From the NCBI RefSeq assembly GCF_001316005.1, contig NZ_BBBJ01000008.1, forward strand, positions 62,001-126,000: a DNA stretch of 64,000 bases, given 5' to 3'. Shown piece after piece: positions 1-64,000 of the stretch (the stretch's first letter is position 1; every line of letters starts with the position of its first letter). Source of the stretch: Vulcanisaeta distributa JCM 11217. GTDB taxonomy: Archaea; Thermoproteota; Thermoprotei; Thermoproteales; Thermocladiaceae. The notes beneath the pieces are model-generated. The model searched no databases and was not told the DNA's origin. It saw only the letters and a list, made by a program, of their open reading frames with translations. A program made the position numbers and the translations under genes.

Positions 1-2
1 CT

Positions 3-125
3 GTGGTACTCACGCTGGTTAAGCATGTGCTTAAGCAGCTTAGTGATTCCGGTTATTTGCAGGTTGATAGTAGTAGGAGTGTCGTTAGGTACAGGCTGTG
101 TAAGGACTCCAGGCTTTGGGGTTGA
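3..125 (+). CDS. C-terminal end of a winged-helix-like protein (partial)
   Basis: An open frame runs in from the left edge and stops at TGA 123-125, giving about 40 residues. The sequence (VLKQLSDSGYLQVDSSRSVV, then RYRLC) resembles the recognition helix and wing of a winged helix-turn-helix domain: helix, turn, then two beta strands carrying a basic residue pattern. The start and the rest of the protein lie outside the window, so the family cannot be named. It is co-directional with the following thiL gene, but a TATA box lies between them. Confidence 0.4.
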   Translation: MVLTLVKHVLKQLSDSGYLQVDSSRSVVRYRLCKDSRLWG

Positions 126-206
126 TAAAGCAGAGTAGTGGTCCTGAGGATGTATTAAAATTCCTCGAGGAAGTGACCCAGTGAGTCGTTACTCTAAATC
201 CAACAC

Positions 207-215
207 CTTATATAT
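207..215 (+). promoter_or_regulatory. TATA box of thiL
   Basis: The element CTTATATAT lies about 28 nt before the ATG at 239, the spacing expected for leaderless transcription in crenarchaea. It supports 239 rather than a later ATG as the thiL start. Confidence 0.5.
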
Positions 216-238
216 GAGGCATGCACATTCTCATTGAA

Positions 239-1239
239 ATGAGTGGGGGGGAAGGCAGTACCAGGATGGGCGGTGTGTTAAGGGGGGTTTTGGAGAGACG
301 AATTTAATAGGCATTATTAGGAACATCACTGGTTCGGCCGAGGATAATGACTTGGAATTTATCGAGGTTGATGGCACCGCATTGGCCATTAAGATTGATG
401 GTATATCACTATCGACATCGAGAATGCCCTTCATGACCTACTTCGACATGGGTTGGAAGGTCATGATGGCAGTGGGTAGCGACTTCCTCGTAAAGCTAAG
501 TAGGCCTCTTTATGCCGTGGTCTCAATAACCATGAGAGGCAGCTCGGGTATTGATGAGTTTAGGGAGTTGATTAGTGGGTTGAATGAGGGAGCAAACTAC
601 CTTAGCATGAGGTATTTAGGTGGTGATTTAAATGAGGGGGGGTTTGATGACATTATTGATGTTGCCGCAGTGGGTAAGCCATTGGCTGGTGTTATAGGTA
701 GGAGGCCTAGGATTGGTGATGTTCTCGTGACCAAGCCTTACTTTGGTTATACGGGTCTCGTGTTTAAACTATACTATAGTAATGAGTTGGATAGGTGGGT
801 TGATTTGAGGATTGTTAAGGAGGGGGGGATAGACATGATTAAACGACCCAAACTTGAGATGAATTTACTAAATGAATTATTGAAACGTAGAGACTGCATT
901 TCGGCTAGTATGGACTCAAGTGATGGGCTTGGTAAGGTGCTTTGGACAATGGCCATGGACGGCAACGTTAAGATAGTGATTAATGATTTACCAGTTAATG
1001 AGGAGTTTCTTAACATGGTGAGTGAAATCAGCGGTATTAATATTGAGGAGGTCGTGTTTAATGGCGGTGAGGAGTTCCTGCCCGTGTTCTCAGTAAGGAG
1101 GGATTGCATACCCGAGTTTGAGGAGCTTGGTTTTAAGGCGTTTGCAACGGTTGAGGAGGGTAGCGGCGTTTACTTTAGGGACTCAATACTTAGGTATAGG
1201 GGGGGTTGGGACTACTTCATTGGCTGGGCCAGTACCTAA
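239..1239 (+). CDS. thiL: thiamine-monophosphate kinase ThiL (frame broken at 282-287)
   Basis: Phosphorylates thiamine monophosphate to thiamine diphosphate with ATP. The N-terminus from ATG 239 contains GFGETNLIGIIRN, the ThiL-type start, but this part is in a different frame from the body because the G run at 282-287 has 6 bases where 4 restore the frame. The body shows FDMGWKVMMAVGSD, the AVVSITM strand, MDSSDGLGKVLW and the late FNGGEEFLPVF motif, in the order seen in the PurM/ThiL superfamily. About 330 residues, normal for ThiL. Further glycine doublets inside the body coincide with 7-G runs. The stop overlaps the 3' end of the convergent MFS gene by 4 nt. Confidence 0.85.
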
Positions 1240-2712
1240 GCCTCAATAGCCCTTATTTCGCCCTTCACGAATATCTCACGCGTCAATGTTACGATAACTA
1301 CTATAGCCATTACGTAAAGCGCCGTGGTTATTATAAACATTAATTGATAGGAGAACTTCGCAGGCAGCGTTATCCAGAACAGGGGGGCCTTAATGAAATG
1401 AGCACTGAGCTTGGTACATACTCATTAATGAACCAGCCACCGCGGGCCCCCCCACGCACCCCCTATGTTCCTAAAGACCGAGTTAAGACCTGTGGCAAGG
1501 CCCATGTTTCTCCTGCCCACGGAGAAGACTAGGATGTTTATCACCGCGACATTAACCATACTTATGCCGGCGGCTAGTACGGACATCGACCCTATCACAT
1601 ATGATAAGCCGAGGAATGACGTGTACGTGAGCATTAATAGGCCGATTATGGCTATTGAGGAGCCAATGACAGCCAACTTCCTGGCGCCGATGCTCGTGAT
1701 TACCCTACCGGCTATTGGCGCAACTATCATCTGAACAACGGCCATGGGTATCATCATGATGCCTGCATCAAGTATTGATAGGTCATAACCAAGAGGCTTG
1801 GGCGACTCAAGTAGGTATGTTAAGGCTTGAGCCATTAGGAATAGGGCGAAGCCGGCCAGGGCAACGCCTATGTTGGCGGCCATGACATTCCTATTACCTA
1901 ATAGGTTTATTGGAACCAGGGGGGGTAATCAACCGTTGTTTCGTAAAGCACAAATACTCCAAAGCCTAGCACAAAGAGTGTAAGTAGGGACATTATTAGT
2001 GGGTCAGTCCAGCCGTAGGTTGGTGCGTCTGTGACCGCTATTAAGCCGCTGGCCAGTGATGCTGAGAGTAGGAATAGGCCGACCCAATCAATTGGTTGTG
2101 GGTTCTTAATCCTACTCTCCCTGATGTATAGGTAAACCATTAAATCCTCGATTATGATGAAGGGATATACCGTGTGGTACGTGGCTTGCCAACCGAGGGT
2201 TTGGGATACGTAGGCACCTAGCGGTAGTGATACTGCCATTCCAACCCCGAACATGGCGCTTATTAGTCCCTGGACCTGCGGTATCATGCGCGGTGGAAAC
2301 TCCTCCCTAACTAAGGCGAAGGCGAGGGGGGGCATCATTGCCATGCCAACGCCCTGCAATGCCCTACCCACCAGGAGCATTCCATAGCTCGTTGAGAACC
2401 CTGTGATGAGGGCGCCAATAGTGTACGTAATCATCGTTATCATGAGCATTCTCTTCTTACCATACATGTCGCCGAGCTTACCCATTATGGCTGAGGATAG
2501 TGTACCCATGAGGATGTATATCGATAATATCCAGGAGGCATCGGCAGTAGATATATTGAGGTCTCTCTGAATCGTTGGTAGTGATGGTACGAGCATCCCT
2601 CGGTATACATAACAACGAGTGTTAAAGTGACCAGTATCGCAGTTGCACGCCATGCATAGGCAACATCATACTCCCCCCCTCTAGACCAACTCCACCTCCA
2701 CGCACCTATCAT
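1236..2712 (-). CDS. MFS transporter, DHA2 (14-TM drug:H+ antiporter) type, frame broken at about four sites
   Basis: A proton-coupled efflux pump of the cytoplasmic membrane. Recognisable pieces are LVPSLPTIQRDLNIS, then SWILSIYILMGTLSSAIMG followed by KLGDMYGKKRML (MFS motif A), a mid-protein DWVGLFLLSASLASGLI typical of DHA2 members, and GGAWGP-AVAGSLMS. The frame is interrupted near 2600 (a C triplet where 4 fit), at the G7 of 1919-1925 (5 fit), at the C7 of 1447-1453 (5 fit) and near 1395. Joined, it ends at TAG 1236-1238 with EIRAIEA. The start at 2712 overlaps the end of the upstream surface-protein gene; the N-terminal boundary is uncertain. The substrate is unknown. Confidence 0.75.
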
Positions 2713-4525
2713 CACCGCCACAAAGCACTTCATAACTCACCAACCTACTTTGGTAATTACCCGGCCCCCCCTGGCCGGTATTGGAGATTTGTAATCCGCG
2801 GTTATTATTACCACCCAACCTACGTCTTCTAATTGCGGCGATTACCCCTATCACAATCACTATTATTATTAGTATTAGGACAATCCAGAGTAGTACGTTT
2901 GGCGCTGGCTTCACGGTTACGTAGGTTGTTACTGACTCGGTCAATGGGTATAGCGAACCCGTCTGATTCCATATAAACGTAAGCACCAGTGGGTAACTAC
3001 CTGGCCTTGCGTTTGAGTCCACGTCAACTAGGAATGTGACGTTTATTTCCTGCCCAGGCTTTAGATCACCTATGAATGCTTGAGATGCCGTTAATGCCGA
3101 GAGTGGATTGCTCGATGATACGTGGGGCTGTATTACCTGGCCCGTGGATATAGTCACCATTATGTTCTTAGCCTCCACGGGCCCCTCATTCATTATCGTA
3201 ATCGTTACTGGAACCTTGGATGCGCCAGGCGATAGCGTTGGTGAGGTGATTGTGCTGAGAAGCGCGCCTAGGTTTGATAGGCTTGGGTTCGGTGGTTGTG
3301 GATAACTAACACTCACGATTATTAGGTTTGCCCTAGGCCTCACATTTAATACGTAATACCTGGTTGTTAACCCGCCATCGTAGGTTACGGTTATGCTCAT
3401 CGTGTAATTACCTGGATTGCTCGGTAGACTCACAGGTATTGTAAGCTGAATTGGCTGGCCAGGCGGTATTGCACCAAGTATTAACGGCATACTCACCAAT
3501 GGCGAGGCGCCCGTTCCATTTATGAGGAGCTCAGCGTCGTAGGCGATCCCAGACCCTATGTTAACAATGCTTAGTATTAACTGGGCCATTGGGTAGCCCT
3601 GGAATACCTCAGGTGGGTTTGTGGCTATGGACTGAATATAGACAATGGGCTCCTGAGGAACCACCAGCGTTGCGTTGATCACATCGTCAACGCCCGTGAA
3701 GTAATCAACCCTAAGTTCCAGTGTATAATTACCCTGCGGTATGTAGTTGGGTACGTATGCGTAAAACGTCAATGGCACGGGTTGACCAGGTGGTAAAGCT
3801 GGAAGGTGTTGCGTTGTGTTTACTATATCGAGCTGCGGTGGTGCTGATAATAGGGTAACCGTGACATTGTAGACAGGAGTATTTCCGTAGTTGGTTAGGT
3901 ATATCGTTATGGGTACGTAGGACTTAGGCAATGCCTGAACAACATTATCCGGCGTGCCTATCATGGCCGTCGCCTCAAAACCAACATAACCAAGTATGGG
4001 TATTGAAACATTGGTACTCACGCTCTCCGAGGATTGGGAGGTGGATATTGAGGGTATCGAACCCATCACAGTCGGTATCTGTATCGTAACCGGGACAGTC
4101 TTAACACCGGTTATGACAGGCTCGCCATTATATAATGTCGTGGTTACCAACGTGGTAACGGGTATTGATATGGTCTGATAGACAATCAGTGGTTTAACGC
4201 TAGTCGTTATATTAACCTCCGTGTAATTAACGGTTACCGGCACCTGGTAAATACCCATCGATACGCCTGGATCAACCTGCACATAAACAATGCATGAGCT
4301 ATTACCCTCAGGCGGTACAACCGGTATTTGGCAGTAATTAGATGTGGAATTGACATAATAAATGGGCTTTATCAATGATGAGTTTATGGTTATGGTCATG
4401 TTAAACAGGTAAGCCTGCGTCGGATTAAACACAGTAAACACTAGGTATGAATCCTCGCCAGGCGCCACGGGCTGATTTAACAGCCAGTGCGCCAGCACTA
4501 TTATAGATAGTGATATCGGATCCAT
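2681..4525 (-). CDS. cell-surface protein with tandem CARDB/COG1361-like domains and C-terminal membrane anchor
   Basis: About 615 residues: an N-terminal hydrophobic segment, then repeated beta-sandwich modules of the archaeal S-layer-associated COG1361/CARDB kind (recurrent patterns such as PVTIYLTNYGNTPVYNVTV and LPPGQPVPLTFYAYVP), many N-glycosylation sequons, one transmembrane helix (VLLWIVLILIIIVIVIGVIA) and a basic cytoplasmic tail RRRR. This is an extracellular, membrane-anchored protein; its ligand is unknown. The ATG at 4525 is preferred over 4546 because TTTTTAAAG lies about 29 nt upstream of it. GQGGPG in the tail coincides with an expanded G7 run. Confidence 0.65.
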   Translation of the reverse strand: MDPISLSIIVLAHWLLNQPVAPGEDSYLVFTVFNPTQAYLFNMTITINSSLIKPIYYVNSTSNYCQIPVVPPEGNSSCIVYVQVDPGVSMGIYQVPVTVNYTEVNITTSVKPLIVYQTISIPVTTLVTTTLYNGEPVITGVKTVPVTIQIPTVMGSIPSISTSQSSESVSTNVSIPILGYVGFEATAMIGTPDNVVQALPKSYVPITIYLTNYGNTPVYNVTVTLLSAPPQLDIVNTTQHLPALPPGQPVPLTFYAYVPNYIPQGNYTLELRVDYFTGVDDVINATLVVPQEPIVYIQSIATNPPEVFQGYPMAQLILSIVNIGSGIAYDAELLINGTGASPLVSMPLILGAIPPGQPIQLTIPVSLPSNPGNYTMSITVTYDGGLTTRYYVLNVRPRANLIIVSVSYPQPPNPSLSNLGALLSTITSPTLSPGASKVPVTITIMNEGPVEAKNIMVTISTGQVIQPHVSSSNPLSALTASQAFIGDLKPGQEINVTFLVDVDSNARPGSYPLVLTFIWNQTGSLYPLTESVTTYVTVKPAPNVLLWIVLILIIIVIVIGVIAAIRRRRLGGNNNRGLQISNTGQGGPGNYQSRLVSYEVLCGGDDRCVEVELV

Positions 4526-4638
4526 CGAAACACACAAAACAAGCACCCTCTTTAAAAACCATTCTCAGTTATCGAATAGATATCGATGAAGTGTACGTAC
4601 AAAAAATTAATAAACCAAGGACAATGAATAATGAGCTT

Positions 4639-4734
4639 GCGGGGGGGGTGCCCGAGCCAGGTCAAAGGGGGGGACGGGTTTAGGTCCCGTTGGCGAAGGC
4701 CTGCGTGGGTTCGAATCCCACCCCCCCCGCACCA
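4639..4734 (+). tRNA. tRNA-Leu (UAG anticodon), CCA encoded
   Basis: A type II tRNA with a long variable arm (TGGCGAAGGCCTGC), T arm GGGTTCGAATCCC, anticodon loop TTTAGGT and encoded 3' ACCA. The 5' strand reads GC plus eight G and the 3' strand eight C plus GC; a normal 7-bp acceptor stem needs GCGGGGG and CCCCCGC, so each strand carries three extra bases. The D arm also has G7 where four G fit. If taken literally the acceptor stem would have 10 bp and the molecule could hardly be charged. Confidence 0.93.
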
Positions 4735-4978
4735 GAAGTTGAATTATCTATGAATCAATTCGTTTTCATCTCAATCGGTGACTGTTTTTCATAGGACCTA
4801 AAACGCGCCCAGGTGATTAAACACTCAGTAAAGCATGGTTATTGCTCGTTAATGGCCATTGATGAATTAAGCAATGACCACGCCTACTAATCCTTAATTA
4901 CTTAAAGTGGGGGCCGAAATCCAAAGTTTATTATTCTGTGAGTAGGGATTTTTAGCCCATGCATCTCGCGGTCTTCGT

Positions 4979-5203
4979 ATGCTCATAAAGCATACGTATG
5001 AGGGTAATGATGATGTTAACCTGGCGATTGTAGCAGTCGTGGGTTTAGTATTTTCAATAGCGCTTTTACTCTTTGTTAGGCTTATTAGGCCCATAAGTCT
5101 GTCTGTGCATAGGGAATTGGCTGGTGTTGGTATATTTGTTGCATCAATACTCTTCTTCCTGTGGCTGTTAATATCGTCAGTGAAGGATAAACGCAAGGGT
5201 TAA
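4979..5203 (+). CDS. small two-helix membrane protein of unknown function
   Basis: 74 residues with two hydrophobic helices (LAIVAVVGLVFSIALLLFVR and AGVGIFVASILFFLWLLISS) flanked by charged ends (HTYEGNDD and KDKRKG). I do not recognise a family. An open frame of 100 codons lies antisense, but its composition looks like a shadow of this gene. It stands alone between tRNA-Leu and the convergent thpR, with an AT-rich ATTTTTAG about 28 nt upstream. Confidence 0.45.
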   Translation: MLIKHTYEGNDDVNLAIVAVVGLVFSIALLLFVRLIRPISLSVHRELAGVGIFVASILFFLWLLISSVKDKRKG

Positions 5204-5235
5204 ACGGCTTATTAAGCCCCCCCTAATAATCCTCA

Positions 5236-5799
5236 TTACGATAGCCTTATTACCATTAAATCGCTGTATATTGGTCCCTTTGGCGTTAGCACACTTCTCT
5301 TTAGCTTTATTGAGTCCACGGTTTGTGTTCCGAAGTCCATGTTCTCGTACTTCCTAACAACCTCCATGTACTTATCCCTATTCCTAACGTACTTAACCCT
5401 GGCAATGGTTAGGTGTGGTACGAAACCCCTCTCATCCCTCTCGCCGATGTCTCCCGTGAGCTTCATTATTAATTCATGCAGGTTCATCAAGTCCCTCGCG
5501 CCCTCCTCAATGCCGACCCAGATAACCCTTGGCCTCTCTATGTTTGGGAATGCCCCCAATCCCCCTAATGTGCATTGTGAATTGATTATACCTAACATTG
5601 CCGAGTCTCTTCTTCAACTCCTCAACAAGATCCTTGCTTACTTCGCCAATGAACCTTAGGGTTATGTGTAGGTTCTCGGGCTCCACGGGCTTCATGTCAA
5701 CGCCAGCGCCCATGAACTCCCTCTGCATTTTAATTATTGGGTCCTTCAGCTGATCCGTCAGGTCCACGGCTATGAATACCTATATAACTCCCTGGACAT
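5236..5799 (-). CDS. thpR: RNA 2',3'-cyclic phosphodiesterase ThpR (LigT family), frame broken twice
   Basis: Two-histidine phosphoesterase that opens 2',3'-cyclic phosphates on RNA ends. Both catalytic tetrapeptides are present: HITL in ENLHITLRFIGEV and HLTI in FVPHLTIARVKYV. The family start (FIAVDLTDQL) is found by reading one frame over near 5780, where GG must be GGG, giving ATG 5799. A second break lies at the G5 of 5560-5564 (four fit: MHIRGLGAFPN). The corrected length of about 187 residues is normal for LigT proteins. It is convergent with the small membrane gene. Confidence 0.83.
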
Positions 5800-5834
5800 T
5801 ACCTATGCTAATGCAGCAATTAATTTAATTTTAA

Positions 5835-6272
5835 CTATTGGGCTGTTCCCTTCCTAATCATCTCATAAATCCACTTATTAAGGTACTCACACCTCTCGGG
5901 TGTTATTTCATCGGTAGTCCCGCAGATGTCGATGTAGGGGCAGTAGAAGCAGGGTATCCTGGTTAGCAGGTCGTATGTGAGGACCTTCATTAATGACCCA
6001 GCTTCCGTCAACTCCCTGGCCACGGCCATGCCCAGCTCCGTCAACCTTACCTTATACATGACCCTCTTACCACTACCAACATTCTCCTTGGTGAGCAAGC
6101 CCCCCCTCTTCTCAAGCTTATTAATGAATGGCATACCAGCCTTACTCTTAATGCCCATGACCCTCCAAATATCCCTAAGCATGATCTCGCCACCAGCCTT
6201 GTAAATCTCCTCAAGAATCCTCGTCTCCTTATCACTCAACTCCTTAATTAATGAGGATACGTCACCACTCAC
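5835..6272 (-). CDS. RPC34-like winged-helix protein with C-terminal cysteine cluster
   Basis: About 145 residues. The N-terminal two thirds form a winged helix (KELSDKETRILEEIYKAGG, RDIWRVMGIKSKAGMPFINK, then the wing KENVGSGKRVMYKV). The C-terminus has CFYCPYIDICG followed by ERCEYLNKW, a four-cysteine pattern like the iron-sulphur site of the crenarchaeal orthologue of RNA polymerase III subunit RPC34. The assignment rests on this layout. The GTG at 6272 is chosen over TTG 6287 because TTTTTAAAG is centred about 29 nt upstream. RGG in the wing reflects a 7-C run in the + strand. Confidence 0.6.
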   Translation of the reverse strand: MSGDVSSLIKELSDKETRILEEIYKAGGEIMLRDIWRVMGIKSKAGMPFINKLEKRGGLLTKENVGSGKRVMYKVRLTELGMAVARELTEAGSLMKVLTYDLLTRIPCFYCPYIDICGTTDEITPERCEYLNKWIYEMIRKGTAQ

Positions 6273-6411
6273 GAACAAAGGCAGCAAAGTACATCCCTTT
6301 AAAAATTTCTAGCCACACCACAGCGACTTAAGCCGCGCCGTGCCAAGCCAGGGCCTAAAGAAATTAAAAAGAAATTAATTACTTTTAATAAATAGATTAA
6401 TACATGGAGGG

Positions 6412-7364
6412 CTAGACCTCAATAATTATGTTTATCTTAGACACAACCTCCTTATAGCGATTCCTAATCGTTACATCAGTCACGCCGGATGCCTCAGCAA
6501 CATCACGCTGTCTCTTCCTAACGCCCATTAGGGTTACGGCTATGTAGACCGCCGATGCAACTAACGCGTAGAATGTCCTACCGTTAGTTAGTCGTTTACG
6601 TTGACCCTCATTAATTATCTCCATGGCCAGCTTTGTCACGTGATACCTAATGTCCTCACTAAGCTTAAGCGCATTAATCACCCTTTGGAGGAATCTACCA
6701 AGCTCCTCCTGGCTCTTTACAATCACGTCGCCATTACCAATGACCCCCCCCTAACAAGGCCAAGCAACCTACTAATTCTCTTACTCCTCTCGACATTCAA
6801 TGCGTTCCTCAGTTCGCGGAGTGGGCAGACGACTTTAGACCTCTTGCAGGCCACGTAGAGTAGGACCAGGGCTAGGTCCTTAGTCCTGACGCCCCCCCTG
6901 AGGTCATGCCTACTGGCTAACTGCCTGAAGAGGACCATGGCCTCGTCGATCACGTTATCGGGCAAATTCAACTCATACTTAACGGGCTTAATCACATCGA
7001 GAAGTTCGGCAATCCTCCTCTCAGTATATTGATACTGATTATACCTATTAAGCCTAATCAATGCCCTCAACTTATTGTGGAGCAGTAGGTTGTGCTTCAC
7101 GCTAATAACGGAATTACCAAGGCCCTGACCAGGTAGTGCGGGGGGGCTTATTGGCTTGGCCCTCTCATGGACTAAGGCCTCATCACCACTAAACGCCCTC
7201 CACTCGGGTCCTAAATCCATCACGTGCTCCTCAATCACAAGGCCGCAATGCCTACAGACTAACTCACCCCTCTCTGGGTCGAAGACTATGTCCGTTGAGC
7301 CGCAATTAGGGCATACAAGCCTCTCCGTCTTAATTAACTTATTTGCCGTGACCATGGCCACCAC
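6412..7364 (-). CDS. tfb: transcription initiation factor TFB, frame broken at 6744-6751
   Basis: The archaeal TFIIB that bridges TBP-bound promoter and RNA polymerase. It has an N-terminal zinc ribbon (CPNCG ... CRHCGLVIEE), the B-reader/linker (GPEWRAFSGDE), then two cyclin-like repeats (TKDLALVLLYVACKRSKV; FYALVASAVYIAVTLMG with the RQRDVAEASGVTDVTIRNRYK helix-turn-helix). The frame is lost between the repeats at an eight-C run; a length of 3, 6 or 9 restores it. About 315 residues, normal. It overlaps the end of gar1, so both are probably cotranscribed, as in many archaea. Start choice among the GTG/ATG codons at 7355-7364 is uncertain. Confidence 0.93.
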
Positions 7365-7625
7365 CCCCCCTCCTTCTTCTCAGGTCTATATCCCTAACGT
7401 ATGCGGACTTACCCACGAAATCCTCAGGTCTCGATAATTGAGGATCTAACTTAACTAGGCCGTAGGGTGAATTCACGGGACCAATAATGTCGTATAAAAC
7501 CCCCCCAGCCTCTTCATTGCGTAGTCGTATATCGTAATACCAAGCGGGGGGGGCGTTAGTGATAGTTTAATTACGAACCTCCTGTCATGGGATAAATGCA
7601 TGATATCGCCTATCTTCTTGAGCAT
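7339..7625 (-). CDS. gar1: H/ACA ribonucleoprotein protein Gar1, frame broken at 7500-7506
   Basis: A small subunit of the H/ACA RNP that guides pseudouridylation of rRNA. Reading from ATG 7625 gives MLKKIGDIMHLSHDRRFVIK, then TPPLGITIYD and, after shortening the C7 run at 7500-7506 (plus strand) to five, RLGVLYDIIGPVNSPYGLVK, the Gar1 beta-barrel signature, ending in RRRRGGGGHGHGK (Gly/Arg/His tail). The eight-base run at 7546-7553 gives PPP where PP is usual. About 94 residues. The stop lies inside tfb. TATTTAAAA about 27 nt upstream of the ATG indicates a leaderless mRNA. Confidence 0.85.
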
Positions 7626-7629
7626 CTAA

Positions 7630-7660
7630 CGTATACGTCGTATACAATATTTAAAAGTAA
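7630..7660 (-). promoter_or_regulatory. gar1-tfb promoter with paired GTATAC palindromes
   Basis: A TATA box (TTTTAAATATT on the minus strand, about 7648-7658) precedes the gar1 ATG by about 27 nt. Between it and the start lie two GTATAC hexamers (7631-7636 and 7640-7645), where a bound regulator would block initiation. That they are an operator is inference. Confidence 0.4.
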
Positions 7661-7804
7661 TACTTTTCGTCATGGAGAATACGGTTGTAATACAACAATA
7701 TCAGGCGAGGAATAATAAGATATGTATATACTTAAGTATAGACATAATGTGTAGTATGTATAATAATACGAAATAAATTTAAATATGTATAATGGCTTTA
7801 GTGC

Positions 7805-8730
7805 GTGCTCGTTGTTATTGCGTTGGGTGGGAATGCCTTCGCGAGGGAGGGTGCTAGGTTGGTTCACCTGAGGAGCAGTGGGAGAGTGTTAGGTTGGCGG
7901 CGAGTGATGTGGCGACATGATTGAGGAGGGCTTTGACGTGGTTGTTACCCATGGTAATGGGCCACAGGCTGGTTTACTCGCCGAGAGGGTTGGTGATTAC
8001 CTGAGCCTTGACATGATCGACGCTGCTACCGAGGGTTGGATGGGCTACTTAATAGCCAATGCCCTGACCAATGAGTTCCTGCGGCGGGGGGGTATTCGGC
8101 GGAGCCCCCGTCATTGTTGTTTCACGGTCAATCGTTAATAAAAACGATCCAGCCTTTCAAAATCCCACGAAGTACATAGGCCCAATATATGATAAGGAGA
8201 CCGCGGATAGATTATCGAGGGAGAGGGGGGGTTGGGTTTTCAAGTGGGATGCTCGTGGTGGGTTTAGGAGGGTTGTACCATCACCGGAGCCCATGGGCAT
8301 CATGGAGCTCGACCTAATTAGGCTATTGCTGAGGGAGGGCTACGTACCCATAGCCGTGGGTGGTGGTGGGATCCCCCCCGTTATCGTTAATGGCGAAGTT
8401 CAGGGTGTTGAGGCTGTCATTGATAAGGACCTAGCCAGCCAGGTGCTTGCCAACGCCATTAATGCCGATTACTTATTGATACTGACTGACGTGGATTACG
8501 TATACATTAATTACAAGAAGCCCAATCAGAAGAGGTTGACTGAGGTCACGGTTAGTGAACTCGAGAGGTACTATAATGAGGGTCAATTCCCACCGGGCAG
8601 TATGGGGCCGAAGGTCCTGGCATCCATCAGGTTCATAAGGAACGGCGGAAAAACAGCATACATAGGGCCACTAGGTAGGGCTAGGGACATCATTAGGGGG
8701 GGTAAGATTGGGACTAAGATAGTGAGATAG
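7805..8730 (+). CDS. arcC: carbamate kinase, frame broken at three or four sites
   Basis: Amino-acid-kinase-fold enzyme interconverting carbamoyl phosphate plus ADP with carbamate plus ATP. Visible signatures: VIALGGNAF at the N-terminus, VVVTHGNGPQAGLL, NDPAFQNPTKYIGP, PIAVGGGGIP, EAVIDKDLAS, ILTDVDYVY and PPGSMGPKVLA, all in the canonical order. The frame breaks near 7875 (CC where CCC fits), near 7916 (one A missing) and at the G7 of 8086-8092. About 305 residues, normal. A TATA-like TTTAAATAT sits about 24 nt before GTG 7805; the exact start is uncertain. It is convergent with an NCS1 permease gene, suggesting but not proving a role in catabolism of a carbamoyl-yielding compound. Confidence 0.85.
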
Positions 8731-8770
8731 AAGGTAAATTTTAATTTTAATTTTGTAGGACTTAATCAGT

Positions 8771-10432
8771 CTATGATTCTTTGTTGAAAACCGTCATTAC
8801 CTCATCGCTTACGTAACCTCCCCTGAATATTGAACCCTTCAGTTCAGGCTGATACTTAGGTATAACCCACTGTGTCATTAATGGTACGTATATCAGGCCC
8901 GAGAGTAGGAAGGATATTAGCCATGAGTTGCTGAATATTATGTTGTGGTATGGTATGAAGGGTGCGTAGATTATGAACTCCACAATTGCGAAGGTTATGA
9001 AGGCTGCGGGGGGGTTAATGCCCCTCCAGTACCTAAACCTACCCCTGCTCCAGAATACGTCGGTTAATTCAAACTTAAAGCGCCTTATTAATGCGTAGTC
9101 AAATATTATAATGCCCTCAACAGACCCCCAGCAATCCGCCATACGTCAGTAACCAATTATATAGGTAGCCGTATGCCGAGCCGTAGTAAGTCCATGCACC
9201 AAGTATTACCGAGACCGCGATCACTATTAATGCACCCCTGAACCAGGTTAGTTTTCTCGGGAATGTGTTTGCAAAGTCATATGCTGGACCAACGGTGTTT
9301 GCGAATACGTTGACGGAGAACGTGGCCAGTAGGAAAAGAGTGTTTAGTAGTATTGCGAGTGTTGGGCTTAGGTATAGTGTTGACGCCAGGATTGGGTCCC
9401 AAATAGCTACGTGGTACACCTGCTCTATGGCTCCCGTAGTCATGACACCGAGCAACGCGATAATGAGCATCATGAATGGCATTGGTACCTGACCAACTGC
9501 CTGCGCGAATTGGCTTTTAGCGAACCTTGTGTAGTCCGGCATTGATAATGCCATTGTGGCCCAATAGGCTATGTTTGCGTTCAGGAATGCAAACCACATA
9601 ACCCAGTAATTAATTCCGGTCACCGTGGGCTTAATCGAGAATATCTGCCCAAAGTTCCAGTGGGATAGCTCATGAAGTTGTACCAAAGTATTACGAAGCC
9701 GAGTAGCACCAACGGTGCCGCGAGCCTTGCGAACCACTTAAGGGCCGGCTGCGCCTCAGGCACCGGCGAGAAGTAGAGCAATGCTATTTGCAGTAGTATT
9801 ATTGCCGCAAAGGTTATCCAGAAGACCTGCGGGAAGGCTAGACTTAATGTGTATGGACTGGCGATGCCCTTGCTACGTAGCCCTCTATCACGCTTAACTT
9901 ATGCGTCAATACTGCGTATATGCCACGCAGCCTCAGTCATTATGTAGGTCTCTATCCCCCCCCACCAACCAGCCCCCCCAATGACTGCCCTAATCCAGCT
10001 CGGGAATATGGCGCCGTAGACTCCCCCCCACCTAGTCCTCGTTAAGACGGGCTCTGGTATTCCGTACCTCGCACCACCGTGGCTCTGTATTATCATTGGT
10101 ATCAGAACTATTGCGTTGCCCAGGAACACCAGGATTATCGAGTCCAGAGTTCCTAAGCCAAAGGACAAGCCAACACTTGCCAATGACCAGCTGGGCACTA
10201 TGAACGCCATGCCGAACCAAATAGCTGCATAGGTATACCAGTCCCAGCTTCTCTTCCTTATTGGCGTTGGGTGGAAGTCAACATTCCATAGGAACTTCTC
10301 CTCTGGGTATCCCCCCCTGGTTAATTCAACTTGGCCTCTTTTCACGTCGTATTTAACGGCTTCTAACCTGTCCGTTGGGTAGACCAAGATGCCCTCACCA
10401 CGTCTCAGGAAGTCCTTATAAGGGTTACTCAT
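8771..10432 (-). CDS. NCS1-family nucleobase/allantoin/hydantoin:cation symporter, frame broken at several sites
   Basis: A membrane importer of the nucleobase:cation symporter-1 family. The N-terminal region shows RRSWDWYTYAAIWFGMAFIV, then HGGARYGIPEPVLTRTRWG, the NCS1 TM3 motif; the middle shows MPDYTRFAKSQ and the end TDVFWSRGRFRYWRGINP. There are about 12 hydrophobic helices. Frame changes fall at about 9890-9960 (runs C8 and C7), about 9680 and about 9135. Corrected length is about 545 residues. Which ring compound is taken up cannot be read from the sequence. It is divergent from the crotonase gene and convergent with carbamate kinase. Confidence 0.8.
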
Positions 10433-10478
10433 AATTTAAGAATTGGATAGGTTAAATTATTATTGAGCCAGTTCTGTA

Positions 10479-11243
10479 GTGAGTAGGGTCTTCTTTATGG
10501 GCGTTGTGGTTGCAAAACCAATGGATGGCTCATTGATTATTAAATTGAACAGGCCGGAGAAGAGGAATGCGTTCAGTCTAGAGTTGACCCTAAGTGTTAA
10601 AGATGCAGTAGCCCTGGGTTGTAGGGATTACAAAGGCGTCATAATTACTGGCGAGGGTAGGGTATTCTCCGCAGGTCTTGATCTAGCCGAGATCTATGGC
10701 TTTAAGACGATTGAGGATGCCAGGAAATACTTCTCCGCGATTAGGGATTTAGCCGTTACTATCGCAAATTGTGATAAGCCGGTGATAGCCCTCGTTAATG
10801 GATCGGCCTATGGATTTGCAACAGAGCTTCTGTACTTTGTTGATCAGGTGGTTGCCGTTAGGGGTTCCGAGTTCTCACTACCCGGTATTAGGTATGGGCT
10901 TGTGCCGGTAACACCGGCCTTCGCGCCATACCTCTTCGGCATGCTTAGGTCCAGGTTCTTCCTGGATAGGGACTTTAAATTAAGCACTGATGAGGCCGTT
11001 AGCTGGGGGGGTCTAGTCCATAGAATTGTCAATAACGTTGATGAGGGATTGAGTGCAGCCCTAGAACTCATTAATAAGATGAGTGCCGTGCCCCACGGCG
11101 TCTACAAAACAATTAAGAGGTTAATGATCTCCTCATTAATCAACGAGGTCAGTGATAGGTGGGATGAGCTTTTGAATACCCTGGCTGAGGAATCACTGAA
11201 ACCCGAGGTTAAGGCGAGGCTTGAGGAATTCCTCAAGAAGTAA
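10479..11243 (+). CDS. enoyl-CoA hydratase/isomerase family protein (crotonase fold)
   Basis: 254 residues of crotonase fold. LNRPEKRNAF is the N-terminal family motif, GEGRVFSAGLDLAEI forms the first oxyanion-hole element and CDKPVIALVNGSAYGFATEL the second; a helical C-terminus follows (PHGVYKTIKRLM). The usual acidic pair of true hydratases is not obvious, so the reaction (hydratase, isomerase or other acyl-CoA chemistry) is left open. Its TAA overlaps the ATG of the next gene (TAATG), so the two are translationally coupled. The start may be GTG 10479 or ATG 10497. Confidence 0.75.
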   Translation: MSRVFFMGVVVAKPMDGSLIIKLNRPEKRNAFSLELTLSVKDAVALGCRDYKGVIITGEGRVFSAGLDLAEIYGFKTIEDARKYFSAIRDLAVTIANCDKPVIALVNGSAYGFATELLYFVDQVVAVRGSEFSLPGIRYGLVPVTPAFAPYLFGMLRSRFFLDRDFKLSTDEAVSWGGLVHRIVNNVDEGLSAALELINKMSAVPHGVYKTIKRLMISSLINEVSDRWDELLNTLAEESLKPEVKARLEEFLKK

Positions 11244-11806
11244 TGTTATTAAGTATTGTATCCGTATTTCCCTTAATGATCGAGATATTCAATAGCGACG
11301 AATATCGAGTTTACGTTAATGATTACGCAATGATTTTCAAGCCAAAAAACATTAATGGCAATGTGCTACTACTACCACCGCCGGGTGTTAAGCCTCAATT
11401 CTACTCAGTACTGGCGATACTACTTGTTAAGTTCGGTATTGAGGTGGTAATGCCGAGGCGTCACCTACCGTGTAATAAGCCAGGGCTTGGGCGAATCATT
11501 AGTAAATTACTCGAGAGGGATAATTATGACTTAATCGTAATGATTGGCTTCGACTTAGACGTAGTTAGTAATCCTAAGTTGGTCATTGGGCTTGGCGGTG
11601 ATAATTTCATTAAGCAATTGATTAGGTCAAACGTACCTGGGTCCGTCCATGAACTGCCAATTAATGAGTGTGAATGGGTTAAGGATAGTGTTAGGAACGC
11701 TAATTTAAGCATTAATGAGGAGTTGCCCTCACTTAACACGATCATTAGGATTAGGGACTTAATCCTCAACACCCTACACTTGGGAGGTGTAAGTAAAAAT
11801 AATTAA
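11243..11806 (+). CDS. conserved-looking protein of unknown function coupled to the crotonase gene
   Basis: 187 residues, not recognised. It begins with a hydrophobic strand (MLLSIVSVFPLMIEIF) and has alternating beta/alpha character: NGNVLLLPPPGVKP, LAILLVKFGIEVVMPRR, NYDLIVMIGFDLDVV and PKLVIGLGGDNF. This looks like an alpha/beta Rossmann- or hydrolase-like fold, but no catalytic motif can be named. The start overlaps the preceding stop codon. An alternative start is the ATG about 33 nt downstream (MIEIFNSDEYRVYV). It has no frame break and no long G run. Confidence 0.55.
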   Translation: MLLSIVSVFPLMIEIFNSDEYRVYVNDYAMIFKPKNINGNVLLLPPPGVKPQFYSVLAILLVKFGIEVVMPRRHLPCNKPGLGRIISKLLERDNYDLIVMIGFDLDVVSNPKLVIGLGGDNFIKQLIRSNVPGSVHELPINECEWVKDSVRNANLSINEELPSLNTIIRIRDLILNTLHLGGVSKNN

Positions 11807-11828
11807 TTAACTAGCGATTAAGTCCTCT

Positions 11829-12491
11829 GTGAGGGTACCACTCTTCATAGAGTTTAGTGGTAGGAATGTGCTTGTGGTTGGAGGTGGCGGTGTTGGTACG
11901 AGGAGGGCTATTAAGTTCCTCCTGGCAGGGGGGGCCAATGTGAGGGTGTTAAGTCTCGAATTTAGTAGTGAGTTGCTTCGTTATGCTGAGCAGGGTAGGG
12001 TAGAGTTAATTAAGGGTGATGCTCATGATGAGGAATTACTTAGGAGGAACATTGAGTGGGCTGACTTGGTGGTCATTGCGACTAATGACCCTGCAATTAA
12101 TGAGAGGGTTAGGGAGTTGGCCAGAAGTATGCGGAAGTTCTTCAATGACGCCACGAGCGCGGATGAGACTGAGGTCGTGGTTCCCTTTGAGGGTGAGATT
12201 AATGGCATTAGGATTGCTGTAACGACTGAGGGGGGGCTCAGCGGTATTATAGCTAGGAGAACCCTTGATAGGATAATGAATATGCTTAGGGAGGATGAGG
12301 AGTTAATGAATATGGCGAGGGTTTGGTATGCAGTTAAGAGTAGGCTTAAGGAGGTCGTGAGCGACGTAAGGGCCAGGCTAAGTCTATACATGGAGTTGGA
12401 CAATGATGAGAAATTCAACGAGTTGGCTAGGAAGGGGTTGGTTAATGAGGCTTTGAATTATGTAATGAGCAAGATTTCAACTCGTAATTAG
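11829..12491 (+). CDS. precorrin-2 dehydrogenase (Met8p/CysG N-terminal type)
   Basis: NAD-dependent oxidation of precorrin-2 to sirohydrochlorin, on the route to siroheme and archaeal heme. It begins [20 protein letters not shown] with a Rossmann dinucleotide fold, continues [17 protein letters not shown] and [20 protein letters not shown], and then [20 protein letters not shown] with the helical C-terminus expected of Met8p. 220 residues. AGGAN and EGGLS each coincide with a 7-G run and probably hold one surplus glycine. The GTG at 11829 is the start. It follows the unknown gene by 22 nt, suggesting one operon. Confidence 0.78.
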
Positions 12492-12501
12492 GAGACTTGC
12501 T

Positions 12502-13163
12502 TTAAGGACCACCAAAGGCCCTATCCCCCCCCGCATCACCCAGCCAGGCACTATGTAGCCCTTCTCATTAATCTCAGGGTCTATCGAAACCGTGTATATC
12601 TCGGCAAATGGGTATTCCCTAAGAACCCTCTCTATTCCGTACTTAGTGGCTATGACGCTGGCTATGATCGTCCTCTTCGGGCTCCCATACTTAAAGACAT
12701 GCCTTAACACTGAGGTTATTGTAGAGCCAGTCGCGAGCATAGGATCAGCGACTATGAGTATGTCATCCTCAAATATCCTAGGAACCTTCACATACGTGAT
12801 CTCAATGTCAAAGTCTAGCGAGCCAGGTTTATGGGATTCCTCAACCCTCCTTGCACTGACAACGCCCATCCTGGCATTCGCGAAAATCTTGACTAAACCC
12901 TCAACCAACGGCATGGCAGCCCTAAGAACCTGGATAATGACCACGTGATCGAGATCCCTAATCCTAACGCCCTTAGCCTTAACGCCCAGTGGAGTCTCCA
13001 CCTCAATGGTCTCTATGTCCATGGACTTCACAATTTCATAACCCATTAACCTACCAAGCCTAACAAGGCCCTTCCTGAACTCGATTTGCTTGGTATTTCT
13101 ATCCCTGAGAGTCGTTAAGATAGCCTGCGCCAGTGGGTGATCAATAACGACAACCCTACCCAA
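12502..13163 (-). CDS. upp: uracil phosphoribosyltransferase, frame broken near its end
   Basis: Salvage of uracil plus PRPP to [20 protein letters not shown] opens the protein, [17 protein letters not shown] is the substrate-side motif, [16 protein letters not shown] is the PRPP-binding motif, and EKGYIVPG is the uracil-binding hood. After PG the published frame reads WVMRGG; restoring one T and shortening the eight-base run at 12525-12532 to five gives [13 protein letters not shown] and a stop at 12502, the standard UPRT ending. Corrected length is about 219 residues. It is convergent with the precorrin-2 dehydrogenase gene. Confidence 0.92.
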
Positions 13164-13285
13164 GGAAACCCGCCATAACCGTGAAAGCGCACATTTAAAG
13201 AACTTTCGCTGTTCAGTAACTAAGTACTACAGGTGATGACAATGGTAGCCACTGATGAGTGACGATGGTCCAAAGCGCTGACTGC

Positions 13286-14247
13286 TCAGTAAGTAACTGT
13301 CCTTATGGAATCCCTAGCCAACTCAAGGACCTCAAGCCTATCAACATTTAGGTAGGCCTTCAACGTATTTATAAAAGTCTCAACACCCTTACCTGGATTG
13401 AAGAACGGCGACTTATACTGAGCGCCTGAGGCGTACTTGTGACCACCACCACCGAGTTTCGTAGCCACCTGGGTACAGTCATAGGGGGGGCTATCCCTAT
13501 CAGCCCCCCCGCAGTAATACCTAAAGGTCCTCCTACTTAGCCTAAGTAATATGTTTACCATCTTGGCACCCCCCCTATGCTGCAGCTCAATTGTTAATTG
13601 CCTATAGGATATCCCCCCCAGGTCAATGGGGGGGCTATATATATTGATCACATCCTTAATTGGTATTTTATCGGCAATCTTGAGCATAATCCTCTTAGCC
13701 CTGTAACCCCCCCTCTCAATCAACCTACCAATCCTGGAGTTACTCAACGACTGAAGACCATTAATTGCGAGATTCTTAACAATAAAGATCTTCTCAGGGT
13801 ATGATGCAAACCTAACGGCTAGGTCAAGCTTCTCAGCCTCATCACTCGTTATGTTGGCGGTATCTGTCTCAATAGCCACCTTAACAAGGCTATTGGCTAT
13901 TGGGTCATTCTCGAGATCTAGAGCCTTCATTGCCATGAGGGCTGAGCAGGGCGCCTCCGGGTCATAAAACTCAACCTTGGCGCAGGGCTTGTTGGTTCTG
14001 TGGTGGTCAGCCCTTATAAGGACCTTACCTGGCATGGTAGATCCGCCACGAAGGTCCAGAAGAAGTGCTTGATCCACCAGGATCTATTAACCTCGCTTGG
14101 CGCCGCAAGTACTACGACACCATTCGGGTACTTCCTTAGGAATAAGGCGGCGCTCGTTATACCATCAACATCACCACTATCACAAAGCGCCAATGGCCTA
14201 TTACTCAGCTTAGCCCATAGCGCCGATAAAAACCTCCTCATGAGCAT
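13286..14247 (-). CDS. DHH/DHHA1 family phosphoesterase, frame broken near 14038
   Basis: A manganese-dependent phosphodiesterase of the DHH superfamily (RecJ/nano-RNase relatives). ALCDSGDVDGITSAALFLRK is motif I, RADHHRT is the DHH motif and KLGGGGHKYASGA is the DHHA1 glycine-rich motif. The N-terminal part joins the rest if CC at about 14039 is read as CCC (VADLPMPGKVLIRADHH). Residue doublets RGG, SPP, LGG, CGG and SPP each coincide with a 7-base G/C run and are probably one residue too long. Corrected length is about 310. Nuclease versus oligoribonuclease activity cannot be decided. The start may lie at ATG 14247 or 14241. Confidence 0.75.
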
Positions 14248-14272
14248 AAACCTGCTAATTAATTCCTTAAAA

Positions 14273-15036
14273 TTATTTTTCCTTAAGATATCTTGAGCAG
14301 ACAGGGCAATTCTCAACCCTACTAAGCTTTATCTCATCAATGACCCAATTCTTACCATCAATTATCAACAACTTATTAATGAGGGGCTCACCAATGCCCG
14401 TTATTAACTTAATTACCTCCGTAGCCTCTATCGACGCCACAACACCAACCACAGGACCAACGACAGGGCAGTAACCAACGCACTGGGGGGGTAATGACCT
14501 AACCTGGACCAACTCATAGAGGCAGGGAGTCTTACCTGGTATTATTGTCGATACTTGGCCGTACCAACCATTCACCGCGCCGTGGACCAGGGGGGGCTTC
14601 CTCAACTTAACAATGGCCTCATTCAACACCTGCCTACTCATCCAATTATCGAGTGCGTCAACCACGACATCGGCATCCTTAATGATCTCCTCAGCGTTCT
14701 CACTGGTTAACGCCTCATTCACCGGCCTTAACTTAACCGTTGAGTTAATGTCGTGAAGCCTCCTCGCCGCAACCTCAACCTTTGGCTTACCAACATCCTC
14801 CTCCCTATATAGTAACTGCCTGTGGAGGTCCGTGAGGTTTACCGTGTCATAATCAATTATTGTTAACTCACCAACACCGGCACCAACCAGGTACATCGAG
14901 ACCAGGGTCCCAAGGCCACCTAGCCAACAACGGCCACGCGAGCCCTCGAAAGCTTTTCCTGGCCCTCCCTGCCAATGACAGCGACCTGCCTTGAGTACCT
15001 ATCAATCAATTGTATTGTGCCCATACCAGGAACCAT
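14273..15036 (-). CDS. E1-like adenylyltransferase (ThiF/MoeB/ubiquitin-activating family), frame broken near 14925
   Basis: It adenylates the C-terminal glycine of a ubiquitin-like sulphur carrier (MoaD, ThiS or SAMP type). The N-terminus is DRYSRQVAVIGREGQEKLS, then the nucleotide-binding strand (VAVVG-LGGLGTLVSMYLVG, after restoring one C), ELTIIDYDTVNLTDLHRQLL, DVVVDALDNWMSRQ and GPVVGVVASIEATEVIKL. Cysteines at CVGYC and CPVC suit a structural zinc. About 253 residues, normal for archaeal members. It overlaps or abuts the DHH gene downstream and is divergent from an MFS gene. ATG 15036 and ATG 15024 are both possible starts. Confidence 0.85.
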
Positions 15037-15082
15037 TACTTAAAATTAATATTAATAAGAATTAAGCACCACGTTAGCACTA

Positions 15083-16254
15083 ATGAGGAGTGGTAGGGCA
15101 TACATGCCGTACTTACCAATACTAATGATTAGGATTGGGTCGGGGGGGCGAACACGTTCCTAATATCCTACCTATCACCAGGTAGTAACATAATGATTGG
15201 TTTAATACTGGCCTCATACCCATTTGTTGAGGCCCTGAGCTCCTTCGTGGCTGGCTATATGGCCGATAAATTGGGGGGGAGAAGGCTAACACTGATACTT
15301 GGGTATACCTGGATATTAATATTCATGGCATTGATATACCTAGCAATAGCCCTACTGAGAAATCCCCTAGCCACCGCCGCATTTAATGGCGCAATGGGCT
15401 TTGGAGCCGCCCTGGTCCTCGTATCCACCCTGGCCATGATAACGGACCTAACGGAGAAGGGATATAGGGGGTTAGGCATGGGGGTCTTCGACTTCACGAA
15501 CATATTCGGCTATGCACTTGGCTATATGATGGGCTCAGTACTATACCAAGTGATTAGGGGGCCGATGGCATTCATAATACTGCTAATGTTACTGGTCATA
15601 CTCTATGCGATAGTCCTTAATTACATTATGGAGACTAGACCGACCATCGGCGCGGTTTACCTAAATCCATTAAGGGGGGGTGTTTCGAGAAGGGTTATAC
15701 CGACGCTACCCATTTGGTTCTCAATAACCATGATACTGGGCGCCGCGATATACTCAGGCAGGGCCATAGGGAGTATTAAGGGTGTGATGCCTATACACGT
15801 CGGCGCTCTATTCCTAGGTGCAACGCTCGTTGTCGGCCTTGGCTCGGTATTCTTTGGCTACGTATCAGACAGGCTTGGCAGGTTAAGGACGATGAGTATT
15901 GGAGTTCTGGGCGTGAGCATTGGCCTCATAATACTAACCGTATTGCTCCTATTGGGTGTTAACCCGATAATCGCCGTCGCCGCCTCAGCCCCCTTCATAT
16001 TTATGGCGTCTGCCGTGGTACCATCAATACTAGCATTGACGGGTGATGAGGCATTGATAAGTATGAGGGGGGGTTCGGCAATGGGCCTATACAGCCTAGT
16101 GCTCGGGTTCGGCATGGGGGGGTTAGGAAGCATCCTGGGTAGTTACTCATATGTGAAGCTGGGGCTCGGCGGAATAGCGCTATTGGCCCTTGTAATATTC
16201 ATAGTCGCATTCATACTATACGCGGTGCTCAGGGTAATCCTCCTCAGGAAATAA
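15083..16254 (+). CDS. MFS transporter (12 TM), frame broken at 15142-15148
   Basis: A major-facilitator protein of about 388 residues. The N-terminus from ATG 15083 reads RAYMPYLPILMIRIGSG and then joins FLISYLSPGSNIMIGLILAS if the G7 run at 15142-15148 is shortened to five. GYMADKLGGRRLTLILGYTW is MFS motif A, and FGYVSDRLGRLRTMSIGVLG is its repeat in the second half, as in 12-helix members. The substrate is unknown. An AT-rich region shared with the divergent E1-like gene (15040-15070) carries both promoters. Confidence 0.78.
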
Positions 16255-16591
16255 GTTGATAGCGAATGATCAATTGGGCATTGCCGTTTTTACCCCCCCT
16301 GAACTCAATAATTGAGGCATTAACCTCCTCACGCAGTGTAATCACCAGTGGGAAACCAAGGGCCTTAAGCCTAGCCCTCACAGAACCAAGAACAGACCTA
16401 GGGAGCTTAAGCTCATCACCAAGTCTCTTAACGACGTCCTCAATAACGCAATCAGTATAATCATCACCGCATCCCTCAAGCTCAGCCTCAATAACATCAC
16501 CGCCTATATGCTCAACATACCTAATAGTACTGTTGTCTAGTATCCACTCACCGTGATAATCACCAAGCCTAACATCAACAATCGAAGACAC
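16244..16591 (-). CDS. small protein of unknown function
   Basis: About 115 soluble residues: SSIVDVRLGDYHGEWILDNS, then IRYVEHIGGDVIEAELEGCG, a helical KRLGDELKLPRSVLGSVRARLKALGF (shown here in part), and a last strand pair EEVNASIIEFRGGKNG. I recognise no family; the mix of a beta-rich front and a helix suggests a compact alpha/beta domain. GTG 16591 is preferred to TTG 16612 because TTTTTAATT lies about 27 nt upstream of it. The 3' end overlaps the MFS stop by 11 nt, tail to tail. Confidence 0.5.
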   Translation of the reverse strand: MSSIVDVRLGDYHGEWILDNSTIRYVEHIGGDVIEAELEGCGDDYTDCVIEDVVKRLGDELKLPRSVLGSVRARLKALGFPLVITLREEVNASIIEFRGGKNGNAQLIIRYQLIS

Positions 16592-16667
16592 AGCATAATA
16601 AAAATACCGCAATTAAAAAGCTAAGGCAACATAAAACCTTAAAAGTACAAATAATTTAATGAAATAC

Positions 16668-16744
16668 GGGCCCGTAGCTCAGCCAGGTAGAGCGGTGGGC
16701 TTTTAACCCATAGGTCGTGGGTTCGAATCCCACCGGGCCCGCCA
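16668..16744 (+). tRNA. tRNA-Lys (UUU anticodon), CCA encoded
   Basis: A complete cloverleaf: acceptor GGGCCCG/CGGGCCC, D arm with CAGCCAGGTAG, anticodon loop CTTTTAA (TTT at the anticodon), T arm GTGGGTTCGAATCCCAC, discriminator G, encoded CCA. No intron. It has no G or C run above three, and unlike the other two tRNAs of this window it is perfectly regular. Confidence 0.97.
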
Positions 16745-16764
16745 GTTTCTCGCAATCAACTTTA

Positions 16765-17141
16765 CTACCTTATTCTTATCCATCCGTCCTTCGTCTTTAC
16801 GAAATCCCTGGTCACGTTAAGGACTTTATTTCTCAATTTATTGAACATCACTGCATCACCGCATAATAGCTTACCTTCGTAGAATGCGTCGAGGAATATT
16901 GTGTTGAAGTTCTCAATTTCCCTTTCAGCCGTTAGAACGTTGACGTAATGTACCTGGGCTAGGTCATTTGATGGTTCAGTGGGTGGTTCATTACCTATGA
17001 TGAGCAAGTCCCAGTCGCTATCTATCCTAGCCTCACCACGTGCTCTCGAACCAAATAATATGACCGTGTAGCCTCATTACATAGTTCTCTTATCCACTCC
17101 TCAATTTCACGATGCATTCTTAGGAGGATTTCCCTAAACAT
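16765..17141 (-). CDS. MNT-type minimal nucleotidyltransferase (antitoxin-like partner of HEPN), frame broken near 17075
   Basis: About 126 residues. Starting at ATG 17141 (MFREILLRMHREIEEWIREL), the reading shifts by one base near 17075 to VILFGSRARGEARIDSDWDL, the polymerase-beta nucleotidyltransferase motif GSRARG plus the DSD acidic pair, then LIIGNEPP and a C-terminal VKTKDGWIRIR. The start overlaps the stop of the HEPN gene by 8 nt. HEPN-MNT modules are known as toxin-antitoxin pairs in which the MNT protein modifies or restrains the HEPN protein. It is convergent with tRNA-Lys. Confidence 0.75.
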
Positions 17142-17497
17142 AGTTCATCACCATCTCCATGCACCTGAGGCAATCCTCAGCATCATCCTTATCATAATCA
17201 ATCATACGGGCATCAGGGTATCTAGACCCTATGTACTGCTTAGTAAGAAGTTTAGCGCACCTAATGAGGTCATTGTTAATGGGCTTACTAAGTATTGAGG
17301 CTACCTGATTTAACAATGTAACTATTGAATACGTATATAATCTCGAGCCCGTTAACTCTATAAGCTTACCCTTAAGGTAAAATTCGGCAGCTTGCTGCGC
17401 AAAAAGCATGCTTCTGGGGGGGTAGAACCCCCCTATTAAGCATGTCCCTACTCAATGTCCTGTACCGCTCAGCCCTTGCGTACCACCGAGATGCCAT
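17134..17497 (-). CDS. HEPN-domain protein, partner of the MNT protein, with two miscounted runs
   Basis: About 119 residues with the HEPN hallmark FAQQAAEFYLKGKLIELTG and a helical rest (ASILSKPINNDLIRCAKLL, YPDARMIDYDKDDAEDC). The first 30 residues (SRWYARAERYRTLSRDMLNR) lie in another frame: the plus-strand runs G7 at 17416-17422 and C6 at 17428-17433 should be four each, giving RGSTPRSMLFAQQ. I see no convincing R-x4-6-H ribonuclease motif, so it may be a minimal, HI0074-like HEPN without nuclease activity. It is followed by the MNT gene with overlap. Confidence 0.72.
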
Positions 17498-17548
17498 TTA
17501 CTAGGCAAGGAATTCCATTGTTATTTTTAACCCTTAATATTATGAACC

Positions 17549-19433
17549 TTACTCGAACTTCTGAGGTGGTATTACGTCACCATACTTACTCCTGGCATCC
17601 AACAACCTTTGTCTCTGCTCCTCCAGTACCTCGAAGAACCTCCTCGGTGTCGTAGGTATTTCTGAGTATATCTTCCAAATCCTGTCTATCTTCTCGAGGA
17701 GCTTCGTAGCCCTTATCGCGAATTGCTTCGTGTAATCCTCAAGCCTATACTCCCTATTTAGAACCTCCCTGAATAGGCCCTCAAGTCCTCATACCTCGGT
17801 ATATAGCCTATGGGCGTCTTTATTGCATCAAGCTCATTATGTACCTCCTCTCCATCCACTGAAGCCAAACCCTCTTATCCTCCTTACTATTCAGGAACCT
17901 GCCCTGCTCATCCCTAAGGAAGTAATTAACGCCAAATATCTTTGGAGGTTTCGTGAGGCCCTCGCCAAACTTCAGGTAATTCGCTATGTATATGCCCAGG
18001 TCCACGGATAGGAAGTCTAGGTTAGCCATTGGGTTGAACTCCCTCTCGCCGGGCTTACCGATTACGGCAGCCGTCCTCTCCGACTCGAGGGATGCAGCTA
18101 TCGTGACCACACCATGCTCCCAATTAAAGGACTCAACAACGGGGGGGACCAGCGTGTCTGGGTCCCTACCACCAAATATTACTCCGCCAACGACAACGCC
18201 ATTTGGATCGTCGTAGGCAGGGTCCAGGTTCTTAAATGCTTTCAATGACACTGTGAACCTGGCGTTAGGGTGGGACGGCGGTATTGGATTGCCTTTCTCA
18301 TCGGTCTTCCCCCTTCCACCACCTACCCGTGTAATTAGTGCCCCTCTCAGGCTCTGGCTTACCCATTCCATTCCAGTACACCTCTCCATCCTCGGTAATT
18401 AACACGTTCGAGAATATTATCTCGTTGGGCTTCGTCAGCACCTCGTATATTAATGGATCATCGGTTGGGTTTATACCCTCAATTATCCCGAAGACGCCTA
18501 CTTCTGGATTAACCGCCCTAACCTCACCATTGACATTCCTTAGGAATGCGAGGTCATCCCCGATCAACCTACCGAGCATTGCCGTTGATGTCTTGCCCGA
18601 GTATGATGGGAATGCGCCAGTGAAGTACGTGACCCTGCCATTAGGACCCTCAACGCCTATTAGGAACATGTGCTCACTTAACCATCCTTCCTCCATAGCC
18701 CTCTTAATCGTGAGCCTAAGAGCCAGCTTCTTCAGTCCAATGCTATTACCACCGTACTGCGTGTTTACCGAGTACACAGTCTCGCCAAGTAGGTCTATGT
18801 ATATCCTCCTCTGCTTGATGTTCTTGCTCTGCTTCATCTCGTTCAACTCACCCTGAGAATGAATGAACTTGAGGAACCTAGCCCTCTCACCCTGCCTGAC
18901 GAATTCGTCATAGGCAGTCCTATATAGTATGTTCTCATTATGCATTACGTAGTAGGAGTCCGTTATTTGAACAGCCAATATACTGAAGGGCGAGCCTTGG
19001 GCCCAAGCGAGTAAAAGCCAACGAGCATTTCCCTACCCTTCATTACACCGTTAAGCAACGAATACATTTCCTTCAATCCCTCATCGCGATCCTTAGTCCT
19101 TATGAAGGGTAATTTCTGACCTCCAGGTAATAATATGGCTGTGTCCTCACGGGCCCTGGCCTGGTCGTAGGGACTGTCAAAGTGAACGGTATGACCAGGT
19201 GTTTTAAGAGGAATCTCCTCGCCAGTCTCTATTGCCCTCCTCCTAATGTAATCAAGATCCTCGGAACTACCCGTGTTTATAAAGACGGAATCAGGCTTGC
19301 ATAAATCCACGGCCCAGGCAATGAATCGGTGAAGCTCGGGGGGGTTATTAATGTTCATTAGTCTTCGGTACATCTCATCACTCATCTTACCTCGGAGAAG
19401 CCGTTCAACCTCATCTGAAGTACTCGGTACCAT
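17549..19433 (-). CDS. pckG: phosphoenolpyruvate carboxykinase (GTP), frame broken at three sites
   Basis: Converts oxaloacetate plus GTP to PEP plus CO2 plus GDP. The start carries [20 protein letters not shown] and [20 protein letters not shown]; the centre [20 protein letters not shown] leads into [10 protein letters not shown], the kinase P-loop; later [20 protein letters not shown] and [20 protein letters not shown]. Breaks lie near 18970, 18320 and 17795; the C-terminal piece ends [13 protein letters not shown] at 17549. About 625 residues, the length of the GTP-dependent, not the ATP-dependent, enzyme. It is a single gene with a TATA-like AGTTATAAGG about 33 nt upstream of ATG 19433. 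Confidence 0.92.
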
Positions 19434-19556
19434 TAGACCTATTACTACTTATGTCCTTATAACTATTTCTCTATAAGTCACAATACCATAACTACTGGGT
19501 AAACCCATTTAACCCTCAGTAACTCATATAAGTTCGAAATCAATAACTAATTCAAT

Positions 19557-20384
19557 ATGGCGTGGAACACGAGGTACACCCTCGCACTCCTAATAGCAAT
19601 CATCGCATTACTAGTAATATCAATAGCCATTTACCTAAACCCCATAATGACAAATACAGGTAACATCCTGGCCCAGGAAAGCGCAATACAACAGCAGTAC
19701 CTTGGGCCGATAAATGCAACCGCATCATCAATACTTAATTACACGAGAAGCCTCTACCACAACATAGTTAATTACTTAAGCGCAATAACCACATACCTAG
19801 AAAATATTTACTACTATCAACGCGTCAATACAACGAGCATAATAAACGCAGTAAATGGAAGCAGTGCCAGGGTAATTAATAAGTTGGTTATGGTTAACTC
19901 ATCGATAATAAACTCAATAAGTGCCGCGGAGAATAATATAGAGAGTAACGTAACATCAACAATAAATAATGCGGAGAACACTGTATACAATGCCGTAATT
20001 AACGTGAGCAATTACGTGGCTAATAACAATACAGAGATAATAAGATTACTCAATAAATTAATGAAGCATGCGGTCATGTACTATCAATTATATGGTGCAC
20101 CCTATGCATATATACAGCAGTCATATACCCTGTTCACATTCAGTAACCTAACACTCGTTGATGTGCTGCTCATTAATGTGAGCGTGCCCTCGGGCGGCAA
20201 CGTAACTGTTTACTGCTACACGGTACCTGGCACATCAATAAGCATCCCGGTTTACTCAACTTATACGACGACCACAGAGACCATAACCATAAACATCAGT
20301 AACTACCCATGCTGGCAGGTCGTTATTCAGGCACCAGGCTCAACACTTAACTGGTACTCCGGCGTGCTTCTTTACCAGGGATGA
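19557..20384 (+). CDS. membrane-anchored extracellular protein with coiled-coil-like stalk
   Basis: 275 residues, unrecognised. One N-terminal helix (TLALLIAIIALLVISIAIYL) anchors an outside part rich in Asn, Ser and Thr with many N-x-S/T sequons. Residues about 60-160 show a heptad-like pattern (SIINSISAAENNIESNVTST) consistent with a parallel stalk, and the last 100 residues look like a beta domain containing two cysteines (VTVYCYTVPG and NYPCWQVVIQ). It has no G run above three and no frame break. It ends one base before the convergent membrane-protein gene. Confidence 0.55.
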   Translation: MAWNTRYTLALLIAIIALLVISIAIYLNPIMTNTGNILAQESAIQQQYLGPINATASSILNYTRSLYHNIVNYLSAITTYLENIYYYQRVNTTSIINAVNGSSARVINKLVMVNSSIINSISAAENNIESNVTSTINNAENTVYNAVINVSNYVANNNTEIIRLLNKLMKHAVMYYQLYGAPYAYIQQSYTLFTFSNLTLVDVLLINVSVPSGGNVTVYCYTVPGTSISIPVYSTYTTTTETITINISNYPCWQVVIQAPGSTLNWYSGVLLYQG

Positions 20385-21161
20385 TCATGCCAATGCGTAG
20401 AGAAGGATTAAGATGAGACCTGCTAAGACCAGCGATTCGATTAGTAATTCAACGCCTATTCTCCTAACCCTACGCCTTAAATCATTCATAGGCAGTTTAT
20501 CCTCCCTAACCGCAATGAGCGCCCTAATCGTTGGTTCAATAAGCACTATTAAAGGCAGTAATCCACCCACGATATATATGCCGTAGGCCAGGGCCGGCAG
20601 GCCCATGAACCAGAGGAGTGATGAGTAGTGAGGTTTAATACCCTGCCTAAAGGGTAGTTTGCCCTCCACGTATAGGGCGGAGAATGCGTGGTAAATAATC
20701 CATGTTAATGACGCCATTATTACCTTAAAGACTAAATTACCGCCCATGAGCACGTACCAAGCTAAGTACGTTGATGCTATTAACGCGGTTCCAGAAACAT
20801 TAGCCAACACTGACCTGCCCCTACCACGTACAATCTCAACTATGAACAACGCTAGTGGTACCAGGGGGGGTATTACTAACCAAATGCCTAGGTACGGAAT
20901 GAGTGCCAGGTATGGTGCCGTGTTTATTAGGAATAGTGAGTAATCACGTAAGCCCCTCCTCGAAATCAAGCCAAGGTGCGCCTTCACCAGGCTTACAATA
21001 TTTAGTGCTGCAAGGGCTGTGGTTAGTACCAACCTGGCAACATTAATACTGTGGCTATTAATCATTACTAGTGTTATTAGGGAGAATGCGTAATTCGTAA
21101 TTAATAGCGATAATGCGCCGGTGTCTGTATGAACCCTCCTACTAACTAACTTACTACTCAT
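20385..21161 (-). CDS. polytopic membrane protein, YwiC-like in layout
   Basis: About 258 residues with seven or eight hydrophobic helices (ALSLLITNYAFSLITLVMIN, LFLINTAPYLALIPYLGIWL, VELLIESLVLAGLILILLYA). A loop with AFSALYVEGKLPFRQG and a charged loop REDKLPMNDLRRRVRRIGVE separate the helices. The pattern recalls the YwiC-like family, a weak assignment. No cofactor motif is evident. A G7 run near 20865 gives IPPL and may represent one proline too many. Confidence 0.45.
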   Translation of the reverse strand: MSSKLVSRRVHTDTGALSLLITNYAFSLITLVMINSHSINVARLVLTTALAALNIVSLVKAHLGLISRRGLRDYSLFLINTAPYLALIPYLGIWLVIPPLVPLALFIVEIVRGRGRSVLANVSGTALIASTYLAWYVLMGGNLVFKVIMASLTWIIYHAFSALYVEGKLPFRQGIKPHYSSLLWFMGLPALAYGIYIVGGLLPLIVLIEPTIRALIAVREDKLPMNDLRRRVRRIGVELLIESLVLAGLILILLYALA

Positions 21162-21325
21162 CACCACCTAAATGAGACAGTGGGAATAAGTGCTTCATTC
21201 GTTACAAGCCTCGAGGAGTCTGCCCTGGTCTGTATCGAGGATTAATGTTAATACGCCCATGGCATGTTTTTGAATAATTGTGGGGGGAAACCTTTATTTA
21301 TCTGGAGTTGAATTATTGAAATAGA

Positions 21326-21601
21326 ATGATTAGAGAGACATTGGTAATAAGGAAAACACTGTGGTTAGCCCTAAGGAGACAGCTAACTGGTGATTATGGA
21401 AACCTGGACTTTGAGTGTGAGGTCCTGCTACTTAACGATCCCAAGATGCATATTGTGGCTTGCGCCGACGGAGATGTTGTTAATGTTACAATAACCTATA
21501 ACCCACTGGACATAGCCCTGGACATTAGGAAGACTCGTGAGAGGGGTAGGCGTGAACGTCCATTACGAAGTAAAAAAGCTATAAATGTACCGCTGGCATA
21601 G
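21326..21601 (+). CDS. small protein of unknown function
   Basis: 91 residues: a basic start (MIRETLVIRKTLWLALRRQL), an acidic centre (NLDFECEVLLLNDPKMHIVA), CADGDVVNVTITYNPLDIAL, and a very basic tail (RKTRERGRRERPLRSKKA). No family is recognised. TTTATTTA about 30 nt upstream of the ATG fits a promoter and supports a real gene. It stands alone between two minus-strand genes. Confidence 0.45.
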   Translation: MIRETLVIRKTLWLALRRQLTGDYGNLDFECEVLLLNDPKMHIVACADGDVVNVTITYNPLDIALDIRKTRERGRRERPLRSKKAINVPLA

Positions 21602-21724
21602 GTTAGTAATTCCAATGGCTGTGGAATGATGGTGATGATCATGGTGGACTCTGACGGTAATTGATGATCTTCCAGGCTACTGATACTAATCTCATGATTA
21701 ATAGCGATTTTAACCAGGAATGCC

Positions 21725-23352
21725 CTAACTAATGAGCTTTAGGGCTTGTGGATGAATTGATGAATTGACAATCTCATCAACATTCACCAACCTCCTAAAC
21801 ACCTTAGGTATATTCTCCAAAACATCGATGGGCGTTATGTGGTAGCCAAGCTCCTTAGCTGCTAAGTCACCCGCAAGCCCTGTTATGAAGGCACCAATCG
21901 CAGCCGCCTCAAGTGGGTCTTGGACCTTAACCATCAACGCCGAGACAACGCCGGTGAGCACATCCCCCCCGTACCCCCCCCAACAGTCATTCCTGGATTA
22001 CCCGTGAAGTTAAGCTTATACCTCTCACCATCAGTTATTATATCAACATTGCCCTTAAGCAGCACAACACCGCCCCTCAGCGATGATTTAACCACGTCAC
22101 GTACCATCAAGGCCCTCGACCAGGTGTTAACCTCCTTAGTAACATCCACACCTGTCAACCACTTAAATTCACCAGCGTGCGGCGTTACAATCACATTCTT
22201 CGTTATTAAGTCCTGCCTTTTCAATTCACCAATTGCCTTAATGGCGTCGGCATCAATGACCACCCTCTTACCAACATCAACAGCCCTAGAGACCAATTCA
22301 ACTACTGCTTCATAGTCTCCTCCCTAAGCCCAAGCCCAGGCCCGATGGCTATTACGTGGGACTTACCAACCTGCTCCATTATTTGATCCACATGATTAAG
22401 CATTAGGTAATCACCGTCTAGGGGTATAGCTATTATGCTTGGGTCGTGAGCCCTTATGTCCCTGGCCACATCCCTGGGAGCCATAACCACTGATAGGTCG
22501 ACCCCCCCAGTCCTAAGCGCCGCCTTAGCCGCCAAGTAAATGGCGCCGGTGAACTCCCTGGAACCACCAATGAATAGTACACGCCCATTATCACCCTTCT
22601 TCGAGTCAGGCCTTCTGGCATAGCCCATGTAGTATAGGTCGCCAGGCCCAACGACATGCTCCACCTCCTCGGGGGGGATGCCGATATCCGCAACCACCAG
22701 GTCACCAACGTACTGGGAAACACCCTCCTTAACCAGGCCAACCTTTGGTCTATGCATCGTCACTGTGACATGCGCCTTAACCGCGATGTCCCTAACCTCC
22801 CCCAGTATCTGGATCCAACCCGCTGGGTATGTCAACAGCCACCTTATACGCTGACGACTTATTGATCAACTCAATAGCCGTTGCCTGAGGTTCCCTGAGA
22901 ATACCCCTAATCCCAGTTCCTATGATTGCGTCGATTATAACCTCAGCCCATGGGTGAAAGACCTCCTGGTGAGCGAGTAGGTCGTAGGGTGTTGGAGCCT
23001 CTATTATATCGACATTCAACCCCCCCCTAAGAATGCCCAGGTTATCCACAACCAATTCCTCCCTGGCATCGCTAATGCGTCCCAGTAGAACGACCTTAAC
23101 ATCCCTACCCCCCCATGAATGTAGGTATCTGGCAGCCACGATACCATCACCGCCATTATCACCAAGCCCAGCAACAACGAGTATCCTCCTCGCATTTGGG
23201 TACCTCTCAATGACTACCGTTGCCACGGACCTACCTGCATTCTCCATGAGTATGTGCCTATCAATACCCACGTAGGCGGCGTTCCTATCGATGACACGCA
23301 TCTCAAGCGTCGTTATCGCACCTGAGGACCAATCCCTAAAGTCAATGGGCAT
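21725..23352 (-). CDS. nnr: bifunctional NAD(P)H-hydrate epimerase / ADP-dependent dehydratase, frame broken at about three sites
   Basis: Repairs hydrated NAD(P)H. The N-terminal YjeF domain shows ILMENAGRSVATVVIE, VVAGLGDNGGDGIVAARYL, IIDAIIGTGIRG and AVDIPSGLDPDTG. The C-terminal carbohydrate-kinase-like dehydratase shows VLFIGGSREFTGAIYLAAKA, AIGPGLGLREET, RVVIDADAIKAIG, VTPHAGEFKWLTG and, after correction, NPGMTVGGTGDVLTGVV. The last motif is split because the plus-strand runs 21964-21970 (C7) and 21974-21981 (C8) should both be five; other breaks lie near 22800 and 22300. About 535 residues. It shares a palindromic TATA box with the divergent hsp20 gene. Confidence 0.9.
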
Positions 23353-23375
23353 ACTCGGGAATGACGTATTATGCC

Positions 23376-23381
23376 TTTAAA
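23376..23381. promoter_or_regulatory. palindromic TTTAAA serving two divergent genes
   Basis: TTTAAA is its own reverse complement and lies midway between the nnr ATG (23352) and the hsp20 ATG (23404), about 26 nt from each. One TATA box at leaderless spacing for both directions is the simplest reading. The second gene's internal ATG at 23404 is chosen on this basis. Confidence 0.5.
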
Positions 23382-23403
23382 AAACGCTTTTATGCAAGAT
23401 TTA

Positions 23404-23736
23404 ATGAGCAACATGGACATAGTGATTAGGGTTGGCTTTAGTAATTGGGAACCGCCTAAGTACGAGGGATACAGGGAACCTAAGCACGTAATAAGGATTG
23501 AGGGTGATCATGTGGTTGCTGAGGTTGAGGTTCCAGGCGTCGGTAAGGAGGGTATAACAGTGAAGCTCCTTAACGATGATAAGCTCTTCATTAGGGCTGA
23601 GGGCAATGAGAGGAAGTATCTACTCATTAAGGAATTACCTGCACCAGTCACTGTAGATGGTTCGCATGCCGAGTACAGGAATGGACTATTAATAATTAGG
23701 TTGCCAATTAAGGGCGTGAGTATTGGTGTTGCGTGA
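23404..23736 (+). CDS. Hsp20-like small heat-shock protein (alpha-crystallin/CS fold)
   Basis: About 110 residues: NWEPPKYEGYREPKHVIRIE, then the beta-sandwich core DHVVAEVEVPGVGKEGITVK, LLNDDKLFIRAEGNERKYLL and the final strands AEYRNGLLIIRLPI, where the family's GxLxI-like strand appears as GLLIIRLP. It would hold unfolding proteins as an ATP-independent chaperone in the cytoplasm. ATG 23404 suits the TATA box; an upstream ATG at 23371 overlaps that box and is rejected. Its TGA overlaps the start of the HAD gene. Confidence 0.72.
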   Translation: MSNMDIVIRVGFSNWEPPKYEGYREPKHVIRIEGDHVVAEVEVPGVGKEGITVKLLNDDKLFIRAEGNERKYLLIKELPAPVTVDGSHAEYRNGLLIIRLPIKGVSIGVA

Positions 23737-24362
23737 TGATTAGGGCGGCCATCCTCGATGTTGATGGAGTCCTCACGTACTTCAGGTCAGCATGGCAGCA
23801 CCTGCACAGGGTTCTTGGTACAGATGATTGGGCTTCGATAAATAGGGAGGCGTATAAGGCGGGTCTCATTAATTATAGGGATTGGGCACTCGTAGATGCC
23901 CTTCTCTGGATGGACGTGCCCAGGACCTGGATTGAGGTCCCCCCCGTAACCCTGAGGAGAGGCGCCCTAGAACTGCTGAAGTTCCTTAGGGATAATGACG
24001 TGTTGGTGATTGCGGTTAGCGGCGGCCTGAACTACACGGGCATCCCCCCCATTAGGGATTACGTGAATTACTTCGTGAGTAATGAATTAATATTCGATGA
24101 GGATGGCTCATTAATCTCGGTTAAGGTGAATGTTGAGAATAAGGATATTGTTCACGAGTTAATTAATGAGTTGGGACTTGATTGGGATTACGTCATGGCC
24201 GTTGGCGATAGTGACATGGATTTGCCGATGCTTAGGAGGGCTAGGTACTCCATAGCCTATAACCCTGTTAGTGAGGAGGTTGCTAATGTCGCGAGGATTG
24301 TCGTTAATTCCGACACGCTATACCCAATAATTGATATTGCAAGGGCTATACTAACCGGGTAA
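23736..24362 (+). CDS. HAD-superfamily phosphatase
   Basis: About 208 residues. Motif I is ILDVDGVLTY (nucleophile and acid/base Asp), motif II is VIAVSGG, motif III is a lysine in VENKDIVHEL, and motif IV is VMAVGDSDMDLPML; AYNPVSEEVANVA follows. The helical cap between motifs I and II resembles that of phosphoserine-phosphatase-like members, but the substrate is not readable. TGATG overlap with hsp20 suggests coupling. PPV and GIPPI lie over C7 runs and probably hold an extra proline each. The frame is intact throughout. Confidence 0.78.
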   Translation: MIRAAILDVDGVLTYFRSAWQHLHRVLGTDDWASINREAYKAGLINYRDWALVDALLWMDVPRTWIEVPPVTLRRGALELLKFLRDNDVLVIAVSGGLNYTGIPPIRDYVNYFVSNELIFDEDGSLISVKVNVENKDIVHELINELGLDWDYVMAVGDSDMDLPMLRRARYSIAYNPVSEEVANVARIVVNSDTLYPIIDIARAILTG

Positions 24363-24373
24363 TGGATTGATGC

Positions 24374-24396
24374 GTATACGTAAAGTAAACGTATAC
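24374..24396. promoter_or_regulatory. paired GTATAC palindromes upstream of enolase
   Basis: Two GTATAC hexamers (24374-24379, 24391-24396) lie about 50-75 nt before the enolase ATG. The same hexamer occurs twice in the gar1 promoter with different spacing. They could bind a dimeric regulator; this is inference only. Confidence 0.25.
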
Positions 24397-24446
24397 TTAC
24401 CGCTAATAACACATTAATACTGGAATTCTTCACCTTACTAGGGTTT

Positions 24447-25720
24447 ATGCCAGACACGACCATAGAGGATTTGGGTATCAGGAAAATCTTTAACTCAAGG
24501 GGGGGTGAGGAGACGGTCGAGGTTGAGGTATACCTGACAGATGGTTATGGAAGGGCAGCAGCACCAGCCGGCGCATCAAGGGGTTCTCACGAGGTCGTTT
24601 ACTTCCCCCCCAATAACGACGTCGACCTAGCAATTAGTACCTTTGAGAAGAGCGTGGCACCTGACTTAATGGGTTTGGATGCGTCAATACAGGGCGAGGT
24701 TGATACAAGGCTTGAGGAGATTGATGGTACGGAGAACTTCTCGAGGATAGGCGGTGCGGTTGCCATAGCAACGTCAATGGCATCCGCTAGGGCAGCGGCG
24801 AATGCCTGGAGATACCGCTTTATCAGCACCTTGGCGGTGCTAATATCAGGGACTTGCCATACCCACTCGGTAATGTAATTGGCGGTGGTAAGCATAGCCG
24901 TGGGCTTGGCCCTGATATTCAGGAATTCCTGGTGCTACCGTATGGCGCACAGGACATTTACTCCGCCCTTAGGGCTAACATTGAGGTTCATAGGGCGGTC
25001 TTTAAGGAATTAGTTAAGGTGGATCCGACGTTCACTGGTGGTCGTAATGATGAGGGTGCCTGGTCAGCCAAGGTATCCACTAACGCGGCATTGGATATCC
25101 TGAGCAGGGCTGTTAAGGAGGTTAGTTCTAAGATGGGTTTTGAAATAGGGATTGGCGTTGATATGGCGGCATCAACGCTATGGAATGGTGAGAAGTACGT
25201 ATACACCAATGAGGGTGTCTCAAGAACGCCAAAGGAACAGCTCGAGTTTGTTAAGGGGGGGTTGATTGAGAAGTACGGGCTTATTTACGTTGAGGATCCA
25301 TTCCATGAGGAGGACTTCCAATCCTTCGCAGAGCTTACGGACTCTGTTGGTGATAAGTGCCTAATCGTTGGTGATGACCTATTCACGACGAATCCATCCA
25401 GGTTATCCAGGGGTATTAAGGAGGGTGCTGCAAACGCCATAATAATTAAACCCGACCAAATAGGCACCCTATCAAGGGCTTGGGAAGCCGTTAGGTTGGC
25501 GGTGTCTAACGGTTACGTGCCGGTGGTGTCCCATAGATCTGGCGATACCGAGTATGAGACCCTGGCTCACATAGCCGTTGGCTTTGGAGCACCAATAATA
25601 AAGAGTGGGGTCCTTGGTGGTGAGAGGATGGCTAAGCTTAATGAGTTGATTAGGATTCAGGACTACATGGGTAAGGCTGCCAGGATGAATCAATCACTAA
25701 CGCAACGACTTAAGCATTGA
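24447..25720 (+). CDS. eno: enolase, frame broken near 24807
   Basis: Interconverts 2-phosphoglycerate and PEP. IRKIFNSRG-EETVEVEV is the N-terminal motif, GASRGSHEVV the substrate loop, VIGGGKHS the histidine loop, GVDMAAS the metal Asp, YVEDPFHEEDF the second metal ligand, VGDDLFTTN the third, and IIKPDQIGTL plus PVVSHRSGDTEY carry the catalytic Lys and His. The frame is lost between 24800 and 24860; adding one T at 24807 restores ALEIPLYQHLGGANIRDLP. SRGGEE and FPPN lie on 7-base runs and contain one residue too many. It is followed by rps2 and MEMO, a common archaeal order. Confidence 0.95.
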
Positions 25721-25784
25721 TGTTTAGTTATTAAATTCCTCATAGTGAAATACTTATTAATTAGATTCTTTACCGTAGTCCACA

Positions 25785-26467
25785 ATGGGTGAGGAACGTA
25801 AGGAGACCCGCGAGGAAGGGCTTGCGCCGGTTCCACCGCAGGAGGAGTTGCTAATTGCCATTGAGCGCTACCTAGCGGCTGGCGTTAGGCTTGGTACTAG
25901 GGTGTCCAACGCATATCTGCAGAGGAGGGGGGCTTCGTGTTTTCCGTTAGGCCTGATGGTCTTAGGATTCTCAACCTTAGGAAGATTGATGAGAGGATTA
26001 GGATTGCAGCCAAGATGATTGCGATGTACGATCCTGAGAAGGTAGTTGCCTACTCAGCCAAGCCCTATGGCTTTAAGCCAGTGGAGATGTTCTGCAAATT
26101 CGTTAGGTGTAGGGCGATAACGGGTAGGTTCATACCAGGGACATTCACAAACCCAAACCTCAACCACTACATAGAGGCTGACCTACTGATATCCACCGAC
26201 CCGAAGGCGGATGCGCAGGCAATTGAGGAGGCAGCCACAATGGGTATACCCGTCATCGCGCTCGTGGACACGGACACGCCGATATCCTACGTGGACTTGA
26301 TAATACCATGCAACAACAAGGGAAGGAGGAGCCTGGCACTGATATACTGGCTACTGGCTAGGCAGGTGCTTAGGGTTAGGGGGGGTGAGTTGAAGGAGAA
26401 TGAGGACCTACCCGTGCCACCTGAGGAATTCGAGGTTAAAGTATCACTTGAAGGAGCCACTCAATAA
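25785..26467 (+). CDS. rps2: small-subunit ribosomal protein uS2, frame broken at 25927-25932
   Basis: A component of the 30S head-body junction. LLIAIERYLAAGVRLGTRVS and NAYLQRR join FVFSVRPDGLRILNLRKIDE when the G6 run at 25927-25932 is read as four (RRGFVFSVRPDG). VVAYSAKPYGFKPVEMFCKF, RFIPGTFTNPN, PKADAQAIEEAATMGIPVIA and VDLIIPCNNKGRRSLALIYW follow. The corrected length is about 227. A short acidic N-terminal extension (EERKETREEG) precedes the fold, as in archaeal orthologues. Confidence 0.94.
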
Positions 26468-26534
26468 GGCATTGTTTAAGCCTAATCAACAAAAAGTAAA
26501 GCGTTTATTTTTCCCGGCCTAGACTAATCATTGT

Positions 26535-27402
26535 ATGGCCAAGGTACGTAAACCAGCGGTTGCAGGAGCATTCTATGAGGCTGATAGGGATAAATTAATC
26601 AAGCAGATTGAGTGGTCAATAAGCCATCCACTAGGCCCCCCCGGTCAACTGGTTAAGCAGCCCCGTGAGGGATTTAAGGCCGTACCCATAGTCATAGTCC
26701 CACACGCAGGCTATATATACTCGGGTCCTGTGGCCGCCATGTCCTTCGCTGAGATTTACAGGTTTCACAACCCAAGGACATTCATCCTAATTGGGCCTAA
26801 TCATTATGCATTGGCGCACCCGTAGCCATATACCCCCCCGAAGGTGCCTGGGAGACTCCGCTTGGTACTCTTGAGTTGATTCTGAGGTGGCTAAGGAACT
26901 AATGAGTAGGGTTAAGTACCTGGAACCCGATACGTATGCGTTTATCCAGGAGCACTCACTTGAGGTTCAACTACCCTTTATTCAGTACATGTTCGGTAAT
27001 AACGTGAAGATCGTGCCAATAATAATTTGGAGACAAACGAAGGAGGTCGCTAGAGACCTGGGCAATGCGATAGCCGAGGTTATATCGAGTCATGAACCAG
27101 GCTCTGTAGTCTACGTGGCTTCCAGTGACTGGAATCATTACGAACCCCCCCATGAAATAACCACTGAGAAGGATATGAAGGCTATCGACCCGGTCCTAAG
27201 GCTTGATGAGGATTCCTTCTTTGACGTTATTGAGCGTTATGACGTGTCGGCCTGCGGTTATGGCGCCATAGCCACTGCGATAGTCGCCGCCAAGAGGCTT
27301 GGTGTTAAGAACGTGGTATTACTAAGACACGCAACATCTGGTGATACTAGTGGATATACGCTGGAGACCGTGGGTTACGCATCAATAGCCTTCTACCTAT
27401 AA
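26535..27402 (+). CDS. MEMO1 family protein, frame broken in the middle (26814-26885)
   Basis: A protein of the class III extradiol-dioxygenase-like fold, found next to enolase and uS2 in many archaea; its cellular role is not established. [17 protein letters not shown] opens it, [20 protein letters not shown] and [15 protein letters not shown] follow, then [27 protein letters not shown] and [20 protein letters not shown]. The histidines of HAGY, NHY, EHSLE and NHYEP are those conserved in the family. Three changes are needed: a G added near 26813, the C7 at 26833-26839 cut to four, and a G added near 26877. Confidence 0.88.
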
Positions 27403-27472
27403 TGAAAAACTCTGTGCCTAATCAAAATACTTAATTAATTTATTTCTCTTAGGTATTAAATACCGAGTTAGT

Positions 27473-27757
27473 ATGAGTGCGGTTAGGATATTCTTCGAGA
27501 TACTGCTCGTGATAGTTGCCTTAGCCCTAGTATACTCAATAGTCGCGCCATTTAAAGCCGAATTGAAGGCATACATATTTAGTATTGGTAATAGGCAGGT
27601 CAGTGAGTTGCTGTATATAGGGGGGGGTTACATTATTTATAAGTTGGGTTACTTGTCATACACATTACTAAAGATTATAGCGGAATACTCCTACCAGGCA
27701 ATTCAATATTTACTAAGTAATTCAGGAATTAAATCAAGCCTGTCATTAAGTATTTAG
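27473..27757 (+). CDS. small membrane protein of unknown function
   Basis: 94 residues. An N-terminal helix (IFFEILLVIVALALVYSIVA) is followed by an amphipathic region rich in tyrosine (ELLYIGGGYIIYKLGYLSYT). No family is recognised. YIGGGY sits on an eight-G run, so YIGGY is likely the true sequence. Archaeal preprotein-like features (class III signal with positive n-region) are not evident. AATTTATTT about 33 nt upstream may be its promoter. Confidence 0.45.
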   Translation: MSAVRIFFEILLVIVALALVYSIVAPFKAELKAYIFSIGNRQVSELLYIGGGYIIYKLGYLSYTLLKIIAEYSYQAIQYLLSNSGIKSSLSLSI

Positions 27758-27767
27758 GAATTTGTGA

Positions 27768-28189
27768 TCAATTACCCCTTAAATGGAATATAGCAATAGT
27801 TCTGCCACTGATTACTCCAACAACATTACCAGAGACTGTTAGTAATGCGAAGTTCATTGATGCGCTGCATGATGCTGGTAATCCCTCGCTTGTGAGTGTT
27901 GGTGTTGATGTGTAGAGGCATATTTCATCACCAGTTGTAATTCCGAGTAATACCAATTACTCGCCACGCACTGCTGTGGTGTGGTTACCTGACCACTCCA
28001 GGAAACCCACACATACCTATAGGCATATTGGCTTGGGACAGTGAGGCCAGGAACCTGAGGCTGTAGATTTAACTCCTGCATGATTGAATTCCATGGAATA
28101 ATCATAGCATGAGTTGGTACTGCTGTTACAAGCATAATGAGCAATAGGCCTAGCAATCCAATGGACAGCAAAGGCAGTGAATGCCTCAT
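27768..28189 (-). CDS. small secreted protein with signal peptide, frame broken near 27945
   Basis: About 140 residues. A signal peptide (LLSIGLLGLLLIMLVTAVPT, then HAM) precedes an outside domain with QYAYRYVWVSWSGQVTTPQQ and CVASNWYYSELQL; the frame then shifts (GG for GGG fits) to GDEICLYTSTPTLTSEGLPA and a last beta part SMNFALLTVSGNVVGVISGR. Three cysteines in the mature part could form a disulphide. No family is recognised. It is transcribed in the same direction as the larger surface protein at 28304-29632 and may belong with it. Confidence 0.45.
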
Positions 28190-28303
28190 GTTAGTGAGGC
28201 TATTTTTAAAGAACAGGACTAATTAACATTAATGATTCAATGAGGGAAAAAGAACAAGAAAATTTAAGGATTACTTATGGGATTTTAATAATTAAGGCCT
28301 AAA

Positions 28304-29632
28304 TCAAGGAGTGAAGGTGCATGTCCCAGGCATTGGATTGTATACTACAATGTAATTCACATTCATGTTAGTGTAAGCCTGGATTGTAATTGGGTTTGGA
28401 ATACCAGTGAGTATGTAATACCCAGCCACATTCCTAAGTATTGATTGCCAGCAGTTGGGTGTTCCCTCATAACTGCCCCCCCTGGCAGTGTAATGCTTAT
28501 TACACCACCAAATGGTACATTATTAAAGACTAGGGTAGCATTATTCCCATTGATCATTACTTGACTTGGGGGTTGGTGTAATGCTCATTGCCTTGAGGGT
28601 CTCCTCAACCATTGCCTGAGTGAATGGGCTAGTGACATTGTATAATTCCCAACTCCAACCAGTGTATGGATTAGTCCAATTATAGAATGATAGTGTTACT
28701 ATAATCTTCTTTGGTGATTGAACCTCATTCATGAGGTTCTCGAATCCAAGGGTGTTGTTTGTGTATACTCTGAATATGAATGGGTTCTCCTTAAATGCAG
28801 TGAATATCCTAACCTCATAACCATTAATGTAATTAAGATCCTCTGGGAAGGCAAGCAACACTGTCCAACAGGCTGTCTGGGAAGTCCCACTAACCACACC
28901 ATACTGCACTAATGGGGTGTTCAATGGTGGGTTGAATGTAATGCCCTGCAGTGTGGAGGTCATGACACCACTGTAGAGTAGGCTACCATTGAAGAATATC
29001 TCAAGCCAGTAGGTATCATTGAATAATAACTCACTCTTGTTAAATGGTGAATTGAAATAAACCTCATTCCACACAGTGAGGTTATTGAAGTTCAATGGAG
29101 TCCACTTGAGGGGGGGTACAAATACGAATGTCCAATTACCAACGCAGTTTGGATTCACCTCAACCACATTCCAGCCAGTCCATGAGGCTGGGTTTGAGGG
29201 GGGGTTTGTGAATATTGGGTGGCCACTGACAATCAGTGGCTCGAATGTGACCCCACCTGGGAATTCAATTTGTGAAATACCAACAGTCTCATTAATGTTT
29301 GGCAGTATGAAGAATTGGACAATATACACTGCATTTGGGTTGAATGGGTATGTGAAGATTGAGTTTGGCAATTCACTGGCTGGTATAGTCCATACTTCAA
29401 TTATTGAGTCATTACCAGTTAGGAGCCCACCACCACTGTACTCAATAGTCCAATTACCACTCCTAACCATCAATGAGTGCAATGCCTCCTTTATCCACTC
29501 CAAAGTCCTAACCTGAGGCAGGTAGTAATACTCATAATAAACATAGTAAAAAACCAACCCAAGGACTATCACCACCCCCCCCAAGGGCAATGCCAAGCTT
29601 CTTCCTCCAACTCATATTAAACACCCCCCCAT
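28304..29632 (-). CDS. membrane-anchored extracellular protein, frame broken at about four sites
   Basis: About 435 residues, unrecognised. A basic start (MSWRKKLGIAL) leads into one helix ending FYYVYYEYYYLP, then a large outside domain rich in Asn, Trp and aromatic residues with many sequons (VGNWTFVF, FNDTYWLEIF, NPYTGWSWELYN). The C-terminus, in a shifted frame, reads SYEGTPNCWQSILRNVAGYY, then PITIQAYTNMNVNYIVVYNP and a stop at 28304. Shifts lie at 29577-29582 (C8), 28570-28574 (C5, four fit) and 28486-28492 (C7, five fit). ATG 29632 needs the run at 29624-29630 to be five and suits ATTTAAAAT about 25 nt upstream. Confidence 0.5.
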
Positions 29633-30118
29633 CTTCAACAAACCCTGCAGAGATTTTAAATAACTACTTCACGTGCTACTTGTCGTAGGTTGGTGCCAAT
29701 ATTATTATTAATCCATCAAGCATATTAACAAAGCTAATCCAAGGCATTAACATGAAGAATGCCACTCAACACTCCATTAACCAACTCCGGTCATAATTAT
29801 AGTCCTTAAAGTCAAGCTAATGGCGTATAAGTTAAGCCCAACACCAAGTGGCGAGTAATAATGCTCATGCAAAGGAATAGAATGAACAATTCACGCTACC
29901 TTACGGTTAAGGAGAATGCCAACCTGGGCTATACATTGCTTATAAAGGCGAGTTCATTAATCATGCAGTAATGAATGAATTAAACTAAAACTTAGTAAGT
30001 TGAAGCGTTAAATTGACTAGCAAATTCACCAGTGAAAAATTATTAGGACAATGCTATGGGTTCTCTTTGCATGAAAAAGAGAAAGATTTAAATAGAAAGA
30101 GAAATATTAATTACTTTG
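29633..30118. other. gene-poor, AT-rich intergenic stretch
   Basis: About 490 bases without a convincing open frame, RNA fold or repeat. It holds the promoter of the surface-protein gene at its left end (ATTTAAAAT near 29655) and that of the following small gene at its right end (GATTTAAATA near 30090). I see nothing else I can support. Confidence 0.4.
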
Positions 30119-30481
30119 ATGAGCGTTATACAGCCTAAGGAGGTTAGGACATGGAAAGATGAGTTGAAGGATACGCTGACTAAGTATGTGAGGGATCCAT
30201 TTAAGGATAAGATTGATGAGTACCTGGGCTTCCTCGACACCCTATATGATAAGTGGTGGAATGGTGATGTTAAGACAAGGGAGTACTACGCATACCACAT
30301 GGCCCTCCTCATGGCGAAGTCCGACAAGCCTAACGTGATTAAGGCAAAGCTCAATAGCTACTATGCGTACCTCGTCTATAAGGGCTACGTATCAGCCTAC
30401 AGGCTCATGAAGGATAAGTACGTGGCTGGTGGCGAATCAATCTACACCTGGCTTAGGATGTATCGAAAGGTTGTTGGATAA
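30119..30481 (+). CDS. small basic helical protein of unknown function
   Basis: 120 residues, soluble, helical, rich in Lys, Tyr and Trp: RTWKDELKDTLTKYVRDPFK, LGFLDTLYDKWWNGDVKTRE, YYAYHMALLMAKSDKPNVIK, AYLVYKGYVSAYRLMKDKYV. No known motif. ATG 30119 lies about 27 nt after GATTTAAATA, an ideal leaderless promoter, which argues that the gene is real and expressed. It has no long G run and no frame break. It is convergent with cmk. Confidence 0.55.
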   Translation: MSVIQPKEVRTWKDELKDTLTKYVRDPFKDKIDEYLGFLDTLYDKWWNGDVKTREYYAYHMALLMAKSDKPNVIKAKLNSYYAYLVYKGYVSAYRLMKDKYVAGGESIYTWLRMYRKVVG

Positions 30482-30503
30482 GCCCTGGAATTACGTTAAT
30501 AAC

Positions 30504-31051
30504 CTAAAATTTACCCTTACTATGTAATACATTATATACGTATTCATAGACAATATCAACAACCTTCTCGGCATTTACATACGTAGTATCAATGACTAAG
30601 TCGAAGATTGATGTATCATTAATGTCAATACCATAAATTGTTAGGTACCTCCTCCTGTTCGATTCTTCGCGGGCCCTAATCTCGTTCAGCGCCTCCTCAA
30701 TCGATTTACCATCCCTAGCCGACAACCTCTGTGACCTGGCTCTGATATCTGCCTTGAGGTAAATACGCACGTCGGCAATATCCTTAAGTATCCAGGCGGC
30801 TAGGTGACCCTCAATAACAACATTACCCATCCTAGCCTCCTTGACAGCCTCCTCATCGACTGCCCTATCAATGCTGAAGTCCGTCTCGGCAATCCTATGA
30901 AGCTCAAGCAATGATACCCCCCCCTCTCAATGGCAATCCTCCTGAATAACTCACCAATGGACACAAACCTATAATTCAACCTATTAGCCAACTCCCTAGC
31001 CACTGTGGTCTTCCCACTCGCCGCCTGTCCTGAAATCGCCACAACACCCAT
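30504..31051 (-). CDS. cmk: cytidylate kinase (archaeal type), frame broken at 30917-30924
   Basis: Phosphorylates CMP/dCMP with ATP. VVAISGQAASGKTTVARELA is the Walker A region, NYRFVSIGELFRRIAIERG the CMP-binding start; after the eight-base run (6 or 3 restores the frame) it continues VSLLELHRIAETDFSIDRAV, NVVIEGHLAAWILKDIADVR and REESNRRRYLTIYGIDINDT, the lid and C-terminal region of short archaeal CMP kinases. About 182 residues. It lies directly downstream of rpl34e, an arrangement shared with other crenarchaea. Confidence 0.88.
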
Positions 31052-31056
31052 TTAAA

Positions 31057-31323
31057 TCACGTTGCTGATAATCGTACAGCCATCCTAAGGGCGAGGGCTA
31101 GGCATCTGTGGCAAATATAGCCGCCGTAGGGCCTCGAAACAGTTAAGCCAGCAACATGCCTAGTCTTAACCCTAGCCTCATCAATGCCCTGGAGTGGCCT
31201 ACCGCAGATGGCACACCTGGGTTTGGAGGCGAATCTCTTCTCATAATGAACCACGCGCTTACCACCCGGCGTCCTGGTCTGCGTCCTCCTCATTTTCCTA
31301 GACCTTAATGCCGGCCTTGGCAT
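31057..31323 (-). CDS. rpl34e: large-subunit ribosomal protein eL34
   Basis: 88 residues: PRPALRSRKMRRTQTRTPGG, the conserved basic start, then HYEKRFASKPRCAICGRPLQ and GGYICHRCLALALRMAV, giving two CxxC zinc pairs. Frame intact. It precedes cmk by 5 nt, so the two form an operon. Its start codon is ATG at 31323. Confidence 0.95.
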   Translation of the reverse strand: MPRPALRSRKMRRTQTRTPGGKRVVHYEKRFASKPRCAICGRPLQGIDEARVKTRHVAGLTVSRPYGGYICHRCLALALRMAVRLSAT

Positions 31324-31377
31324 AATCGTTCGTCAAAACACCTATGAGTTTTTATGCTTTACTTACGTACCTATACG

Positions 31378-32429
31378 TTAGGGGGGGCCCGGTCTCGCGA
31401 TACCGAGGGATAAGTACTTACTCAATTCCTCATCGTCAATGACGCGGACGTGGGACTTCCTCAACACAAGCTCCAGCTCCTTATCGCTCGCATTAACCCA
31501 GTTAATTCTGCCTATCATGGATTTCGGCACCACAAGTATGGTGCTACCCTCCCTGCGCAATCTATACGCCGCCCTTTGAAATTCATAAAATAGTCTATTC
31601 ACCCTATCCCTCTTAGACATAGCCTTGATTATTGCTTCCTCGATGTTTCCCGTTTCGAAAAGAGTCATTAATATTACCTCAATAACCTTATTAATCCTAT
31701 CGGGCACACCAATGATTGAGCCCCCCCTAAGCTCAATCCTACACCTAGGCACATTAAGCCCTAACAACCTGTACAACCTAGCCGTCTCACCCTTAACCCT
31801 CCTCTCCTTATCAACAATACCCCCCCCAATAATGAATGTATGCACCTCCTTAATCAACTCCTCATTAAGAACACAATCACCCTCCGGATCAAGCATTACC
31901 GCATTACCGCGAGCAATGGGTTTATCACGCCTAATAGTTACACCGTGCCTAAACCCCCCCTAGCGAATCTATTAAATCTATCAAGGAAGTCTTCACTCAC
32001 GCTTGTTAGTTCTATGTTTGAGTCCCAAAGATACCTCCTCACGGTATTTATCGACGCCAACACCTGCTCTACGAGTTCGTTCTTCTCGGAATCCGTATGA
32101 TCACTCCAGAGGGATAGGTCAATTATGAAGTGCGGCTTCTCAGGAACATTAATTAAGAAACCCAGCGATACCAAGCAATCCTCGGGCCTGGTTAGGTATA
32201 CATCGCATGGCAACGCACCCGTCGAGGATAATGCGAGCACCTCAAGCTCATTAACTCCCGTAACTACGTGACTACCAAAACCGCCTAAGCACAGTACGTA
32301 CCTACCCAGTAATAAATTCACGGCTATGCACTGCGGCAGGTAATAATTACACCTGAGTCTACGTGGTATGCACAGCCTATGAATACCGAGACTCCTTAAG
32401 GCACTCAGTAATTGATTGCCAAGTATCAC
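31378..32429 (-). CDS. archaeal Trm10-type SPOUT tRNA methyltransferase (position 9), frame broken at 31951-31960
   Basis: Methylates N1 of the purine at tRNA position 9 using SAM; archaeal orthologues make m1A or m1G. The first half has HFIIDLSLWSDHTDSEKNEL and LASINTVRRYLWDSNIELTS; the second, after correction, reads GVTIRRDKPIARGNAVMLDP, VLNEELIKEVHTFIIGGGIV, DKERRVKGETARLYRLLGLN and VPRCRIEL, the SPOUT knot and SAM site. The join requires the run A3C7 (plus strand) to be A4C4. About 345 residues. A first-half N-terminal domain of about 90 residues (LLSALRSLGIHRLCIPRRLR) is less conserved. The family call is fairly firm; the base specificity is not readable. Confidence 0.72.
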
Positions 32430-32479
32430 CTGAAGGGATTATTAATTAAGTCCTAATAAAAACATGAACCCACATGACC

Positions 32480-33355
32480 ATGCAAGGCAGGGAATTACCA
32501 CTCTGTGATAACCATGCACATACGAACCCTGTAATCGGCATAGGCCCAGGGAGTTGGCGAGGAGGTTTAGGAGGGAGGGTGGCAAGTTCATAGTGATAGT
32601 CGCCCTACTCACCTGGAGCCTAGGCTTAACGCCTGGGGATCTCGATAGTGTTAGGAGGATGTACGACATCACCGTGGAGTCCGCCAGGATTATTAATGAG
32701 GAGGGTGTTAAGTCCGTGGCCGTTGTTGGCTTACACCCAGCTGAGGGTTATGAGTTGCTTAGGAGGGGGGGTTGGTCCAGGGAGGAGGTTCTAAACTTCA
32801 TGAGGAGGGGGGGTATTGACTTAGCCGCTGAGTATGTTAAGGAGGCAGGGCGGTGGGTATTGGTGAGGTTGGTAGGCCTCATTGGGAGGTGCCGGGCGAC
32901 GTTATTAACCTCTTTAATGAATTGTTGGAGTATACCTTTGGTGTTGCCAGGGATGTTAATGCCGTTGTGCACCTGCACCTGGAGAGGAATGGAGTTAACA
33001 CTGCATTATCCATAGTGGACATGGTCAGGAGGGTTGGTAATAGGCCCTACAGCGTTATAATGCATCATGCGGAACCATTACTATCGACGTGGCCATTAGC
33101 AATGGTGTAATGACGTCAATACCCATGGGGGGGAGGAAGGGCGAGTTTGAGGAGGCCGTTAGGCATGGCCCAAGGTTCGTTGTTGAGAGTGACTTCATTG
33201 ATGATCCCAAGAGACCGGGCGCCGTGATACCACCGTGGACCCTGGTTAGGAAGTTAAGGAATTACCTAGTTAATGGTTTCATAAATGAGGATTTCCTGCA
33301 TACGATTTGTGTTGATAATATTAATAGGATATATGGTGTGGATGTAATGGGTTAG
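32480..33355 (+). CDS. TatD-like metal-dependent hydrolase, frame broken at three sites
   Basis: A TIM-barrel amidohydrolase/DNase relative. Reading from ATG 32480 gives LPLCDNHAHTNP, the HxH metal motif, then (after adding one A near 32550) RELARRFRREGGKFIVIVAL, SVAVVGLHPAEGYELL, and in another frame GIGEVGRPHWEVPGDV with the metal Glu, VVHLHLERNG with the metal His, and lastly AISNGVMTSIPMGGRKGEFE, VVESDFIDDP with the catalytic Asp and DFLHTICVDNINRIYGVDV. Breaks lie near 32550, 32860 and 33080. About 292 residues. Nuclease versus other hydrolase activity is unknown. Confidence 0.72.
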
Positions 33356-33415
33356 TTCATTCGTGCATGAACAGGCACTAATGGCTTTTAAAGGCCTGGT
33401 ATTTTGTTCCCCGGG

Positions 33416-33838
33416 ATGAGTGAGGAGAGGGAGTTAATCGAGAAGATCTATAGGAAGATGATAATGACGCGCCTTAGGGAGTCGTCAGTAAGCAGGTCCA
33501 TGTGCCCTAACGGCATTGTAATGCTTAATGGCAATAGCTTCACCGCATCGATTAGGGAGTGCTCGGCCTCCGTTATCGACTTCTACGCTGATTGGTGCAT
33601 ACCCTGCAAGATAATGGAGCCAATACTCAATAAGTTATCCCAGGTATTCGCGGGTAAGGTATTCTTTGGGCGTATCGATGTTGATGCATACCCAGAGATT
33701 GCTGCTGAGTATGGTGTTATGTCAATACCAACCACGATACTATTCAGTAATGGTGAAGAAATCTATAGAATAATTGGTGCCGTTGATTATAACACGATGA
33801 GGAGGTATATTGAGATTTACCTAGGGGTTAAGCCCTAG
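33416..33838 (+). CDS. thioredoxin
   Basis: A cytoplasmic disulphide oxidoreductase of about 140 residues. After an N-terminal extension (ELIEKIYRKMIMTRLRES) comes the fold: SASVIDFYADWCIPCKIMEP with the CIPC active site, GRIDVDAYPEIAAEYGVMSI, cis-proline SIPTTILFSNGEE and the last helix YNTMRRYIEIYLGV. ATG 33416 lies about 28 nt after CTTTTAAAGG, a good leaderless promoter. The C-terminal GV sits on an unexpanded G4 run (33824-33827), a useful contrast with the many 7-G runs. The stop overlaps the convergent gene by 4 nt. Confidence 0.9.
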   Translation: MSEERELIEKIYRKMIMTRLRESSVSRSMCPNGIVMLNGNSFTASIRECSASVIDFYADWCIPCKIMEPILNKLSQVFAGKVFFGRIDVDAYPEIAAEYGVMSIPTTILFSNGEEIYRIIGAVDYNTMRRYIEIYLGVKP

Positions 33839-34362
33839 GTATTTACCTCACTAATTATTAATCGCCTACCGTCCTGGGCAGGTAATATGAATGTTAACTT
33901 ATAACTATCGCCAAAGAATATCACACTAACGTCATTACCAAGGTGAAACTCCCCATCAACGCCAGCCAATACGCAGTTCTCGCAATTCTTCGCATCATCG
34001 ATTATGTTCCTAAACACGTTTATTGCATCTTTACCATTCGTCATTACTGAGGCAACCACGCCCGCGTGGTCTCCATGCACGTGGTGGTCAATCTTTGCAT
34101 TATACTTTGTCTTTAGCATGTCCATGAAATCATTCAATTCCTCGATGACCTCCTTAGGCAATTCCGTTATGTGATGGTGGTGATGATGCTCATGCTCCTC
34201 CTCAACCTCCTCTTCCTCATCCTCCTCACCCTCATTACCCTCAATGCCTGTAAACCCAAACGTCATACTAATAATTAACTCAAGCTCATCACTCTGGGCA
34301 ATCCTCTCAATCTCCTTACCCAACTTACGCCACTCCTCAAAACCAAGCTTAATCTGCATCAT
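33835..34362 (-). CDS. protein with acidic and histidine-rich linker, unknown function
   Basis: 175 residues. A helical front (KLGFEEWRKLGKEIERIAQS) and beta strand (LELIISMTFGFTG) lead to an extreme tract of about 12 Glu/Asp followed by HEHHHHHH at residues about 43-64, then a second domain: NDFMDMLKTKYNAKIDHHVH, GDHAGVVASVMTNGKDAINV, CENCVLAG, VIFFGDSYKLTFIL. The His/Glu tract, the HVHGDH motif and the CENC pair could bind metal. No family is recognised. It is tail-to-tail with thioredoxin. Confidence 0.6.
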   Translation of the reverse strand: MMQIKLGFEEWRKLGKEIERIAQSDELELIISMTFGFTGIEGNEGEEDEEEEVEEEHEHHHHHHITELPKEVIEELNDFMDMLKTKYNAKIDHHVHGDHAGVVASVMTNGKDAINVFRNIIDDAKNCENCVLAGVDGEFHLGNDVSVIFFGDSYKLTFILPAQDGRRLIISEVNT

Positions 34363-34596
34363 ATCAACGACAACTGAGGGAAACCCATTAATAAAACCTT
34401 TTGTTCAATCAACGCATACGGCCATAACACTACGGTTAAATGCTGCCCACGGATTATTAATTAACTATAACCTCTATAATTTATGTGTCAACATTATAAA
34501 AAATAATATATATTAATGACCCTAATCTATATATGATTACGAGAAAACTAAGTATAATAAGAATAAAGCTTAAAAACCTCCTTTTGCACATTATTC

Positions 34597-35931
34597 GTGC
34601 CCACAAAGAACTTAGAAATCGAACCAGCAGACCTATGGAGAATCCTAAAGGCCTCAGGCATAAAGTATGTTAAGTTCATAATAGTCGACATAAACGGCGC
34701 ACCAAGGTCTGAAATAGTACCAATAGACATGGCCAAGGACCTCTTCATTGATGGAATGCCCTTCGACGCATCATCAATACCATCATACTCAACAGTGAAT
34801 AGGAGCGACTTCGTGGCGTATGTTGATCCAAGGGCCGTATACGTTGAGTATTGGCAGGATGGTAAGGTTGCTGACGTATTCACGATGGTATCCGACATAG
34901 CCGATAAGCCATCACCCCCCCTTGACCCAAGGAGGGTGCTTAATGATGTGTTGGAGCAAGCCAAGTCAAAAGGTTACGAGTTCCTAATGGGCGTTGAAGT
35001 TGAGTTCTTCGTGGTTAAGGAGGATGGCGGTAAGCCCGTGTTTGCTGACCCAGGTATTTATTTCGATGGTTGGAACGTCACGGTGCAGTCACAGTTTATG
35101 AAGGAGTTGATAACGGCAATAGCGATGCGGGTATTAATTATACGAAGACTCATCACGAGGTTGCACCAAGTCAATATGAGATAAACATAGGCGCCGCAGA
35201 CCCACTTAGGCTCGCTGACCAGATAATATACTTCAAGATAATGGCTAAGGACATCGCTAGGAAGTACGGCTTAGTAGCCACATTCATGCCAAAACCCTTC
35301 TGGGGGGGAGTCAACGGTAGCGGCGCGCATACGCACATCAGCGTCTGGAAGGACGGCAGGAACCTATTCCAGAGCAATACTGGAAAGATAACGGAGGAGT
35401 GCGGCTACGCAATAAGCGCGATATTAAGCAACGCGAGGGCATTAAGCAGCTTCGTCGCGCCACTCGTAAATTCATACAAGAGGTTGGTACCTCACTACGA
35501 GGCCCCCACGAGGATTGTCTGGGGGGCTATGCAAATAGGAGCGCCATGATTAGGATACCACAGTACAAGATGAGGATTAACAGGATTGAGTATAGGCACC
35601 CAGACCCAAGCATGAACCATACCTGGCCTTCGCGGCCATGGTGAAGACCATAATAAAGGGTCTCGAGGATAGGAAGGAACCACCACCACCAACCGAGGAG
35701 ATAGCGTATGAGTTAGCCAATGCCCAGGAAACACCGGCCACGCTTGAAGACACGTTAAAGGAATTATCAAAGAGCTTCCTAGTCACCGAATTACCAAGCG
35801 AGTTAGTAAACGCCTACATTAAGATCAAGCAAAATGAGTGGGAGGACTACCTAACAAATGTTGGTCCCTGGGAGAAGACCTGGAATGTAATAACTCAGTG
35901 GGAGTACAGTAAGTACCTAGTCACCGCTTAA
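34597..35931 (+). CDS. glnA: glutamine synthetase, frame broken at three sites
   Basis: Forms glutamine from glutamate, ammonia and ATP (type I, archaeal). IKYVKFIIVDINGAPRSEIV and MPFDASSI form the N-terminal beta-grasp; FLMGVEVEFFVV carries metal ligands; NYTKTHHEVAPSQYEINIGA and FMPKPFWGGVNGSGAHTHIS follow, then LVNSYKRLVPHYEAPTRIVW, YANRSAMIRIP and RIEYRHPDPSMNPYLAF. Breaks: near 35120 (one A missing), the G6 at 35521-35526 (four fit) and CC at 35617-35618 (three fit). About 444 residues. GTG 34597 lies about 25 nt after CTTAAAAA. The next gene is an ammonium transporter. Confidence 0.95.
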
Positions 35932-36062
35932 AACAATATAACCCATATATTTAAAATAAAAATACGTAGTAATTTATATTTATTCCTTAATCCAATATTT
36001 TTACGGCAATAATATAAATATCATAGAGAGAAAAACTTAAAAACTACTTAGTCTACATAGTT

Positions 36063-37598
36063 TGTGCCCGGTGACCCATTAAAACGGTAAATAGGATAAA
36101 TAGGTTAGTAATACTGACCAGGGTAACGCCAGTGCTTTTAATCATGGCTTTAGCGACTGCGATGGTTGCTAAGGCTGATGCACCGCCGAACCTCTCCGGG
36201 TACCCACCAGCCTCTGTGCCACCATGGCTAGACACTGGCAGTAATGCGTGGATGCTCACGGCAGCAACCCTCGTAGGTCTTCAAAGCGTACCTGGCCTAA
36301 TGCTCCTTTATGGAGGCATGACCAAGCGTAAGTACGTAATAAATACAATGATGATGGTGCTCTATGCCTTCGCCATAGTACTAATAATTTGGGTGTTAGC
36401 GGGCTACATGTTTGCGTTTGGACCTACGTTGGTGAAGATAGGAGGCCTTAACATACTGGGCACACCAATACCGGCGTTAACAAGCAATATTATTGCGTCG
36501 CAGGCCAGTGTACCTGCTGCGCAGCAGTACCCTAACATAACCATGTCGACGTTGATATTCTTTCAATTCGTTTTCGCCGCAATAACGCCGGCGCTGATGG
36601 TCGGCGCCCTAATAGAGAGGATGAACTTTAAGGCTTGGATGCTCTTCGTACCACTATGGTCCTTGCTCGTTTATAGTCCAGTGGCCTTTTGGCTTTGGGG
36701 GGGTGGTGGTTGGCTTATGCAGCTTGGTGTTGTGGATTTCTCAGGTGGTTACGTAATACATGTTGATGCGGGTATAGCGGCCTTCATAGCAGCTGCACTG
36801 GTTGGCGAGAGGTTGGTCGAGGAGAGGAAGTTACAACCGCATAACTTGACCCAGGTCGCGGCGGGCCTCGGCCTTGTCTGGCTTGGTTGGAATGGATTTA
36901 ACGGCGGTGATCCGTATGGGTCAACAATAGACGCTGCAATAGCGGTGATAAACACTAACCTGGCCGCGGCAGTGGCTGTCGTGGTATGGATGATACTCGA
37001 TATGGCCTATCTTGAGAAGCCCACGTTCACGGGCGCCGTATCCGGCGCGGTAGCCGGCCTCGTTGGTATAACGCCAGCCGCGGGCTATGTAAATGGCGTT
37101 GGCGCGATAATAATTGGCGCAGTGTCAAGTGCCGCCGCGTGGTATTCACTAAATATGTTCCAATTTAGGTCGAGGTTGACGAAGCACATTGACGATGCCT
37201 TGGGTGTGTTCTCAGACCACGCGGTTCCAGGTATAGTCGGTGGTATCCTCACCGGGGGGGTGTTTGCGGATCCAAGCATTACTAAGTATGTGGATCCAGG
37301 TCTCACTGGCGCGCTTTATGGTAATCCATTCCAGGTAATTTTACAATTATTAGGAGTCGCCGTGGTGATAGCCTATGATGCCTTAATGACGTACCTAATC
37401 CTTAAACTAATAAGTAAGATTGTGCCGTTAAGGGCGCCACCGCAGGCCCTGAGGATTGGTGATAGGGAGATGCATGGTGAGGTTGCCTACGACGAGTTTG
37501 CCTTTGCCACGCAGGGCGATGCGGAGAGATTGGCCGCAGGTGTTGTTGTTTCAGTGATTAATAATACAATAAATAACAATAAAGAGGGTTCATCTTAA
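36063..37598 (+). CDS. amt: ammonium transporter (Amt/MEP/Rh family)
   Basis: A trimeric membrane channel for ammonium, here next to glutamine synthetase. GSNAWMLTAATLVGLQSVPG opens TM1; FFQFVFAAITPALMVGALIE is the amt signature; GGYVIHVDAGIAAFIAAALV holds the first pore histidine and VFSDHAVPGIVGGIL the second. Eleven helices are expected and plausible. The frame is open from 36132 (GTG), but adding one A to the A4 near 36081-36084 extends it to GTG 36063, about 25 nt after CTTAAAAAC and giving a signal-like start (RVTPVLLIMALATAMVAKAD). TGGVFA and WLWGGGGW sit on 7-G runs. No PII gene is adjacent. Confidence 0.93.
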
Positions 37599-37619
37599 AA
37601 CAAGTCTTCTTTCCCTTAA

Positions 37620-38021
37620 CTAAAAATTAAAGTCAAAGTCAGCTTCGAGTTTGCCTGCGCTGGCCCTTAAATAAATCGTTCTAACGCCCAAGCGCCTTAA
37701 TTTATTTAGTAGTTTCATGTCGCAAGTCACGGCAATACAACCATACCTAGTGGATACCTCCACCACGGAATTGTCAGGTGAACCCACAGCGCTGGCTATT
37801 GAGAAATTATTAATAATGTAATTAAGCGCATTATTTGAAGCCCTAGATACGCCGGGCCTACCTAACTTACTTAATTTGATTAGTTCATTAAGTATTGGGT
37901 ATGGGATCATGGGTATTATTGGTGAATTAACAAGTTCAATTACCTGATCAATGACGCGCAGGCCCTCGGTGAACATTAGCAGTATTGCGCTCGTATCGAA
38001 GACCACGCACTCTACTTTCAT
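37620..38021 (-). CDS. PIN-domain protein (Fcf1/Utp24-like or VapC-like)
   Basis: 133 residues. VVFDTSAILLMF carries the first PIN aspartate, ILNELIKLSKLGRPG the conserved Glu, SPDNSVVEVSTRYG a further Asp and IAVTCDMKLLNKLRRLGVRT the terminal Asp and strand. The position immediately after aIF2gamma suggests the rRNA-processing Fcf1 type rather than a VapC toxin, since no antitoxin gene is present. Ends RASAGKLEADFDFNF. Frame intact. Confidence 0.7.
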   Translation of the reverse strand: MKVECVVFDTSAILLMFTEGLRVIDQVIELVNSPIIPMIPYPILNELIKLSKLGRPGVSRASNNALNYIINNFSIASAVGSPDNSVVEVSTRYGCIAVTCDMKLLNKLRRLGVRTIYLRASAGKLEADFDFNF

Positions 38022-38031
38022 ACCAATTACT

Positions 38032-39282
38032 TCACTCTAGAACTGCATTGCCGCCCTTTAGAATTCCATAACCAACAATCCTCCACCTATTACTAACCTG
38101 CTTAGTAATTACGGCCTTAGAACCCTCCTCCGCGGAGACGGCCTTCCTAAGTATCACGTCGAGCTTATCATCGTGGAACCCCTTTATAATCCCCATGACG
38201 GCTGCCGAGCCCACGTGAACCATGACCACATCCTTCGGCTTAAACGTAACCTCCTTCAATGATTGATCACCAGGCCTCTCGATCCTGTGAAACTCAAGGG
38301 TTAATTCACTCCACACAGGTGGTAATGTGCCTGCCTACCGACAACACTACCCACCAGGGAGTCGGCCTTCGTTAATGCCGGGTCAAGCTCCGTGCCAATA
38401 CCCACCAAACCACCTGGTCTCGCCTCCTCAATATACTCATTCCCAATGGCTATACTGACTATCTTCGTAATAATCGGCTCATACTTATTACCCAACTTAA
38501 GGCCCGGCCTTATCTCAATCTCATCCCCCCCAACCTTTGCCGAACCCTTAACGACTGTGCCACCAAGCACGCCACCAACTAACTTATCCGGTGGTGTACC
38601 TGGCTTATTGACATTAAAGCTTCTCAGGACAAGCATCCTGAAATCACCACCCGCAGCCTCCTTAGGTGGCACTAGCTTATCGATTAGTGTTGATACTGCC
38701 TCGATATTGACCTTATGCAGTGATGATACGGGTATTATTGGTGAGTTCCTTGCCCAGGTATTGCTAAGAAACTGCTTGATCTGTTTATAATTCTCGAGGG
38801 CCTGCTCCTTACTAACCAGGTCAAGCTTATTCTGAACAACTATTAGCTTGTTCAGGCCCATAATCGTTAATGCCGTGAAGTGCTCCTCAGTCTGTGGCTG
38901 GGGGGGTACGGGCATCGACGCATCAATTACGAGTAATGCAGCGTCGATGTATGATATGCCAGATATCATCGTGCTTATTAGGACCTCATGACCTGGAACA
39001 TCGAGTATTGAAACCTTCCTCTTCAAAACAGGCTCATCACCGCCTGGGCACTTACCATCCTTAAGTAGGCCATCGCTAACGATACTAAACTCATCCCCCC
39101 ATGGATGGGCACTCGTATAGGCCAATGGTTATGTAACCGAGCTTAACAGTCATGGCCCTCTTAATCTCCTCACTATACCTGGCAACCCAAACACCACTAA
39201 GTGCGTGCACCAGCGTTGTTTTGCCGTGATCCACATGACCCGCAGTTGCGATGATGGCGTTTGGATATATGTATTTACTCAT
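38032..39282 (-). CDS. translation initiation factor aIF2 subunit gamma, frame broken at two sites
   Basis: The GTPase subunit of aIF2, which brings initiator tRNA to the small ribosomal subunit. ATAGHVDHGKTTLVHAL is G1; SILDVPGHEVLISTMISG is G3; IVVQNKLDLVS is G4; VPPKEAAGGDFRMLVLRSFN and PGTPPDKLVGGVLGGTVVKG belong to domain II; the end is VGYGILKGGNAVLE. The zinc-knuckle region (GLYECPSMG then GKCPGG) is split by C6 at 39094-39099 (five fit); the second break near 38333 needs GGG for GG (VVGRAGTLPPVWSELTLEFH). About 414 residues. It precedes the PIN gene by about 10 nt. Confidence 0.93.
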
Positions 39283-39353
39283 TCAAACCGAATTGACATT
39301 AAGGGTTTAATAAGATTTCAGCACATGAGCAAGTGAAACAATGATGGAATAAG

Positions 39354-39361
39354 CTTTATAT
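39354..39361 (+). promoter_or_regulatory. TATA box of the RNase P RNA gene
   Basis: CTTTATAT ends about 22-25 nt before the base of the long closing helix of the RNA, so transcription should begin near 39383. Confidence 0.5.
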
Positions 39362-39382
39362 CAAACCAATGAATTAATAACC

Positions 39383-39625
39383 CGCGGCTGTATGCCCAGC
39401 CACGGCAGGCAACCGGGCGAGCCCGGCAACGGCTCGCCTGAGGAAACTTCCCCCACAATACCGTGGGTCCCCCGCGGGGGGGTAACCCGCCGACCGAGAG
39501 GTCGCTGTGGGACAGTGGCCCAAATAGGGGGGGCCTGTGATCTCCACGGGTGAGGCCCGGGTAGGGCCTTAGACGAATGGTACAGAAGGGGGGGAGTTAT
39601 GCCGTGGCTGGGCATACAGCCGGCC
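39383..39625 (+). ncRNA. rnpB: RNase P RNA, short form
   Basis: The catalytic RNA that removes tRNA 5' leaders. A 23-bp helix closes the molecule: 39385-39407 pairs with 39600-39622 (GGCTGTATGCCCAGCC against its complement). Just inside are the conserved region I sequence GAGGAAACTTCCCCC (39439-39453) and conserved region V, AGACGAATGGTACAGAA (39572-39588). No clear specificity-domain signature is seen, and the whole is only about 225 nt once expanded G runs are discounted, consistent with the reduced type T RNase P RNA described from Pyrobaculum, Caldivirga and Vulcanisaeta. An antisense open frame over the same bases is a shadow. Confidence 0.8.
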
Positions 39626-39730
39626 AGCAGTATCTGGCTGGGGGGGTTTGGGCATTAATATTAAAAATAGAAAATAAATCACGATTTTAATTTTAAATTA
39701 AAGGCTATTTATTCGCTGTGGATTATTAAC

Positions 39731-39793
39731 TCACTTCTTCTTCTCTGTCTTCTCCTCCTTCTTCTCCTCAGTCTTCTTGGACTTCTTAGGCAT
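39731..39793 (-). CDS. 20-residue Lys/Glu peptide
   Basis: ATG 39793 to TGA 39731 encodes MPKKSKKTEEKKEEKTEKKK, made almost wholly of Lys, Glu and Thr. A TATA-like AATATAAAAG lies about 20 nt upstream. Such tails open some archaeal ribosomal proteins (for example eS25), so it may be the front of a gene lost through a frame error, but I find no continuation downstream in other frames. It is either a real microprotein or a remnant. Confidence 0.35.
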   Translation of the reverse strand: MPKKSKKTEEKKEEKTEKKK

Positions 39794-39799
39794 ACATTC

Positions 39800-40058
39800 G
39801 CTTTTATATTGCGGTTTCTTATAAAGGTTGTAATTTAATATGCAATGTAAAAGTTAGATTATGAAAAGTACTTGGTTACGTCACTTCATAACATACTTAA
39901 TAAAGCATTTACCTACTTACTTCGTGAGTCTTCACGTAGATTTATATGCACCCAGAGCAATTAATCCGCACTTAATGATGCCTCTCTTCCAATGCTTCTC
40001 TCTCTTTTTATCCAATTAATTAATTAGATTTCTCGATTACTAAGTCCTTAAGGTAATC
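39800..40058. other. intergenic region without recognised feature
   Basis: About 260 bases between the K/E peptide and the next membrane-protein gene. It is AT-rich with several T runs and a TTAATTAATTAATTAG repeat near 40014-40030. No open frame, tRNA or convincing C/D-box RNA was seen. Confidence 0.35.
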
Positions 40059-40604
40059 ATGATTAGTGATTTTTTAAGGAGAAATTGGTATTGGGTTTTG
40101 GGCATTCTAGCTTCCTTCCTGCTGTTCATAATAAGCCCCCCCATACTATTCATAATAGTAATCATAGCGGTATTGATTATTTATTTCGTTTTCGTGAGAC
40201 GTAAAAGGGATGAAGGGGGGGGTGCGGAGGGGGGGTCTGCGGTGGCTAAGGTCAGGTTGGTGAGGAGTGTGTCTTCCCAGGGGGGGGTTGGTGACTTGAG
40301 GATGAGTAGGGTTTGCCTTAGTATAGGTGTTGGTGATGGTATTGTGCGTATTGGCGATAGGTGGATTTCTGCGTTGCGAATTAATACCATGGACTTCTCG
40401 TTACTTCGTGATGTGATTGGTCTTGGGGGGGCATTTATTACCGATAGTAATAGTAACTACTTGGTTATTTATGGCGAGAGCCCTGATGAGGTCTCCATTA
40501 GGCTTAACACGGCGGTTGAATTGCTCAGGTCTCGTAATGTATTATTTAGGCAGTTATCATCGTCTGAGTTAATTAGTGAGGTGGTGCTGAGATGGATGAG
40601 CTAA
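40059..40604 (+). CDS. membrane protein with cytoplasmic domain, unknown function
   Basis: 181 residues. Two closely spaced helices (WVLGILASFLLFIISPPILF and IIVIIAVLIIYFVFV) and a basic RRKRDE stop-transfer are followed by a low-complexity GGGAEGG linker and a soluble domain: VRLVRSVSSQGGVGDLRMSR, VCLSIGVGDGIVRIGDRWIS, DFSLLRDVIGLGGAFITDSN, YLVIYGESPDEVSIRLNTAV. No family is recognised. Four 7-G runs fall in the gene, all in frame. It overlaps the next gene by 13 nt and probably works with it. Confidence 0.55.
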   Translation: MISDFLRRNWYWVLGILASFLLFIISPPILFIIVIIAVLIIYFVFVRRKRDEGGGAEGGSAVAKVRLVRSVSSQGGVGDLRMSRVCLSIGVGDGIVRIGDRWISALRINTMDFSLLRDVIGLGGAFITDSNSNYLVIYGESPDEVSIRLNTAVELLRSRNVLFRQLSSSELISEVVLRWMS

Positions 40605-40990
40605 GCGAGAGGGTAGGGAGTTGCTCAGGAGGATTTTGAGTAGGGGGTAGGATTGCCTATGACTCATTGAGTGAGGAGGAGAGGAAGGCAGTTGATGAGT
40701 TGGTGAGGCTTGGCTATGTCAGGCTTTACGTAGAGCCCAACAGCAGGAGGCTTGGCGATGCGTTAAGAGTTATTGGCTCAACCGGAGGTCTCCGCAGTAT
40801 TCATCACATTATCATGAATTACGCATGCCTAGCCTTGGCGCTGTTGATACCATTATTATTCCTATACCTATCCATGAGGTCATTAATGATGGGCTACGCA
40901 CTGGTGGGAGCATTCTTCCTAATTATTACCCTGGGGGCTCGCCTATGCATCTTTCCTAATTATTCGAAGGAGGCGTTGCCGCCTAGTTAG
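40592..40990 (+). CDS. winged-helix/membrane protein, unknown function, frame broken near 40610-40650
   Basis: About 132 residues. From ATG 40592 (MDELSERV) the frame must change twice near 40611 and at the G5 of 40642-40646 (four fit) to give ELLRRILSRGRIAYDSLSEE, then ERKAVDELVRLGYVRLYVEP, a helix-turn-helix-like front, and two helices NYACLALALLIPLLFLYLSM and MMGYALVGAFFLIITLGARL. Overlap with the preceding gene indicates coupled expression. No family is recognised. Confidence 0.5.
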
Positions 40991-42368
40991 ACCCTGATTA
41001 TCCTTATGCTATAGTCATTGTACGTATCTATAACGCCATGGGTAAGTAGGACCAAGTCACCCTTAGCCACTAAACCACTCCTTATCAGCTGGTTCAGCGT
41101 CTCCCTCTCACCCTCATCATAATCCTTAACATCCCCCCCAATAAGTATTGGCTCCACACCCCAATAAAGCCTCAGCCTCTTAAGCACCCTCTCATCGCTA
41201 ACGCCCACGTACGTAGGCACCTTAGGCCTATACCTGGATATGGCCTCGACGAATCTACCACCCCCCCTCGAGTAAATGACGATCTTGGCACCAATGTCCT
41301 CGGCGAGTTGAACAATGCCCAGGGCAAGCCTATCGGTTAGGTTAGCCATCACGCCCCCCCTATCGATACGCACATCATCCTCGTACTCCATGGCAACCCT
41401 CCTCAACCACTGCACAGCCTCCACAGGTACTTACCGACGGCAGTCTCCCCAGTCAGGAGTAGTGAGTCGACACCCTCCATAACCGCGTTCGTTATATCCA
41501 CGACCTCAGCCCTAGTCGGCACCGGCTGCTCTATCATTGACTCCAGCAACTGCGTGGCGACCATGGTGGGCACACCACACCTCTGGGCCTCCCTAATTAT
41601 TGAGCTTTGTATCCTAGGTATCTCCTCAAGATCAAAGTGCATGCCCAGATCGCCCCCCCTGGCAACCATCACATAATCACTGGCGCAGATAACGTCCCTC
41701 ATGTTCCTCACGGCGTCGGGACCCTCAATCTTAGCCACGAGCTTAACCCAATCACCGCCAAGTCTCCTTAACTCGGCCCTGACCTCCTCAATATCGTCTG
41801 AGCTCCTAACGTGGCTAATACCCACGTAGTCCATACCAACCTCTACGGCGAACTTAAGGGCCTCCCTATCATAATCATCAAGTATTGGCAGTGGGTAATC
41901 CTTACCCTTAATAACCACGGCCTTCTCCTGGGAAATAGTCCCCGCGGTTAATGCCGTTAGTACGGCATTGTTAGCCGAAACCTTATCAACACGTAGTCTC
42001 AATCTGCCGTCGTTCATCACAATGACATCATCTATCGTTATGACCCTGAAAAACGATGGGCTGGGTATCGGTACGAAACCCCCCTCCGACTTATCAGCGA
42101 GCCTAAACTCCACGGAATCACCAACATTAAGCGTTATGGGCCTCATGATTCCAGTCCTAACCCCAGGACCCCCCCTCAAATCACCGAGTACCGCGATATC
42201 GCCCCCCCTAAAGCCCCCCCTGGCATTTGATATTCTAGACCTCCACTCCTCAGTGTTGCCATGGGAGAAGTTTATCCTTATCCCATCTACGTACTTAATT
42301 AATTCCTTCAACACCTCAGGCTTCTCCGAGGCCGGCCCTATGGTCGCTATGATCTTTACCTTACCCAC
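40987..42368 (-). CDS. pyk: pyruvate kinase, frame broken near 41426
   Basis: Transfers phosphate from PEP to ADP. IIATIGPASEKPEVLKELIK opens the barrel, DGIRINFSHGNTEEW follows, KIEGPDAVRNM is the catalytic-lysine strand, VARGGDLGMHFDLEEIPRIQ carries the universal ARGDLG motif with one surplus glycine (plus-strand C7 at 41653-41659), PTMVATQLLESMIEQPVPTR and AEVVDITNAVMEGVDSLLLT follow. Adding one base at the GG of 41426-41427 gives AVGKYPVEAVQWLRRVAMEY. About 460 residues. Seven or more RGG/EGG doublets in the gene coincide with 7-base runs. It is convergent with a membrane-protein gene. Confidence 0.95.
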
Positions 42369-42436
42369 AACAACGCCTTACCGCCGGGATTATAAACCTT
42401 AGGTGAATACGGGAATACCGGGTTTACTCAATTATA

Positions 42437-43404
42437 ATGAGTAACTACATGGGTTTACTCAGTAATGCTTATAGGCGATCAAGGTCGATTAATGACATAC
42501 CTTGGGTGACTCACTTGCCTAGGCTCGATATTGCACCTCGCATGGAGTTGCTTGGTGAATCGGCCGTGCTGTATTGGGGCGATGAGAAGGTTGTGATCCC
42601 CCCCAGGCTTAAGCATGGTGTTCTCTTCCTAATGAGTGGGTATATTGGTTCCCAGATTCATGGCTGTGAATACAGGATACACCTTGATTACCTGAGGGGG
42701 GGTAGGGTCGTTAATGAAGGCGTAATTGACGGGCTCCAGGAGCATTCAAGGCAGCTTGGCGTTGATGAGGACGGACTTGGGCTTGAGCTTGGTTGGAATC
42801 CCGTAATAGTTAATCGAGGTGATGAGGGTGTTTACTTCTTCAATTCCAAGATGAGAAATTGGATTGGTTACGCAGACTTCAGTAAGTCATTCATTCAGGA
42901 GGTCTCACTCGTAATGGTTAGGAGGGATGTGCCAATACTCGGTCTTCCGGACCTGGTCATAAACCTTGACAATAAGCCCGCTTACATAATTGAGTTAAAG
43001 ACTACGGGTAATCCAGCCAACTTAAGAGTTGTGAGGGGGGGTAGGGAAGCACTGCAGGCGGAGTCTTACTTTCACATGATGAGTTACCTGGGGGGGCTTA
43101 ATCCACGCGGTGTTGCGGTGGTAAAGGTCGTTAGAGGCTCTGAATTTAGGGTTATCAATAATGTAAATGAAATAGTAAGGCACTTGGAGGGTGGTGAGGA
43201 TTTCGTGAGGCTCACGAAGCACGCCACACTTCATAGGATAGGCGTTAGGGGGGGTTTAACGAATTCCTTAGGGATGTGGATTACTCCCTTGATTACTGGC
43301 TTGGGCTTAGGAACCCGAGACCATCACCGAGCAGGGCTTATGCTCAGGCTGTGAGCATAGGAGGTATTGCCCATACAGTTTTGTTAGGTGATCCTCGGCA
43401 ATGA
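42437..43404 (+). CDS. putative PD-(D/E)XK nuclease-like protein, frame broken at 43248-43257
   Basis: About 318 residues. The middle holds GLPDLVINLDNKPAYIIELK, the aspartate and E-x-K arrangement of the PD-(D/E)XK (RecB/Cas4-like) core, followed by LQAESYFHMMSYLGGLNPRG, the Q/Y-containing helix usual in that group. The front (WVTHLPRLDIAPRMELLGES) is unassigned. At 43248 G7T3 should be G4T4, giving FNEFLRDVDYSLDYWLGLRN, RPSPSRAYAQAVSIGGIAHT and a stop at 43404. No cas gene or repeat array is near. Its role is unknown; repair is one possibility. Confidence 0.5.
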
Positions 43405-44280
43405 TAGCAGTAAGATAATTAGTACATACACCACAGGCGCGGCTATTAATAGTGTAAGTAGGGACGGTATAAATGCGTAAGCAAGGCTGAGGGCCGCCTC
43501 GATTATTGTTAGCCAGGCCCACGTCGTCCTAAATGCTTTGCCTAGACATGCAACGTGCCCAAATAGGTACGTACAATTAATCACCTTCCTTAGGTTAGTA
43601 TCCACGGAACCCTCAACAACCCTAACCTCACCATTAACCTGAACCCCCCCCGCGTAAGCCAGCAACCTCAATAGTGATGTGGTGTATCTCGTGAGACCAA
43701 CACCATCATAGAATGATATGTCTATCCTAATCCTCCTAACGATCTCCGCAAGGCTCATTGACTGAACAAGCCTCTCACCAAGTTCCGATGCCAGGGCTCT
43801 CTTAATACTGAGGAAATTAACCACGCCCGTGGGCTCGCCAGTCCTTATATCAAATGGCGATATTAAGCCACCAGGTAATTCAAGGGATGATGGGTATGGC
43901 AGCAATATATCCGTGATCCCTATACCGTCGGCACTCACGGTTAGGTTAAACAGCCTAATGCTTGGTGAGAAATCCATTACTCTCCAAGTATTGCTCAATG
44001 AGGGCACGTAACCCCCCCTAAAGAATTGTATTACGGAACCATCATCCCTAACAAAGTACATCGTCATGTACGCGTAAAAACCCCTCAGCAACACCGATGT
44101 TCGCCTTAAGGCGTTCATCACTGTTAAATCCATAGACAATGGACAAGAATCACCCGTGCGAGAATGCCTTATTAATTCATGGATAATCACGGTCTTACTC
44201 CTCAATCCAATTATTGATAGTATGATTAGGATTATGAAGATTACGATTCCAATTATGAATTGATTTATTAAATATGCCAT
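43384..44280 (-). CDS. membrane protein of unknown function
   Basis: 298 residues. One N-terminal helix (FIIGIVIFIILIILSIIGL), a soluble middle of about 200 residues (SVLLRGFYAYMTMYFVRDDG, VMDFSPSIRLFNLTVSADGI, GVVNFLSIKRALASELGERL, EIVRRIRIDISFYDGVG), and two C-terminal helices (ALSLAYAFIPSLLTLLIAAP and VVYVLIILLLSL). No family is recognised. FRGGY and AGGVQ lie on 7-base runs. The 3' end overlaps the nuclease-like gene by 21 nt. Confidence 0.5.
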   Translation of the reverse strand: MAYLINQFIIGIVIFIILIILSIIGLRSKTVIIHELIRHSRTGDSCPLSMDLTVMNALRRTSVLLRGFYAYMTMYFVRDDGSVIQFFRGGYVPSLSNTWRVMDFSPSIRLFNLTVSADGIGITDILLPYPSSLELPGGLISPFDIRTGEPTGVVNFLSIKRALASELGERLVQSMSLAEIVRRIRIDISFYDGVGLTRYTTSLLRLLAYAGGVQVNGEVRVVEGSVDTNLRKVINCTYLFGHVACLGKAFRTTWAWLTIIEAALSLAYAFIPSLLTLLIAAPVVYVLIILLLSLPRIT

Positions 44281-44405
44281 TACTTAATAAGGATCGCATT
44301 CTCTTTTTAAATTATTTTATCATCCTACTTTCAGCCTCATTCATAATCTTTTATCATTATAAATAACGCACAAAGTTTATAAATTATCATATGCGGCAAT
44401 TGCCG

Positions 44406-44849
44406 ATGAGTATTACTGTTGACAAAGTAATAAAGAGGGAACCGCTCGTAATAAATGAGAATGCCACCGTTAAGGAGGCAGTTAATATAATGAGTAGGGA
44501 GAACGTGGGTTTGCTAGTGATAGTTAATAATTCGGGTAAGCCAATAGGAGTTATTTCGGAGAGGGATGTGATTAAGGCGTTGGCTCGCGGCAAGGACCTA
44601 AACGCCAAGGTCACTGAGGTCGGCACCGTTGGTAACCTTATAACGGTGAGCCCTAAGGATAATATCTACAGGGCTGCCCTGTTAATGAACGATCACAAAA
44701 TAAGGCACCTAGTGGTTATGGATGGCGATAAATTACGCGGGGGGGTAATCTCCATTAGGGACATAATTAGTGAGGAGAGGGTGGTCTCAAGGCTAGCCGA
44801 GCTTGCTGAGGCTAAACCATCCGAAGCTGAGGTTGGTGGTGCTGATTAA
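44406..44849 (+). CDS. CBS-domain pair protein
   Basis: About 147 residues consisting of two CBS motifs: ITVDKVIKREPLVINENATV with NVGLLVIVNNSGKPIGVISE RD-type loop, then LITVSPKDNIYRAALLMNDH and KIRHLVVMDGDKLRGGVISI, followed by an acidic tail. Such stand-alone pairs bind adenosyl nucleotides and act as energy sensors; the partner here is unknown. ATG 44406 lies about 28 nt after GTTTATAAATT and is preferred to ATG 44391. LRGGVIS lies on a 7-G run. Confidence 0.8.
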   Translation: MSITVDKVIKREPLVINENATVKEAVNIMSRENVGLLVIVNNSGKPIGVISERDVIKALARGKDLNAKVTEVGTVGNLITVSPKDNIYRAALLMNDHKIRHLVVMDGDKLRGGVISIRDIISEERVVSRLAELAEAKPSEAEVGGAD

Positions 44850-44905
44850 AAAGCTTAAATACGGGCAGTAATTATTAAAAACGATGAGTTTTCTCAGGAA
44901 GTGAA

Positions 44906-47900
44906 ATGGAATCGTTTAAATCAAAGGTTGAAGAGTTATATGGCGATTTTTTGAGGGAGATTAGGGAGATTGAGCAAAAATGGCAGAGGGAGTGGTATGG
45001 GAAGGGTATATTTAATGCAGATCCAAAGCCTGGTAAGCCTAAGTACTTCATTACGGTGCCCTACCCATACGTATCGGGTTCACCGCACATAGGTCATGGT
45101 AGGACATTCACGATAGGCGACATAATAGCTAGGTATAAGAGGGCTAGGGGGGGTTTAATGTTCTATTCCCAATCGCATGGCACATAACGGGGGGGACTCC
45201 AATACAGTCAGTGGCCGACAGGATAATGAAGGGGGGGGATCCAGAGGACATAAAGTTGTATTCCTGGTACGTGAGCCTGTACGTGAATGATCCCAACAAG
45301 GTTAAGGAGATATTAAGCACATTCACCAACCCCCCCTGGAACATAGCCCAATTCTTCGCCTCAGTATACACTAGGGACTTCATGTCCATGGGCTACTCAA
45401 TGGACTTTAGGAGGCAGTTCACGACTGGCGACCCCGACTACAACGCATTCATTATCTGGCAGTACTACAGGTTGAGGGAGGCTGGTTACATAACGCAGGG
45501 TAGTCACGTAGTCCTATACTCACCGGATGAGAATCAGGCAGTGGGTGAGCATGACATTAAGGGTGGGGGGGATGAAATAACAATAGACATACTCGAGTTC
45601 AACCTAGTGAAGTTTAAGCTGGAGAATTCCAATGAGTACCTGGTTGCAGCCACATTAAGGCCTGAGACCATATATGGGGGGGTCACGAACGTGTGGGTTC
45701 ACCCAAGCGTTGAGTATGTCATTGCAGATGTTAATGGCGAGAGATGGGTAATATCGAAGCCAGCCGCCTGGAAGTTGAGTTACCAGGGCTATGACGTTAA
45801 GGTTTTGGGGGGGTCGGTACGTGGTGAGGAATTGATAGGTAAGTACGTAATCGCACCACTAATTAATAGGAGAGTGCCGGTGCTACCCGCGAGCTTCGTT
45901 GATGAGAATACAGGCACGGGAATCGTCTATAGCGTACCCGCCCACGCACTACGACTACGTAGCCCTGATAGATCTTAAGAAGGATGAGAAGGCACTGAGT
46001 AGGTACGGGATTAAGGAGGTTGTTGAGTCGATAGAGCCCATAAGCATTATCAAACTTCCTAACTACGGTAAGTACCCAGCCAAGGACGTGGTCGAGAAAC
46101 TCGGCGTTAAGGATCAGGGCGATAGGGAGAAGCTTGATGAGGCCACGAGGATCGTGTATAGGGAGGAGTTCTATAATGGCGTTATGAAGGAGAATACGTT
46201 ATTCCCTGGATTGAGTGTCAATGAGGCTAGGGAGAGGACGATCAAGGCACTGAGTGAGCAGGTGCGTGGGGGTAGGATGTACGAGCTTGAGCCTAGGAAT
46301 GTATACACGAGAAGTGGTAACCCCCCCGTAATTGCCGCGGTTATTAAGGATCAGTGGTTCCTTAATTATGGGAATCCTGAGTGGAAGGCGAAGGCGTTTA
46401 AGTGTCTCAACTCAATGAGGATAATACCCGAGAAGTACCGGAAGAACTTTGAAGATGTGTTTAATTGGTTATCCATGAGACCGTGCGCGAGGAAGAGGGG
46501 GGGTTAGGTACGAGACTTCCCTGGGACCCTGACTGGATAATCGAGTCCTTAAGCGACTCGACGATATACATGGCGTACTACACGATTGCTCATAAAGTAA
46601 GGTCAAGCGGTCTCGATAGGAAGCTTGGGGGGGAGTTCGCGGGGGGGAGGGTCATAAATAGTAGGGGGGGTAACGATAGGGACGCCCTCAATGCAATAAT
46701 GGCATTCTTTAACTACGTGTTCTTAGGCGAGGGTGATCCAGGCCATGTTGCTGAGTTATTTGGTGTCAGTAGGGAGCTTGTTGAGGATTTGAGGAATGAG
46801 TTTGATTACTGGTACCCAGTGGATGAGAGGCATAGTGGACCTGACCTAATAAGTAGTCACCTGAGCTTCTTTGTGTTCCACCACGTCGCCATATTCCCAG
46901 AGAAGTATTGGCCCAGGGCAATAACGTTTAATGAGTACGTGATTAGGGAGGGCATGAAGATGAGCAGGTCATTGGGAAACGTGCTTCCACTACCCTACAT
47001 ACCGAGGAAGTATAGCACAGACCTCGCCAGGCTTTACCTGGCCTCAGCCACCGACCTCGACTCAACGCTCGATTGGAGGGAGGATGACGTAGCCAGCGTC
47101 GCGAGTAGGCTTGTTAGGTTCTGGAGTCTCGCCAATAATATCATTAAGGAGGGGAGACCATCAACTAGTGTTGATGTTAGAGGTGCATCATTAATTACGC
47201 AGTGGTTGATTTCAAAGGTCAATAAGGCGATACGTGACTCGACAATTGACATGGATAACGAGAACATTAGGGGGGGTACACACTTAAGGCGTTTTTTGAC
47301 CTGCTCTCGTCAGTTGAGAAGTACCTGGAGATTGCGGGCCTGATTAATGTGGGTAAGGATGAGGTTAAGTGGGCGCTGTGGTACGTCCTTGAGCGCTGGG
47401 TTAAGTTGTTGCAGCCGGTGATGCCTCACATTGCTGAGGAGCTTTGGCATAGGATGGGTAATGAGACGTTCGTATCCCTGGAGCCCTGGCCTGAGTATAA
47501 CGAGGAGTTGATAAACGACGAACTTGACATTGCGTTAGACTTAATTGAGAGGGCTATAGAGGATGTTCAGGAAATACTTAGGGTCACTAAGATAATGCCT
47601 AAGGCCGTGTACCTATACGTAGGGCCGCCAATTGAGTATTATCAAGTGGCTAGTGAGGCCATTAGGCTCATTAATGAGGGTAAGACCATGGGCGAGGCGA
47701 TAAGGGCCATTGTTAATAAGCCCGAGTATAGGCGCATGGCCGATAAGGTGGCTAATCTCGTGTCTAAGGTTGTTGATGGTACAATACCAAGGAAGATAGT
47801 GGATAGAGAAATGGAGCTGAGGGTCTTTAGGGAATTAAGTAATTACATTAAGTCGAGGATTGGTACAGAGGTCTTCATTCAGGATGCTACAAACCCAACA

Positions 47901-47981
47901 TACGACCCAGGTAATAGGGCGAGGAATTCATTACCTGGAAGGCCTGCCATATACATAGAGGCTGTGAAGGAAGGTCAATAA
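44906..47981 (+). CDS. leuS: leucyl-tRNA synthetase (archaeal type), frame broken at four sites
   Basis: Charges tRNA-Leu. VPYPYVSGSPHIGHGRTFTI is the HIGH region, TLRPETIYGGVTNVWVHP is in the editing domain, RPCARKRGLGTRLPWDPDWI (after correction) and IIESLSDSTIYMAYYTIAHK follow, MKMSRSLGNVLPL is the KMSKS loop, and AEELWHRMGNETFVSLEPWP starts the anticodon domain. Breaks: G7T3 at 45147-45156 (G4T4 fits), near 45940 (CCC for C), G7 at 46497-46503 and G7 at 47271-47277 (both five). Corrected length is about 1000 residues. Several extra glycines are due to other 7-8 G runs, such as 45230-45237. Confidence 0.95.
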
Positions 47982-48107
47982 TACTACGTTAAAATGAGGG
48001 TTCAGGGGGTGTCAGGCGAGTAGCGCCTTGGTGGCTCGCCATCATCCGCCCCCCCCGCATTAAATATACAATATATCACTTAAAAAGTAGTCTGTGATTG
48101 ATCATTG

Positions 48108-50322
48108 TCATGGCCTAATTAGTAGTGATGGGTCTATGGGTATCTTCGTAATTCTCTTGCCCACGGCATTCTCCACAGCCCTGGTTAACGCAGGTAATAC
48201 GCCAATTAATGGCCCCCCCTCCGCGATGCCCTTAGTAGGTAGTGGTGCATTTGACTTACCCTCTTCGAGGTAGTACCACTTAACATTGAAGGACTCGGCT
48301 ATCGTAGGTATCCAGTACTCACTGAAGGTCTGCGTTAATGGGTTGCCATCGCCATCATACTTAACCTCCTCGAGTACAACCTCACCAAAGCCCTGAATAA
48401 CACCACCAATTACCTGACCCTCTGCAAGCATTGGATTAACCACGAGGCCTATGTCGTCTATGGCCACGTAATCGAGAACCCTCACTAAACCCTCTTCGGT
48501 AATCTCGACCAAGGCTATGTGTGAGCCGTAGGGGGTACGTATAATCACTTAAACCGAAGTAGGCAGTGTCCTCAAGTGATGGCTCGACTCCATACGGCCA
48601 TGTACCACCAACATTGGTGGTTAGTGCATTGGCGATATCCTTAATACTTAGGGATTTACCTGACTTAATGTCCTTAACATAGCCATTTTCATAAATAGTA
48701 TCCTCATAATTAACCCCCCCATCAACGCCGCACCAACCCTCCTTAACCTATCCTTAAGCTTCCTAGCCGCGAGTAATGCCGCATTACCCGCCAGCGTCAG
48801 CTCCTACTTCCATACGTTCCAAAACCCTCACCAATCAATTCAGTGTCGCCCCCCCAGGAAACCTCAACCTGACCCATATCAATGCCCAATTCATCAGCTA
48901 CTATCTGCGCTATAGCCGTAGCATCGCCCTGCCCATGAGGCGCCGCGCCAATTATAACGAGGATTTTGCCATCAGACTTAACCCTAATTGATGCCGACTC
49001 CCAAGGCCCAAAGTTATTCTGCTCAATGTAAAACGACAAACCAACGCCAACTCTCCTACCCTGTCTCCTCAACTCCTCAGCTCTCCTTTCAAAATCCCTA
49101 TAATAACCCTCAGCAACACTTAATAGATGCAGGTAATCACCACTATCGTACTTATGACCGAAGGGGTTCGTGTAAGGTAACTGCGTTATTAGGTTCCTCC
49201 TCCTAATCTCCACTGGGTCCATCCTAAGTTCATCAGCCGCCATATCCATTATCCTCTCATACACGAAGCCGCCTCAGGCCTACCCGCACCCCCCCTATAC
49301 TGATCGAGTGGTGTCTTGTTTGTTCTAACACCATAAACCTCAACTAGTATGTCCCTGACCTTATATGGACCGCTTATTAACGTGGCCGTTATGTCGGCTA
49401 GGTAATAACCGTGGGTCGCCGCGCCCAGGTCTATTATTAACTCATCAATTAGCGCCCTCCACTCGCCACTCCTCGTAAACCCAGCCCTAATCTTATGAAT
49501 TTGGGCCCTGCTATGATATGTACTTAGGAGATCCTCACGCCTGGTGGCGACCCATTTAACGGGCCTTCTATAGATTATGCTTGCGTAGGTGACTATGTAG
49601 TCCTCAGGGTATGGGAACATCTTTGAACCAAACGCGCCACCTGTATCGGCTTGAATAACCCTTACATCGCTGACGTAGTCCCTGAATGCGTCGAGGAGGA
49701 ACTTACGCATGTAATGCGGCGCCTGAGTTGATGCGTATACCGTTAACCTACCCTCCTGATACACGGCCAATAATCCTCTAGGCTCCATAGCCGCGGGATA
49801 AACCCTCCCAATCTCAAGCTTGGTCTCAATCACCACATCACTCCTCGAAAGCTCAGCCTCCGGATCACCGGCCCTATACGTCCTCCTATAACCAATGTTG
49901 CTCATCCCCCCCTCAACAGCCTTAACATCATCAGTTAATGCCCTCTCTGGATCAACAACGGCAGGTAAGGGCTCATAATCAACCTGTATATAATCGAGGG
50001 CATCATAAGCCTTATACCTATCCTCAGCGACGACTGCGGCTATTGGTTGGCCGACGTACAATATCTCGTCCCTAGCCATTGGGAAGTTCCTAGGCCTGTT
50101 CTCAACCTTTATGTTCAACCCCCCCGTTATAACGCCAACAACACCAGGAATTTTTAACGCATCTTCGTAATCAACCCTTAACAACCTCGCGTGCGGTACC
50201 GTACTCCTTAGTATTGCCATGTGAAGTGTACCTGGAACTGAAATGTCATCGACATACCTGGCGCTGCCGGTGATGAATTTAGGGTCCTCAATCCTCTTAA
50301 TACGCGCACCTATGTAAGGCAT
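48108..50322 (-). CDS. molybdenum hydroxylase large subunit (xanthine oxidase/CoxL family, AYRGAGR type), frame broken at three sites
   Basis: Binds the molybdopterin (cytosine dinucleotide) cofactor and oxidises an aldehyde, heterocycle or related substrate. GARIKRIEDPKFITGSARYV opens it; IQADTGGAFGSKMFPYPEDY, TPLDQYRGGAGRPEA, GAAPHGQGDATAIAQIVADE and FGTYGSRS are cofactor-site motifs. The QYRGAGR sequence (extra glycine from a 7-base run at 49290-49296) marks the form II group, not the AYRCSFR loop of true CO dehydrogenase. Breaks lie near 49262, 48800 and 48548. The C-terminus (GIAEGGPLIGVLPALTRAVE) carries the catalytic Glu region. About 735 residues; divergent from the FAD-subunit gene. 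Confidence 0.88.
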
Positions 50323-50422
50323 TACTACGACTTATGAATTGCCGCTTTAAGTTATTACCTACTAAGTACTTTAAATGGACGCCTAAGTAATGCTTAATTA
50401 ACATAGCCGTAACCGCATTACC

Positions 50423-51295
50423 GTGTATCCTCCAAAGTTTGGTTACGTAAGGGTCGCGTCATTGGAGGATGCCGTGAAGGTCCTTGAGGCTGATGAGAAT
50501 GCGAAAATACTCGCAGGAGGGCAGAGCTTAATGCCAATGCTTAAGCTTAGGTTAATTAGGCCATCATACCTAATCGATATTAACAGGGTGCCTAACCTAT
50601 CATACATAAACATTGAGGGTGATAAGATAAGAATTGGGGGGGCATTGGTTAGGCATCACCAGGTGGAGATCAACCGCGAACTCTGGAAGATATACCCAGC
50701 ACTGCCCGAGACCGCGATACAAATTGGTGATCCCCAAATTAGGAACCTGGGGGGGACAATGGCGGGTTCACTGGCCCACGCAGACCCAGCGGCTGATTGG
50801 CCAGCAACGTTAATAGCGCTTAGGGCCTCGGTAAGGATCCTCGGGCCGTCAGGGACTAGGGAAGTACCTGTTGAGGACTTCATAACTGGCCCATTCACAA
50901 CAGTGCTGGGGAGGGGCGAGGTCATTAGTGAAATCGTTATACCCAGGCTGGGTGGTACTGTTAAGTCCTCATACGTGAAGCTCGAACGCAAGGCTGGCGA
51001 CTTCGCGGTGGTTGGTGTGGCAGTAATGCTTAAGCTGAGCCCCCCCGACGGCTCTGTGGAGGACGCAGGTATTGGAATCACGGCCGCGGGGGGGCCCAGG
51101 CCATTTAGAGCCCGTGAGGCCGAGAAGGCCTTAATTGGGCGTAAGCCAACGGATGACGTTATCGAGGACGCGGCTGAAAGGGCCATGAAGGAGTCAAGCC
51201 CGATAAGCGACATTAGGGGGGGTTCGGCTGAGTATAAGAGGGCCATGGTTAAGGTAATGACCAGGAGGGCCATTAAGAATGCGCTTTCGAGGTGA
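50423..51295 (+). CDS. molybdenum hydroxylase FAD-binding (medium) subunit
   Basis: 290 residues. [20 protein letters not shown] and [20 protein letters not shown] with [10 protein letters not shown] are the two FAD-binding motifs of the CoxM/CutM family; [20 protein letters not shown] and [20 protein letters not shown] belong to the C-terminal domain. It passes electrons from the 2Fe-2S subunit to an external acceptor. [23 protein letters not shown] and IRGGSAEY each have one glycine more than usual and each coincide with a 7-G run, yet the frame stays open. GTG 50423 is the start. It is followed within 10 nt by the 2Fe-2S gene. Confidence 0.93.
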
Positions 51296-51302
51296 TGGGG
51301 GC

Positions 51303-51820
51303 ATGGCGGCGACGCTCAAGGTTGGGCCGGAGGAGAAGGTTAGGATTAGGGTCAAGGTCAACGGTGTCTGGTACGAGAGGGAGGTGGAGCCAAGGAAACT
51401 ACTCGTTCACTTCCTAAGGGAGGATCTTGGGCTCACTAGTGTGCATGTTGGCTGTGATACTGGGCATTGCGGTGCATGTACGGTCATAATGAATGGAGTC
51501 AGTGTCAAATCCTGCCAGGTACTCGCGGTTCAGGCGGATGGTGCGGAAATACTTACGCTTGAGGGACTGGCTAAGGACGGTAAGCTACACCCGATACAGG
51601 AAGCCTTTTGGGAGAAGCACGCCCTTCAATGTGGCTACTGCACGCCTGGCTTCATAATGGAGACCTACTGGCTATTGAGTGAGAATCCCAACCCAACAGA
51701 GGAGGAGATTAGGAGGGGGGGTTTGTCGGGCAACCTATGCAGGTGTACTGGTTACCAGAACATTATCGAGCCGTTAAATTAGCCGTTCAGAAGCTAAGGG
51801 AGTTAAAAACGATGCAGTAA
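51303..51820 (+). CDS. molybdenum hydroxylase 2Fe-2S (small) subunit, frame broken near its end
   Basis: Carries two 2Fe-2S clusters. [18 protein letters not shown] is the plant-ferredoxin-type cluster and [20 protein letters not shown] with [16 protein letters not shown] the helical-domain cluster. The run at 51715-51721 turns the usual RRGLSGNL into RRGGLSGNL. Restoring one G near 51771 changes the end from EPLN to [17 protein letters not shown], stopping at 51820. About 170 residues. ATG 51303 is chosen over an upstream ATG inside the FAD-subunit gene. Confidence 0.95.
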
Positions 51821-51832
51821 GTCGAAGCAAAT

Positions 51833-52645
51833 TCACAACTTAAATTCAGTGGGTCTCCAGGAACACGATTGCTCCTGTATCCTACCCTCAAGGGCATCCT
51901 TTATGAACTTCCTCGGATCCTTAATCTCACGCATTGGTTTACCACTTCCGTTCCTCATGAACATCATAACCTCAGCGAGTATGCTAAGGGCTATTTCACC
52001 TGCAGTCTTAGCCCCCAATGTCAAGCCCAACGGGTGAGTGCAGCCTACTTAACACGTAGTCAAGGCTTAACCCTCTCCTAACCATGTCCGCAATCATAAC
52101 CGCCGCCCTCCTCTGGCTTGCGAGTAGGCCTATGAACCTGGCATTGTGCTTAAGGGCTATGTAAAGGGCCTCGGCATCGTACGGCTTGCCACCTTCATTC
52201 GCTATTACTACTATGGAGTTCTCATCAACGAGCTTTTCAAGATCCCTGAGATCATTACTTATGAAGTACGCGTTGCCGAAGCGATCTTTATCTACGTCAC
52301 CGTTCCCCCCCACAACGGCCACGTAATAACCAATGGCATTACCAACATCAACAAGGGCCTTGGCTATAAGCCTGAGCCAACCACAATAATCGTAGGCCTC
52401 GGTTCCATTGGTTCCAGGATAACCCTAATCCCACTCACCGTGGTCTCTATGATTTTACCCTCACTCAACGCCTTATTAGCCAACTCTAAAACCTCCCCCC
52501 CATTAGTTATGACACCAAGTAAGGACCTCCCATTAATCACTATGTCAGATAACACATTATCACCAATGAGCATTTTAACAATAACAATCCTACCACCCTC
52601 CGAGCTAGCCCTGGTCAAAGCCCTAAAGAACTCACACGATGACAT
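51833..52645 (-). CDS. XdhC/CoxI-family Mo-hydroxylase maturation protein, frame broken at two sites
   Basis: Needed in known systems to load or sulphurate the molybdenum cofactor of xanthine-dehydrogenase-family enzymes. The N-terminal part has SSEGGRIVIVKMLIGDNVLS and SLLGVITNGGEVLELANKAL; after PTIIVVGSG a Rossmann domain follows (FGNAYFISNDLRDLEKLVDE, IALKHNARFIGLLASQRRAA, YVLSRLHSPVGLDIGAKTAG, EIALSILAEVMMFM), the XdhC C-terminal module. Breaks lie near 52340 and 52020. About 270 residues. The TATA-like AAATTTATTT is about 25 nt before ATG 52645. It is convergent with the 2Fe-2S gene. Confidence 0.82.
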
Positions 52646-52752
52646 TGACGTAATGGTTCGCCAAGCTAAATAAATTTTCTTACGCGATTAATGAATAATT
52701 AAACGTAAGTTGGATGAATTCCTTAAATACCGATTACAGAGCGTTCTTCCTA

Positions 52753-53286
52753 ATGAGCATACCAAGGTCGATGCATAGGGAGGCTGGTCCTAAGACGGCG
52801 AGCTTCTTCGTAATAACGGTATCCACGTCCAGGTTTAATGCCAAAGTGAGTGGACAGCCCTATACGGATGAATCGGGGGATTTGGCCGAGTCAATGCTTA
52901 GGCAGGCTGGGCATAGGGTTGTTGGCAGGGAGTTGATTAAGGATGACTTGGTCATGATACGCTCGCTCGTCGACTCGCTGCTTCTTCGTGATGACGTAGA
53001 CGTGATCGTACTCACAGGCGGTACGGGCCTCGCCAGAAGTGACGTGACGATAGAGGCCATTAGGCCGCTCTTTGAGAAGGAGCTTGAGGGCTTTGGGGAG
53101 TTGTTTAGGCAGGTTAGTTATCAGAAGATTGGTACTGGCGTGATAATGACGAGGGCCACCGCCGGGGGGGTTGCCAGGGGGGGCAAGTTGATAGTGGCTT
53201 TACCAGGCTCGCCGGATGGTGTTAAGACAGGGCTTGAAATAATACTTCAGGAACTGCCCCACATACTTTATATAATTAGGTCCTAG
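52753..53286 (+). CDS. moaB: molybdenum cofactor biosynthesis protein MoaB/MogA family
   Basis: Adenylates molybdopterin before molybdenum insertion. FFVITVSTSRFNAKVSGQPY opens the fold, DVIVLTGGTGLARSDVTIEA is the substrate loop, and FGELFRQVSYQKIGTGVIMT leads into RATAGGVARGGKLIVALPGS, where RATAGVARGKL is usual: both extra glycines sit on 7-G runs. About 177 residues. ATG 52753 is preferred because CCTTAAATAC lies about 28 nt upstream. Its place beside the Mo-hydroxylase genes fits its role. Confidence 0.9.
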   Translation: MSIPRSMHREAGPKTASFFVITVSTSRFNAKVSGQPYTDESGDLAESMLRQAGHRVVGRELIKDDLVMIRSLVDSLLLRDDVDVIVLTGGTGLARSDVTIEAIRPLFEKELEGFGELFRQVSYQKIGTGVIMTRATAGGVARGGKLIVALPGSPDGVKTGLEIILQELPHILYIIRS

Positions 53287-53350
53287 TGGGCATTCACTTA
53301 ATTTAAAATGATTATTAATGCATATTTTGCACAAATCAATCCCAATTTTA

Positions 53351-53740
53351 ATGCGTGTTTATTTAGGCATACCAATGACACCACTACTCGCCGTAATGCC
53401 ACTGGTTGGTTCAGGACTAATGACCTACTATGCATATGAAAATATTAGGTACGTGAATGTATGCCTACCCGGCATCTTTCATTGTGATAGGTTTAACTTC
53501 ATAGTGCCAAGGAGGATTAGGTTACTACTAGCCGTTGGTGCCGCTGTTGTTCTATTCCTAATAGGGCTCTTAATAATAATGAGCATGCTAATGATCGCAT
53601 TGTTCCTATCAATGATGGGCTTACTCATTGGTGTTTACGGAGTATACCTACAAGTGAGCCACAGGGCTTATTGCATGTATTGCTTAACCACGGACATAAT
53701 CCTACTACTAACCACGCTATTGATAATAATTAATTCGTGA
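53351..53740 (+). CDS. VKOR-like membrane thiol oxidoreductase
   Basis: About 129 residues with four hydrophobic helices. NVCLPGIFHCDRFNF provides the outer cysteine pair and SHRAYCMYCLTTDII the CxxC redox site, the pattern of vitamin K epoxide reductase homologues that reoxidise disulphide-forming partners through quinones. No thioredoxin-like DsbA partner is fused or adjacent. The start could be ATG 53318, 53351 or 53375; 53351 is a compromise. Frame intact and free of long G runs. Confidence 0.7.
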   Translation: MRVYLGIPMTPLLAVMPLVGSGLMTYYAYENIRYVNVCLPGIFHCDRFNFIVPRRIRLLLAVGAAVVLFLIGLLIIMSMLMIALFLSMMGLLIGVYGVYLQVSHRAYCMYCLTTDIILLLTTLLIIINS

Positions 53741-53792
53741 TGGGCTAATCCGCAATATTCAAGAGCCCAGATTTAGTATTAGGATTAAACGC

Positions 53793-54894
53793 ATGAGGAA
53801 TTTGGTGGTGGCATTATTCAGCGTGGTGGGCACGATATCCATGTGGTACAACTTCCTAGCCTACAATGTTATTGCATCAATAGTACTAACAAAATCAGCA
53901 CTGCATTTAGGCATAGTACTATCCTTCACGACAATATTCGTAGCATTCATTGCAAGGCCCATTGGTGCTTACGTCTTTGGTCTAGTTGGCGATAAATTTT
54001 CTAGTAAGTCGTCGTTAGTTTCAACCCTCATAATCATGGGCATTTCCACACTCTTAATATCGATTATTAAAAGCACGTGGTATGCCACATACGAATTATT
54101 AATCCTAAGGATAGCCCAGGGAATGGCACTAGGCGGTGAGTGGGCATCCGCGTCGGTCCTTACGTATGAATCCGTGAGGGGTAATGTTGGTAGGTTTCTA
54201 ACGAGCCTCGTGCAACTCGGTGTTCCACTGGGTATGTTATTAACGGCCTTCGCGGTTGTTCAATGGCGGTTGGCGCTACTAATGGGGTCGTTATTAAGCC
54301 TCTCATCGGCCACGGTGATCCTGGCACTTGCACAGCAGGGTGCTGGATCAATTAATTGGAGGCCAACACTCCGCGTTGAGGATGTTAGGAGGATTATAAG
54401 GGCGATTGGTGTTAAGCTTGGCGAGAGTTCGAGTTTTTACGTGTACACATCCGTATTGCTCCTATACTTTAACGTGCATGAGGTTTCAAGCTTAATAATC
54501 ACAGCCACAATCTCCCTATTGATATTCACGTTAATAATGTCGGTAATCATGACTAGGATGAGCCCAGTTAAGGCATTACTACTTGGTTACATTTTCTTCT
54601 CCCTGGTGAACGCTTCATGTTTAGAATGGAGCCATTACTCCTCTTTATTCTCTTTGGCATGGCGACGCAATAACCTACACACCACAATTACTATACCTAG
54701 TATCGCTATTCAGGAGTGATGTTAAGCATGTTGGTGCCGGCGTTTCTTATCACGTGGCCAGCTCACTGGGTGGTCTAACCACGTACTTAGCGTCACTATT
54801 AATATCAATATACGGCATTAATGCGGGATTTATCACCATACCCACCCTATTACTGGTGTCCTGCATCATCTCAATAATCGCCCTATTAATTTAA
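53793..54894 (+). CDS. MFS transporter of the metabolite:H+ symporter type, frame broken near 54640
   Basis: About 367 residues. NFLAYNVIASIVLTKSALHL and PIGAYVFGLVGDKFSSKSSL (MFS motif A), then RIAQGMALGGEWASASVLTY and TSLVQLGVPLGMLL, typical of the metabolite:H+ symporter branch that imports organic acids. The last part is in another frame: YLVSLFRSDVKHVGAGVSYH, SLGGLTTYLASLLISIYGIN and a stop at 54894. The substrate is unknown; the nearness to the Mo-hydroxylase locus could mean it imports that enzyme's substrate (speculation). Confidence 0.72.
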
Positions 54895-54940
54895 GTACCG
54901 TTGGAATTATTTATAAACGAGTTTAGCATTGACCCACCGT

Positions 54941-55386
54941 ATGGCGAGAGTTCACTATGACGGTTCCTTTGAGGTTGATAAGCTAGGGATGTGGTTTACA
55001 ACTTCCTCGTTGACCCGAGGAACATAGCCTCGGTAATACCTGGTGTGGAGTCTGTGGATGTGATTGATCCCGACAACTTCAAGGTTAAGGCCAGTATGGG
55101 TGTTGGGGCTATTAAGGGTACGATAAACATAACCGCCAAATTCACCGAGAAGAAGCCACCGGAGAGTGCCAGGGTTGTTGGTAGGGGCACGGGTATGCAG
55201 AGCACAATGGACTTCGAGATTGGCTTCAGGCTTGAGGAGCCAAGCCCAGGCAGGACGAAGGTTAATTGGTACTTTGACGGTAATGTGGGTGGTTTAATAG
55301 GGTCAATGGGAGCCAGGGTACTAGACCCAGTGGCTCAGAAAATAGTCCAAGACAGTGTGGAAAAACTAAAGCAAAGGCTTTCATAA
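54941..55386 (+). CDS. coxG: CoxG-family (SRPBCC) protein, frame broken near 54985
   Basis: About 149 residues. From ATG 54941 it reads RVHYDGSFEVDK and, after adding one T, RDVVYNFLVDPRNIASVIPG, then VESVDVIDPDNFKVKASMGV, TINITAKFTEKKPPESARVV and PVAQKIVQDSVEKLKQRL, the helix-grip fold of CoxG/SRPBCC proteins. In bacteria CoxG helps anchor CO dehydrogenase to the membrane; here it more likely serves the Mo hydroxylase encoded 3 kb upstream. ATTTATAAACG is about 29 nt before the start. Confidence 0.78.
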
Positions 55387-55458
55387 TAGGCCCTGGCCCT
55401 CATGACTGGTGCAAACCTAAAAATTTATTAACTCATTCATAACTCCGTCTTGATAGGT

Positions 55459-56793
55459 ATGAGCCTAATACTGAAGCCTAAGGAATCGGCTTTACAAAAG
55501 CCGCACCTAAACCTAGCTGTCATAGGGCATGTGGACCACGGAAAATCAACACTGGTAGGGCACCTACTCGTGGTCACTGGCTATGTTGATGAGAAGGGCT
55601 TCAAGGAGCTTGAGGAGCAGGCTAAGAAGATGGGTAAGGAGGACTTCGTCTATGCCTGGGTAACGGATAGCTGAAGGAGGAGAGGGAGAGGGGGTGTCAC
55701 GATTGAGGCGATGCACGTAGGCTTCGAGACATCCAAGTACTTCTTCACGATCATAGACCTACCAGGTCATAGGGACTTCGTTAAGAACATGATAGTCGGT
55801 GCGAGCCAGGCAGATGCCGCATTACTCGTCGTCTCCGCAAGGCCTGGCGAGTTCGAGACAGGCATTGGACCACAGGGCCAGACTAGGGAGCACCTATTCC
55901 TAGCCGCCACGTTGGGTATTAGGCAGGTAATAGTGGCTGTTAATAAGATGGATGTTGTTAACTACGACCAGAAGAGGTATGAGCAGATTAAGGCTGAGGT
56001 CAGCAAGTTCATGAAGTTGCTCGGCTACGACCCATCGAAGGTACCCTTCATACCTGTCAGCGCCCTGAAGGGTGACAACATTAAGGAGAAAAGTAACAAT
56101 ACGCCCTGGTATAATGGACCAACGCTATTAGAGGCTCTTGACACGTTACAGCCACCACCAAGGCCCGTTGACAAGCCATTCAGGTTACCAATACAGGACG
56201 TCTACACAATAACTGGTGCGGGTACGGTGGTTGTCGGTAGGGTTGAGACTGGAGTGCTTAAGGTCGGTGATAGAGTAGTCGTGATGCCACCCGCCAAGGT
56301 CGGTGATGTAAGGAGCATTGAGACGCACCACATGAAGCTGGAGCAGGCCCAGCCTGGCGACAACATTGGCATTAACGTTAGGGGTATTGAGAAGGAGGAT
56401 GTTAAGAGGGGTGACGTGATGGGTCACCTAGCCAACCCACCGACGGTTGCTGAGGAGATAGTGGCTAGAATCGCCGTTCTATGGCACCCAACGGCGATAG
56501 GCCCAGGCTACACGCCAGTGCTTCACGTGCACACCGCAACTGTGCCTGCGCAGATTGTTGAGTTAATCGCGAAGCTTGATCCAAGGACTGGACAGACTGT
56601 GGAGCAGAAGCCTCAGTTCATTAAGCAGGGTGATGTGGCCGTTGTTAGGCTTAAGCCACTCAAGGATGTGGTTGTTGAGAAGTACAGCGACTTCCCAGGG
56701 CTTGGTAGGTTCGCCCTAAGGGACATGGGCAGGACAATAGCCGCCGGCCAGATAATCGAGATTAAGCCGAAGAAGGTTGAAATTAAGGCGTGA
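55459..56793 (+). CDS. tuf: translation elongation factor aEF-1alpha, with compensating one-base errors at 55670 and 55690-55694
   Basis: The GTPase that delivers aminoacyl-tRNA. [20 protein letters not shown] is G1, [20 protein letters not shown] is G3, [12 protein letters not shown] is G4, and domains II and III follow ([40 protein letters not shown]). The frame is broken by loss of one G at 55670 (giving an in-frame TGA) and restored by one extra G in the run 55690-55694; the true reading is [20 protein letters not shown]. An organism could not live with this gene as printed. About 444 residues. It is followed 6 nt later by rps10. Confidence 0.97.
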
Positions 56794-56799
56794 TGATTA

Positions 56800-57111
56800 A
56801 TGCCGAGAAAGGCGCGAATACGCATTTGGGGAACAGACAGTAAGCAAGTTGATGACCTAGCCAATGAGATAGTTGGCATAGCCAAGAAACTCGGTGTTAA
56901 GGTCTCAGGGCCAATACCACTGCCCAGGAAGAGGCTGTTGGTCACTGTTAGGAGGGCGCCGAGTGGGCAGGGATACCACACATTTGATCATTGGGAGATG
57001 AGGATTTACAAGCGATTAATAGACATGGATGCTGACGAGAGGGCCATTAGGCAGTTAATGAGGTTGAGGGTTCCCGAAAACATAAAAATCGAGATAGAGC
57101 TTGTGGATTAG
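56800..57111 (+). CDS. rps10: small-subunit ribosomal protein uS10
   Basis: 103 residues: RKARIRIWGTDSKQVDDLAN, IPLPRKRLLVTVRRAPSGQG, YHTFDHWEMRIYKRLIDMDA and ending RVPENIKIEIELVD. It follows the EF-1alpha gene immediately, the standard archaeal arrangement, and is surely cotranscribed with it. Frame intact. A C8 run lies just behind the stop. Confidence 0.97.
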   Translation: MPRKARIRIWGTDSKQVDDLANEIVGIAKKLGVKVSGPIPLPRKRLLVTVRRAPSGQGYHTFDHWEMRIYKRLIDMDADERAIRQLMRLRVPENIKIEIELVD

Positions 57112-57454
57112 TTCCCTCCCCCCCCACATTTCTAAATTCTATAATGTAAAACCCTATTAAATTAACCATATACATTTCAATCATTTCATTTTCCTCTAAT
57201 AAATACTCAATCAGCCTTCAGCCTATCGTCACAGCGAACGGCTAGGCGGGCTCTAAACTCATCACCAACTGACCGCGCAGTCACTACCAAGGTAAAAAGC
57301 CTTTCCCGATAATGAATGGCTTAGTGGGCTGTGCCGTGGAAGGCAATGATGCTGTTTAAAAACCCTCAGCATAGAACCGACTCATCACCACTCCGCGAAC
57401 TCGGCACTCATCACTCGCAATCCTTTTATGGCCACCGCCTTATTACCCTTTTGT
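57112..57454. other. intergenic region without recognised feature
   Basis: About 340 bases after rps10. It begins with an 8-C run (57118-57125) and contains AT-rich DNA plus a moderately GC-rich patch. I find no open frame above about 40 codons that looks coding, no RNA fold and no repeat. Confidence 0.35.
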
Positions 57455-58706
57455 ATGGTGCGTATCTCCAGGTTAGGTAATGGACTAACGGTAATTACTC
57501 ACTACATGCCCGTTGATGTCGTTGCGATCTACGTGTTCTACAACGTGGGCGCCAAGAATGAGTACCCAGGCATATTCGGGGGGGCTCGCACTTAGTTGAG
57601 CACATGCTCTTTAGGAGGATTGAGGGGGGGTTAAGGGGGGGTAGTGTGGACGAGCTTGTTGAGGGGTTGGCGGCTACTTTAATGGTTTTACGAACTACGA
57701 CTACACAGCCTACGTCGAGGTGTTACCCACGGAATACGCTGAGTTGGGTTTTGAAATTGAGAGTAAGAGGATGGTAAATGCGGTTTTTGACCCGAGCGAA
57801 TTCGAGCTTGAGAGGAAGATTGTGCTTAGTGAATTTGATATGAATGAGAATGACCCAGACTTCAGGCTCATGTATAGGGCCTCGATGATTGCCTGGGACA
57901 CACACCCGTATAGGTACGCAGTCATTGGTTTGAGAAGTGACTTAAACAGGGTGTCCAGGGATGAGTTGTTTAGGTATTATAGGCGTTATTATAACCCTGG
58001 TAATGCCGTGCTGGTCATAGTTGGTGGGTTAGGTGAGGGTGAGGCTATGAAGCTGGCTGATAGGTACTTTGGCAGTATAGGGTCTGGCGGTGAGTCGGGC
58101 ATCATCAAGCCTGGGATGATGGTCCACAGGGCAGGGTTAGGGTTGAGTTGAAGGCATTGAGTGGTGAGACGCCCAGGCTGTTAATCACGTTCAAGGTCCC
58201 TGGGGGGCTTATGACGTTAATGGTTTAAGAAGGCTTATTCTCATGGACTTCATAGTCTCGGGTGATAGGGCATTTGCCTACGGCCTAACGAGTAGGGAAC
58301 CCATGGCAGTCCCAAGGTCATCTAGGCTCTACAGAATCGTTGAGGAGGGCCTTGGTGATGCATCTATAGTTATTACGAGATGACTTACATGAACAGCCTG
58401 TACTCAGTGGTGATATACAATGTTAAGGATCCTGACAAGGTAATTGCGAGGGTTAACGAATTAATTACCGAGAGACCGAGTGAGGACGAACTTAGCTTCG
58501 CCAGAGAAAGGATAAGAGCTAGGCTCGCCTTCTCCATGGACTCACCAAGCAAGTTGGCCCAAATATATGGTCTATCGCAGCTGTTCATGAATGATCCAGG
58601 CAGGTTGATATCCGTGATTGAGGACTCAACTAGGTTGGGCGCCAATGAGTATGTTGAATTCGTGGATGGATTAATAGATAGGTTGATCTCCATAATTTAC
58701 GGGTGA
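57455..58706 (+). CDS. M16-family zinc metallopeptidase, catalytic member, frame broken at several sites
   Basis: About 410 residues. From ATG 57455: VRISRLGNGLTVITHYMPVD, VVAIYVFYNVGAKNEYPGIF, then SHLVEHMLFR with the inverted zinc motif HxxEH, YDYTAYVEVLPTEYAELGFE, KRMVNAVFDPSEFELERKIV with the distal zinc Glu region, and YYNPGNAVLVIVGGLGEGEA. Breaks fall at the G7 runs 57578-57584, 57625-57631 and 57636-57642 and near 57675, 58138, 58200 and 58375. The C-terminus is RLGANEYVEFVDGLIDRLIS. It overlaps the second M16 gene, with which it probably forms a two-subunit clamshell peptidase. Confidence 0.8.
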
Positions 58707-59821
58707 TGATTATGGCTAATAAATTATTCATTAAGTCTCCCGTTAGTGACGTTGCCGTGCTCGATATCAAGCTAAACCTGGGCTCATTACAGGAGGCTTA
58801 CCCTGGCGTTGCCAATGTCCTAATACCGCTATGGAGGATGAGCAATTACGCAAGGGAGTTGGAGAGGGTTGGTGTTTCATTCTCCTTTGAGAAGGGGTTT
58901 GACGCACTCACGCTTAGGGTTAAGGCCAGGTACTCGGTCGTTGGTAAGGCTGTGAAACTCATCGAGGGCATGCTCCTAAACCCAGTCATTGATAGGCTTG
59001 GTGATGCCATTAGGGAGGCGAGGACGAGTATAAGCATTAATAGGGAGGATACCGCGGTAAGATCGGTAGCTGAGGCGTTAAAGGTATTATTTAATGACCA
59101 CCCATACTCCAGGCACCCCATCGCCTATGACTATAGGCTTGACGGCATAACCAGGGATCACATTAGGGAGGCCATTGAGTCACTGAGGGTTTTATCATTA
59201 ACCATCGTGGCTCCTGAGAATACAGTAGATATTGACCTGCCATACACGAACTACGAGGGGGTCCCGGTTAATAGATTTAGGAGTGGTGATGTTGATGTTA
59301 AGCTTGAGGGTAAGGTGCAGACCACAATAACAATTGCATACCCAAGCTACGGCATTAAAGACCTGGAGGGTTCCTTCAGGGTTACGGTCATGAACACAGT
59401 ACTCGGAGGCATGGGCTTAGTATCGAGACTTTACAGGGAGGTTAGGGTGAGGAGGGGGGGCTTGGCGTACTACGCCTACTCCATGTACTGGCCACTGGGT
59501 AGTTCGGGAATACTAATCGCAATGGCTGGTGTACGTAGGGAGGTCCTCAAGGAAGCCCTTGAGGTCATGCTAAGCACCATAGGTGAGCAAACAATTTCTG
59601 AGGAGGAGCTGAGGATGGCCATTAGGAATAGGGTTGGTAGGCTCAAGGTCAATGCAGAATCACCCGAGGGTATGGCAATGTTATACTCAGTAATACCGAC
59701 ATACGGCCTACCAACAGATTACTACGAGAGATTCATCAACTACATAAGTGGGTTAAGGCCTGAGGACATATCGAGGGAATTAAGAAACCTACCAAGGCCC
59801 GCCATAGCGGTGGTTGGTTAA
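58703..59821 (+). CDS. M16-family non-catalytic partner subunit
   Basis: About 370 residues. It has the fold signatures of M16 (GVSFSFEKGFDALTLRVKAR, VMNTVLGGMGLVSRLYREVR, LAYYAYSMYWPLGSSGILIA) including the R/Y substrate-binding pair, but I see no HxxEH motif, as in the beta subunits of heterodimeric M16 peptidases. The GTG/ATG start overlaps the end of the catalytic gene. Only one long run (59455-59461, G7) falls in it, giving RRGGLAYY for RRGLAYY. Frame intact. Confidence 0.78.
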   Translation: MMIMANKLFIKSPVSDVAVLDIKLNLGSLQEAYPGVANVLIPLWRMSNYARELERVGVSFSFEKGFDALTLRVKARYSVVGKAVKLIEGMLLNPVIDRLGDAIREARTSISINREDTAVRSVAEALKVLFNDHPYSRHPIAYDYRLDGITRDHIREAIESLRVLSLTIVAPENTVDIDLPYTNYEGVPVNRFRSGDVDVKLEGKVQTTITIAYPSYGIKDLEGSFRVTVMNTVLGGMGLVSRLYREVRVRRGGLAYYAYSMYWPLGSSGILIAMAGVRREVLKEALEVMLSTIGEQTISEEELRMAIRNRVGRLKVNAESPEGMAMLYSVIPTYGLPTDYYERFINYISGLRPEDISRELRNLPRPAIAVVG

Positions 59822-60038
59822 TTAAGTGATGGCAAGCCCACCTTAAACATTAAAGAGACCTCCTAACTTAGTGTTGGATGGACCTTCATCGTCACTGTGC
59901 AAAACAATTTGAGGAACACAATTGCTAGGAAGCTCAGGAAGCACTGCTTATTGCTATGCCACCAAACCCTGGCTTACTCCTCCCAAACAATGAAGAACCC
60001 AAGGAAAGCTTAAAATTGCCTCATGAAATGACATTACC

Positions 60039-60141
60039 GGGGGGGCCGTAGTCTAGCCTGGCTAGGATGCTCGGCTCGGGATCTATAGAAGGACGCGAGC
60101 CCGAGTGATCCCGGGTTCAAATCCCGGCGGCCCCCCCACCA
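60039..60141 (+). tRNA. tRNA-Pro (CGG anticodon) with intron, CCA encoded
   Basis: D arm TAGTCTAGCCTGGCTAG, anticodon stem CTCGG/CCGAG with loop CTCGGG (CGG at the anticodon, G37), T arm CCGGGTTCAAATCCCGG, discriminator A and encoded CCA. About 19 extra bases (near 60082-60100) after position 37 form an archaeal intron; GGCTCG and CGAGCC flank it and give the helix of a bulge-helix-bulge site. Acceptor strands read seven G and seven C where four each suffice (GGGGCCG/CGGCCCC). Confidence 0.85.
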
Positions 60142-60380
60142 CGTTTGTTGGGGGGGTTAGTCTTATCGCTTATGAATTGAGGGGAACTGACATTCATGAC
60201 TTCATTTACGGTTTCGTTCAGCCCATGGGTCCTAGGCGAGGCAGTTTAGGCTCTTCGCCTTTACCTTCCTCGCCCTTTCAAACTACTTAGACGCATTTTC
60301 CTCTTTCAATAATTGAGTCTTTGTGTACGTTCGACTACGGTGATTCAAGGTTAAAATACTCCCAGCGAGGGTTAATTGAA

Positions 60381-61124
60381 ATGGCTATTTCCGATCTGCA
60401 TAGGTGGCATGTGTCGTTGATGGATGAGGCGAGGAATGAGAGGGAGGCATTTTATATTCATTCATTGATTGAGTTCTATGGTGGGAAATTGAATGAGAAG
60501 TACAGGGTAATTCTCGACATGCCCTGCGGGCATGGTAGGCTGCACAGGTACTTGAGGGTTATGGCTATGATGTGTATGGTGTGGATATTTCGGAGGAGTT
60601 GATTAGGATTGCCAGGGATAGCCATAGGGGGCTTCGAGGATCACTACTTCATCGGTGATATGAGGAATTTCAAATTAGGGAGGGAGGTTGATGTCCTGTT
60701 GAATTGGTTCACGTCGTTTGGTTACTTCGATGATGAGGGTAACATGGAGACTCTGAGGAATTTCCACGAAAACCTAAGGAATGGTGGATTGCTAATAATT
60801 GATTTCCCAAACTTCCACCTACTTTCTATTGATAATAGGGCTGTTGTTTATGACTATGGAGATATCATCGGCATAGTTAGGGAGTACCTGGAGGACAACT
60901 CAAGATACAGTGTTTTGCACGAGAGGTTTTACAGGAGGGATGGCGATAACCTGGTATTCATTGGTGAGTCTAGGACGAGGGTCAGGAGATACTTTATTGA
61001 GGATTTCATGGACATGCTACCCAAGGCCGGGTTCGCAGTACTTGGAGTTCATAGTACGTTATCATTCAGTGACTTCAATAGGCTTAGGGACCAGCGATTC
61101 ACCGTAGTAGCCATTAAGAGGTGA
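60381..61124 (+). CDS. class I SAM-dependent methyltransferase, frame broken at two sites
   Basis: About 247 residues. MAISDLHRWHVSLMDEARNE and AFYIHSLIEFYGGKLNEKYR precede VILDMPCGHGRLHRYLRV, motif I of the SAM-binding Rossmann fold; after adding bases near 60560, GYDVYGVDISEELIRIARDS is motif II; the G5 of 60627-60631 (four fit) restores RGFEDHYFIGDMRNFKLGRE, then VDVLLNWFTSFGYFDDEGNM is motif IV and NGGLLIIDFPN motif VI. The substrate is unknown. GTTAAAATA about 28 nt before ATG 60381 supports the start. Confidence 0.75.
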
Positions 61125-61497
61125 TTATAAACGCCATTTTTACGTGATTATCAACGCCCAATTAGCACCGGCTTAACCAATGCTTCATACTCAATCGCAT
61201 TTCTCTTAATATTACGTTTGATTATTATGCATGCTTAGGCATGCCTACCTACGTCAATAAAGGTATAAGGATATCTACCCGGTACCGGGAATTTCCCAGT
61301 ACCGGTATGAAATTCGCATTTGGCAGGGAAAAGAATGACGAAGCCTGGTGTTTAGCAGGACAGTCACAATAACTATTTTTACTGGGTTCATAACTTATTA
61401 AGATTCTTGGCCTAGAAAAATTGAAATTACCATTAATTAATCATTGACTAAATGGGCTAAGATCTATGAGGGCTTTAGGATAATACTCGTGGCTGGT
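61125..61497. other. intergenic region with an inverted repeat
   Basis: About 370 bases between the methyltransferase and a convergent MFS gene. It has no coding frame I can support; GCATGC occurs twice near 61229-61244, and a strong inverted repeat lies at 61279-61305 (separate entry). Confidence 0.4.
61279..61305. repeat. near-perfect inverted repeat, 13-bp arms
   Basis: The arms CCGGTACCGGGAA and TTCCCAGTACCGG are separated by a single T and differ at one position. A hairpin in RNA would be strong but with almost no loop, so a cruciform or a binding site for a dimeric protein is equally possible. It lies between two convergent genes, where a bidirectional terminator would also make sense, but no T run follows. 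Confidence 0.55.
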
Positions 61498-62796
61498 TTA
61501 CGAGACTTCATCCAGCTTCCTTAACTCGATGCCCGTGTTATCGCGGGTTATTGCAGTGCCTATTATCGCTATTACAAACCCAACAATGAGCATTACCGAG
61601 TAGCCAACCACGAGGCCTAGCCTAAGCCAGAACGGCGCGGTGAGTAGGGCTGCCGTGGCGCCTATCGAGGCCATGTTCCACAGGAAGCCTATTGCCGAGC
61701 CCCCCCTAAATCGTGTCGGGAATAACTCGGCTAAGTACGCCAACATAACACCACCAGTACCGACGACGCTGGTTAGGATGCCAGCCGAGACCACGAGGCT
61801 AGGAAGGAACTCCTCAAAATCGCCGTTAGTGGGTAGGCGAGTACAATACCTATTAATGAGTAGTATAGGAATGCGTACTTCCTCCTCGTGACATTACTCA
61901 ATACCCCACCAATTATCGTTATCACACCGCCAATGAGTGATGCGTAGGTCAATCCCCAAAACACCGTGGATAGGGGGGGTATCCTTAGGAAGGTTCCTAG
62001 GTAGGTTGGTAGGAAGCCGAGGGTCGCGTAGGCAACCCAGAAGATTCCGGCGAGTAGTAGTAAGGCTATTAACGCGTCGCGGTAGCCCTTACTAAAGAAC
62101 TCAATGACGGGTGCCCTGGAAACCCTACCTGCACTCTTCAACTCCCTGTATATGCTCGGCTCATCAACCGTGAGTCTCAGTAGGACGCCTATCACGGCGA
62201 CCGCGAGGCCAACTAGGAAGGCATACCTCCAGCCGTAGGCCACGAAGGCCCTCGTGCCGAAGTAATCCCTTAGCGAGGCGAAGGTGAACGCCGCGAGTGC
62301 ATACCCCCCCCAGTAGTAACCGCTCTCGATTACACCACTGACTAAGCCCCTATACCTAGGCGACGAACTCTCGATAGCCACCAGGTGTGAGCCGCTCACC
62401 TCGCCGCCAACGAATACGCCAACCAGGAGCCTAAGTAGTACGAAGAGCGCGGTGGCTAGTAAGCCAATCTCCTGGTACGTGGGTAATGCGCCGGTTAGGC
62501 TGAGGATATGCCTAATCCAATTAACGTTACCATCATCGTTAGTCTCCTACCAATTCTATCGGCTACGTGGCCAAATATTACACCGCCCAGGGGGCCTGGC
62601 GAGCAGGGTCAGTGAGTAGGAGGCGAATACGAAGAGGAGCCTGGCGATTAAGCTTGTTGGTGGGAAGAAGTACATGCCGAGGACCGAGGCTATGAATAGG
62701 ACCAGGGTTAGGTCGAAGACATCAACCATCCAACCAAGCATACCACCAACCATGGCCCTAACATTAACCCCCCTCGGTAATTGCCCTCCCAGTCAC
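61498..62796 (-). CDS. MFS transporter (metabolite:H+ symporter-like), frame broken at several sites
   Basis: About 430 residues, 12 helices. VDVFDLTLVLFIASVLGMYF and MLGWMVDV open it; SLTLLARPLGGVIFGHVADR (motif A) appears after correction; GGEVSGSHLVAIESSSPRYR and GLVSGVIESGYYWG resemble the sugar/aromatic-acid MHS branch; VDEPSIYRELKS is the central loop; MLAYLAELFPTRFRGGSAIG is the second-half motif. Breaks lie near 62580, 62400-62540 and 61790. Possible starts are ATG 62753 and GTG 62796; the latter lies about 24 nt after TTATATAATG but needs the run 62768-62773 to be five. The substrate is unknown. Confidence 0.72.
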
Positions 62797-62865
62797 GTTA
62801 TTAAATCACCAGCGCATTATATAAGCATTACCGTAGCCACAATAGGCTATTTAGACAGTAATGCC

Positions 62866-63827
62866 CTAATCCTTATCCAGAGTCACGAACTCCCTAACCA
62901 ACTCGCCATGTCTCCTAAGGTCCTGGACAAGCCCCCCCCTAAGCTCATCAAGCAGTATTACCTTAACCCTCCTCCTAAGCTCATGGAACGAGCCCCCCCT
63001 CAACACCCTCTCCAGCGCCTTCCTGGCATTCTCATCCCTAACCACGGCATATAACCTAACACCCCCCCTCCACCTATCCCTCGCATGCTTAAGCCTAGCC
63101 AACGCCTGCTCAGGGTTATCAACAACCTCAAACACAGCCAGCGGCGCCAACCCATCCCTATACTCATCCTCATTACCCCCCCACCAGGCAAGCCCCCCCA
63201 GCCTATACCCACCAACATCCACATTACCGACAGGGTAATAACCAAACAATTGAGCCGCCTCCATCAACAACGCCACCGCCTCATTAACGCCCTGAGTAGT
63301 TGATTCAGCCTCAACACCTGCCCCCCCACCAACCACCCTCTCAACACCACCCTTTGGCGTTCCCCCAAAACCTCAATCACGGGCTTGGGTATTGATTGAC
63401 TCCTCAACTCATTAATTATCAACTCCGCATCCTCAATGGGCATGGGCATTGCCTTCGGATTAGACGGATCCACGGAGTGCAGGGCCTCGGTAATGCTTCT
63501 CCTACCCCCCCTAATGAATGATAGTTTATTGGCGATTCTTCCAAGCTCAACTCTACCCAGGGTTATTGGCTTGACCTCAATAACGTGGGACCAATCACTC
63601 AACTTCTTACTAGCCTTAGTCCAATCACCAACAACCTCGAAAACCCCCACGAAGGACTTACAGTAGGACTTACAACCGAAGCCACTTACGAAGAGTACCA
63701 AGCGTGTGCCGGGCCTAACCCTAGTCATTAATAAGCCACACTCTGGATCGCGGCAACCAAATAGGCCCGTCTCGACAATGCTCATGAAGACCCCCCCCTC
63801 CCTCACAATGACAAGCCAGTAATTCAC
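62866..63827 (-). CDS. EVE-domain protein with C-terminal PD-(D/E)XK-like domain, frame broken near 63362-63366
   Basis: About 315 residues. From GTG 63827 the front reads NYWLVIVREGVFMSIVETGL, then PGTRLVLFVSGFGCKS, FVGVFEVVGDWTKASKKLSD and VELGRIANKLSFIRG, an EVE/PUA-like fold. After a linker the second half has GVNEAVALLMEAAQLFGYYP, YRLGLAWWGNEDEYRD and PLAVFEVVDNPEQALARLKH, then ARDRWRGVRLYAVVRDENAR, resembling a PD-(D/E)XK core with weak catalytic residues. The halves join if C5 at 63362-63366 is three or six. EVE domains read modified bases in some restriction enzymes. Function is inference. A TATA-like AAAGTTTTTCTC precedes the start by about 28 nt. Confidence 0.5.
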
Positions 63828-64000
63828 GGGTAATACATAGCTAGGTAGAGAAAAACTTTTGCTGGGGGGGTCGCGGCGCGTCATAATTCAATTGAGTGCA
63901 TTTGAATAGTAAATAAACCCATGCCTCAACGCCAGTGAATTTAACTGGAAACCACTAATTACAATGATCAAACGATACTTAAGCATTTTTAATTAAGGGG

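Follow-up and report, generated by a model that had tools for sequence, protein, structure and literature searches.

Seven- and Eight-Base G and C Runs in the Draft Genome of Vulcanisaeta distributa JCM 11217: A Probable Sequencing Artefact

The draft genome of Vulcanisaeta distributa JCM 11217 contains a large excess of G and C runs of seven or eight bases. These long runs are almost certainly not real; they would be over-calls in a draft assembly made from flow-based sequencing, absent from the DNA of the organism. The stretch analysed, referred to here as the window, comprises 64,000 nucleotides of contig NZ_BBBJ01000008.1. A first-pass annotation, made from the letters of the window, had judged a base-calling, polishing, or assembly artefact to be the most likely cause, and that judgement is supported by clean sister genomes, by a near lack of sequence context, and, for two of the three affected genomes, by an upper limit of 8 on run length.

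Run lengths in the window and in the genome

When all runs on both strands were counted, the window was found to hold 160 G/C runs with a length of 7 or 8. Chance predicts very few: 100 mononucleotide shuffles of the window gave a mean of 4.1 runs of at least 7 and a maximum of 11, in agreement with the earlier expectation of about four. In the first 12.5 kb, where about 35 had been estimated by eye, 32 such runs begin. The C runs of 4, 5, 6, 7, and 8 bases number 37, 14, 4, 61, and 15, and the corresponding G runs 33, 16, 6, 78, and 6, so that the pooled spectrum has two peaks (70 fours, 30 fives, 10 sixes, 139 sevens, and 21 eights). No G/C run of 9 or more bases was observed among all the runs of the window. 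The A/T runs decay smoothly to a maximum length of 6.

The pattern is genome-wide and not confined to the window. Over its full length of 2,076,046 bases, in 19 contigs, the genome contains 3857 G/C runs of exactly 7 and 435 of exactly 8, and none reaches 9. Long runs occur in tRNA genes, in the RNase P RNA, and in coding and noncoding DNA alike, as had been noticed at the outset. In strictly noncoding DNA the G/C runs number 4 fours, 9 fives, 4 sixes, 20 sevens, and 6 eights, with the same peak at 7. Selection for in-frame insertions of three bases is ruled out by this peak, which is equally strong outside genes.

The shape of the spectrum also bears on the alternative that G/C tracts have truly slipped because the lineage has no MutS/MutL mismatch repair. 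MutS and MutL are missing from many archaea of this group, presumably also from the clean sister genomes, and slippage would agree with the restriction of the effect to homopolymers. However, it predicts a smooth distribution with a tail, whereas the spectrum has peaks at 4 and 7 with few runs of 6, the A/T runs are normal, and nothing exceeds 8 in either JCM 11217 or the second affected Vulcanisaeta genome, JCM 11216.

Comparison with related genomes

To follow individual runs, 355 kb of the JCM 11217 genome was aligned with the matching stretches of V. distributa DSM 14429 (287,019 columns), and a run was retained only if its flanks were clean in the two genomes. The reference is a sister genome and not a second assembly of the same strain. 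G/C runs of 1-3 bases in DSM 14429 are hardly altered in JCM 11217: among 3653 runs of 3, only 2 are longer and 60 shorter (51 of them 3 to 2), and two runs of 1-2 bases were aligned against a 7 or 8. The threshold is sharp, at run length 4. The 407 runs of 4 in DSM 14429 are read in JCM 11217 as 7 (205), 4 (157), 5 (27), 3 (10), 6 (5), 8 (2), and 2 (1); that is, 250 are changed, 239 of them longer and 11 shorter. The 40 runs of 5 become 5 (16), 8 (11), 7 (10), 6 (2), and 3 (1), and one of two runs of 6 is read as 8. The run-by-run comparison thus confirms the lengths first deduced from conserved motifs, with runs of four read as 7 and runs of five as 7 or 8. The commonest change is a gain of three (4 to 7), but the changes from 5 to 7 (10/40) and from 6 to 8 (1/2) indicate that runs end at 7-8 and do not gain a fixed three bases. 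A/T runs are concordant between the two genomes (for example, 301 of 312 runs of 4). JCM 11216 behaves alike when set against DSM 14429, with 39 of 93 four-base runs read as 7, while a comparison of two clean genomes showed differences in 0 of 41 G/C runs of 4-5 and in 0 of 389 runs of 3.

Features of the window are collected in Table 1. In the RNase P RNA, the G7 runs at 39476-39482 and 39588-39594 are G4 in DSM 14429 and the run at 39527-39533 faces GGGA. The tRNA gene at 60042-60138 had no counterpart within the DSM 14429 stretches compared. Two runs had been named as examples left at their original length; the one at 33824-33827 is indeed GGGG, but there is no G4 run at 24571-24574.

Table 1: Positions of long G/C runs and affected genes in the window.
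Feature	Position	Strand	Remarks
Whole window	1..64000	.	160 G/C runs of 7-8; part of the genome-wide pattern
G8, 5' end of tRNA gene at 4642	4641..4648	+	G5 in DSM 14429 (alignment)
G7 within tRNA gene at 4642	4667..4673	+	G4 in DSM 14429 (alignment)
C8, 3' end of tRNA gene at 4642	4721..4728	+	C6 in DSM 14429 (alignment)
Enolase gene, frame-split	24435..25717	+	Best single frame 0.68 of DSM 14429 protein
GGGG, not expanded	33824..33827	+	
Glutamine synthetase gene, frame-split	34597..35928	+	Best frame 0.40 of DSM 14429 protein
Initiation factor 2 gamma gene (EF-Tu GTP-binding and eIF2-gamma C-terminal domains), frame-split	38035..39282	-	0.61
RNase P RNA (Rfam RNaseP-T)	39397..39610	+	G7 at 39476-39482, 39527-39533, and 39588-39594
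Pyruvate kinase gene, frame-split	40990..42368	-	0.68
Class I aminoacyl-tRNA synthetase gene (probably leucyl-type), frame-split	44906..47978	+	0.26
tRNA gene, ends in G7 (60039-60045) and C7 (60131-60137)	60042..60138	+	

The long runs occur only sporadically among related genomes. Among 12 genomes of the genus Vulcanisaeta, the excess was observed only in JCM 11217 and JCM 11216 (draft BBBI of the JCM series; 502 eights and no G/C run of 9 or more in the genome), and the other ten hold 0-5 sevens, which rules out a trait of the whole lineage. A survey of the class (81 genomes) found the excess in three genomes of two genera, the third being G020, a genome from another genus of the same family that we infer to be Thermocladium modestius. 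This genome contains 7958 sevens and, in eight places, runs of 9 or more, so that the ceiling at 8 is not absolute there. The completeness listed for JCM 11217, JCM 11216, and G020 is 67%, 67%, and 47%. A comparable excess was also sought in 395 genomes of Bacteroidota, 117 of the order of Metallosphaera, and 120 of the class of Ferroplasma, samples taken evenly from larger groups, and the maximum was 865 sevens (G703). One further entry that was counted, G081, lies above this value and is JCM 11216 once more, with identical counts. Eight higher-scoring genomes (G703, G659, G643, G634, G287, G239, G025, and G029), each sampled over 6-40 kb, were rejected as G+C-rich (0.58-0.71) with a smooth decay of run lengths.

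This distribution speaks further against slippage, which should be shared by descent: ten other genomes of the genus are without the effect, the clean pair shows no change in runs of 4-5, and a separate origin in two genera would be required. With no tail beyond 8 and clean sister genomes, we regard slippage, placed second to an artefact in the first-pass annotation, as extremely improbable. It is just as hard to credit that the runs are real in another way, with four-base G/C tracts of a few thermoacidophilic strains lengthened to seven or eight by a self-limited, unknown process unrelated to descent.

The choice of the runs that expand was examined by predicting 4 versus 7 from the 12 bases on each side and local G+C. 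The two cross-validated AUC values were 0.56 and 0.53 for JCM 11217 (n=880), 0.56 and 0.52 for JCM 11216 (n=289), and 0.53 and 0.47 for G020 (n=351). Flanks and local G+C hardly predict which G/C runs expand; length matters and not a motif. One of six flanking positions reached p 0.039, uncorrected, in JCM 11217. The share of runs at 7 is similar in the three genomes (0.64, 0.61, and 0.60). In the G020 stretch tested it was 0.50 for G runs and 0.71 for C runs, and no such difference was found in JCM 11217 or JCM 11216. Expanded sites common to JCM 11217 and JCM 11216 show a weak association (odds ratio 1.9, p 0.28, 64 sites).

The near absence of context dependence counts against a methylation motif or a signal that depends on neighbouring bases. 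A modified base in C-rich runs that disturbs the signal of long-read (nanopore) sequencing would fit an effect that is limited to G/C, genome-wide, and present on both strands, but it should depend on neighbours, and we detected no usable dependence on the 12 bases on either side in any of the three genomes. In addition, a JCM draft of the same genus (BBBK) was obtained with the short-read Ion PGM (PMC9872577). We consider a modified base, also ranked below an artefact at first, very improbable.

Proposed origin in Ion Torrent PGM data

Several observations back the reading of the long runs as an artefact: they are sporadic among close relatives, one affected genome is a draft of the JCM series, two of the three affected genomes have nothing longer than 8, flanking sequence has next to no influence, and core genes are broken. 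The source is probably Ion PGM data, and the batch would most likely be the drafts made on the Ion Torrent PGM for strains of the Japan Collection of Microorganisms (JCM) around accessions BBBI-BBBK. The Ion Torrent PGM was used for the V. souniana JCM 11219 draft BBBK (PMC9872577), and an excerpt of PMC5069417 assigns BBBJ to JCM 11217 and BBCT to JCM 11215. The genomes of JCM 11217 and G020 may come from the same JCM programme.

In flow sequencing a homopolymer is read as one signal, the height of which is converted to a length. We suggest that G/C runs of at least 4 were converted to 7 or 8 in somewhat over half of the cases and that runs of 1-3 were spared. A homopolymer over-call specific to this batch of Ion PGM drafts, made at base calling, is the account that we favour, with some reserve. 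A homopolymer recalibration in the Ion Torrent software would fit the threshold if it began at length four, and a per-nucleotide recalibration acting on runs of at least 4 is a tentative candidate for the specific cause. A literature search returned no text on the Ion recalibration setting, and among the matches listed none, judged by title, dealt with such an artefact in JCM drafts.

The known errors of the platform resemble the present ones in part. As described in excerpts of Bragg et al. 2013 (PMC3623719), Ion PGM miscounts are bound to homopolymers, rise with run length, and need no motif, and runs of 2-3 are under-called, as with the 3-to-2 changes reported above. In contrast, the same excerpts have deletions dominating at runs of at least 2 and making up most errors at longer homopolymers, whereas in JCM 11217 G/C runs of at least 4 mostly gain three bases and A/T runs do not. 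Ordinary PGM noise therefore gives no change from 4 to 7, and an added fault of calibration or consensus has to be assumed.

Such a fault may instead lie in the assembly, the reads from the same data source holding 4 and an assembler or correction program having put 7. The similar share at 7 in the three genomes would suit this, as would the rarity of intermediate lengths of 5-6, expected of a yes-or-no decision, and Newbler has been applied to Ion PGM reads, according to an excerpt of PMC4256183. JCM 14467 (BBDM) and JCM 16159 (BBDN), JCM drafts both, show no G/C effect, which counts against an assembly or consensus fault, although their assembler may differ; we think it unlikely. Since we infer the Ion PGM for the three affected genomes, a fault of another flow-based or unknown platform with the same effect was also considered. 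BBBI adjoins BBBK, for which the Ion PGM is documented (PMC9872577), and another platform seems decidedly unlikely to us.

Other JCM-labelled genomes were inspected besides the affected ones. Sphingobacterium humi JCM 31225 has 29 sevens in 4.7 Mb and is without the effect; together with JCM 14467 and JCM 16159 it counts against the account favoured above. JCM 14467 and JCM 16159 show a small A/T effect of their own. The aligned DSM 14429 A/T runs of 6 are read there as 7 or 8 in 4 of 4 cases, and their spectra contain 9 and 13 A/T runs of 7-8, compared with none in DSM 14429, as though a fault had struck different nucleotides at a different threshold.

Broken genes and G-quadruplex counts

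Genes were tallied for the 32 that are intact in each of the two clean genomes. JCM 11217 contains 31 of these, of which 13 are in one frame and 18 broken; the window includes broken core genes for a class I tRNA synthetase, enolase, pyruvate kinase, initiation factor 2 gamma, and glutamine synthetase. Elsewhere, 12 of 32 genes are in one frame in JCM 11216, 9 of 29 in JCM 16159, and 18 of 32 in JCM 14467. Because genes are also broken in the latter two, which do not show the G/C effect, the gene breaks point to error-rich drafts generally and are no proof that the long runs are false. The change from 4 to 7 preserves the frame, and most frame breaks are other small indels: nucleotide alignment of the contig of the window gave 131 other frame-breaking indels versus 25 frame-breaking long-run insertions, and a further 95 long-run insertions are multiples of three. 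The gene tally does not draw on the frame count from nucleotide alignment, in which frame-breaking gaps appeared in the clean control pair too (16 of 28 ORFs).

False G runs inflate G-quadruplex counts, and JCM 11217, JCM 11216, and G020 each represent their species in the collection searched. The long runs matter as data hygiene and not as biology. According to excerpts of PMC7565180, Thermocladium modestius JCM 10088, Thermococcus celer JCM 8558, and Methanoculleus chikugoensis JCM 10825 have a very high G-quadruplex density among archaea, and a link of this density with extreme habitats was suggested. GnNiGn repeats with n above 7, numbering several hundred at most, are described in an excerpt of PMC8044849 for M. 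cariaci JCM 10550, T. acidicola JCM 13583, and T. modestius JCM 10088. The long G runs of these JCM archaeal drafts are similar to the paired runs of G020, where G7 or C7 runs form 16 pairs with a spacing of 1-2 bases in 220 kb; they differ in that the excerpted text does not call them errors. The JCM entries of both papers would likely stem from the same artefact, and published surveys of G-quadruplexes may thus contain it. By a simple count, the window has 3.61 G4Hunter-like regions per kb and G020 has 5.34, compared with 1.67 and 2.23 in two clean Vulcanisaeta stretches. The affected JCM 11216 reaches only 2.69 per kb, barely above the 2.38 of a genome from another genus (G014).

Homopolymer faults other than the long G/C runs

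The JCM 16159 and JCM 14467 drafts, Vulcanisaeta assemblies free of the G/C excess, have a homopolymer fault of their own that is milder than the G/C one and unlike it. In the stretches of these two drafts that were compared (L025-L033), all four aligned A/T runs that are 6 long in the clean V. distributa genome, DSM 14429, were read as 7 or 8. A/T runs of 7-8 numbered 13 in JCM 16159 and 9 in JCM 14467 over the same stretches, and none were present in DSM 14429.

Short G/C runs were under-called at a low rate, with runs of 3 read as 2 in 51 of 3653 cases (355 kb compared, including positions 1-64000 of the window), and this leads to extra frame breaks, separate from the long runs.

A tRNA with expanded runs

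Expanded runs in a tRNA of the window
Feature	Position (window)	Expanded runs	Anticodon (ARAGORN)
tRNA	4642-4730	three	none assignable

The other affected genomes

G/C runs of at least 9 were found at eight places in the whole genome of G020, the affected member of another genus of the family, and were mostly 10-12 long, whereas the affected Vulcanisaeta genomes had none. JCM 11216, the other affected Vulcanisaeta draft, is labelled V. distributa but looks like a different species, because its sequence is only 82.4% identical to that of DSM 14429 (67 kb aligned, L020-L024).
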